34,115 nt of DNA from Opitutia bacterium (GTDB lineage Bacteria; Verrucomicrobiota; Verrucomicrobiia; Opitutales; UBA953), in contig BGOI01000005.1 of NCBI GenBank assembly GCA_003569165.1, positions 73,560 to 107,674 of the forward strand, read 5' to 3'. Positions 1 through 34,115 of this stretch are shown here, piece after piece. Position 1 is the stretch's first letter; every line of letters begins with the position of its first letter. The translations under genes and the position numbers were made by a program. The notes under the pieces are model-generated. The model did no database searches and had not been told where the DNA came from. It worked only from the letters and a program-made list of their open reading frames with translations.

Positions 1-2
1 CC

Positions 3-1007
3 GCGGTCGGTAACCTCCAGACTGTCGATCATCCGATCGTGATGCTCTTCGGTGCTCCGCCCGATCGCCCACGCTGGACGCCCGGAGCTGGCCGGAGTGC
101 GCTCCGTGGTGACGTGTGCGCCATCGCCTACCGAATCGGACAGCGCTCACCTTTCGACGCTCCTGGTGACATGATTCAGCAGGTCTACGGCGTCTACCGC
201 ACGATCATCGACTCCGAGAACACGTTCGTCGACGCGCTCCCGCTGATCCTGAATTCCAATATCGATGCCCCGAAGTCGCCTTGGGATTATTGGTCTGGTT
301 CCCGTCGCTTCGCCAACTACTCCAAGTTGCCTACCCCGGATTACGAAACCCGTGCGCTGATCGACAACAACATCGCCAGCACGACGCCCTGCTGGACCAT
401 GGACGAAAATAACTTCATCGCTTCGAATGTCGTCGCGATGAACTTGGTCTTCTGGTCTTCCTCCTCGCTCTCGGCGACCTCGACGGCGCCGGCGCTCAAG
501 GACCCTTGTGCCCGCATGCCGCAGACCCTTCGTCCTGTCGTGTTGGTTGGCAGGAGTGACGACAAATCCGCCTTGGCCGCTTCGAAGGGAGGCTACCTTG
601 CTATGTTCGAGTTCGCCGACGGCGCCACCGACATCGCGAGCGCTCCCCTGCGTTATGCCCCGAACGGCGCTCCCACTATTCCTAATCCGTTACCGACCGG
701 CGCCGGTCTGAAGGTTCAGCCTTATGATTACTACAGCTCTCGGCTCCGCGTTTATGCCGATCGCATGTATCCGGATAACCTCCCGCTGAAGCCTACGGCG
801 ACGACCTGGTTGCCTTACCTGCCTTACTCGCTCAAGGCCGTCGAGGTCTCCATCACCGTCTTGACCCCCGAAGGTTCCAAGGAGCTGCGCGGCCTCCAGA
901 TGCTCAACAATAATCAGAAGGTGCCTGAAGCTGACTTCAAGCGCATCGTCTACATGTACGGCCGCAACTACACGCGCTACATCCGCGTGCTGTCGAACGG
1001 CGGTTAA
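3..1007 (+). CDS. 3' part of a secreted/pseudopilin-like protein (partial)
   Basis: The reading frame is open from the left edge of the window, so the gene starts outside it and only the last 335 or so codons are visible. A GTG-ATG pair at 39-44 could be taken for a start but nothing marks it as one. The protein is rich in Tyr, Pro and Ser, has no clear catalytic motif, and ends in a region (LKAVEVSITVLTPEGSKEL) of the kind found near the C-terminus of GspJ-like minor pseudopilins and of the verrucomicrobial 'Verru_Chthon cassette' proteins. That resemblance is from memory and weak. The gene is followed at 1031-1056 by a perfect terminator hairpin shared with the convergent accA. Function is unknown; a surface or pilus-like assembly role is only a guess. 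Confidence 0.5.
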   Translation, partial: AVGNLQTVDHPIVMLFGAPPDRPRWTPGAGRSALRGDVCAIAYRIGQRSPFDAPGDMIQQVYGVYRTIIDSENTFVDALPLILNSNIDAPKSPWDYWSGSRRFANYSKLPTPDYETRALIDNNIASTTPCWTMDENNFIASNVVAMNLVFWSSSSLSATSTAPALKDPCARMPQTLRPVVLVGRSDDKSALAASKGGYLAMFEFADGATDIASAPLRYAPNGAPTIPNPLPTGAGLKVQPYDYYSSRLRVYADRMYPDNLPLKPTATTWLPYLPYSLKAVEVSITVLTPEGSKELRGLQMLNNNQKVPEADFKRIVYMYGRNYTRYIRVLSNGG

Positions 1008-1030
1008 GCGGCCGGCCGACTGACTAAAAG

Positions 1031-1057
1031 AAAGGGGCGCCGATGGGCGCCCCTTTT
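1031..1057. terminator. Bidirectional intrinsic terminator
   Basis: An 11-bp perfect stem (1031-1041 with 1046-1056) closes a 4-nt loop. Three A residues begin the left arm and four T residues follow the G/C core on the right, so it can work on both strands. It sits between two convergent genes, the partial gene ending at 1007 and accA ending at 1079. Confidence 0.85.
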
Positions 1058-1078
1058 CGTTTAGCCTGGTGGGAGAAC

Positions 1079-2047
1079 TTACTCCGCGTAGACGCCCATC
1101 GCGCGGAACTTGGCGTAGCGCATCGCAATGAGCTTCTCCGGCGAGGCCTTGGAGAGGTCGGCGAGCGAGTCGCGTAGGGTCTTGCGGATGGCGGAGCCAG
1201 TGGCGGCCGGATCTTCCTGGGCACCGCCGAGCGGTTCCTTCACGACGCCGTCGACAACGCCAAGCTTGAGGAGATTAGGCGCGTCGAGGCGCAGGGCTTC
1301 GGCGGCCTTCGGCGCGTGGGCGCGGTCCTTGAAGAGGATCGCGGCGCAACCTTCGGGCGAGATGACGGAGTAGTAGGCGTTCTCGAGGATGTAGACCTTG
1401 TTCGAGACGGCGATGCCGAGGGCGCCGCCGGAACCGCCTTCGCCGATGACGAAGGTGATGATGGGCACGCCGAACTGGCTCATCTCGCGGAGATTGACGG
1501 CGATGGCTTCGGCGACGTGGCGCTCTTCCGAGCCGATACCCGGGAAGGCGCCGGGGGTGTCGACGAGGGTGATGATCGGGAGGCCGAAGGTGTGGGCCAT
1601 CTTCATCAGGCGAAGGGCCTTGCGGTAGCCTTCCGGATTCGGGCAGCCAAAGTTACGGCGGAGGTTCTCCTTCGTGTCGCGGCCCTTCTGCTGGCCGAGG
1701 ACCATGACCGGTCGACCTTCGAAGAAAGCGGTACCGCCGACGATGGACTCGTCGTCCATGTAGAGTCGGTCGCCGTGTAGCTCTTGGAAGTCATCGAACA
1801 GCATCCCGATGTAGTCTAGGGAGTAGGGGCGACGGGGGTGGCGGGCCAACTGGACGCGCTGCCAGGGATTCAGGTTACCGTAGACCTCGCGGCGGGTCTG
1901 CTCCATCTTGACCTCCAGGGACTTGACCTCCTTGGAAACGTCCATCCCGGCGGACTCGGAGGAAGCCCGGAGGGAGTTGATCTTGTCCTCGAGCTCCCGG
2001 AGGGGCTTTTCAAATTCGAGGGTGAAGCGGGCCTTGGGCGCGGACAT
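1079..2047 (-). CDS. accA: Acetyl-CoA carboxylase carboxyltransferase subunit alpha
   Basis: Alpha subunit of the cytoplasmic carboxyltransferase that, with AccD, moves the carboxyl group from carboxybiotin to acetyl-CoA to give malonyl-CoA for fatty acid synthesis. From the ATG at 2047 the product is 322 aa, the usual AccA length. The longer frame to 2083 adds 12 residues that do not resemble AccA. The N-terminal helical segment (FEKPLRELEDKINSL), the family stretch PWQRVQLARHPRRPY, the block GDRLYMDDESIVGG and the glycine-rich oxyanion segment GEGGSGGALGIAVSNKV are all present. No accD, accB or accC lies in this window. fabD, which uses the malonyl-CoA product, is at 11134. No Shine-Dalgarno sequence is visible before the start. 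Confidence 0.97.
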   Translation of the reverse strand: MSAPKARFTLEFEKPLRELEDKINSLRASSESAGMDVSKEVKSLEVKMEQTRREVYGNLNPWQRVQLARHPRRPYSLDYIGMLFDDFQELHGDRLYMDDESIVGGTAFFEGRPVMVLGQQKGRDTKENLRRNFGCPNPEGYRKALRLMKMAHTFGLPIITLVDTPGAFPGIGSEERHVAEAIAVNLREMSQFGVPIITFVIGEGGSGGALGIAVSNKVYILENAYYSVISPEGCAAILFKDRAHAPKAAEALRLDAPNLLKLGVVDGVVKEPLGGAQEDPAATGSAIRKTLRDSLADLSKASPEKLIAMRYAKFRAMGVYAE

Positions 2048-2090
2048 GGGCCGTAAGTTGGAGAAACGGGAGGGGGAGGGCAATTGAATA

Positions 2091-2244
2091 GGGGGTGGGG
2101 CAGGGGTAGGGGTAGGGCAAGGGACAGGGCTAGAATGAAGAAAAATGCCCCGAAATTGGGTTGAGGGGTGTCGTTTCGGGTGGCAGGTGGCGGCCCCAGG
2201 TGGCGGGTGGCTGGATCGACTACCCCCACCCCTATCCCTAACCC
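2091..2244. repeat. G-rich repeat pair (family A) enclosing a family E module
   Basis: The gap between the divergent accA and DUF1080 genes (2048-2308) is mostly repeat. At 2091-2129 is a run of GGGGTAGGGG-type units. At 2219-2244 is a C-rich run (ACCCCTATCCCTAACCC) that is its imperfect inverted partner. Between them, at 2171-2206, is module E (TTTCGGGTGGCAGGTGGC), which reappears in inverted orientation at 26751-26787. Promoters for both flanking genes must lie here, but I cannot pick convincing -35/-10 boxes. Confidence 0.65.
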
Positions 2245-2308
2245 TTGAGTAGGTTTCCCCTTTTCCCCGAACCTCTCTCCCGCCAACCTGTCTCTACCCC
2301 TACACCCC

Positions 2309-3106
2309 ATGCGCCTCGCTTCCTTCCTCTCCCTTGTGGCCGCCAGCGGCCTAATCGCCGCCGAAGGCTACACCGACACCCCTTTCATCCCGGGCACCCA
2401 GTGGCGCGTGCATGACTCCGCCCGCCCGCAACCGCCTCGTGCCGAAGCTTCCAAGCTCAAGTGCAACGAGGCCGCCGCCCCGGCCGGAGCCATCGTGCTC
2501 GTCGGCGGTGCCGACTCGGCCGGCGAGTGGGAGGCCGATGCCGTCCCGAACGCCAAACTCAAGACCCCGGTGACCTGGGAGATCAAGGACGGCGTGATGA
2601 TCGCCCGCACTAACGGCATCCGCACCAAGCGTACCTTTGGCGACGTCACCTTGCATGTCGAATGGCGCTCCGCCGCTGGTTACGACACCGACCCGAAGAA
2701 GAAGAGCCAGGGCAACTCGAATAGCGGCATCTTCTTCATGAAGACCTACGAGCTCCAGGTCCTCGATTGCTCCAAGACTGAGACCTACGCCGACGGCATG
2801 ACTGCCGCGATCTACGGCCAGCAGCCGCCCGCCTTCAATGCCTGCCTGCCTTCCCGCAGCTGGAATAGCTACGACATCGAGTTCACTGCCCCGCGCTTCA
2901 ACGCCGACGGCACTGTCGCCAGCAAGACCCGCATCACCGTCGTGATGAACGGCGTGATGGTGCAGGACGGCACCGAATACATTGGCCCAAGCAGCCATAA
3001 GAAGAATCCCCCTTACGTGAAGCACGCGGAAAAACTCCCGCTCGGCCTGCAGTGGCACGGCGACGCCGTCGAGTTCCGCAACATGTGGATCGTCGAGAAG
3101 AAGTAA
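2309..3106 (+). CDS. Secreted DUF1080 (3-keto-disaccharide hydrolase-like) protein
   Basis: Secreted protein of 265 aa with an N-terminal signal peptide (MRLASFLSLVAASGLIAAEG, cleavage likely after residue 18). The rest matches the DUF1080 fold, a concanavalin-like beta-sandwich that is abundant in Planctomycetes and Verrucomicrobia. Typical family features are WEIKDGVMIA, FGDVTLHVEWR, NSGIFFMKTYELQVLD and the closing LGLQWHGDAVEFRNMWIVE. Some members hydrolyse 3-keto-glycosides; the exact substrate here cannot be read from sequence. It opens a + strand cluster with the next two genes, the first only 6 nt downstream. The start ATG has no Shine-Dalgarno sequence. Confidence 0.88.
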   Translation: MRLASFLSLVAASGLIAAEGYTDTPFIPGTQWRVHDSARPQPPRAEASKLKCNEAAAPAGAIVLVGGADSAGEWEADAVPNAKLKTPVTWEIKDGVMIARTNGIRTKRTFGDVTLHVEWRSAAGYDTDPKKKSQGNSNSGIFFMKTYELQVLDCSKTETYADGMTAAIYGQQPPAFNACLPSRSWNSYDIEFTAPRFNADGTVASKTRITVVMNGVMVQDGTEYIGPSSHKKNPPYVKHAEKLPLGLQWHGDAVEFRNMWIVEKK

Positions 3107-3112
3107 GCGCGG

Positions 3113-3943
3113 ATGGGAGTCCAGGCTCATACGGTCAAGCACCTGCTCGGGCTGCTGTTACTGGGCCTGATCTTCTATTTCATCGAGCGAATCATGGGGG
3201 CGCGTCGACGTCCGGGATTCTTTCGGCCCGGCATGCTGACTGACACGGCGTATTTCTTTACCGTCGCGCTCTTCAAGCAGGCCGCGCGAGTCTTGCTGAT
3301 CGCTCCGTTCATTGTGCTCGTTGTGGCGGGCGTCACGACGGGGGAAGAGTTGAAGGCGCAGCAGTATCGCGGCTTCGGCCCCGTGGCCGCCCAGCCGGTC
3401 TGGCTCCAGGCGATCGAGATCTATCTGCTGGCGGATTTCTTCGGCTACTGGTTGCACCGGCTCTTCCACACCGGCGCTTGGTGGCCATTCCATGCGGTGC
3501 ACCATAGTTCCGAGCACCTCGACTGGCTTTCCAGCGTCCGCGTGCATCCCGTCAACGAGGCCGTCAACAACCTCGCCCCCGTCGTGCCCTTGCTCTTCCT
3601 CGGCTTCGATCCGACCGTGACGGCGGGTGTCGCTGGCTTCCTGACTTTCTACGCGATCTTCCTCCATGCCGACGTCGATTGGGATTTTGGCCCGCTGCGT
3701 TCCGTCATCGCGACCCCCGTCTTCCATCGCTGGCATCACTCAAAGGACCCGCAGGCCATCGATAAGAACTTCGCCGGTCTCCTGCCGCTGTGGGATATTA
3801 TTTTCGGTACTTATTACATGCCTCGCGACCGAATGCCTTGTGACTTCGGCGTCCCGGAAAAGGTGCCGACGGGCTATTTCGGCCAGCTCTGGCACCCATT
3901 TGCAGGTTGGTTCAAGCGCAAGGGCCCGCCGCCATTGCGGTGA
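3113..3943 (+). CDS. Sterol desaturase/fatty acid hydroxylase family membrane protein
   Basis: Integral membrane di-iron oxygenase candidate of 276 aa. Hydrophobic segments lie near residues 8-25, 43-75 and 155-185. The conserved histidine clusters of the family are all present: HRLFH (115-119), HAVHH (127-131) and HRWHH (205-209), with H185 in the intervening HADVDW. These residues bind two irons in C-4 sterol methyl oxidase, fatty acid hydroxylases and beta-carotene hydroxylase. The substrate (lipid, sterol/hopanoid or carotenoid) cannot be determined. It starts 6 nt after the DUF1080 stop codon, so the two are probably co-transcribed. Confidence 0.9.
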   Translation: MGVQAHTVKHLLGLLLLGLIFYFIERIMGARRRPGFFRPGMLTDTAYFFTVALFKQAARVLLIAPFIVLVVAGVTTGEELKAQQYRGFGPVAAQPVWLQAIEIYLLADFFGYWLHRLFHTGAWWPFHAVHHSSEHLDWLSSVRVHPVNEAVNNLAPVVPLLFLGFDPTVTAGVAGFLTFYAIFLHADVDWDFGPLRSVIATPVFHRWHHSKDPQAIDKNFAGLLPLWDIIFGTYYMPRDRMPCDFGVPEKVPTGYFGQLWHPFAGWFKRKGPPPLR

Positions 3944-4002
3944 GGCGATGTGCTTCCCCGTTTGCATTGGGCGTCGCGACCGTTAGGGTAGGTTTTTAGC
4001 CG

Positions 4003-5160
4003 ATGTATCCTCAGGACCTACGCGAAAACTGGCATGCTGGCCAAGGCCGATGGAAGGACGTGCCCGCCGCGGAGTGGAACGACTGGCATTGGCAGCTGCG
4101 CAATCGCATCACGACGCTGGCCCAGCTGGAAGAGATGCTGGAGCTGACGAAGGAGGAGCGGGAAGGGTGCCTCTTCGCGCCGCATAAGCTCTCGCTCTCG
4201 ATCACGCCGCATTTTTTCAACCTCATCGACCCTAAGAATCCGAACTGCCCGGTGCGCCGGCAGGTCATTCCGCGCATCGAGGAGTCTTACGTCGCCCCCG
4301 GCGAATCCGAGGACCCGGTCGGCGAAGAAGGCACCATGCCCGTCCCGGGCATCGTCCATCGCTACCCGGACCGCGTGCTCTTCCTGGTCACCGATCGCTG
4401 TGCTTCGTATTGCCGTTATTGCACGCGGAGTCGCCTGGTCTCCAACGCCCAGGCCTACGACTTCCATCCCGAGCTCGAAGCCGGTCTGAAGTATATCGAA
4501 GCGCATTCCGAGATCCGCGACGTGCTGCTCTCCGGCGGCGACCCTCTATTGCTCTCCGACGCCAAGCTGGAAGCGCTCCTCGGCCGCCTGCGCGCAATCA
4601 AGCACGTCGAGTTCATCCGCATCGGCTCGCGCATCCCGGTCTTTCTTCCGCAGCGCATCACGCCGGAGCTTGCCGAGGTCTTCCGTAAGCACGGCCCGAT
4701 CTGGTTGAGCATCCATACCAACCATCCGAAGGAGGTTACCCGTGAGCTCGCCACGGCGTGCGAACGCCTATCGTTCGCCGGCGTTCCGCTCGGCAACCAG
4801 TCCGTGCTCCTCGCTGGCATTAATGACGACGTCGAGGTGATGAAGTCGCTCGTGCACCGCCTGCTGATGATGCGCGTGCGTCCGTATTACCTTTACGCCT
4901 GCGACCTGATTGAAGGATCGACCCATTTCCGTGCGCCGATCCAGAAGGGTATCGATATCATTCGTGCCCTCCGCGGCCACACGACGGGCTATGCCGTCCC
5001 TCAGCTGATTATCGACACCCCCGGCGGCGGCGGGAAAGTCCCGATCAATCCGGAATATGTCCAGGCCATCCATGATGGCATCGTCGAACTGCGTAATTTT
5101 GAAGACCGGGCTTATGTCTATCCGTCGGGGACGAAGATGCCGGATGAGTATAAGGTGTAA
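4003..5160 (+). CDS. kamA: KamA-family radical SAM lysine 2,3-aminomutase
   Basis: Radical SAM, PLP-dependent enzyme (385 aa) that should interconvert L-lysine and beta-lysine. The N-terminal WNDWHWQLRNRI block is typical of KamA. The [4Fe-4S] motif CASYCRYC gives ligands C133, C137 and C140. The PLP lysine is K345 in PGGGGK. The two aspartates that bind the substrate ammonium in the clostridial enzyme (D293 and D330 there, from memory) correspond to D301 and D338 and are kept, which favours lysine over glutamate as substrate. The zinc site of the clostridial enzyme is missing: its C268 aligns with D276, and the protein ends where the CxCxxC tail would begin. No ablB-type acetyltransferase or epmA is adjacent, so the role (osmolyte, EF-P modification or catabolism) is open. 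Confidence 0.88.
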   Translation: MYPQDLRENWHAGQGRWKDVPAAEWNDWHWQLRNRITTLAQLEEMLELTKEEREGCLFAPHKLSLSITPHFFNLIDPKNPNCPVRRQVIPRIEESYVAPGESEDPVGEEGTMPVPGIVHRYPDRVLFLVTDRCASYCRYCTRSRLVSNAQAYDFHPELEAGLKYIEAHSEIRDVLLSGGDPLLLSDAKLEALLGRLRAIKHVEFIRIGSRIPVFLPQRITPELAEVFRKHGPIWLSIHTNHPKEVTRELATACERLSFAGVPLGNQSVLLAGINDDVEVMKSLVHRLLMMRVRPYYLYACDLIEGSTHFRAPIQKGIDIIRALRGHTTGYAVPQLIIDTPGGGGKVPINPEYVQAIHDGIVELRNFEDRAYVYPSGTKMPDEYKV

Positions 5161-5400
5161 GCGGTTGGCGGTTGGGGGTTGGGGGTTGGGGTTGCCATTC
5201 ACTCAAAGGGAGACCGGATGATTGGCTGGGGCCTGTCTGAGGGTAGGGCTGACCGCCTCGGTCAGCAGCGGTTGAGCGAGGGCGCTCAACCCTACCTAAA
5301 ACAGGCTAAGTCGTGACGCGGTCCCGACCCTACCCAAATCAGGTGTTGGGATTGAGAGGCTTTTCCTATCCGCCAACCGCCAACCGCTAACCGCCCAACA
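5161..5400. repeat. Composite intergenic repeat block (modules B, D, C)
   Basis: This 240-bp block separates kamA from the tRNA gene. In order it holds module B (GCGGTTGGCGGTTGGGGG, 5161-5192), half of module D (CAAAGGGAGACCGGATGATT onward, 5201-5230), module C (5242-5296), a 27-nt stretch at 5310-5336 repeated exactly at 21591-21617, and module B inverted (CCGCCAACCGCTAACCGCC, 5371-5399). The outer B copies form an inverted pair around everything else. No coding potential is evident. Confidence 0.75.
5242..5296. repeat. Twin-hairpin element C, copy 1
   Basis: 55 bp bounded by GGTAGG and CCTACC. Hairpin 1 pairs GCTGACCG (5248-5255) with CGGTCAGC (5259-5266), 8 bp. Hairpin 2 pairs GGTTGAGCG (5270-5278) with CGCTCAACC (5283-5291), 9 bp, around the loop AGGG. 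The closing pair of hairpin 1 is G-C here but A-T in copies 2-5. Confidence 0.85.
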
Positions 5401-5403
5401 CAA

Positions 5404-5428
5404 CTAACCGGGGTTTTAATCCGGTTAG
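5404..5428 (-). terminator. Hairpin downstream of the tRNA gene, possible terminator
   Basis: A perfect 8-bp stem, CTAACCGG with CCGGTTAG, around a 9-nt loop, 10 nt beyond the 3' end of tRNA-Arg on the minus strand. It lacks a clear U tract, so termination is plausible but not assured. Confidence 0.45.
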
Positions 5429-5437
5429 CGCTCAAAG

Positions 5438-5512
5438 TGGTGGGCTCGTAGGGATTCGAACCCCAAACGTCTGATCCGTAGTCAGAAATGATATCCATTT
5501 CACCACGAGCCC
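5438..5512 (-). tRNA. tRNA-Arg (anticodon ACG), CCA encoded
   Basis: A 75-nt tRNA read on the minus strand. The 7-bp acceptor stem pairs GGGCTCG (5512-5506) with CGAGCCC (5448-5442). The anticodon stem TCTGA/TCAGA closes the loop CTACGGA (5481-5475), placing ACG at 5479-5477. The T arm carries GTTCGAAT. Discriminator A is followed by a genomically encoded CCA (5440-5438). A34 would be deaminated to inosine by TadA to read CGU, CGC and CGA. Confidence 0.95.
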
Positions 5513-5563
5513 GTAGTGAGGGGTTTGAGCAAACGACCCCACGCCCCTAAGGCAAGGAATTTT

Positions 5564-6253
5564 TCAGGCCTGCGCCTGATGGAGGGCCACCGTGCCGAAA
5601 AGCATCCTTTTATGGCTCACCTTGGCGAATCCGACGGCCTTGAGCTCCGCGTTAAGGCCGTCGGCATCGGGGAAGCCCGCGATGCTGGTGCCGAGATATT
5701 TGTAAGCCCCGAAGTCGCCGGTGAGGATGCCTGCGAGCAACGGGAGGACGCAGCGCACGTGGATGAAGTGGAATGGTGCGAACCAGGCGCTCGGCTGGGA
5801 GAATTCTAGGATGAGCAACGTGCCATCGGGGCGAAGGATGCGTCGTAGTTCGCCGAGGCCTTTGGCGCGGTCTTCGAAATTGCGCACGCCATAGGCGATG
5901 GTGACCACGTCCTGTGAGGCGTCGACGATGGGCAGGGCCATGCAGTCGCCGGTCTTGAATTCAAGCGTGACGCCTTCTTTCTGCGCGCGGACACGGCCGA
6001 GCTCGAGCATCGGTTCGCAGAAATCATAGCCGATGATCGTGCAATCAGCGGGCAGGTTGCGGCGCAGGGCGAAGGCGACGTCGCCACTGCCGGTGGCAAG
6101 GTCGGCCACGGTCTTGGGCTGGGCGGCTTTAGTCGCGGCCACGAGCTGTTCGCGCCAACCCACGCACAGGCCGAGGCTCAGGACGCGGTTCGCAAAGTCG
6201 TAACGGGAGGCGATCCCAGAGAACATGCGTTGGACGGCGGAACCTTCGGGCAT
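5564..6253 (-). CDS. menG: Demethylmenaquinone methyltransferase (UbiE/MenG)
   Basis: SAM-dependent C-methyltransferase (229 aa) that makes menaquinone from demethylmenaquinone at the last step of the pathway. The N-terminal family signature VQRMFSGIASRYDFANRVLSLG, the SAM-binding motif I (VADLATGSGDVAF), the AYGVRNFEDRAKGL block and LLILEFSQP are all seen. With menD in the same window, a menaquinone role (MenG) is more likely than ubiquinone (UbiE). The start ATG at 6253 is preceded on the minus strand by GGAGGG about 7-8 nt upstream, the only good Shine-Dalgarno match I find in the window. mnmA lies upstream on the same strand but a 173-bp repeat-filled gap separates them. Confidence 0.95.
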   Translation of the reverse strand: MPEGSAVQRMFSGIASRYDFANRVLSLGLCVGWREQLVAATKAAQPKTVADLATGSGDVAFALRRNLPADCTIIGYDFCEPMLELGRVRAQKEGVTLEFKTGDCMALPIVDASQDVVTIAYGVRNFEDRAKGLGELRRILRPDGTLLILEFSQPSAWFAPFHFIHVRCVLPLLAGILTGDFGAYKYLGTSIAGFPDADGLNAELKAVGFAKVSHKRMLFGTVALHQAQA

Positions 6254-6308
6254 GGGGTTACCCTCCGCACATTGGGGAGAAGGTCAAGAGGAGGGCGGCA
6301 AACAAAGA

Positions 6309-6426
6309 GGGGCAGGGGTCGGGGTAGGGGTAGGAAATAAAACTCTACCCTCAGGAGTTTTCTGAACACCTCGCCATCATGTCTTCAGCCTGATGCATCT
6401 CCTACCCCTACCCCGACCCCTGCCCC
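6309..6426. repeat. Perfect 26-bp inverted repeat, MITE-like (family A)
   Basis: Left arm 6309-6334 (starts GGGGCAGGGGTCGGGG) and right arm 6401-6426 are perfect reverse complements over 26 bp, separated by 66 bp of AT-richer sequence. The right arm abuts the mnmA stop codon (6427-6429). This is the cleanest terminal-inverted-repeat structure in the window. The 66-bp core encodes nothing obvious. The G-rich strand could also form a quadruplex. Confidence 0.85.
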
Positions 6427-7503
6427 TTAGAGGAATACTCCTCCACCCATGAGGACGCGGTCGTGGTACACGGCGAGGACCTGGCCGGGGGCGAGGCCGC
6501 GCTGGGTCTCAGCGAAGCGGAGGCGGACGGTGCCGTCCGGCTGCGGGATGAAGCGGGCCGGCGTGGCTTTATCGCGGTAACGCACGCGGGCGAGGATGTC
6601 CTGTTCGCCGACGAGAGGCTGATTGATCCAGGTGAAGTCGCGCGCGATGGCTTCTCCGGTGTAGAGCCACGGCGCGTCCGGTTTATCGAAGGCGACGTGC
6701 AGGGTGTTGTTCGCGAAGTCTTTCTTCACGACGACGAAGTATTCGTTGTCGGTGTTGGAGGGCAGGCCGATGCCCTTGCGCTGGCCGATGGTATAGCGAT
6801 GCAGGCCGCGGTGCTTGCCGATTTCCTTACCCGCGGCGTTGACGACTGGGCCGGGCGAATCCGGGATGTGCCGCTCGAGAAAATCCTGCACCGGAATCTG
6901 GCCGAGGAAGCAGATGCCTTGGCTGTCCTTGCGTTCCGCGTTCGGCAGCTGCGCGTCCGCCGCGAGTTGGCGGACTTCGGGCTTGAGTAGTTCGCCGATC
7001 GGGAAAATCGCCTTCGCGAGCTGTTCCTGCCGGAGCAGCGCGAGAAAGTAAGACTGGTCTTTGTTCGGGTCGAGGCCTTCGAGCAGGTCGAACGTGCCGT
7101 CCGTATTTTCGCGTCGGCGCGCGTAGTGGCCGGTCGCGATGACGTCATAGCCGTCCTTGATCGCCTTGCGCAGGAAGACGCCGAACTTCATCTCGCGATT
7201 GCAGATGATGTCGGGGTTGGGGGTCAGGCCTTGGCGGTAGCCATCGACGAGGTATTGGACGACTGTGTCGCGATAGTCTTGGACGAGGTCGATGATCCGG
7301 AAGGGTAGACCCAGGTGCTCGGCGACCGCCTGGGCGTTACGGACGTCGTCCTCCCAGGGGCATTCGCCGGGGAAGGGCAGGCCCTCCTCGTTCATCCAGG
7401 TCCGGAAGTAGGCGGCATGCACCTCATGCCCTTGCTGCTTGAGCAGAAGGGCCGCCACGGCGCTATCAACACCGCCGGAGAGGGCTACCAGGACCTTGGA
7501 CAT
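6427..7503 (-). CDS. mnmA: tRNA-specific 2-thiouridylase MnmA
   Basis: Cytoplasmic ATP-dependent enzyme (358 aa) that puts sulfur on U34 of tRNA-Lys, -Glu and -Gln to give s2U. The PP-loop ATP pyrophosphatase motif SGGVDS is at residues 9-14. The two catalytic cysteines are C101 (NPDIICNREMKFG) and C198 (DSQGICFLG). The C-terminal beta-barrel domain ends normally with RVLMGGGVFL. Length matches the family. Downstream on the same strand is menG. The start has no Shine-Dalgarno sequence. Confidence 0.97.
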   Translation of the reverse strand: MSKVLVALSGGVDSAVAALLLKQQGHEVHAAYFRTWMNEEGLPFPGECPWEDDVRNAQAVAEHLGLPFRIIDLVQDYRDTVVQYLVDGYRQGLTPNPDIICNREMKFGVFLRKAIKDGYDVIATGHYARRRENTDGTFDLLEGLDPNKDQSYFLALLRQEQLAKAIFPIGELLKPEVRQLAADAQLPNAERKDSQGICFLGQIPVQDFLERHIPDSPGPVVNAAGKEIGKHRGLHRYTIGQRKGIGLPSNTDNEYFVVVKKDFANNTLHVAFDKPDAPWLYTGEAIARDFTWINQPLVGEQDILARVRYRDKATPARFIPQPDGTVRLRFAETQRGLAPGQVLAVYHDRVLMGGGVFL

Positions 7504-7552
7504 CGGCTGGCAAGGTAGGGCGGGGACGGGCGGGGATACAGATTAATTCCAA

Positions 7553-7632
7553 GGGGCAGGGGTGGGGGTAGGTAATGGGTAGGGCTGACCACCTTGGTCA
7601 GCCGCGGCTGGGCGAGGGCGCCCAGCCCTACC
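7553..7632. repeat. Family A tract followed by twin-hairpin element C, copy 2
   Basis: A G-rich tract (AAGGGGCAGGGGTGGGGGTA, 7551-7573) runs straight into element C at 7578-7632 (55 bp). Hairpin 2 is GGCTGGGCG/CGCCCAGCC; relative to copy 1, two base pairs have changed on both sides together (T-A to C-G and A-T to G-C). Hairpin 1 is GCTGACCA/TGGTCAGC. The block lies between the divergent mnmA and the LysM gene. Confidence 0.8.
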
Positions 7633-7671
7633 TTGCTTGCTCTCCCGCCTTGGGCATGTTTTCCTCCGTCC

Positions 7672-8265
7672 ATGCGTTTCGGCATTCTTTTTCTTTTCCT
7701 CGGTCTTCTTCCCCTCTCGGCTCAGAACGCCCAAATCGCGGGCATGCAGCAGGACCTCGCCGAGCTTCGGAACGAGGTCGAGAAGCTTAAGCTCGAGAAC
7801 GCCGACCTGCGCTCGGCCCTCAATCGCCAGAAGGCCAGCCAGTCTCCGGCCGTATCGCAAGGTGAAGCGATTTCCAAGGCACGCGTCGAAACCTTGACTG
7901 AAGTGGATCGTCGCTTGAAGCAACAGACCGACGAAGTGAACGCGGCGCTCGCCGAGCTCACTCGCCAAGTGAACGCCGCCCTTGGCAAGACCGGCCCCGC
8001 TCCTGCCACGAAGGCTGGCAAGTCGCCCAATGCTCCTGCCGCTCAGACCGAAGCCCCCGCCACAACCGAAGCGGGCGGCTCTTCCGGCGTCCCCCAGACC
8101 GGTATCAAGTATCGCGTCAAATCGGGCGACATGCTCGCCAGGATTGCCCTCCGCAACGGATCAAAGGTCGAATGGATTATGAAAGCGAATAACCTTTCCT
8201 CGCCTAACGACCTGAAAGCGGACGTCGATATCTTCATCCCGCAGGCCGAAACCCCGGCTCGCTAA
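7672..8265 (+). CDS. Secreted coiled-coil LysM-domain protein
   Basis: Exported protein of 197 aa. Residues 1-18 form a signal peptide (MRFGILFLFLGLLPLSAQ). Residues 20-105 are heptad-rich (MQQDLAELRNEVEKLKLENA) and likely coiled coil. Residues 106-145 are an Ala/Pro/Thr-rich linker. Residues 147-190 are one LysM domain (YRVKSGDMLARIALRNG...IMKANNL) that should bind peptidoglycan. I chose the ATG at 7672 because the open frame upstream runs through repeat element C and lacks a signal peptide. It precedes parB by 19 nt, so the two are probably co-transcribed. It is probably a periplasmic cell-wall protein; no enzyme domain is present. Confidence 0.85.
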   Translation: MRFGILFLFLGLLPLSAQNAQIAGMQQDLAELRNEVEKLKLENADLRSALNRQKASQSPAVSQGEAISKARVETLTEVDRRLKQQTDEVNAALAELTRQVNAALGKTGPAPATKAGKSPNAPAAQTEAPATTEAGGSSGVPQTGIKYRVKSGDMLARIALRNGSKVEWIMKANNLSSPNDLKADVDIFIPQAETPAR

Positions 8266-8284
8266 TCTCTCTCAAACAAGCCCC

Positions 8285-9184
8285 ATGGCCACTCCTCCTA
8301 AGAAATCCCTCGGTCGCGGTCTCGGTTCCCTCATCGGCGGTGGCGTGGTCAAGCCCGCCGCGCCCGCTCCGGTCACCGTTGCTGCCGCTGCTCCCGTCGC
8401 GCCGGGTCTCCAGCTACAGGAACTGCTGCTCACTTCGATCGTCCCGAATCCTCGCCAGCCGCGCCGTGATTTCGACGACGCCCAGGTGAAGGAACTTGCG
8501 GACTCCATCCGCTCCGAAGGCCTCATGCAGCCGATCGTCGTTCGGAAGGTGAAGGACGGCTACGAACTCATCGCCGGCGAACGCCGTTTCCGCGCCTTCA
8601 AGCTGATCGGCGAGAAGACCATTACCGCGCGCATCCTCGAGGCCAGCGACGCTTCCAGCGCCGTGCTCGCGCTCATCGAGAACCTGCAGCGTGCCGATCT
8701 TAATGCCATCGACGAAGCCCTCGGCTTCGCCTCGCTGATGCGTGACTTTAGCCTCACCCAGGAAGCCGTCGCGGAACGTCTCGGCAAGCCGCGCGCCAGC
8801 ATCGCGAACAGCGTCCGTCTCCTCGCCCTCGACAACGAACTCCAGGGTTACGTGCGTAAGGGCCAGCTTTCTGCCGGTCACGCCAAGGCCTTGCTCGCCA
8901 TCGAGAACGTCGCCCACCGCGTACAGGTCGCCCGACTCGTGATCGAGAAGGGTCTTTCCGTCCGCGCCACCGAGGCTGAGGTCAAGAAGCTCGCTTCGAC
9001 CAAGAAGACTGATCGCAAGCAGACCGTCCAAACCGTCGTCGCCGACGTCCAGAAGCGCCTCGCGTCCCATTTCGCCTCTCCCGTCTCCGTCGTCCGTAAG
9101 GGCACCAAGGGCAGCATCTCGATCCCCTTCAGCAGCGACGACGAACTCGCCCGCCTGCTCGAGAAGATTGGGATCAAGCTCTGA
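8285..9184 (+). CDS. parB: Chromosome partitioning protein ParB
   Basis: ParB/Spo0J CTPase-type DNA-binding protein (299 aa) that loads at parS sites and works with ParA in chromosome segregation. The N-terminus KKSLGRGLGSLIGGG contains the ParA-stimulating motif. Family blocks follow: IVPNPRQPRRDFDDAQVKELADSI, the nucleotide-binding GERRFRAFKLIG, ENLQRADLNAIDEALGF, and the helix-turn-helix LTQEAVAERLGKPRASIANSVRLLAL. The C-terminal dimerisation segment ends LLEKIGIKL. parA is not adjacent, which is unusual; a LysM gene sits in its place. I saw no canonical parS palindrome in the window. Confidence 0.95.
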   Translation: MATPPKKSLGRGLGSLIGGGVVKPAAPAPVTVAAAAPVAPGLQLQELLLTSIVPNPRQPRRDFDDAQVKELADSIRSEGLMQPIVVRKVKDGYELIAGERRFRAFKLIGEKTITARILEASDASSAVLALIENLQRADLNAIDEALGFASLMRDFSLTQEAVAERLGKPRASIANSVRLLALDNELQGYVRKGQLSAGHAKALLAIENVAHRVQVARLVIEKGLSVRATEAEVKKLASTKKTDRKQTVQTVVADVQKRLASHFASPVSVVRKGTKGSISIPFSSDDELARLLEKIGIKL

Positions 9185-9200
9185 TAAGAGTAAGGTGAGA

Positions 9201-9325
9201 GCGGTTGGCGGTGAGCGGTTGGCGGATAGGTGAATGCCAAGAAACAAAAAGCCCGGGGGCAGGTGACTCCGGGCTTTGATTTGGCTGTGCTCTGGTTTTC
9301 CCAACCGCTCACCGCCAACCGCTAC
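9201..9325. repeat. Inverted pair of family B repeats around a terminator
   Basis: GCGGTTGGCGGTGAGCGGTT (9201-9230) and its inverted counterpart CCAACCGCTCACCGCCAACC (9300-9325) flank the hairpin at 9248-9277. Both arms share the same GAGC/GCTC variant of the unit, so the arms match each other better than they match other B copies. This suggests that they arose or were homogenised as a pair. Confidence 0.75.
9248..9281. terminator. Intrinsic terminator between parB and purH
   Basis: A 9-bp stem AAAGCCCGG (9248-9256) with CCGGGCTTT (9269-9277), with A-rich sequence on the left and T-rich on the right. It lies between convergent parB and purH and can serve both strands. Confidence 0.75.
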
Positions 9326-9347
9326 CACCTCGGCGGCCTCCGGCCGC

Positions 9348-10887
9348 TCAGTGCTTAAAGTGCCGCATGCCGGTGAAGACCATCGCCATACCGCGTGCGT
9401 CGGCGGCGGCGATGACGTCGGCGTCCTTCACGGAGCCTCCCGGCTGGATGGCGCAGGTGGCGCCGGCATCGGCTGCGGCGAGGAGGCCATCAGGGAAGGG
9501 AAGAAGGCGTCGGACGCGATGGCCGAGCCCGTAAGCGAGAGTTGGCTTCGCCGGCCTTCCAGACCGCGATGCGCGAGGAGTCGATGCGGGACATCTGGCC
9601 GGCGCCCACGCTGAGCGTGCGTTCCTTGCCAGCGTAGACGATGGCGTTGGACTTCACATGGCGGACGACGCGCCAGCCGAAGAGCAGGGCGGTCATCTCA
9701 TCGGCCGTCGGGGCACGCTTGGTGACGATCTTGAAGTCGCGTGGGTTGGCGGGCTTCTGGTCGCGGTCCTGGACGAGCACGCCGCCGATAACGGCGCGGA
9801 CTTCGCGGAGGGTGTCGGCACGGAGGCCGACCTTGGCGCGCATGAGGCGGAGGTTCTTCTTCTTGCCGAAGATTGCGAGAGCATCGGCGTCGAATTCCGG
9901 CGCGATGATGACTTCGGAGAAGATTTCGACAATGGCCTCGGCGAGGCCCTTGTCGACGGTGCGGTTGGCGACGATGATGCCACCAAACGGGGCCTGCTTA
10001 TCGGTCTCAAAGGCCTTGTGCCAGGCCTCGAGGAGGGTGTCGGCTGAAGCCACGCCGCACGGGTTGGTGTGCTTCAGGATGCAAATCGTCGGGCGCTCGA
10101 ACTCACCGATGAGGTAGGTCGCGGCGGTGATATCGAGGATGTTGTTATAGCTGAGTTCCTTACCCTGCAGCTGTTCGAAGGCCTCGTGGAAGGAACCGTA
10201 GAGCGCGGCCTGCTGGTGCGGGTTTTCGCCGTAGCGGAGGCGCTGGGCGATCGGTAAGGTCGACGTGAAGCGCGAGGGCAGGCCGAGGACGTTGCCGGCG
10301 CCGGGCTGAGCCTGGGATTCGAGGTAGTTGGCGATCGCGGCGTCGTAGGCCGAGGTGCGCTGGAAGACTTTGAGGGCGAGTTCGCGGCGGAGTTCGCCAA
10401 GGGTCTCAGGCGCCTTCATCGCGGCGAGCACGCGCTCGTAGTCGGCGGGGTCGGTGACGACGGAGACGGAAGCGTGGTTCTTGGCCGCGCTGCGCAGCAT
10501 GGACGGGCCGCCGATGTCGATGTTCTCGATGGCGTCCTCGAACGAGCAGTGGGGCTTCGCGACGGTGGCTTCGAATGGGTAGAGGTTCACGACGACGAGG
10601 TCGATGAGGTCGATGCCGTGCTTCTTGGCTTCCTCGAGGTGCTCATGCGAATCGCGGCGGCAGAGGAGGCCGCCGTGGACTTTCGGGTGCAGGGTCTTCA
10701 CGCGGCCTTCCATGATCTCAGGGAAGCCCGTGTGTTCGCTGACGTCGGTCACCGGCATGCCGGCGTCGCGCAGCATCTTCGAGGTGCCGCCGGTCGAGAG
10801 GAGCTTGTAGCCGTGATCCTTGACGAGGGCCTGGGCGAAGGGCAGGAGGCCGGTCTTGTCGCTGACGGAGAGAAGGGCGATGGGCAT
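9348..10887 (-). CDS. purH: Bifunctional AICAR transformylase/IMP cyclohydrolase, two frameshifts near the 3' end
   Basis: PurH performs the last two steps of IMP synthesis: formylation of AICAR, then ring closure. The N-terminal IMP cyclohydrolase domain ([51 protein letters not shown]) and most of the transformylase domain ([34 protein letters not shown]) are intact. The frame breaks after [13 protein letters not shown] near 9535. It resumes as [12 protein letters not shown] in another frame, breaks again near 9500, and finishes as [20 protein letters not shown] ... [14 protein letters not shown] with a stop at 9348-9350. Each break behaves as one missing base; restoring both gives 513 aa, the normal length. 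The product is probably functional in the cell and the breaks base-calling errors, but a recent pseudogene cannot be excluded. Confidence 0.9.
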
Positions 10888-10898
10888 GGTGAAAGAAA

Positions 10899-11076
10899 GG
10901 GCTAGGGGTAGGGGGAGGGGGTGGGGTGGTCAAGGAAGCAGGAGGAGTCGATAGCGGTTAGCGGTTGGCGGTTGGCGGTTAGCGTAAGGTAAAGGGGAGG
11001 GCGGTCTGAGCCTTGGTTTCGCTAGTTCTTCTGTTTTTTGCGTTTCCCAACCGCTAACCGCTAACCGCCAGCCGCT
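10899..11076. repeat. Family A tract plus inverted pair of family B repeats
   Basis: The gap between divergent purH and fabD holds a G-rich tract (GGGCTAGGGGTAGGGGGAGG, 10899-10929). It is followed by B repeats AGCGGTTAGCGGTTGGCGG (10953-10985) and the inverted partner CCCAACCGCTAACCGCTAAC (11046-11076). About 60 bp of unremarkable sequence lies between the B arms. No gene is evident. Confidence 0.75.
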
Positions 11077-11133
11077 TGGGCGTTCCGCCTCTCCATCATT
11101 GACCCTCCCGCCCTTTTTCCCTCCCTCCTACCA

Positions 11134-12042
11134 ATGTCCACTGCTCTCCTGTTCTCCGGCCAAGGCGCCCAAGTTGTCGGTATGGGTAAGTCCCTGTATG
11201 AAGGTTCGGCCTCCGCCAAAGACCTCTACGACCGTGCCGCCAAGGTGCTGCCGTTTGACCTCCGTCAGGCCTGCTTTGAAGGCCCGGCCGAGCTTTTGAC
11301 TGAGACCCGGGTCTGCCAGCCGGCCCTTTACGTCCAAGGCTACGCCATCGCCCAGATCCTCAAGGAGCGAGGCAAGCTCAACGACCTCAAGGCCTGCCTA
11401 GGGCTCTCCCTCGGCGAACTGACCGCCTACGCTTTCGCCGGCGTCTGGGATTTCGAGACTGGCCTCAAGGTCGTCGCCGAGCGCGGTCGCCTGATGCAGC
11501 TCGCCTGCGATCAGACCAAGGGCGGCATGGCCGCGGTCATCGGCGGCACCCGCGACGAGATTTTTAAACTCTGCGCCGCGTTCGATATCGACGCCGCGAA
11601 CTTCAATTGCCCTGGACAGGTCGTGATCTCTGGCGACGCCGAGAAGGTCGCTCAGGCCGTAGCCCGTGCTAAGGAGTTCGGCGCCTTCAAGCTCGTGAAG
11701 CCTCTCGTCGTCGCCGGCGCCTACCACAGCCGTCTGATGGAGCCCGCTCGCCAAGCCTTCGAAGCCTTCCTGCAGGGCGTCGAATTCAAGCGCCCCCAGG
11801 TCACGGTCTACTCGAACACCACCGGCGGGACGCTCGCCGAGCCGGCCGATCTCCGCGCCGCGCTGGTCAAGCAGGTGGTCTCCTCGGTCCTCTGGGAAGA
11901 CGACTGCAAGGCCGCGGCCGACACCGGTATCGCCCAGTTCTACGAATGCGGCCCCGGCGGTGTCCTGGCCGGTATGATGAAGCGCTCCGCCCCGACGGCC
12001 CCGGTGGCCTCGTTGCACGAGTTCGCCGATATTCCCGCCTAA
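11134..12042 (+). CDS. fabD: Malonyl-CoA:ACP transacylase
   Basis: FabD transfers malonyl from CoA to acyl carrier protein to start the elongation cycle of type II fatty acid synthesis. The 302-aa product begins with the family's LLFSGQGAQVVGMG. The nucleophile is S92 in GLSLGE, with R117 in AERGRLM and the catalytic histidine H198 in GAYHSRLM. The serine motif has Leu where E. coli FabD has His (GHSLGE), a variant also known in plastid-type enzymes. It leads a + strand run with lepA 74 nt downstream. No Shine-Dalgarno sequence precedes the ATG. Confidence 0.95.
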   Translation: MSTALLFSGQGAQVVGMGKSLYEGSASAKDLYDRAAKVLPFDLRQACFEGPAELLTETRVCQPALYVQGYAIAQILKERGKLNDLKACLGLSLGELTAYAFAGVWDFETGLKVVAERGRLMQLACDQTKGGMAAVIGGTRDEIFKLCAAFDIDAANFNCPGQVVISGDAEKVAQAVARAKEFGAFKLVKPLVVAGAYHSRLMEPARQAFEAFLQGVEFKRPQVTVYSNTTGGTLAEPADLRAALVKQVVSSVLWEDDCKAAADTGIAQFYECGPGGVLAGMMKRSAPTAPVASLHEFADIPA

Positions 12043-12116
12043 ACCCCCTTCTGTTTGGGGCTAACGCTGGACAAGCGCCCCGTCCGCAGTCCTATTAAGC
12101 CCTTTCCCTCTTTACC

Positions 12117-13916
12117 GTGTCCTTAGACCACATCCGCAACTTCTGCATCATCGCGCACGTCGACCACGGCAAGACGACCCTTTCCGACCGCCTGCTCGAG
12201 CACACGAAGACGATCGAGAAGCGCCAGATGAAGGAGCAGCTCCTTGATGCGATGGACCTCGAGCGCGAAAAGGGCATCACGATCAAGTGCCACCCGGTGA
12301 CGATGAATTTCACCGCGCCGGACGGTAAGCAGTACATCCTTAATCTCATCGATACCCCGGGACACGTCGACTTCGCCTACGAAGTCTCCCGCTCCCTCGC
12401 TGCCTGCGAAGGCGCGGTGCTGCTAATCGATGCGTCTCAGGGCGTGGAAGCCCAGACGGTCGCCAACGCCACCCTCGCGATGAATCAGGGCCTCGAGATC
12501 GTCCCAGTCATCAATAAGGTCGACCTCCCGAGCGCCCGCCCAGAAGAAGCCCGCCGCCAGGTCGAGGACATCCTCACCATCCCTGCGCAGGACGCCGTCC
12601 TCGCTTCGGGTAAGTCCGGTATCGGTATCGACGAAATCTTCGCTGCGATCATCAAGCGCGTGCCGCCGCCCCGCTGGTCCGAATACCCGCACCACCGTGC
12701 GCTGGTCTTCGACTCCCTCTTCGATTCCTACAAGGGCGTCATCAGCTACGTCCGCGTCTTCTCGGGCACCTTTAAGGCCGGCCAGACCATCGAGCTGATG
12801 TACAACGGCGTCCGCTCGGTCATTAAGGAAGTCGGCATCTTCTCTCCGAAGATGAAGCCCCAAGACGAACTTGGCCCAGGCTGCGTCGGTTATATCGTCA
12901 TCAATATCCGCGAAGTCGCGGACGTGAAGGTCGGCGATACCATCACCCTCGCCAGCGACCCCGCCAAGGAGCCTGTCCCGGGCTTTAAGGAAGTCAGTCC
13001 GATGGTCTTCAGCGGCATCTACCCGCTCGACACGGCCGACTATGAAAAGCTCAAGACCTCGCTCGCCAAGTTGGCCATCAACGACTCCTCGCTGACCTAC
13101 ACCGCCGAGAGCTCGACCGCGCTGGGCTTTGGTTTTCGTTGTGGCTTCCTCGGCCTCCTGCACATGGAGATCGTCCAGGAGCGCCTGCGTCGCGAGTACG
13201 ACCTCGACATCCTTTCGACCTACCCGTCCGTCGTTTATAAGGTCTATACCACCGACGGCGTGGAGCACATCCTCGACAACCCGGTTGTCATGCCGGACCC
13301 GTCCGCCATCGAGCACATCGAAGAGCCGACCATCCGCGCCCATATCCATATCCCGGGCACTTCGATTGGCGATATGCTCACGCTCGTCCAGGAAAAGCGC
13401 GGCGTCTGCGAACGCACCGAGACCATCGACGGCGACCGCGTCGTCCTCGTCTGCCTCCTGCCGCTCAATGAGATCCTCGTCGACTTCAACGACCGCATGA
13501 AGTCCATCACCCGCGGTTACGGTTCGATGGACTACGAGCTCGGCGAATACGTCACCTCGGACCTCGTCAAGATGGACATCCGCGTCAACGAAGAGCCGGT
13601 CGACGCCTTCTCCTCGATCGTGCACGCCTCCAAGGCCGAAGGCCCGCGGACGCGCGCTCTGCGAGAAGCTCAAGGAGCTCCTTCCGCGCCAGCTCTTCAA
13701 GATCGCCATCCAGGCCGCCATCGGCTCCAAGGTCATCGCCCGCGAGACCATCGGCTCCGTCGGCAAGGACGTGACCGCGAAGTGCTACGGCGGCGACATC
13801 TCCCGTAAGCGCAAGCTCCTCGACAAGCAGAAGGAGGGCAAGAAGCGCATGAAGCAGATTGGTAAGGTCGACATCCGCCAGGAAGCTTTCATCAAGATCT
13901 CAAGAACGAGGGTTAA
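12117..13916 (+). CDS. lepA: Elongation factor 4 (LepA), two frameshifts
   Basis: Ribosome-associated translational GTPase that can back-translocate stalled ribosomes. It starts with GTG (12117) as [20 protein letters not shown], with G1 at residues 14-21, DTPGHVDF (G3), NKVDLP (G4), and the LepA-specific region [14 protein letters not shown]. After the stretch VHASKAEG (near 13645) an extra base shifts the frame; the real continuation is [20 protein letters not shown] ... [22 protein letters not shown] missing base near 13897 shifts it again before the terminal LKNEG and TAA at 13914. Corrected length is 599 aa, exactly typical. The order lepA-lepB matches the classical operon. The two shifts are likely sequence errors. 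Confidence 0.93.
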
Positions 13917-13975
13917 GCCCCAAATTCGGGCTTTCCCTCGGGTAGGTCGGCGTGTAGTTTGGCGGGGTCCTCCCC

Positions 13976-15333
13976 ATGTCCTTCTACTACCGTCGTAAGC
14001 TCCGCAAGATCGGCAAGGCCCTTGCTCGAGGCGTCGGAAGAAAGGTCGAACTCTACCGTGGCGACGTCCTGACCAAGGAGGCCCTCAACGAGCAGCTCGA
14101 GCTGGCCGACAAGGTCCGCGCCGCCTCCAAGGACCGCACGATGGAGCTCACGCAGGTCGAGGTGCTGCTCAACCAGCTCCACGAGGTGGCTCGTTCGCAA
14201 CGGCGGCAAAGATCTACCCGCTGACCACCGGTTGCGACTACACCGAGATGGTGGTCATGGCCGCCATCGTAGCCGGCTCCATCCGCAGCTTCTTCCTGCA
14301 GCCTTTCAAGATCCCGACGAACTCCATGTGGCCCACGTACAACGGCATGACCGCCGAGGTGCGCGCCGCCGACGAGCCCGTCCCGAGCCTGCCGGTCCGT
14401 CTGCTCGAGAAGGTTCAGTGGACCCTGGACTTACGTCCATTCCGGCCGAAGCCACCGGTGATGAAATCGGCATCCCGATCGTGATGCAGCGCTACGGTAA
14501 CAACCAAGTCGAATACGGGCCTGCGCTCTCGTCAGCGGGACGGTCGATGACGGTATCTTTGGCAACCGGCATCTGGAAGGGTTGCCGCTGATAAGCATGA
14601 GATCCAAGTCGGCAATACGATGCAGTCCGTGCTTATGCCGGCCGATTTCGGTTTTGAGACGGTGCTGCTGAACACGTTCTTTCCTGAAGAGGCCAAGCTG
14701 AAGCTGCCTCGCCAGGATCAGGATCGCTGGCGCGTCGTCTTCGCCAAGGCCTCCCGCGAAGGACGCATCAAGAGCGGGCCGTTCGGTCCGGTGCTCATGA
14801 CTGGCAAGCAGGCCACCGCTGGGAAGACGATGCTCAACTTCGACATCCTCACAGGTGACATGCTCTTCGTAGATCGGATGTCCTACCACTTCGTCGATCC
14901 GTCTCGCGGCGACACGTTCGTCTTCCGGACGAACAACATCCGCGGACTCGACGATCAATACGGTCAGCCTTCGCAGAATTACTACGTCAAGCGCCTCGCC
15001 GGCGTCCCGGGGCAGAAACTGCGCGTGGGCGCCCAGGGCGAACTCTTCGTCGACGGTAAGGTCGTCACTTCGCCCGAGCCGATGGCGCTCAATAGCCAGC
15101 GTGCGATGGACAAAGGTTATTACGGCTACCTACCTGAAGCCGGTGGCGACCGCTACGCGATCCCGCTGCAGCAGGAATACACCGTGACGCCCGGGCATTA
15201 CTTCGCGATGGGTGATAACTCCGCCAACAGCTTCGACTCGCGCGGTTGGGGCGAAGTGCCTGGCCAAGATGTCGTCGGCAAGCCGCTCTTCATCCTGCAT
15301 CCCTTCACGCCCCACTGGGGACCTGCGAAATAG
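13976..15333 (+). CDS. lepB: Signal peptidase I, interrupted by about four frameshifts
   Basis: Membrane-anchored Ser/Lys protease that removes signal peptides from exported proteins. Fragments in three frames join into one protein: [19 protein letters not shown] (13976 on), the membrane segment [20 protein letters not shown] with the catalytic serine in IPTNSMWPT, a long insert ([32 protein letters not shown]), the catalytic lysine in [11 protein letters not shown], and box [18 protein letters not shown]. Breaks fall near 14195-14211, 14425, 14527 and 14590. Each frame change equals one missing base, and adding four bases gives 453 aa. An insert-bearing SPase I of this size is what I recall for Verrucomicrobia. 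As an essential gene directly after lepA it is more likely misread than dead. Confidence 0.85.
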
Positions 15334-15334
15334 T

Positions 15335-15527
15335 TTAGGGGTAGGGGCAGGGGTAGGGGTAGGACGTGATTGCTATCACGTCCGTGGGCGGACGGATATC
15401 ATACGGTCGATGACCTTGCCCGGCTCGACAATCCTGCCATGGCGAACGGCGGCCATGGCAATGGCCGCCCTACCTTCGGCATCCCATGCCTTGCCTACCC
15501 CGACCCCTAACCCTATCCCTATCCCTG
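15335..15527. repeat. Family A inverted pair enclosing hairpins related to element C
   Basis: Between lepB and the GNAT gene. G-rich arm 15335-15363 (TAGGGGTAGGGGCAGGGG) faces a C-rich arm at 15494-15527 (CCTACCCCGACCCCTAACCC). Inside are a hairpin CGTCCG/CGGACG and a 9-bp hairpin GGCGGCCAT (15448-15456) with ATGGCCGCC (15461-15469), followed by CTACC. The last has the same geometry as hairpin 2 of element C (9-bp stem, 4-nt loop, CTACC boundary), so it may be a diverged copy. Confidence 0.65.
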
Positions 15528-15540
15528 CGTCGCAACCACC

Positions 15541-16212
15541 ATGTCCTGGAACCTCTACCGCCACTACAAAGGCAATCATTACCTCCGACTCGGAGTCGCT
15601 GCGCATTCCGAGGACCTCTCGCCGCAGGTGGTCTATCGCTGCCTGTATGATAATCCTGCGGCGCGCACGTGGGTCCGCCCGCAACCGATGTTCGAAGGCG
15701 TGATCGAGGATGGCCGCACACGTTTCACGCCGGTGGGTCGACTGCGTCTCGTGCAGCCCGAAGACATGCGTACCGTCCTGGCTTTCGGCTACGGCGAGTG
15801 GAAGCAGGACAAGACTTTTGACCAGTACTGCGCCGGCAAGGATACCGATCGGAATCACCTGCGTGGTACGCGTTACCTGCTTGAGGACGCCGCGGGTCAG
15901 CCCGTCGCCGCGTTGAACGTCCTGCGTTTTCGCGAAAGCCTCATCGGCTTCGCTTCCGTGGCGACCTCGCCGGACCAGCGTGGCAACGGCTACGGCTCAT
16001 TGCTGTTGCGCGCCGTCATGGAGCTGCATCGCTTTGCCCAGCCGGATCTTCGCTTCGTCCTCTTCTCCGAAATCAAACCGGCGATCTATGAGCGCCTCGG
16101 CTTCCGCGTCCTGCCGCCCGAGCACCAGCACTTCCTGCCGACTCCGGCCATGGCCACGGGCGACGCGCCGCTGACCGCGACCGAAGCGGAGTTCCTGAAG
16201 GCCTACTTCTAG
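15541..16212 (+). CDS. DUF1653-GNAT acetyltransferase fusion
   Basis: A 223-aa two-domain protein. Residues 5-66 match the small DUF1653 domain (YRHYKGNHYLRLGVAAHSED, VVYRCLYD, TWVRPQPMFEG), usually a free-standing protein. Residues 67-190 form a GCN5-related N-acetyltransferase domain: ALNVLRFRESLIGFASVAT as beta4, the acetyl-CoA pyrophosphate loop QRGNGYGS at 146-153, and AIYERLGFRVLP as the closing block. The acceptor substrate is unknown. No Shine-Dalgarno sequence precedes the ATG. It is the last high-GC gene before the AT-richer island. Confidence 0.85.
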   Translation: MSWNLYRHYKGNHYLRLGVAAHSEDLSPQVVYRCLYDNPAARTWVRPQPMFEGVIEDGRTRFTPVGRLRLVQPEDMRTVLAFGYGEWKQDKTFDQYCAGKDTDRNHLRGTRYLLEDAAGQPVAALNVLRFRESLIGFASVATSPDQRGNGYGSLLLRAVMELHRFAQPDLRFVLFSEIKPAIYERLGFRVLPPEHQHFLPTPAMATGDAPLTATEAEFLKAYF

Positions 16213-16262
16213 AGTATTTTTGGTATTGTTTTGGGTTCGAATTTGAGCAAAGTGTTTATCCC

Positions 16263-17654
16263 GTGAACTTGTTTACATCTAAGACCATTTCTGAAAAGCT
16301 TGGGGTTACCGAGCAGACTGCCACTAGGTTGATGCGGACGGGTAAAATTAAGTCGGAATCTATTGGTGGGCAATGGTTAGCCACAGAAGAATCCTTTGAA
16401 GCATTTCTTGCCGATCCTAAGTCGTCATATGATCCAAAAGACAAGAAAAGGACTGAGAAAAAAATACCCAAACACGTAGCACTCAGTTTTTTTAGTGGAG
16501 CGATGGGCCTGGATATTGGCTTAGAGCAGGCGGGGATTGAGACTTTGCTTGCTTGTGAGCTTGAGCCGGCAGCGCGCCGCACGATTTTGAAGAATCGTCC
16601 TGGCATTGCTTTGATTGGTGACCTTTTGAACTACACGTCAAAAGACATCCTAGATTTTGCTGGTATCCCAAAGGGGAAGGAGGTCGACCTGATTGTTGGT
16701 GGTCCTCCCTGTCAGGCTTTTTCAACGGCTGGTAAGCGAGCGGCATTTAACGATAAGCGAGGGAATGTTTTTCTGCGTTACGTCGAAATGATTTTAGAGA
16801 TTAAGCCTAAGTTTGCAGTTATTGAAAACGTCAGAGGTCTACTTTCTGCATGTCTCGAGCATGTGCCTCATGAGGAGAGATCGAAAAGCTTTGGTTCTCG
16901 TAAGAATGAGAAGCCTGGTTCGGCTTTGCTGAAGGTCATTGAGATGTTGGAGAGGGCTGGTTACGGTGTTTCATTTAACCTTTATAACGCGGCCAATTTT
17001 GGCACCCCTCAGAGTCGGGAACGTGTGGTTATTCTATGTTCTAGGGATGGAGAAAAGTTGCCATACCTCACTCCTACGCATCAGGAAGATGGCGAATTCG
17101 GACTACCTTCTTGGCGCACATTTGAGGAAGTTGTAAAAGGTCTGCCAAAATCGCTTAACTTCATCCCGTTTCCGGAAAAGAGGCTTAAGTATTACCGGAT
17201 GCTAAAAGCCGGACAATATTGGAAAGATCTACCAGTGGAGATGCAGAAGGCGGCAATGGGTAATTCATACTTCTCGGGTGGAGGTAAGACAGGTTTCTTC
17301 AGGCGCTTGGCCTGGGATAAGCCTGCCCCGACATTGGTCACTCATCCCGCAATGCCAGCAACCGACTTGGCTCATCCAGTTGAGAATAGGCCTCTTACTG
17401 TCGAGGAATACAAACGTGTGCAGGAGTTTCCTGATGACTATGTAATTTGTGGATCGCTTATCGAGCAGTATAAGCAAATCGGGAATGCAGTTCCTGTTGG
17501 CCTTGGGCGCGCAATCGGTGTCGCGCTGCTGTCGAACCTTGGCGGAAGGAGAATCAAGCAGTTCCCTGGCTTCGAGTATTCGCGGTATAAAAATACAGAC
17601 CGCGAAAATTGGGCAAAGCAGATGGGGTTTTCTCAGCTAAATTTCGATTTATAG
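16263..17654 (+). CDS. DNA (cytosine-5) methyltransferase with N-terminal HTH domain
   Basis: Type II C5-methyltransferase, 463 aa, GTG start. Residues 3-52 form an excisionase/MerR-like helix-turn-helix (TSKTISEKLGVTEQTATRLM). The catalytic part follows: motif I SFFSGAMGLDIG (75-86), motif IV GGPPCQAFS with nucleophile C150, motif VI IENVRG, motif VIII TPQSRERVV and motif X QIGNAVPVGLGRAIG. The target-recognition region includes TLVTHPAMPATDLAHPVENR, which recalls methyltransferases for GGWCC such as M.SinI (from memory). N-terminal HTH domains in several C5-methyltransferases repress their own gene, so self-regulation is plausible. The gene is visibly AT-richer than its neighbours, suggesting horizontal transfer. 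Its last 6 nt overlap the opposing endonuclease gene. Confidence 0.93.
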   Translation: MNLFTSKTISEKLGVTEQTATRLMRTGKIKSESIGGQWLATEESFEAFLADPKSSYDPKDKKRTEKKIPKHVALSFFSGAMGLDIGLEQAGIETLLACELEPAARRTILKNRPGIALIGDLLNYTSKDILDFAGIPKGKEVDLIVGGPPCQAFSTAGKRAAFNDKRGNVFLRYVEMILEIKPKFAVIENVRGLLSACLEHVPHEERSKSFGSRKNEKPGSALLKVIEMLERAGYGVSFNLYNAANFGTPQSRERVVILCSRDGEKLPYLTPTHQEDGEFGLPSWRTFEEVVKGLPKSLNFIPFPEKRLKYYRMLKAGQYWKDLPVEMQKAAMGNSYFSGGGKTGFFRRLAWDKPAPTLVTHPAMPATDLAHPVENRPLTVEEYKRVQEFPDDYVICGSLIEQYKQIGNAVPVGLGRAIGVALLSNLGGRRIKQFPGFEYSRYKNTDRENWAKQMGFSQLNFDL

Positions 17655-18307
17655 ACTGTCTCCCCTGAGTTTCTTCTTCAGAAACTGAAGGAATCCTTCT
17701 TCGGAAAGTCGAAGCCTTCCTTTTGAGTCCGGAAAGCTAGTCCAGTTGGTTTGGCCTGTCTTGCTGAAGAACCTAAACCATTTATCGATTTCTGTTCCTT
17801 CGCGCACTTCTAGGCTCGACGAGTTTTCCGTATTATCTCGGCACTTTATTTGGAGGAATTGCTCGAACCTGCAGTTTGATACCTTAATGAAATCCACCTT
17901 GTTCACTATTGATCCTGAGCACCAGATCCACCCCTCGCTCCAGAGTGATTCATAGATGTAAGCTTCTAGGTAGGCGCCGATAATATTCTCAATGCCATGG
18001 CTTGCTTGTGATAGTCGAAGAACTGTGTGAGGCGGGAGCTGGGAACCGAAAACCACGATTCAGCCACGATACACATGGCAGGGTCGTGAGGGGACTCTGA
18101 TACCGTCGGATTTTTTAGATCACGCCCCTTTTTAAATGAAGTTGCCAGCTTGAGTAGAACTCCGGCCGATTGAAGGTCGGCGTCCTTATTCTTTTTTGTC
18201 CTGAAAGCTGGCTGTTCCTTTAAGAGTCTAACTATTTCAGAGAAATTGGCAGCAGCTCGTTCGTCGCCGTATTTCTTGAGATATACTTGGTGTGCTAAAT
18301 CCAGCAT
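17649..18307 (-). CDS. Probable SinI-type restriction endonuclease, one frameshift
   Basis: Two overlapping minus-strand frames make one protein. The first runs from MLDLAHQVYLKKYGDERAAA at 18307 to CIVAESWFSVPSS. The second continues as LPPHTVLRLSQASHGIENII and ends KKKLRGDSL at 17649. One missing base near 18044 accounts for the break and gives 219 aa. The segment VDFIKVSN ... FLQIKCRDNTENSSSLEVRE has the D-x(n)-QxK look of a PD-(D/E)xK nuclease core, followed by KWFRFF and NWTSF as I recall from the SinI endonuclease family (GGWCC cutters). Its position facing a C5-methyltransferase and sharing its AT-rich composition support a restriction-modification pair. Family assignment is by eye. 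The enzyme may be inactive if the frameshift is real. Confidence 0.7.
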
Positions 18308-18375
18308 TATCGTATTAATAAGCCTGCATGGCTTGGGGCGAACAGAATTTGCCTTAAAACTATATTACTTGTAAA

Positions 18376-19187
18376 TCACTTCTTCGTCGGGGAGGCCAGA
18401 GCGACCTTCTCGAGCCACTCGGCGACCTTCGGGTATTCGGAGGGCGCGAAGGCATGGCCGACGCCGGCCATCTCGCTGCCGACGACCGTCGCGCCCTTGG
18501 CCTTGAGGGCCTTGGGCAGCTGGCTGGTATTCGGCTTGTTGGAGCCTTTCTCGCCGCCCCAGCAGGCGTAGGCGAACTTCCCCTGCAGGTCGGGGAGATT
18601 GCCCTTCGAGGAATAGGCCGTGCCGCCGCCATCCGCGAAGACGAAGATGCCGAAGTAGTCGGTGAGCTTCGGGCCGCTGCTCAGGCGCAGCATGCCGTCG
18701 ATGGCGTGGCCACCGTTGCTGAAGCCAGCGATGATCGAATGCGCCTTGTCGATGTTCGGGATGACCTTGGCGATCTCATCGAGCATGAAGCGGTGGTAGG
18801 ACCAGACCTTGCCGTAGTCGCCGACCATGTTCGCCTGCGCGGGATTATTCGCGCCCTTGGGGTAGGGCAGGCCGACGAGGATGAAGTCGCCGACGGGCAG
18901 GAAGACCCCGCTGGGATGGTTGCCGCCTTCGCCGCCGCCCAGCCAGACGACAGCGGGTATTTCTTCGCCGCATCATAATTCGCTGGGACTTTCAGGTGGC
19001 AGGCCGCCCGCGAGCCTCTGCGGTCGACGGTCAGCTCCGGGAAATCAAAGCGCAGCGTGGCCCCGGGCGCGATCTGCGCCTTCAGCTCCGAGCGTGGGAT
19101 GACGACCTCGGTCGGCTTCAACTCTGCCTTATCCGCCGCGACCAAGTTCGTGGTCGCGAGCAGGAGGCAGAGGCGGACGAGGCTCAT
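18376..19187 (-). CDS. Secreted alpha/beta-hydrolase (esterase-like), one frameshift
   Basis: A signal peptide (MSLVRLCLLLATTNLVAA) starts at 19187, followed by HLKVPANYDAAKKYP. The frame then breaks near 18950. In the shifted frame it continues VVWLGGGEGGNHPSGVFLPV, ILVGLPYPKG, then the nucleophile elbow AGFSNGGHAIDG and a closing histidine in GVGHAFAPSEYP. One missing base explains the break; corrected length is 270 aa. The fold is that of secreted esterases or polysaccharide/ester hydrolases; substrate unknown. It lies 5 nt downstream of menD, the position where MenH often sits. The signal peptide and the sequence argue against MenH. Confidence 0.8.
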
Positions 19188-19192
19188 CAGGT

Positions 19193-20899
19193 TCAGCGGA
19201 ACGACTTCTTCCGCCAGGCGGCGTCGGCCTCGCGATCGGTGCGGAATTCGATCACGCGGACGCCTTTGCCGCGCACCTCGAGGAGGCGGCGGAGGTCGTT
19301 CCAGCCGTCGGCGAGGTCGTGACGCACCTTGTGGGCGGCGCAGAGCTTGCCGAGGTCGGTCGCCTGCGGTGTGCCCCAGAGTTGTTCGAAGCGCGCGCTC
19401 TTCGCGACGGCGAGATGATTGAAGATGCCGCCGCCTTGGTTGTTGATCACGACGACCGTGAGGTCGCCGCGATGGCCGTAAGCGGAGAGCAGGGCGTTGC
19501 TATCGTGCAGGAAAGTCAGGTCGCCGCAGAGGAGCACCGTGCGCTTGCCGTCGAGCGACGCGCCAAGGGCGGTCGAGACGGTGCCGTCGATACCATTGGC
19601 GCCGCGGTTGGTAAGGACTTCCGGCCCCGGGCCGGGTGGATGGTAGAACCACTCCACGTCACGGATTGGCATGCTGCTGCCGACGAAGAGGCGGTCATCC
19701 GGGCCAAGGGCTTCATCAAGCAGCGAGACCACGCGTCCTTCGAAGGGCCAGTCGACGTTTACGATGCGCGTGAGTTTCTTGGCGGCGGCTTTCTGGGCCG
19801 TCTGCCAAGCCTTGCCGTAAGCGGAGGCCTTCGCCGAAACCTTATCGCCCGAAGGCACGAGCAGGCCGTCGAGGCGGCTCCAGCGCGAATGCGTCGGGTC
19901 AGTATTCTCACCGGCGCGGCCTAGTTGAATGACGGTGATGTCGCCTTCCTTGAGCCAAGCGCGTAGCACCTTGCTGGTCGGGAGTGGGCCGACGAACACG
20001 GCGGCCTGCGGACGCATTGCCTTGGCGGCTTTAGCGTCGCGCAGGATGAGGTCATAGCCCGAGACCAGCGAAGGTTCGCCAGCGAGGTCGCCGCGGAGCG
20101 TGCCCGCGCCATCGGCGAGGATCGGCCAGCCGGTCAGCTGAGAAAGTTCGCGGAGGGCAGCGGCGCTTTCGTCGCGGTCTTCGAAGGCATGGGGACCGAC
20201 CACGATGACGCCGCGTTCCGTCTTCGACAGCAGGCTGGCCACCGTGGCGGGCGTGAGGGTCGGGCGGACGATGCCGCAGGGCGGGACGGATGTGAAGGTC
20301 TCGAGGTTCAGCCCCGTGGGCGCCTTGAAGCCCTTTTCCGCCTCCGAGGGGGCGAGAGGGTCGCGGAAGGGCAGATTGAGGTGCACCGGGCCGGCCAGAG
20401 GGCTTTGTGCGCGCAGCCAGGCGTCGACCAGCAGCTGGCGCCAGTGGCGGAGCAGGCCGAGGTCGGCGGACGGCACGGCGGCTTCGGCGGACCAGACGGG
20501 GTAGACGGCGTAGATACCGTTCTGAGTGATCGTCTGGCCGGAGTGGCAATCTCGGAGCTCAGGAGGGCGGTCGGCGGTCAGGACGAGCAGGGGCGTGGCC
20601 GAAAGGCGGGCTTCGACGACGGCGGGCAGGTAGTTGGCGGCGGCGGTGCCGGAAGTGCACAGCAACGCGGCGGGTCGGCGGGTCGCCTTGGCGATCCCGA
20701 GGGCGATGAAGCCGGCCGAGCGTTCGTCCAAGGCCACGGTCACCTGGATGCCGGCTTCCTCGGCGAAAGCATGGGCGAGGGGCGTCGAGCGCGATCCCGG
20801 CGAGATCACCACGTGCGTCAGGCCGAGCCGGTGGAGAGTGCGCACGCCCACGTCGGCCCAGAGGGCGTTCGTGTTCAGGTGCTTCGTCGCGCGGGCCAT
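19193..20899 (-). CDS. menD: SEPHCHC synthase MenD
   Basis: Thiamine-diphosphate enzyme of menaquinone synthesis that joins isochorismate and 2-oxoglutarate with loss of CO2. About 568 aa from the ATG at 20899; an in-frame TTG at 20911 is a less likely start. Seen are the MenD N-terminal block VISPGSRSTPLAHAFAEEAG, the catalytic-glutamate region CTSGTAAANYLPAVVEA, PPELRDCHSGQTITQ, and the C-terminal ThDP-binding half with GSSMPIRDVEWF and GDLTFLHDSNALL. Together with menG at 5564 it indicates the classical MenFDHCEBAG route; the other men genes are not in this window. The downstream esterase gene follows by 5 nt. Confidence 0.96.
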   Translation of the reverse strand: MARATKHLNTNALWADVGVRTLHRLGLTHVVISPGSRSTPLAHAFAEEAGIQVTVALDERSAGFIALGIAKATRRPAALLCTSGTAAANYLPAVVEARLSATPLLVLTADRPPELRDCHSGQTITQNGIYAVYPVWSAEAAVPSADLGLLRHWRQLLVDAWLRAQSPLAGPVHLNLPFRDPLAPSEAEKGFKAPTGLNLETFTSVPPCGIVRPTLTPATVASLLSKTERGVIVVGPHAFEDRDESAAALRELSQLTGWPILADGAGTLRGDLAGEPSLVSGYDLILRDAKAAKAMRPQAAVFVGPLPTSKVLRAWLKEGDITVIQLGRAGENTDPTHSRWSRLDGLLVPSGDKVSAKASAYGKAWQTAQKAAAKKLTRIVNVDWPFEGRVVSLLDEALGPDDRLFVGSSMPIRDVEWFYHPPGPGPEVLTNRGANGIDGTVSTALGASLDGKRTVLLCGDLTFLHDSNALLSAYGHRGDLTVVVINNQGGGIFNHLAVAKSARFEQLWGTPQATDLGKLCAAHKVRHDLADGWNDLRRLLEVRGKGVRVIEFRTDREADAAWRKKSFR

Positions 20900-20991
20900 G
20901 GGCACAGGCAATCCAGCAAGGGCAGGGCTGTCCAGCGTCGGCTTGGTTTTGAGTTTAAGCCCGGCCGATTAGCCCTACGTTTTAACGTCAA

Positions 20992-21330
20992 ATGGAGGTC
21001 TTCCTGCATCTGTTGCCCCTGCTCGGGTCCTTGGCGTTCACGGGCCTCCTAATTCATGCGATCTTCTGGGGGATGACGTTCACCATCGACGAGGCCTTCG
21101 TGCGCGTGCGCGTCTACGGTTGGACCGCGCGTCAGGTCGCGCTGAGCGATATCGAATGGGCGGCGCAGGATTGGTGCTTCTGGAACGAGCATTATACCAA
21201 CACCGTGAACCCGAAGCAGATGATCCTACTCCGCCGCCGCACCGGCGTGTTCAAGAATTTCCTCATCAGCCCGCCGTTACCGCCGGAGTTTCTGAAGGAA
21301 CTCGCTGCCCGTGGGGTGACGGTGAGGTGA
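20992..21330 (+). CDS. Small membrane protein of unknown function
   Basis: 112 aa. Residues 5-28 form one hydrophobic segment (FLHLLPLLGSLAFTGLLIHA), followed by a mixed region with VRVYGWTARQVALSDIEWA that resembles a small PH-like membrane-associated domain. Functional assignment is not possible. It is divergent from menD with an 92-bp gap and is followed by element C copy 3. Codon use is normal for the window, so it is probably real. Confidence 0.65.
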   Translation: MEVFLHLLPLLGSLAFTGLLIHAIFWGMTFTIDEAFVRVRVYGWTARQVALSDIEWAAQDWCFWNEHYTNTVNPKQMILLRRRTGVFKNFLISPPLPPEFLKELAARGVTVR

Positions 21331-21335
21331 CTTTA

Positions 21336-21392
21336 GGTAGGGCTGACCACCCTTGGTCAGCCGCGGTTGAGCGAGGGCGCTCAACCCCTACC
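21336..21392. repeat. Twin-hairpin element C, copy 3
   Basis: 57 bp directly after the stop of the small membrane protein. Hairpin 1 is GCTGACCA/TGGTCAGC with an extra C in the loop compared with copy 1. Hairpin 2 is GGTTGAGCG/CGCTCAACC. Boundaries are GGTAGG and CCTACC. Confidence 0.85.
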
Positions 21393-21406
21393 CAAGGCAG
21401 AGAGAC

Positions 21407-21617
21407 TTTTCGGGTCCCAGGTCTCGGCCCTCGGGTTTCTGGTTCAGGTCTTCAGGTGCAGGTTCAGGTCCCGGGTCCCGAACCTGAACCTTCTCACCCG
21501 TACCGGGTCCCCGATTGCCGAGACCCGAGACCTGAAAATGTGCATCCCAACTGATAACCCGGTCTCCGGTTCCCCTTTGAGACATGCTATGTCGTGACGC
21601 GGTCCCGACCCTACCCA
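21407..21617. repeat. Large imperfect palindrome, half D module and 27-nt shared stretch
   Basis: Outer arms 21407-21435 and 21510-21538 match in inverted orientation at about 23 of 29 positions (TTTTC...GGTCTCGGC). Nested inside is a perfect 10-bp hairpin AGGTTCAGGT (21460-21469) with ACCTGAACCT (21482-21491). Further right is a right-hand D arm (CCCGGTCTCCGGTTCCCCTT, 21558-21578). The 27 nt at 21591-21617 are identical to 5310-5336. No coding potential. Confidence 0.7.
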
Positions 21618-21634
21618 TTGAAGGTCGCCCAATA

Positions 21635-21660
21635 AAAAACCCCGGTCGCCCGGGGTTTTT
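21635..21660. terminator. Bidirectional intrinsic terminator
   Basis: A perfect 11-bp stem AAAAACCCCGG (21635-21645) with CCGGGGTTTTT (21650-21660) and loop TCGC. Runs of T follow on both strands. It ends the DUF3500 gene on the minus strand and anything coming from the plus strand. Confidence 0.92.
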
Positions 21661-21671
21661 GTTTCACCGGC

Positions 21672-22706
21672 TTACTTGCCGGCTGCGTGTTCTTTGGCGT
21701 GCTCGGCGAGCGGGTCGTAGGCGAAGTCCTTCTTCAGGTCGCGCCACGAGGCGTGGACGTGGTTGGCGCCGCCCTGGAAGTTGGCCATTTCGAAGAGGAA
21801 GGTCGGGCCCTGGATGCTGTAGTAGTGGGGCTCGCCGACTTCGAGGCCGCCGTTCCAGGCGAAGACGAGGGAGTCCTTCACGGCGTCGATCGCCTTGATC
21901 TCGCGGACGGCGAAGTCGGGGCGGGCGCGGCTGACGTATTCGAAGATGATCTTGCCGAGCATCTGCTTCTGTTCGGCGGTGAGGGCCGTGGCGGCGATGC
22001 CCTTGTGCTTGATGAGTCCGTCGGCCTTCTGCTTGTTGCCGGTCACGATGTCCTTGAAGGGATCCTTGCTGAGGAAGCCCTGCTTGCGCTGCTCGGGCGT
22101 GAGCGACTTCGCGAGCTGGCGGCCGAGGTCGTCTTCATACTGGAGCACTTCCAGACCCACTGGGCCGGGCTGGCCTTCCTTGATCTTGCCCGGGTTGCTG
22201 GCGAAGAAGGAGGGCGTCGAGCTCACGAGCTCGCCGTCGACGAGCGTGAAGTTGAGGGACAGATGGTGACCTTCCCAGCGGAAGCCCCAGGTGCCCTTGG
22301 CGTTCGGAGCGCCGAAGATTGAGACGAAGTAGTTCTCGGCGTCGCGCTTCGGGCCGGAGTCCTTCTCGAGTTCGAACAGCACGTGTTCGAGGGCCATGAT
22401 TTGTTCGGCCTTCATATGCCCGCGACCGCTGAGGGCGACGGAGAGGATGGCCTGAGCGAAGTGGCGCTGGCCGGGATTCATTTCCTTGAGCGGCAGGCCC
22501 TTGCGGGCAGCCGGGACGAAGATCCAGTTCGTGCGCTCGGCGTCATTGAAGCCGAAGGTCGCCTTGGCCTTCTGGTCGGCGTTGAGCGAACCGAGGAAGG
22601 CGCTGGCGGCCGAGGACATTTCTTCGCCGGCGGTATGGCCGAAAGCGGCGGGGACGGCGGCGGCCAGGAGGCACAACACGCTGAGGAGACGGGTGAGGGA
22701 ACGCAT
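21672..22706 (-). CDS. Secreted DUF3500 protein
   Basis: 344 aa from the ATG at 22706, where a signal peptide begins (MRSLTRLLSVLCLLAAAVPA, cleavage near AFG). The open frame upstream of it has no such signal and was rejected. Family landmarks of DUF3500 are FGFNDAERTNWIFVP, RKGLPLKEMNPGQR, GTWGFRWEGHHLSLNFTLV and, near the end, HYYSIQGPTFLFEMANFQGG with NHVHASWRDLKKDF. Histidines in the last two blocks suggest a metal or substrate site, but the family has no established function that I know of. It is transcribed alone, with a strong terminator 12 nt past its stop. Confidence 0.9.
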   Translation of the reverse strand: MRSLTRLLSVLCLLAAAVPAAFGHTAGEEMSSAASAFLGSLNADQKAKATFGFNDAERTNWIFVPAARKGLPLKEMNPGQRHFAQAILSVALSGRGHMKAEQIMALEHVLFELEKDSGPKRDAENYFVSIFGAPNAKGTWGFRWEGHHLSLNFTLVDGELVSSTPSFFASNPGKIKEGQPGPVGLEVLQYEDDLGRQLAKSLTPEQRKQGFLSKDPFKDIVTGNKQKADGLIKHKGIAATALTAEQKQMLGKIIFEYVSRARPDFAVREIKAIDAVKDSLVFAWNGGLEVGEPHYYSIQGPTFLFEMANFQGGANHVHASWRDLKKDFAYDPLAEHAKEHAAGK

Positions 22707-22762
22707 GAGGGGTATCAGGTAAGGACAGGGGTGTAAGGGAAGGGTTCCCTCAGAGCCAGAAA

Positions 22763-22894
22763 GGAATGGCGACGAAGACGCCATTCCGTGCAAAAGTGAT
22801 AAAAACGGCCTCTTGGCAGCCTGTGTTGATGGGCCTCGGTTTGGGCCACGCTTGCACCTTTGCACAGCGCATCGCGCGATTTGCACTTTTGCAC
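22763..22894. repeat. Hairpin and 11-bp inverted repeat downstream of the ABC-F gene
   Basis: The 209-bp gap between the ABC-F stop and the DUF3500 start holds a perfect 9-bp hairpin GGAATGGCG (22763-22771) with CGCCATTCC (22779-22787), followed at once by GTGCAAAAGTG (22788-22798). The perfect inverse of the latter, CACTTTTGCAC, lies at 22884-22894. Two further TTGCAC words lie between them. The hairpin may act as a terminator, although its T run is short. Confidence 0.55.
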
Positions 22895-22915
22895 GCGCAG
22901 CCTTGGGCTTCGCGC

Positions 22916-24775
22916 TCAGGCGCTTTCTGCTTCGCTCAACTTCTGCGCGGCCTGTTCCCAGGCGGCGGTGGCGGTCTGCAGGGCGTTGATCGTGTCGCGG
23001 AGGCGGGCGTTCAATTGCGGGAGATTCACGCCGCCAGTATAGGTGGCCGGGTCGGCAAGTTCAGCGGTGATCTGGGCCTGCTTGGCTTCGAGGTCGGCCA
23101 CCTGCTGTTCACACTTCGTGACATCGGCTTTCAGCTTACGGATATCCGAAGCGGAGGGTTTCGCCGGGGTCTTCGGCTTTTCGGCCTTCGGCGCTTCATC
23201 CTGTTTTGGACGGGCGTCGGTGAAGCCGGCGGTGAGCGCGGCGCGCTCGTTGCCGGACTTGGACTTCTCGAGGTAGTAGGCGTAGTCGCCGGCGTAACTC
23301 GTGAGGCGGCCAGAGTGCACATGCAGGACGGTCTTGGCGATCTCGCGGATGAAGTGCACGTCGTGGCTCACGAAGTAGAGCGTGCCTTCGTACGTCTTCA
23401 GGGCGGCGATGAGCGCGTCGATCGACATGATGTCGAGGTGCGTCGTCGGTTCGTCCATGAGCAGGAAGTTCGGCGGATTGATCATCAGCTTCACCAGGGC
23501 GAGGCGGGATTTCTCACCACCCGAAAGGACTGAGACGCGCTTATTCACGTCGTCCTTACGGAAGAGGAACGTGCCGAGCATGCCGCGGGCCTGCTGTTCG
23601 GTGAGGCCGTTCTCCGTGGTGCGGAGCTCCATCACGTTCTCGAGGACGGTCAGCTTCGGGTTGAGGTTGTCGACGCGGTTCTGGGCGAAGTAGCCGGTGA
23701 TGACGTTGCCGCCTTCCTCGCGCACGCCGCCGTTAATCGGGATGACGCCGGCGAGGATCTTGAGGAGGGTGGACTTCCCGGCGCCGTTGGGGCCGACGAG
23801 CACGGTGCGCTGGCCGCGTTCGCATTCAAAATTAAGGTCCTTATAGACGACGTGCTCGCCGTAGGCCTGCTGGACGTGCTCGAGCTTCATGACCTTCAGG
23901 CCAGAGCGCGGCGGCTGCGGGAAGCGGAACTGAATCTTCTTCAGGTCGTCCTCGGGCTCGTCGATTGCGACTTCCTCGAGGCGGGCGATCTGCTTTTCCT
24001 TGGATTTCGCGCGAGAGGCCATGGAGGCCTTGGCGCCGAAACGGTCGACGAACGTCTGGAGGTGCGCGATCTCGCGCTGCTGGTTCTTGAACATCGCCTG
24101 CTGGCGATCCTTGCGGGCCACGCGCTCGAGGATGAAGTCGTCGTAGTTGCCGTTATAGCAATGCAAGCGCTGGGCGCGGAGTTCGATTGTACCGGTGCAA
24201 AGCGCGTTGAGGAAGGCACGGTCGTGCGAGATGACGACAAGACCTCCGGGGTAGCGCGTCAGGTAGTCCTGGAACCAGAGCAGGGCTTCGAGGTCGAGGT
24301 GATTGGTCGGTTCGTCGAGGAGCAGGAGTGTGGGCTCGCTGACGAGGAGGCGGGCGAGGTGGGCGCGCATGACCCAGCCACCGGAGAAGGTCTTAGCGAC
24401 CTTCTCATGGTCGCTCTCGCGGAAGCCGAGGCCAGCGAGGATTTTTTTCGCGCGCGGCTCGAGCGTGTAGTCGATATCCCAGTCGTCGTCGTTCTCGGGC
24501 TCGAGCTTACCGCCGCTGGTGGCGATTTGGAGAATCGTCTCATCGCCGGCCGGCGCGCTTTCCTGGGGAAGGAAGCCGAAGTTCGCACCGCGTTCCCACT
24601 CGATCAGGCCTTCGTCCGGCTGGTCTTTGCCGAGGATGATATTGAAGAGGGTGGACTTGCCGGCGCCGTTGGCGCCGACGAGTCCAAGCCGGTCCGTCCG
24701 GGCAATATTCAACGAGACCTCCGCGAACAAGGTGCGGGGTCCGTAGGACTTGGAAATATTGGCAATCGTCAGCAT
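22916..24775 (-). CDS. ABC-F family ATPase
   Basis: Soluble twin-ATPase of the ABC-F group (619 aa from the ATG at 24775), which acts on ribosomes rather than as a transporter. The first cassette has Walker A GANGAGKS (34-41) and the ABC signature as FSGGWVMRAHLARLL with DEPTNHLD. The second has GPNGAGKST near residue 327 and LSGGEKSRLALVKLM near 418 with DEPTTHLDI. Between them is the linker region (about 250-300) with basic residues that contacts tRNA in this family. The last 60 or so residues form a C-terminal coiled coil (KADVTKCEQQVADLEAKQA), as in Uup/YheS-type members. Subfamily and exact role cannot be fixed by eye. Confidence 0.93.
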   Translation of the reverse strand: MLTIANISKSYGPRTLFAEVSLNIARTDRLGLVGANGAGKSTLFNIILGKDQPDEGLIEWERGANFGFLPQESAPAGDETILQIATSGGKLEPENDDDWDIDYTLEPRAKKILAGLGFRESDHEKVAKTFSGGWVMRAHLARLLVSEPTLLLLDEPTNHLDLEALLWFQDYLTRYPGGLVVISHDRAFLNALCTGTIELRAQRLHCYNGNYDDFILERVARKDRQQAMFKNQQREIAHLQTFVDRFGAKASMASRAKSKEKQIARLEEVAIDEPEDDLKKIQFRFPQPPRSGLKVMKLEHVQQAYGEHVVYKDLNFECERGQRTVLVGPNGAGKSTLLKILAGVIPINGGVREEGGNVITGYFAQNRVDNLNPKLTVLENVMELRTTENGLTEQQARGMLGTFLFRKDDVNKRVSVLSGGEKSRLALVKLMINPPNFLLMDEPTTHLDIMSIDALIAALKTYEGTLYFVSHDVHFIREIAKTVLHVHSGRLTSYAGDYAYYLEKSKSGNERAALTAGFTDARPKQDEAPKAEKPKTPAKPSASDIRKLKADVTKCEQQVADLEAKQAQITAELADPATYTGGVNLPQLNARLRDTINALQTATAAWEQAAQKLSEAESA

Positions 24776-24840
24776 CGAAGGGGCGATAAAGGGGCCTATG
24801 AGGGCGAGGTCAAGGGTCGCTTGGGTGACCGCCTGACCTT

Positions 24841-25016
24841 GCCCTCGAGGGGGCACGTGGGCACGAGTAACGAGTAACGGGGAAGGGGTTAGGCTGTCTT
24901 GGGTAGGGCTGACCACCCTTGGTCAGCCACGGTTGAGCGAGGGCGCTCAACCCTACCATAGGCTGTAGGTGGGTTACTTTCCCCGTGTCACCGTGCCCCC
25001 GTGCCAGCTTGTCCCC
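24841..25016. repeat. Intergenic repeat block with element C, copy 4
   Basis: Element C copy 4 is at 24902-24957 (hairpins GCTGACCA/TGGTCAGC and GGTTGAGCG/CGCTCAACC). It is flanked by a loosely inverted pair: GGGGGCACGTGGGCACG with ACGGGGAAGGGG on the left (24848-24887), and ACTTTCCCCGTGTCACCGTG with CCCCGTGCC on the right (24976-25005). The layout is again an outer inverted pair around an inner double hairpin. It lies between nadK (ending 25021) and the ABC-F start. Confidence 0.75.
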
Positions 25017-25020
25017 TCGA

Positions 25021-25833
25021 TTACGACCACTTCAGCTTACTGCGCAGGACGTCGAAATGGGTGAGCGATTTCGGGCGCAGGAGGGCGAGTTGGACCTTGG
25101 CGGTGCGGATGACGAGGGGGAGTCGGCTCTGGGCCTCGAGGGTCTCGCGGCCGTCGACCGAAAGGCCGAGTAGGGCGCTGTCCTCGCTGCGGATCTCGAG
25201 TTCGGTCTCGCCGTCGAAGATCACGGAGCGGTTCGACAGCGTGTGCGCGCAAATCGGGGTCAGGACGATCACCGAGGCGGCGGGGTCGACGAGTGGGCCA
25301 CCAGCGGCGAGGTTGTAGGCCGAGGTTCCGGTGGGAGAGGCGAGGATGAGTCCGTCGGCGCGGTATTCGTTCACGCGGGCGCCGTCGGCGAGCACGGAGA
25401 AACGACCCATGCGGAAGACGTCGCGCGTCTTGATGACGAGGTCGTTCAGGGCCAAGGCGAAGCTGCCGTCGGCGAAGCGAATCTCGAGGAGCGCGCGCTT
25501 CTCGACGCGGAAGTCGCCGGAGAGAATCGACTGGAGCGAGGCGCCGACGTCTTCGCTCGGGTAGGCGGCGAGGAAGCCGAGCTTGCCGCGGTTGATGCCG
25601 AAGAGCGGGACGCCCTCGAGTGCGGCGGCTTCGGCCACGCCGAGGAAGGTGCCGTCGCCGCCGACGACTCCGCAGGCGTCGGCGCCCTGGAGGGTGGCAC
25701 GACTGATGGGCCAGCCGTCGGCGACCGTGAGGGTCACGCCGGCTTTCTGGGCGGCCTCCTGGACTGCGCGCACGATATCATCCACACCGGGCTTGGTGCG
25801 GTTGACGACGAGCGTGAGGCGGCGGATGGCCAT
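25021..25833 (-). CDS. nadK: NAD kinase
   Basis: Phosphorylates NAD+ to NADP+, the only route to NADP in most bacteria. 270 aa. The diphosphate-binding GGDGT is at 58-62, INRGKLGFL at 80-88, the NAD-binding ND pair at 130-131 and SPTGTSAYN at 166-174 (the family consensus is SPTGSTAY, here with T and S exchanged). The conserved PICAHTLSNRSVIF block follows. A secreted-protein gene lies 66 nt upstream on the same strand. No close Shine-Dalgarno sequence. Confidence 0.95.
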   Translation of the reverse strand: MAIRRLTLVVNRTKPGVDDIVRAVQEAAQKAGVTLTVADGWPISRATLQGADACGVVGGDGTFLGVAEAAALEGVPLFGINRGKLGFLAAYPSEDVGASLQSILSGDFRVEKRALLEIRFADGSFALALNDLVIKTRDVFRMGRFSVLADGARVNEYRADGLILASPTGTSAYNLAAGGPLVDPAASVIVLTPICAHTLSNRSVIFDGETELEIRSEDSALLGLSVDGRETLEAQSRLPLVIRTAKVQLALLRPKSLTHFDVLRSKLKWS

Positions 25834-25899
25834 GAATGACGACTAGGCGTCCCTCAGGGAAGGGCAAGGACAAGCCGGGGCTTCCGGCCTATAAAACCC

Positions 25900-26604
25900 T
25901 TATTTCGTGGCCTTTTCTGGCTTCGGCGTGAGGAAAGCCATCCGGTAGGTGAGGCTGACCTCGAAGCGCTTGCCGCCGAGCGATGTCACGTTGACCGGGC
26001 CGGCGAGGGCGGTGAGCTCGAGCGTCCACTGTCCCTCGGGTAGATGCTTCTTGGCTTCTTCGAAGTCGTTTTTGATCTGATCGAGCAGTTCGTTGCGGTA
26101 GTCCTGCGGATTGGTGAGCACGTACTCCGGATTACCGATGACCTGCTTCTCGTTGTCATCTTTCGCCTTCACGAGATCGGCGGCCTTGGAGCGGAGGACT
26201 TCGAGGCCCTTGAGTCCTTTGTCGGCTTCAGTGTGGAGTTCCCAGCGCGCATTAGCGACATACGTGACGTCACCCTGGTCGGCTTCATCATCGCCGAAGA
26301 GTTTGCTGCCGCTGGCCGGACGCGAGACGTACGACTTCGCTTCAGCGCGCGCGAACTCCGCGGAAACCTCGCGCAGTTCCCAACCCGGCTGGTCGGCGAA
26401 ACGCTTCTCAAGTTCCTTGCGGATCGCGTCGATGCGGGCGTCGACCGCGGCGCGGTCCTTGCCTTTGATGGTGACGGACAGCGGCAGGGAAAGGTGATCG
26501 GCGTCGACCTGCATGCGGACGTGTTGCTTCGGGCTTTGGCCGGTGTGACCGCTTTGCGCGGCGAGCGTCAGGGGGAGCAGGAGGAGAAAGGCGAAGAGGC
26601 GCAT
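25900..26604 (-). CDS. Secreted protein of unknown function, weakly SIMPL-like
   Basis: 234 aa from the ATG at 26604, which begins a clear signal peptide (MRLFAFLLLLPLTLAAQ). The open frame further upstream translates a 12-bp minisatellite and was not used. The mature part is charged and soluble, with SLPLSVTIKGKDRAAVDARI, a helical stretch IRKELEKRFADQPGWEL, and VTYVANARWELHT. This alternation of a beta strand, a long helix and a Y-A-x-A strand is reminiscent of SIMPL/DUF541 periplasmic proteins, but the match is too loose to name. Likely periplasmic. It is upstream of nadK, possibly co-transcribed. Confidence 0.7.
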   Translation of the reverse strand: MRLFAFLLLLPLTLAAQSGHTGQSPKQHVRMQVDADHLSLPLSVTIKGKDRAAVDARIDAIRKELEKRFADQPGWELREVSAEFARAEAKSYVSRPASGSKLFGDDEADQGDVTYVANARWELHTEADKGLKGLEVLRSKAADLVKAKDDNEKQVIGNPEYVLTNPQDYRNELLDQIKNDFEEAKKHLPEGQWTLELTALAGPVNVTSLGGKRFEVSLTYRMAFLTPKPEKATK

Positions 26605-26669
26605 GGGGAGAGGAATAGAGGGTCCGAGGGCCGGAGGCAATAAGAGGAGTTGGGTAGATAGACCATGGA

Positions 26670-26736
26670 GGACTGAATGGAGGACAGAGGACTGAATAGA
26701 GGACTGCGTTGAGGACTGGATGGAGGGCTGAATGGA
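26670..26736. repeat. 12-bp tandem repeat (family F)
   Basis: Five 12-bp units and one truncated unit based on GGACTGAATGGA: 26670-26681, a 7-nt partial unit 26682-26688, then 26689-26700, 26701-26712, 26713-26724 and 26725-26736. Units differ at one to four positions. A related but scrambled version (CCAGCCCTCTGTCCTCTCTT) lies inverted at 29959-30010. Confidence 0.8.
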
Positions 26737-26750
26737 AAAGTCCCGCGACC

Positions 26751-26967
26751 GGCCACCTGGGGCTGCCACCTGTCACCCGAAGCGAAATCATGACACTCAA
26801 AGGGAGACCGGAGACCGGGATATGTGCTTCGGATATTAATGCACCCCAGCCAATCATCCGGTTTCCGGTCTCCCTTTGATTGCCTGTATTCCCAACCGCT
26901 TACCGCTAACCGCCAATACCTAACCAATGCCAGTGTTACCTAACCCTAGCCCTACCCCTGTCCCTAG
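26751..26967. repeat. Composite intergenic repeat block (modules E, D, B, A)
   Basis: This 368-bp alaS-side gap is nearly all repeat. After family F come module E inverted (GGCTGCCACCTGTCACCCGA, 26751-26787) and a complete module D. The D arms 26797-26818 and 26858-26879 are inverted copies with a single mismatch in 22 bp, around the core CCAGCCAATCATCC. Then come module B inverted (CCCAACCGCTTACCGCTAAC, 26891-26918) and a C-rich A tract (CCTAACCCTAGCCCTACCCC, 26939-26967), which ends next to the alaS stop at 26973. Confidence 0.8.
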
Positions 26968-26972
26968 GTGTC

Positions 26973-29663
26973 TTAAACAACACTACCCAAAGCCTCGGCG
27001 ACCTTGGAGACGTCGGTACCGCCGCCCATCGCGGCGTCGGGCTTGCCGCCACCCTTGCCGCCCAGCTTGCCGCAGGCGTCGGTGACGATCTTGCCGGCGG
27101 CCTTACCCGCCTTGACGGCGTCCGGGCCGCAGTTGGCCACGAGGGAGACCTTATCGCCGAAAACGGCGGCGAGGACGACGACGGCCATAGGACCGACCTT
27201 GCCGGCCACCTTGGCGCCGAGGTCGCGGAGATCGTTGGGCGTCTCGGCACTGACCTGGGCGATGACATACTTTAGGCCGGCGCGGTCGCTCGCCTTGGCG
27301 GCGAGGGTATCGGCGAGCTGCGAGGATTCCTTGTCGCGGTAGACCTTGAGCTTCTTCTCGAGTGCGGAGCTCTGCTCCATGATCTGCTCGAGGCGTTTGG
27401 CGAGATCGGCGATCGGCGTATTGGTCGACGAGGCGAGCGCCTTCAGCAGCTCGGCTTCGGACTTCGCGCGTTCGTAGGAGGCGAGGCCGGCGACGGCTTC
27501 GATGCGGCGGACGCCCGCGGCGATGGCGTTCTCGCCGACGATGCGGAAGAGGCCGATCTCGCCCGTGTGGCGGACGTGCGTGCCCGCGCAGAGTTCCATC
27601 GACCAGCCGTTGAGGGAGGCGGCCTTGCCGCCAACCTGCACGACGCGGACGGAGTCTCCGTACTTGTCGCCGAAGAACTGCATGATGTCGGGGCGGCCCT
27701 TGACGGAGGCGTAGGCGACTTCGCTCCACGTCACGGCGTCGTTGGCAAGGATGCGCTCGTTGACGAGCTTCTCGATGTCGGCCAACTGGCCCGGCGTGAG
27801 CGCCGCGCCGTTGAAGTCGAAGGTCAGCTTCGTGGGGTCGACCGCGGAACCCTTCTGGGTGGCTTCCTTGGAGACGACTTCATGGAGCGCCCAGTGCAGG
27901 ATGTGCGTGACCGTATGGTGGCGCTGGATGGCGTCGCGGCGGGCCTGGTCGACGGCGATCTCGATTGTCGCGCCGGTCTCGGGGGCGTCTTCGCCATCGA
28001 GGAAGTGGAGCCAAGTCTGGCCAGACTTCTGGGTGTCGGTGACGTGCCACTGGCGGCCTCCGAGGGTGATAATCGCGGCGTCGCCGACCTGGCCGCCCAT
28101 CTCGGCGTAGCAGGGGGACTTATCGAGGATGACAGCGGAGCGGTCCTTGATTTTGGCGATCTGGGCGACCTTGGCCTGCGTGGTGAGGGCGTCGTAGCCG
28201 ACAAAGGTGGTCGGGTGGTCGGAGCCGATGTCGGAGAGCGTGATGATTTCCTTCTTCTGCGCCGCGCGGGCCCGGTTACGCTGCTCTTCCATCAGCTTCT
28301 CGAAACCGGCGCCGTCGACCGTCAGGCCGCGTTCGCGGGCCATGAGCTGCGTGAGGTCGAGCGGGAAGCCCTGCTCGTCATAGAGGCGGAAGGCGATGGC
28401 GCCCGAGATGGTGCCGCCGGCCTGGAGCTTGTTGGCTTCGTCTTCAAAGAGGGCGATGCCCTTGTCGAGGGTGCGGTTGAAGGATTCTTCTTCGATGCGG
28501 ATCACGTCGGCGACCACCGTGCGGCGGGTGCGGATCTCCGGGAAGACGTCGCCCATCGTCTCGGCGAGTACGCCGACGAGCTGGTGGAAGAAGCCGTTCT
28601 TCAGGCCGAGCGTGCGGCCGTAGCGGACGGCGCGGCGCAGGATGCGGCGGAGGACGTAGTTGCGGTCGGAGTTACCTGGCTGGATGCCGTCGGCGATCGC
28701 AAAGGAGAGCGTACGGATGTGGTCGGCGATGACGCGGAAGGCCACGTCGTCCTTCTCCTGCTGCGTGTCGCCGATCGAGCCGGCGGCGGGCAGGGTGGAG
28801 CTGTATTTCTTGCCCGAGAGTTCCTCGAGGCGACGGAAGAGTGGCGTGAAGACGTCGCTCTCGTAATTGGAGATCACGCCGGAGAAGTCCTTGAAGTTCT
28901 TTGTGCACTGCATGATGCCGGCGACGCGTTCGAAGCCCATGCCCGTGTCGACGTGGCGGGCCGGGAGCGGGCTGAAGGTGCCGTCTGGGTTAGCGTTGAA
29001 CTGGATGAAGACCACGTTCCAGATTTCCATGCAGCGAGCGTCGCTGCCGTTGACGAGCGTACCCTTCGTGTCGCCCTCGGGCGTGAGGTCGACGTGCAGT
29101 TCGGTGCAAGGACCGCAGGGGCCGGTCTCGCCCATCATCCAGAAATTATCTTTCTTATTCCCGTTCACGATGTGCACCTCGGGGTCGAGGCCGGCGGCGC
29201 GGAACTTCTCGGCCCAGACGTCCCAGGCTTCCTGGTCGAACTCGGATGGGTCGCCCTTAGACTTGTCGGGCTTATAGACCGTGGCGTAGAGGCGGTGCTT
29301 CGGGAACTTCCAGACCTCGGTGATGAGCTCCCAGGCGAAGTCGATGGCCTCGCGCTTGAAGTAGTCGCCGAAGGACCAGTTGCCCAGCATCTCGAAGAAC
29401 GTGTGGTGGTAGGTGTCGAGGCCGACGTCCTCGAGGTCGTTGTGCTTGCCGCCCGCGCGGATGCACTTCTGGGTGTCGGCGGCGCGGCCCGGGACGTAGG
29501 GGCATTTCGTCTGGCCGAGGAAGATCGGGACGAACTGGTTCATCCCGGCGTTGGTGAAGAGCAGGTTAGGGGAGTCCGGCATCAGGCTCGACGATTGGAC
29601 GATCGAGTGCTGCTTCGATTTGAAGAAATCGAGGAAGGATTGGCGGACTTGGGCGGAGGTCAT
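26973..29663 (-). CDS. alaS: Alanine--tRNA ligase
   Basis: Class II aminoacyl-tRNA synthetase (896 aa, normal size) that charges tRNA-Ala and edits Ser/Gly mischarging. The N-terminus RQSFLDFFKSKQHSIVQSSS, FTNAGMNQFVPIFLG, RAGGKHNDLEDVG and TFFEMLGNWSFGDYFK (motif 2 region) mark the catalytic domain. The editing domain keeps HHTVTH near residue 581 and CAGTHVRHTGEIG near 690, which together supply its zinc ligands. The C-terminal DHHA1-type domain ends GGGKPDAAMGGGTDVSKVAE. The leader contains a small hairpin with a T run just before the start. Confidence 0.98.
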   Translation of the reverse strand: MTSAQVRQSFLDFFKSKQHSIVQSSSLMPDSPNLLFTNAGMNQFVPIFLGQTKCPYVPGRAADTQKCIRAGGKHNDLEDVGLDTYHHTFFEMLGNWSFGDYFKREAIDFAWELITEVWKFPKHRLYATVYKPDKSKGDPSEFDQEAWDVWAEKFRAAGLDPEVHIVNGNKKDNFWMMGETGPCGPCTELHVDLTPEGDTKGTLVNGSDARCMEIWNVVFIQFNANPDGTFSPLPARHVDTGMGFERVAGIMQCTKNFKDFSGVISNYESDVFTPLFRRLEELSGKKYSSTLPAAGSIGDTQQEKDDVAFRVIADHIRTLSFAIADGIQPGNSDRNYVLRRILRRAVRYGRTLGLKNGFFHQLVGVLAETMGDVFPEIRTRRTVVADVIRIEEESFNRTLDKGIALFEDEANKLQAGGTISGAIAFRLYDEQGFPLDLTQLMARERGLTVDGAGFEKLMEEQRNRARAAQKKEIITLSDIGSDHPTTFVGYDALTTQAKVAQIAKIKDRSAVILDKSPCYAEMGGQVGDAAIITLGGRQWHVTDTQKSGQTWLHFLDGEDAPETGATIEIAVDQARRDAIQRHHTVTHILHWALHEVVSKEATQKGSAVDPTKLTFDFNGAALTPGQLADIEKLVNERILANDAVTWSEVAYASVKGRPDIMQFFGDKYGDSVRVVQVGGKAASLNGWSMELCAGTHVRHTGEIGLFRIVGENAIAAGVRRIEAVAGLASYERAKSEAELLKALASSTNTPIADLAKRLEQIMEQSSALEKKLKVYRDKESSQLADTLAAKASDRAGLKYVIAQVSAETPNDLRDLGAKVAGKVGPMAVVVLAAVFGDKVSLVANCGPDAVKAGKAAGKIVTDACGKLGGKGGGKPDAAMGGGTDVSKVAEALGSVV

Positions 29664-29668
29664 GGACG

Positions 29669-29696
29669 AAAAAAGGAAGGGGTCTTTTTAAGACCC
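29669..29696 (-). promoter_or_regulatory. Terminator-like hairpin in the alaS leader
   Basis: On the minus strand a 7-bp stem GGGTCTT/AAGACCC with loop AAA (29696-29680) is followed within 5 nt by a run of six T, ending about 5 nt before the alaS ATG (29663). It could act as an attenuator or as the end of an upstream transcript. No tRNA-sensing T-box is recognisable. Confidence 0.4.
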
Positions 29697-29731
29697 TGTC
29701 GGGGGAAAAGGGAAGGGAAATGAGGGGTGGA

Positions 29732-30010
29732 AGCGGTTAGCGGTAGGCGGTTGGCGGTTAGGCTGATGCCAGATTCAAAGGGAGACCCGAAACCGGGAAG
29801 GATGCTGCGGCCATAAAAGGCCCATGCCAATCATCCGGTCTCCGGTTTCCTTTTGCTCGTACGCCTTTGTCTCGAGGTAGGGCTGGCCATCCTTGGCCGG
29901 CCGCGGCCGAGCAGGGATGCTCGGCCCTACCCGATACAGGTGACAGGCCATTCTTCATCCAGCCCTCTGTCCTCTCTTCCGTCATCTGTCATCTGCCATC
30001 GACTCAGTCC
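29732..30010. repeat. Composite intergenic repeat block (modules B, D, C copy 5, F-like)
   Basis: The gap between alaS and the next gene (29664-30031) holds four modules in order. Module B is at 29732-29762 (AGCGGTTAGCGGTAGGCGGT). A diverged D module has arms 29775-29796 and 29835-29855 around GCCAATCATCCGG. Element C copy 5 is at 29876-29931. A family F-like inverted segment lies at 29959-30010. The module vocabulary is the same as in the gap on the other side of alaS, in a different order. Confidence 0.8.
29876..29931. repeat. Twin-hairpin element C, copy 5 (most diverged)
   Basis: Hairpin 1 is GCTGGCCA/TGGCCGGC: the A-T pair of other copies has become G-C, and one G-T wobble has appeared. 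Hairpin 2 is GGCCGAGCA/TGCTCGGCC: three base pairs differ from copy 1 (two T-A to C-G, one G-C to A-T), all compensated, so the stem is still perfect. Confidence 0.85.
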
Positions 30011-30031
30011 TCTCCGGCCGCTCCGCCGCGT

Positions 30032-30481
30032 TCACTCTCCCGTCGTCATGAGCTCGTTATGGAGCTGGAAGAGGGCGTGCGCGCTGTCGGCGTAGAAGAG
30101 CGAGAGGCGCTCGATGAGCTTCGTGTCATGCCACGAGACCACGTTGGCTTTGAAGGTCAGGCGGGCTTCGCCGAGGCCGCCGGGGCGGCGTTGCGAGAGT
30201 TCCTGCGAGAAGTGCAGGGTGGACGGCAGCTTCTTGGCGTAACGCTTCTGGTTCGAGAGGAAGGCCGCAATCGCGCCGATTTCGGACTGGCCGTCGAGGG
30301 TGAGGCTGATGGTCGCTTCGCCGGGCACATCGCCTTCGCGCGGCTGGTAGAAAGCACGGATGAGCGCCTTCGAGCCCTTGAGGACCACGCGCGCGTTGAA
30401 GTCGTCCCTCGCGGTGAGGCGGTAGGGCTGCTCGTGGTTATTGAGGTGGTCGGCGACGGCCTTCCAGAGGGCGGGTCTCAT
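30032..30481 (-). CDS. Hypothetical protein
   Basis: 149 aa from the ATG at 30481. A longer frame reaches 30580 but would start inside the terminator stem at 30560-30587, so it was rejected. The protein is soluble, mixed alpha/beta, with no signal peptide, membrane segment or known motif. Stretches such as VPGEATISLTLDGQSEIGAI and QELSQRRPGGLGEARLTFKA do not identify a family to me. It lies downstream of the heme-binding gene but behind its terminator, so it is probably transcribed separately. Confidence 0.6.
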   Translation of the reverse strand: MRPALWKAVADHLNNHEQPYRLTARDDFNARVVLKGSKALIRAFYQPREGDVPGEATISLTLDGQSEIGAIAAFLSNQKRYAKKLPSTLHFSQELSQRRPGGLGEARLTFKANVVSWHDTKLIERLSLFYADSAHALFQLHNELMTTGE

Positions 30482-30559
30482 GCCCTGACTTTTACTGAAC
30501 TCGTGCCAGAGGCAAGCGGACCGCTCGTCATAAACGGACGAGTTATTGACAGGCACGAA

Positions 30560-30587
30560 AAAGGGCGTGCCGGTCGGCACGCCCTTT
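30560..30587 (-). terminator. Intrinsic terminator of the heme-binding gene
   Basis: A perfect 12-bp stem AAAGGGCGTGCC (30560-30571) with GGCACGCCCTTT (30576-30587), loop GGTC. On the minus strand it is followed by a TTTTT run, 21 nt after the stop codon at 30608. Confidence 0.92.
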
Positions 30588-30607
30588 GCGGGGAGAAATC
30601 CTACGGA

Positions 30608-33115
30608 TTACTTCTTCTTCTTACCCTTCGTCGGCTCGGCCTTGGCGGGCTCGGCCTTGGCGGGCACACCGAGCGGGTGTTCCTTGAGGACTTCCTCGAC
30701 GGTGTAGAGGGCGTTGTTCTTACCCTTGATCTCTTCGCGGACCTTCTTCACCTGGGCGGCCTTGACGGGCGGCAGGTTATTGCCGAAGGACTGGCGGACG
30801 TAGGTGAGCACCGCGGCGACGTCATCATCGCTAAGGAGCTGGCCGAGGCCGGTCATGACTGGCTGCCCGGTGGCGATGTCGCCGTAGGTCTTACCGTCGA
30901 TCGTCTGGGCGCCGTAGAGGCCGTTGAGGACGATCTTGATCACGCGGTCAGGGTCGCCTTCGAGCCAGCCGTTGGAGGGGTAGCCCGGGGTGCGGCCGAG
31001 GGGCGGGTAAGCGCCGCGAGCGGGCTTGCCAGGTTCCTTGGGCATCTCGGCGCCGCGTCCGTCGGCCTGGTGGCAGGTCACGCAATGGGCTTCGCGGAAG
31101 TAGACCTCCTTACCCTTATCGTAGAGCTTCTTGTCGGGGCCGGAGAGGTTCCGGTCGCTCGGTCCGTAGGAGGTTTCCTTGGGGTCGGCGAACTCCTTGA
31201 GGTTCACCTTGCCCTTACCTTCGGGGAGGGACTCGAGCTGCTTCATCGTCTGGCGGAGGCAATAGGCGACGTAGTAATCCTTCGCGCCCTTGAGGGAAGC
31301 GGCGGCGGCGATGGCACGGTCGGTGTCCTTGCCGCGGAAGAAGCTCAGGCCACGGACGCCTTCGAGTTGGACGCGGAGGTTGGCGTCCTTGACGGCGTTC
31401 TCCATGATGGCGAGCGCATCCGGGATGCGGTCACGCTGGTAGATGGCGACGCGCACGGCCTGGGCGCGGGCGCGCGGCTCGGGCGACTTCAGGAGCTGGC
31501 CGAGGAGCTCGAGGTTCACGAAGTCGTGCCACTGGTGCACCCAGAGGGCTTCGAGGAGGTGGTGGGCGTCTTCGACCTTGGTCGGATCGAACTGCTTGGC
31601 CCACTTCTGGGTCGCGGCGATCACCTTCGCGGAGTCGTGCTTATGCAGCTCGATCTTCGCGCGCTGGCGGACGTTGTCCTCGTGCTCGGTGAGGAGTGCG
31701 AGGAGGTTCTCGACGGACTCGCCGTCGATCTTCTTCGGCGTGAGCAGGGGGCGAGACGGATAGGTCAGGCGATAGAGTCGGCCGTGCTGGTGGTCGCGGT
31801 TCGGGTCACGCAGGTGGTGCTGGAGGTGGCCGATGAGCATCTGCGACCAGTCCATCACGTAGAGCGAGCCATCGGGGGCGACGGCGACGCCGGAGGGGCG
31901 GAAGTTACCAGCCTTCTCCTTGTCGGTCTCGAGCAGGTTCGGCAGGAGGGTCTCGCCCTTGATGCCGGCGCCATCTTCGGTGATCTTCGCGCGGAAGATG
32001 CCTTGGATGGTGATCACGTTCGTGTTCAGGAAATCACCCTGCCAGTCGTCAGGGAAGTGGCGGCTGCTCAGGATTGCCGTGCCCGGGCAAGGACGCGAAG
32101 GACGGTTCCAGAACTGCTTGAAGTTAGAATGGGCGCCGGTGTCGAGGTGGCTCGAGAAGCCCGGGCCGAAGTAGTTGGCGTTACCGGTGGCGTCGGTGAT
32201 GATGTCATTGCCCCAGTAGTCAAAGACGCGGCCGTGCGGGTTGGCGAAGCCGTACGGTACGTGGCGGGTCAGCTTATTGGTGTGGGGTTCGAAGCGGTAG
32301 ATCGCGCCGTTGGTGTTGCGCAGCACGCCGTTGAAGGTCTCGACCTGAGTGCGGTGGAAGACGCCGTCGGAGAGGTACATGGCGCCTCCTGGTTCATAGC
32401 AGATGGAGTTCGTCTCGTGGTGCGAGTCCGCGGCGTCCATGCCGGTGAGCAGGCGTTCCTTCCAGTCGGCCTTGCCGTCGCCGTCGGTGTCGCGGACATA
32501 CCAGATATCGGGCGACTGGATGAGGATGACGCCATCCTTGTAGAACTGGAAGCCGGTCGGGCAGTTGAGGCCGTCAAGGAAGGTGGTCGACTTGAGGACC
32601 TTGCCGGTCTTCGGATCGAGATCCAGGACGATGAGTTTGTCGAAGACCTTGGTCGTCGGCGAGGTCTCGGGGTAGGTCGGCCAGCAGGCGATCCAGAGCC
32701 GGCCCTTGGTGTCGAAGTTCATCTGCACCGGGTTGATGAGCTCGGGGATGGTGGTCTCGTCGGCGACGAACTCGACCTTCACGCCTTCAGGGGTGGAGAG
32801 GTGCTTGAGCTGATCGACGCCACTGAGGTAGGGAACGGGTTCCTTGCGATTCGGAGGCACGGGGATCTCGGCCTTGAGATTGTCATGCTTCACTTCGATC
32901 GGCTTACCTTGGGCGGCGGCCCAGATGCCCTTGTCATGGTTGGCGGTCTTGAGGTCGCGGTTGGCGAGCTCGGCGCCGAGCACCGTGGCGTTGTCGATAC
33001 CTTCGTACTTGATGCGGGAGCGCTGGCCGAAGATGTTGAACTGGTCGACCGTGCGGTAGCGGTGGTGCCACTGGGTGCTCTTCTCGTTGACCTCGGCGCG
33101 GACCTTTTCGTTCAC
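30608..33115 (-). CDS. PVC-type heme-binding CxxCH protein (membrane-bound dehydrogenase-like)
   Basis: 835 aa from a GTG at 33115. Residues 1-75 (WHHRYRTVDQFNIFGQRSRI, ANRDLKTANHDKGIWAAAQG) match what normally ends the SGNH part of fused verrucomicrobial proteins. A six-bladed beta-propeller dehydrogenase domain follows (VQMNFDTKGRLWIACWPTYP, GLNCPTGFQFYKDGVILIQS, RPSGVAVAPDGSLYVMDWSQ), then helical HEAT-like repeats (about 450-600), and a cytochrome c domain with CVTCH near residue 679 and distal Met candidates in GQPVMTGLGQLLS. The C-terminus is Lys/Pro-rich. There is no signal peptide although a c-type heme needs export, so the gene is probably the 3' part of one gene with the SGNH frame upstream, which overlaps it by 4 nt (GTGA). 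Role is inferred as periplasmic oxidation of carbohydrates or similar. Confidence 0.88.
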   Translation of the reverse strand: MNEKVRAEVNEKSTQWHHRYRTVDQFNIFGQRSRIKYEGIDNATVLGAELANRDLKTANHDKGIWAAAQGKPIEVKHDNLKAEIPVPPNRKEPVPYLSGVDQLKHLSTPEGVKVEFVADETTIPELINPVQMNFDTKGRLWIACWPTYPETSPTTKVFDKLIVLDLDPKTGKVLKSTTFLDGLNCPTGFQFYKDGVILIQSPDIWYVRDTDGDGKADWKERLLTGMDAADSHHETNSICYEPGGAMYLSDGVFHRTQVETFNGVLRNTNGAIYRFEPHTNKLTRHVPYGFANPHGRVFDYWGNDIITDATGNANYFGPGFSSHLDTGAHSNFKQFWNRPSRPCPGTAILSSRHFPDDWQGDFLNTNVITIQGIFRAKITEDGAGIKGETLLPNLLETDKEKAGNFRPSGVAVAPDGSLYVMDWSQMLIGHLQHHLRDPNRDHQHGRLYRLTYPSRPLLTPKKIDGESVENLLALLTEHEDNVRQRAKIELHKHDSAKVIAATQKWAKQFDPTKVEDAHHLLEALWVHQWHDFVNLELLGQLLKSPEPRARAQAVRVAIYQRDRIPDALAIMENAVKDANLRVQLEGVRGLSFFRGKDTDRAIAAAASLKGAKDYYVAYCLRQTMKQLESLPEGKGKVNLKEFADPKETSYGPSDRNLSGPDKKLYDKGKEVYFREAHCVTCHQADGRGAEMPKEPGKPARGAYPPLGRTPGYPSNGWLEGDPDRVIKIVLNGLYGAQTIDGKTYGDIATGQPVMTGLGQLLSDDDVAAVLTYVRQSFGNNLPPVKAAQVKKVREEIKGKNNALYTVEEVLKEHPLGVPAKAEPAKAEPTKGKKKK

Positions 33116-34041
33116 GGTCGGACTCTCGGCGTCGCCGCGGAAGCAAGGAGCGCGCCAAGACCCAGCACGACTACGCCAGCCGCTTTCACGATGGCCCGCG
33201 GGTTCTCCTTGTCGGCTTTCACGAAGCCGAGCACGAGCAGCGCGATGCCGACCAGGAGGACGACCAGGCTCGGCGTGCTCACGCCGGCGGCCTTGCCGAA
33301 CACGGCCTGGAACTGGACCGGCGCGAAGGCCGCGTCGCCCGCGGCGTTGACGTGGATGCCGTTGAGGGTGAGCGGGGACTTGGCGGCGGCGAAAAGCTTC
33401 TGAGAAGCGGCGAAGAGGTCGACGAACTGGACGCTGTTGGCCTTGGCGACTTCGGCCATGGCGGAAGTGTAGAGCGCGAGGTTCTTGTTGTTCTCAGCGG
33501 CGAGCTTGGCGTCGAAGTGCGGGGACTTCAGGTCTTCGTGCGCGATCGGAGAGAAGAGGACGACGCGGACCTTGCCCTTGCCGTAATCGGCAGCGAGGGT
33601 CTTCTTCAACCAGCCGTCGAGGTTGGTTTTAAAGGTGTCGAGACCAGCTGGGCCAGCGAAGGACTCGTTGAAGCCCCAATACGCGAAGATCACGTTGGCG
33701 TGGAAGTGGGCGCCGGCGTGGTAAGTGACCTCGGTCTTGCCGACCGTGGTGGTCAAGGCGCCGGGTTTCATGTTGAGGAAGTAGTCGAGGCCGGCGACTT
33801 CGTCGGAGCGGTGGGGCTTCACGCCGACTTCGTCGCCGGAGAAGCCAAGGTTGCGAACCACGATATTGTGCTGAGGGAAGGCCTGATGGATCAGCGTCTC
33901 GAAATTCCCGTGGTGCTGCTGTCGATCGGCGAAGCCGCTGCCGACGAAGGCGATGTTGTCACCCTTTTCGAGGGCGAGGTTCTGGGCCGAGACGGAGGTG
34001 AATCCGAGTAGGGCCAGGAGGAGGGTGAACAGCTTGCGCAT
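33112..34041 (-). CDS. Secreted SGNH/GDSL hydrolase domain with two C-terminal membrane segments
   Basis: 309 aa from the ATG at 34041, which begins a signal peptide (MRKLFTLLLALLGFTSVSAQ). SGNH blocks are FVGSGFADRQQHHGNFETLI (block I), RNLGFSGDEV (block II), FAYWGFNESF (block III) and LNGIHVNAAGD (block V, with the catalytic His). Two hydrophobic segments follow (SLVVLLVGIALLVLGFV and VKAAGVVVLGLGALLASA), joined by a short charged turn. They interrupt the point where related proteins continue into the rest of the SGNH domain. The frame ends ATPRVRP with TGA overlapping the GTG of the next gene. In the other frame the sequence reads FRGDAESPTVNEKVRAEV, which runs directly into the heme protein. 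It is either a coupled pair or one gene with a frameshift near 33140. Confidence 0.8.
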   Translation of the reverse strand: MRKLFTLLLALLGFTSVSAQNLALEKGDNIAFVGSGFADRQQHHGNFETLIHQAFPQHNIVVRNLGFSGDEVGVKPHRSDEVAGLDYFLNMKPGALTTTVGKTEVTYHAGAHFHANVIFAYWGFNESFAGPAGLDTFKTNLDGWLKKTLAADYGKGKVRVVLFSPIAHEDLKSPHFDAKLAAENNKNLALYTSAMAEVAKANSVQFVDLFAASQKLFAAAKSPLTLNGIHVNAAGDAAFAPVQFQAVFGKAAGVSTPSLVVLLVGIALLVLGFVKADKENPRAIVKAAGVVVLGLGALLASAATPRVRP

Positions 34042-34115
34042 AGGGTTTTGGTTTTGTAAAAAGAGGAAGGCCATGCGGGGAGGCATGGTCGAGGTGGGGA
34101 AGGGAAAACCTGTCG
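34042..34115. other. Upstream region of the SGNH gene
   Basis: The last 74 bp contain a weak 6-bp hairpin CCATGC/GCATGG (34071-34088) followed on the minus strand by CCTTCCTCTTTTT, possibly the end of an upstream transcript. No promoter boxes are convincing. Confidence 0.3.

Follow-up and report, generated by a model that had tools for sequence, protein, structure and literature searches.

The window, by which we mean the whole 34,115-nucleotide stretch of DNA analyzed, carries five short intergenic repeats, each of which is a REPIN made up of two GTAG-type REP sequences facing each other head to head (a GTAG HH dimer). We estimate a probability of about 93% that these repeats are GTAG REPs set head to head 2–4 nt apart and spread in trans by RAYTs, the REP-associated tyrosine transposases. 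The observations behind this reading are the anatomy of the repeats, their copy number, the covariation of their stems, the flanking of RAYT genes by REPs of their own class, the agreement between REP class and RAYT tree, and presence or absence between species. The initial annotation had not recognized the repeats as a named family, but their anatomy agrees with what has been published on GTAG REPs, HH dimers, and REPINs. The annotation also missed that both hairpins are one REP type in inverted orientation, and that the five copies are two families with different transposases, class B (copies 1–4) and class A (copy 5).

Table 1. REPINs and single REPs in the window, with positions counted from its first nucleotide.
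Feature	Position	Strand	Remarks
REPIN copy 1, class B, 55 bp	5242..5296		REP 1 at 5242-5266; REP 2 on the minus strand at 5270-5296
REPIN copy 2, class B, 55 bp	7578..7632		
REPIN copy 3, class B, 57 bp	21336..21392		
REPIN copy 4, class B, 56 bp	24902..24957		
REPIN copy 5, class A, 56 bp	29876..29931		Cognate RAYT at G000:C1:465330-465704, outside the window
Single REP, class F, GGTAGGGTCGGGACCGCGTCACGAC	5310..5334	minus	Same REP flanks the RAYT of L141
Single REP, class F	21591..21615	minus	Class F REP is the one flanking the RAYT of L141

All five copies lie where the initial annotation had placed them, with the lengths it gave, and outside the genes predicted by our home-made codon-usage gene caller. 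A tRNA-Arg gene (5438-5512, minus strand) is found close to copy 1. The pattern GGTAGGG...CCTACC occurs five times in the window and in none of 200 dinucleotide shuffles. The compensated changes reported earlier were reproduced: the loop of hairpin 1 is closed by a G-C pair in copy 1 and by an A-T pair in the other four, copy 5 shows an A-T/G-C exchange in hairpin 1, and hairpin 2 has two compensated changes in copy 2 and three in copy 5. The length of 8 bp given for hairpin 1, however, holds for copy 1 only, the stem being 9 bp in copies 2–5, and hairpin 1 of copy 5 also contains a T.G wobble. The predicted single-stranded DNA fold of all five copies agrees with the three-way structure drawn previously, with folding energies of -20.5 to -24.1 kcal/mol (z of -5.3 to -7.2).

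The genome of the window (G000, 86.6% complete) contains at least 54 family members, counted among the fetched loci, which is the number left from 57 places after three of other stem classes were set aside; the count covers dimers of 50 to 64 nt and so leaves out shorter or longer ones such as those at C1:183920 and C1:463705. The existence of further copies genome-wide is also borne out by 59 matches, of all stem classes, to the pattern GGTAGGGN{36,48}CCCTACC in this genome versus 0 for a control pattern. The 54 copies comprise 34 distinct sequences. All 54 have the inverted REP pair as the repeated unit, by construction of the search pattern, and a CC-type REP faces a GC-type REP in 52 of them, with CC paired with CC in the other two. 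None lies inside a predicted gene, and 49 are in tandem or convergent gaps. Avoidance of divergent, promoter-containing gaps is not clear (3 of 52 copies versus 3682 of 31973 gap bases, or 11.5%, in the same stretches). A TGYMTY motif, which was drawn from these very flanks, lies no more than 11 nt beyond one or both ends in 43/54 copies, compared with 12/1080 control windows.

Stem pairing is strongly compensated, in line with the earlier proposal that structure is kept beyond sequence. Over the 34 distinct copies, 99.1% of cells in the stem alignment are paired, and 12 of 23 pairs have changed on both sides. The covariation score is 0.236; shuffles score 0.115, and sliding gives no more than 0.065. 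Of five covariation measures, one shows no excess over shuffles, namely the number of further pair types (17 versus 16.4). Because the outer GGTAGG/CCTACC helix is nearly invariant (4/5 pairs never vary) and is part of the search pattern, covariation neither supports nor opposes the three-way junction. GGTAGG is present at both ends in 34/34 distinct copies, as fixed by the search pattern, one copy having an extra C on one side, and the GTAG foot is nearly fixed (mean entropy of 0.02 over the 34 copies). Within class A (25 distinct copies), the loops are less variable than the stems (0.14–0.17 versus 0.29–0.34 bits), whereas over all 34 copies, the loop 2 columns (0.58 bits) exceed the stems (0.37 and 0.46), since classes A and B differ there. 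When loop and stem identity were compared within REP pairs of eight classes, with class K (unequal length) and classes C, D, and F left out, the loop was scored as better kept in A, B, E, G, H, J, and L, with class B in fact a tie (4/6 versus 8/12), and class I was the opposite (loop 4/7 versus stem 8/10). This mixed result makes a fixed loop and a free stem a tendency rather than a rule.

Four RAYTs were detected in G000 with the NF047646 model, at 80.1, 77.3, 69.6, and 68.2 bits; the first (L025) is above the curated cut-off of 80 bits and the other three are below it. The Pfam Y1_Tnp model caught only one of these four. The RAYT of L001/L028 matches PDB 4er8, TnpA-REP, and keeps the HVH motif and the Y of YILQNPVRANMV, which we take to be the catalytic parts. 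These four RAYTs fall in four REP classes, one each. The class A RAYT (L025) sits between two identical class A REPINs, and class A REPs also flank the RAYT of L136. For class B, the RAYTs flanked in this way are those of L130, L137, L142, and L160, all in congeners, and a class B RAYT was not found in the 86.6% complete G000.

Class and transposase agree across the genus as well. From 40 loci read, we removed six without an HxH motif and four encoding ~300-aa proteins without REP dimers, leaving 30 RAYTs, 28 of them different as two pairs of rows are identical; two more distant loci (L023 and L024) of a set of six and RAYT-model matches outside the genus were left unused. On this tree, the 12 REP classes, which were assigned by eye, require 11 changes, the minimum possible, whereas shuffling gives a mean of 22.1 and reaches 11 in 0/200 cases. 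Judging by the identical rows, G002 is probably the MAG Umea2p1_bin-0805 itself or very close to it. Dimer number rises with RAYT number over 25 genomes (rho of 0.52, p of 0.008), a correlation uncorrected for kinship or completeness, in which other classes also fit the dimer pattern and some ~300-aa proteins are counted as RAYTs. Five of the eight congeners without a detected RAYT still carry 5 to 19 dimers, and thus copies can outlast or dispense with a detected RAYT, or the RAYT can lie in missing sequence.

Orthologous gaps were compared between species, counting only loci with both anchors found. At the copy 1 site, class B copies are present in 5/18 other congener gaps and decayed ones in two more; the element is in the same place, and a G-C/A-T exchange in hairpin 2 divides G000, G039, and G024 from G013, G002, and G040. 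Copy 2 is present in 2/23 gaps (G000, its own genome, and G015); a low-complexity inverted repeat occupies the site in G003 and others. Copy 2 appears to have taken the place of part of an older palindrome, not to have inserted cleanly. In the position of copy 3, G001 and G041 have a class J REPIN. In that of copy 4, G023 has a class L REPIN, and G001 has a class L/B hybrid consisting of a class L REPIN followed by a left-over class B right hairpin. Copy 5 is present in 1/15 gaps, its own genome included. Runs of N are present in one gap at copy 2 (L108) and one at copy 4 (L078). More surprisingly, at 3/9 sites compared, the place is taken in a congener by a REP or REPIN of another class, between flanks of which at least one is identical or nearly identical. 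Neither the gap comparisons nor a joined-flank search, which was swamped by other repeats and did reveal further class differences, yielded a clean empty site with undisturbed flanks. We tentatively suggest, at slightly less than even odds, that REPINs of one RAYT class give way to those of another at corresponding positions from species to species, as if existing REPINs or an adjoining short sequence were landing or exchange sites used in common by several RAYTs.

We propose that a RAYT, as a single-strand HUH/Y1 transposase, would recognize the GTAG foot, hairpin, and loop on one strand, cut at the recognized REP, and then spread the REP pair in trans; cutting, strand choice, and transposition are the steps that we infer. 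The stem would be read mainly as shape, its bases drifting if the partner base follows, with the foot and loop held more tightly. Class A and class B copies would be served by two separate RAYTs. As only the class A RAYT of these two was found in G000, its class B copies are probably relics, unless a class B RAYT is encoded in sequence that the assembly lacks.

The mechanism that copies palindromes, which the initial annotation had offered beside selection on RNA or DNA shape, comes near to spread by a RAYT, although it did not name REPINs. A related possibility, which we consider rather unlikely, is that the compensated changes arose by copying from source REPs of differing sequence, or by hairpin-templated repair, and not by selection on each stem. 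The reduction of 54 copies to 34 distinct sequences, many identical across sites, implies that whole variants spread, and stem variants recur in sets, both as such copying would have it; the hairpin 2 exchange among congeners at the copy 1 site, on the other hand, indicates that change also occurs in place, or that the copy was replaced.

Improbable, in our judgment, is a structured RNA or transcription terminator under selection on the transcript, in which the twin hairpin shields mRNA 3' ends or stops transcription. Pairing is preserved with G-U wobbles included, the predominance of tandem and convergent gaps fits, and an action on mRNA is supposed for REPs elsewhere (PMC3733652). Yet a search of the whole window against Rfam at gathering score returned tRNA only, on which ground we rejected a structured RNA family; no terminator-like site was found at copies 3–5 (21200-30100 searched), copy 4 folds alike on both strands, and promoter regions show no clear depletion of copies. 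Transcript selection also leaves the RAYT-flanking copies and the class-RAYT agreement unexplained, and an RNA role may have been acquired later by a mobile element. We regard as very improbable a non-autonomous MITE that is moved by an ordinary DDE transposase and has GGTAGG/CCTACC for its terminal inverted repeats. Inverted ends, small size, and presence or absence between species are what such an element would share, but the enzyme genes between these repeats are Y1/HUH RAYTs, the internal hairpins are conserved and not the ends alone, and inspection by eye of the flanks of all 54 copies noticed no target duplication.

The spread of REPs is described in PMC8266576 as still poorly understood. 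The single genus studied here has RAYTs of at least 11 REP classes, and its related species differ in the class present in a given gap; this offers a natural experiment to learn which bases are read by a RAYT, how the two partners change together, and whether one REPIN displaces another. A further lesson is that strong covariation in intergenic DNA, taken as the mark of a structured RNA, can come from a mobile DNA hairpin.

REPs and REPINs with compensated changes have been published before, and the present repeats add another case. In Pseudomonas fluorescens SBW25, the REPIN is described as a REP doublet forming hairpins (Bertels and Rainey, PMC3116915), and it shares with our repeats two inverted REPs as the unit, an extragenic location, and a link to RAYTs. 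Unlike those REPs, which are described with intervening sequence between them, ours are 2–4 nt apart and each folds on itself, and the compensatory changes named in that paper concern the intervening sequence, whereas here they are in the stems. The GTAG REP super-family, as described in PMC3733652, has stems of 5–13 bp, some families with HH dimers 1–5 nt apart, heterodimers, and sub-families with alternative complementary stem residues; these traits, like the GTAG foot, are shared by the present repeats. Its family GTAG-17 of Opitutus terrae, with partners only 1–2 bp apart (PMC3733652), was compared by its published description, and the present host is probably another Opitutae-type genus. 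The Group 3 REPtrons of Stenotrophomonas and Marinomonas are described in PMC8266576 as having a perfect short palindrome with a short loop, as do our repeats, and in their cutting, the loop bases and GTAG matter and the stem sequence less so; the present RAYTs are described from sequence. Finally, IS200/IS605 insertion sequences have a transposase of the same Y1 family as the RAYT (Pfam Y1_Tnp, 26.8 bits), but the best NCBIfam model is that of RAYTs (69.5 bits versus 22.6 for IS200), and, unlike these insertion sequences, the repeats travel without the gene.

Re-reading the window confirmed the five copies reported by the initial annotation at their positions, and the compensated base changes among them are real. 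Each copy is a REPIN, two REPs (hairpin units with a GTAG foot) set head to head: each end has GGTAGGG at the outside and then a hairpin, and, placed in one orientation, the two hairpins are a single kind of unit, as in the class A example GTAGGGCCGACCATCCTTGGTCGGCC and GTAGGGCCGAGCATCCCTGCTCGGCC. The pattern GGTAGGG...CCTACC has 5 matches in the window and 0 in 200 shuffles, while in the window's own genome (G000; 37 contigs totalling 2.03 Mb, completeness 86.6%) GGTAGGGN{36,48}CCCTACC occurs at 59 places, further stem classes counted, and the backward control pattern at 0. Folded alone as DNA, the five window copies give z values of -5.3 to -7.2.

The fetched loci gave 57 places; 54 of these elements were kept as the set of the window's family, 34 of them distinct. 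The spacer between hairpins is 2-4 nt, and 52 of the 54 elements have one hairpin of each type, the other two having two of the first type. In the alignment of the 34 distinct copies, 99.1% of cells are paired and 12 of 23 pairs carry both-sided changes; all changed pairs belong to the two hairpins rather than to the outer helix. Covariation scores 0.236, compared with 0.115 in shuffles and 0.014-0.065 with partners slid; further pair types are not in excess in this alignment (17 versus 16.4 in shuffles).

A search with NCBIfam NF047646 identified four RAYT (REP-associated tyrosine transposase) genes in G000, each with GTAG REPs on either side, of a class that differs from RAYT to RAYT. The RAYT at locus L025 (contig C1:465330-465704) is enclosed by a pair of REPINs that belong to the copy 5 family and are identical to each other. 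That of loci L001/L028 matches the solved TnpA-REP structure 4er8 (E 6e-5) and scores 26.8 bits against Y1_Tnp (cut-off 23) and 69.5 bits against NF047646 (cut-off 80). Opitutae MAGs hold RAYTs 54-74% identical to the L001 RAYT, and two RAYTs of named MAGs are identical to RAYTs of the congener G002, which makes an Opitutae-type verrucomicrobium the most likely host. A passage of PMC3733652 describes GTAG repeats as highly enriched in O. terrae.

The 40 loci examined comprise 4 of G000, 32 RAYT-model matches of the genus and four of six further relatives. Thirty of these, short RAYTs with flanking REPs, form the rows of the RAYT tree, with 12 REP classes assigned by eye. Class changes on this tree number 11, the minimum, against a shuffled mean of 22.1, and 11 was reached in 0 of 200 shuffles, with five of the 12 classes occupying a single row. 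RAYTs of the window's genus represent eleven of the classes; for class L, the sole RAYT seen is that of L022, from a named Verrucomicrobia MAG. At L131, L148, L153 and L154, Y1-type proteins of ~300 aa match the RAYT model and have no flanking GTAG REP dimers; they probably represent a different group.

The five window copies are two families, four copies of one and one of the other, because class B REPs match copies 1-4 and class A REPs match copy 5. Class B REPs flank congener RAYTs at L130 (G001), L137 (G004), L142 (G008) and L160 (G024) and are identical or nearly so to the REPs of copies 1-4; the NF047646 search found no class B RAYT in the 86.6% complete assembly of G000. Class A REPs flank the RAYTs of L025 (G000) and L136 (G004). 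Sorting of the 54 fetched elements gives 47 of class A, including a class A/B mosaic at C1:448111, and 7 of class B. Class F, found as single REPs in the window, flanks the RAYT of L141 (G007). Across genomes, the dimer pattern is present in 22 of 25 of the genus (G000 counted) and in 0 of 13 from other families of the order, with RAYT-model matches in 17/25 and 5/13, respectively; of the eight genus genomes in which the RAYT model has no match, five still hold 5-19 dimers.

Nine sites were compared by orthologous gap: the five window copies and repeat sites L010, L030, L038 and L045. At three of these (copy 3, copy 4 and L030), we count a class swap at the same position. The copy 3 site (16 gaps compared) has class B in G000, altered class B in G024 and, at the same position, class J in G001 and G041, where the right flank is the same or nearly so (CAAGGCAGAGAGACTTTTCGGG in G000); many of the remaining gaps are ~1 kb with further content. 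At the copy 4 site, 5 of 18 gaps contain class B; G023 has class L between nearly the same flanks, and G039, G042, G004 and G041 have further classes with differing flanks. In G001 (L083), a class L REPIN is followed there by a residual class B right hairpin, a hybrid that is possibly an intermediate of replacement. At L030, class A is found in G000 and G003, and in G011 a class E REP abuts nearly the same left flank.

At the copy 1 site, 6 of 19 gaps (own counted) hold class B and 2 hold a decayed element. One pair of hairpin 2, exchanged from G-C to A-T, distinguishes G000, G039 and G024 from G013, G002 and G040. Other REP classes occupy this gap in G011 and G007, and it is short and without the element in G005 and G018. 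Of the 23 gaps compared for copy 2, only the two of G000 and G015 hold a REPIN; G003, whose neighbouring genes are 89-92% identical to those of G000, instead has a low-complexity palindrome with the common end CCCTACCTTGCTTGC. At the copy 5 site, G000 alone has class A among 15 gaps. At L038, the same class A REPIN is found in G015, and none precedes the matching flank in G042. At L045, G003 and G042 have the same class A REPIN, with the REP just upstream differing in class. At L010, G000 has class A, G015 class H, and G012 class B with a class L-like element; the left flank belongs to a repeat, which makes orthology less sure here.

In the mechanism we infer, the RAYT would bind a folded single strand by its GTAG foot and loop, would cut near the folded REP and would join the cut strand elsewhere. 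For perfect-palindrome REPs, sections of PMC8266576 report a role for the loop and GTAG, a lesser one for stem sequence, and harm from a stem mismatch; this would explain the paired drift of stem bases. Within class A, loops vary less (0.14-0.17 bits) than stems (0.29-0.34 bits). The loops of partner REPs differ in classes A (by one base), B, G and I, which counts against a simple loop rule. In 43 of the 54 copies, the motif TGYMTY lies no more than 11 nt beyond one or both ends: 30 copies have it on the left and 20 on the right, 7 of these on both sides, against 12 of 1080 control windows. The motif, which was derived from the same 54-copy flanks on which it was counted, may be either a target or an outer portion of the element.

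Other repeats accompany the REPINs in the window. Adjoining copy 3, 21407-21538 is a 132-bp imperfect palindrome with 66-nt arms, 73% complementary and without a gap; it is a second repeat family, different from REPINs, and parts of 21407-21581 are found again, at ~70-84% identity, at many places in G000 and related genomes. The arms of the long inverted repeats consist of short degenerate tandem units (GGGGTA/GGGGCA and GCGGTTA/GCGGTTG), and congeners have a palindrome of this type at the copy 2 site, where G000 has the REPIN. A further type, CCGGTCTCCGGTTTCCCTTTG with its inverse CAAAGGGAGACCGG, is found at 21545-21579, 26844-26878 and 29821-29855 and in many intergenic gaps across the genus.

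Repeat features of the window and of RAYT locus L025
Feature	Position	Sequence	Remark
REPIN copy 1	5242-5296	window	class B
REPIN copy 2	7578-7632	window	class B
REPIN copy 3	21336-21392	window	class B
REPIN copy 4	24902-24957	window	class B
REPIN copy 5	29876-29931	window	class A
Single class F REP	5310-5334	window	
Single class F REP	21591-21615	window	
Single class A REPs in tandem	1184-1421	L025	period 40 nt, with 38 nt at one step; immediately downstream of class A RAYT
Long inverted repeat	6308-6338/6397-6427	window	intergenic
Long inverted repeat	9193-9222/9301-9330	window	intergenic
Long inverted repeat	10960-10993/11043-11076	window	intergenic
Long inverted repeat, opposite orientation	5143-5190 + 5350-5398	window	intergenic

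The same-position class swaps are the part of this REPIN system worth pursuing. Orthologous RAYT genes with different adjoining REP classes have already been published, as passages of PMC3686654 indicate; for swaps at intergenic sites away from RAYT genes, we found no report among the open-access papers searched. The five copies themselves belong to a REPIN system with several RAYTs, which is a known kind of system: the element corresponds to the GTAG HH heterodimer as the term appears in part of PMC3733652, and to the REPIN as it appears in part of PMC3116915.
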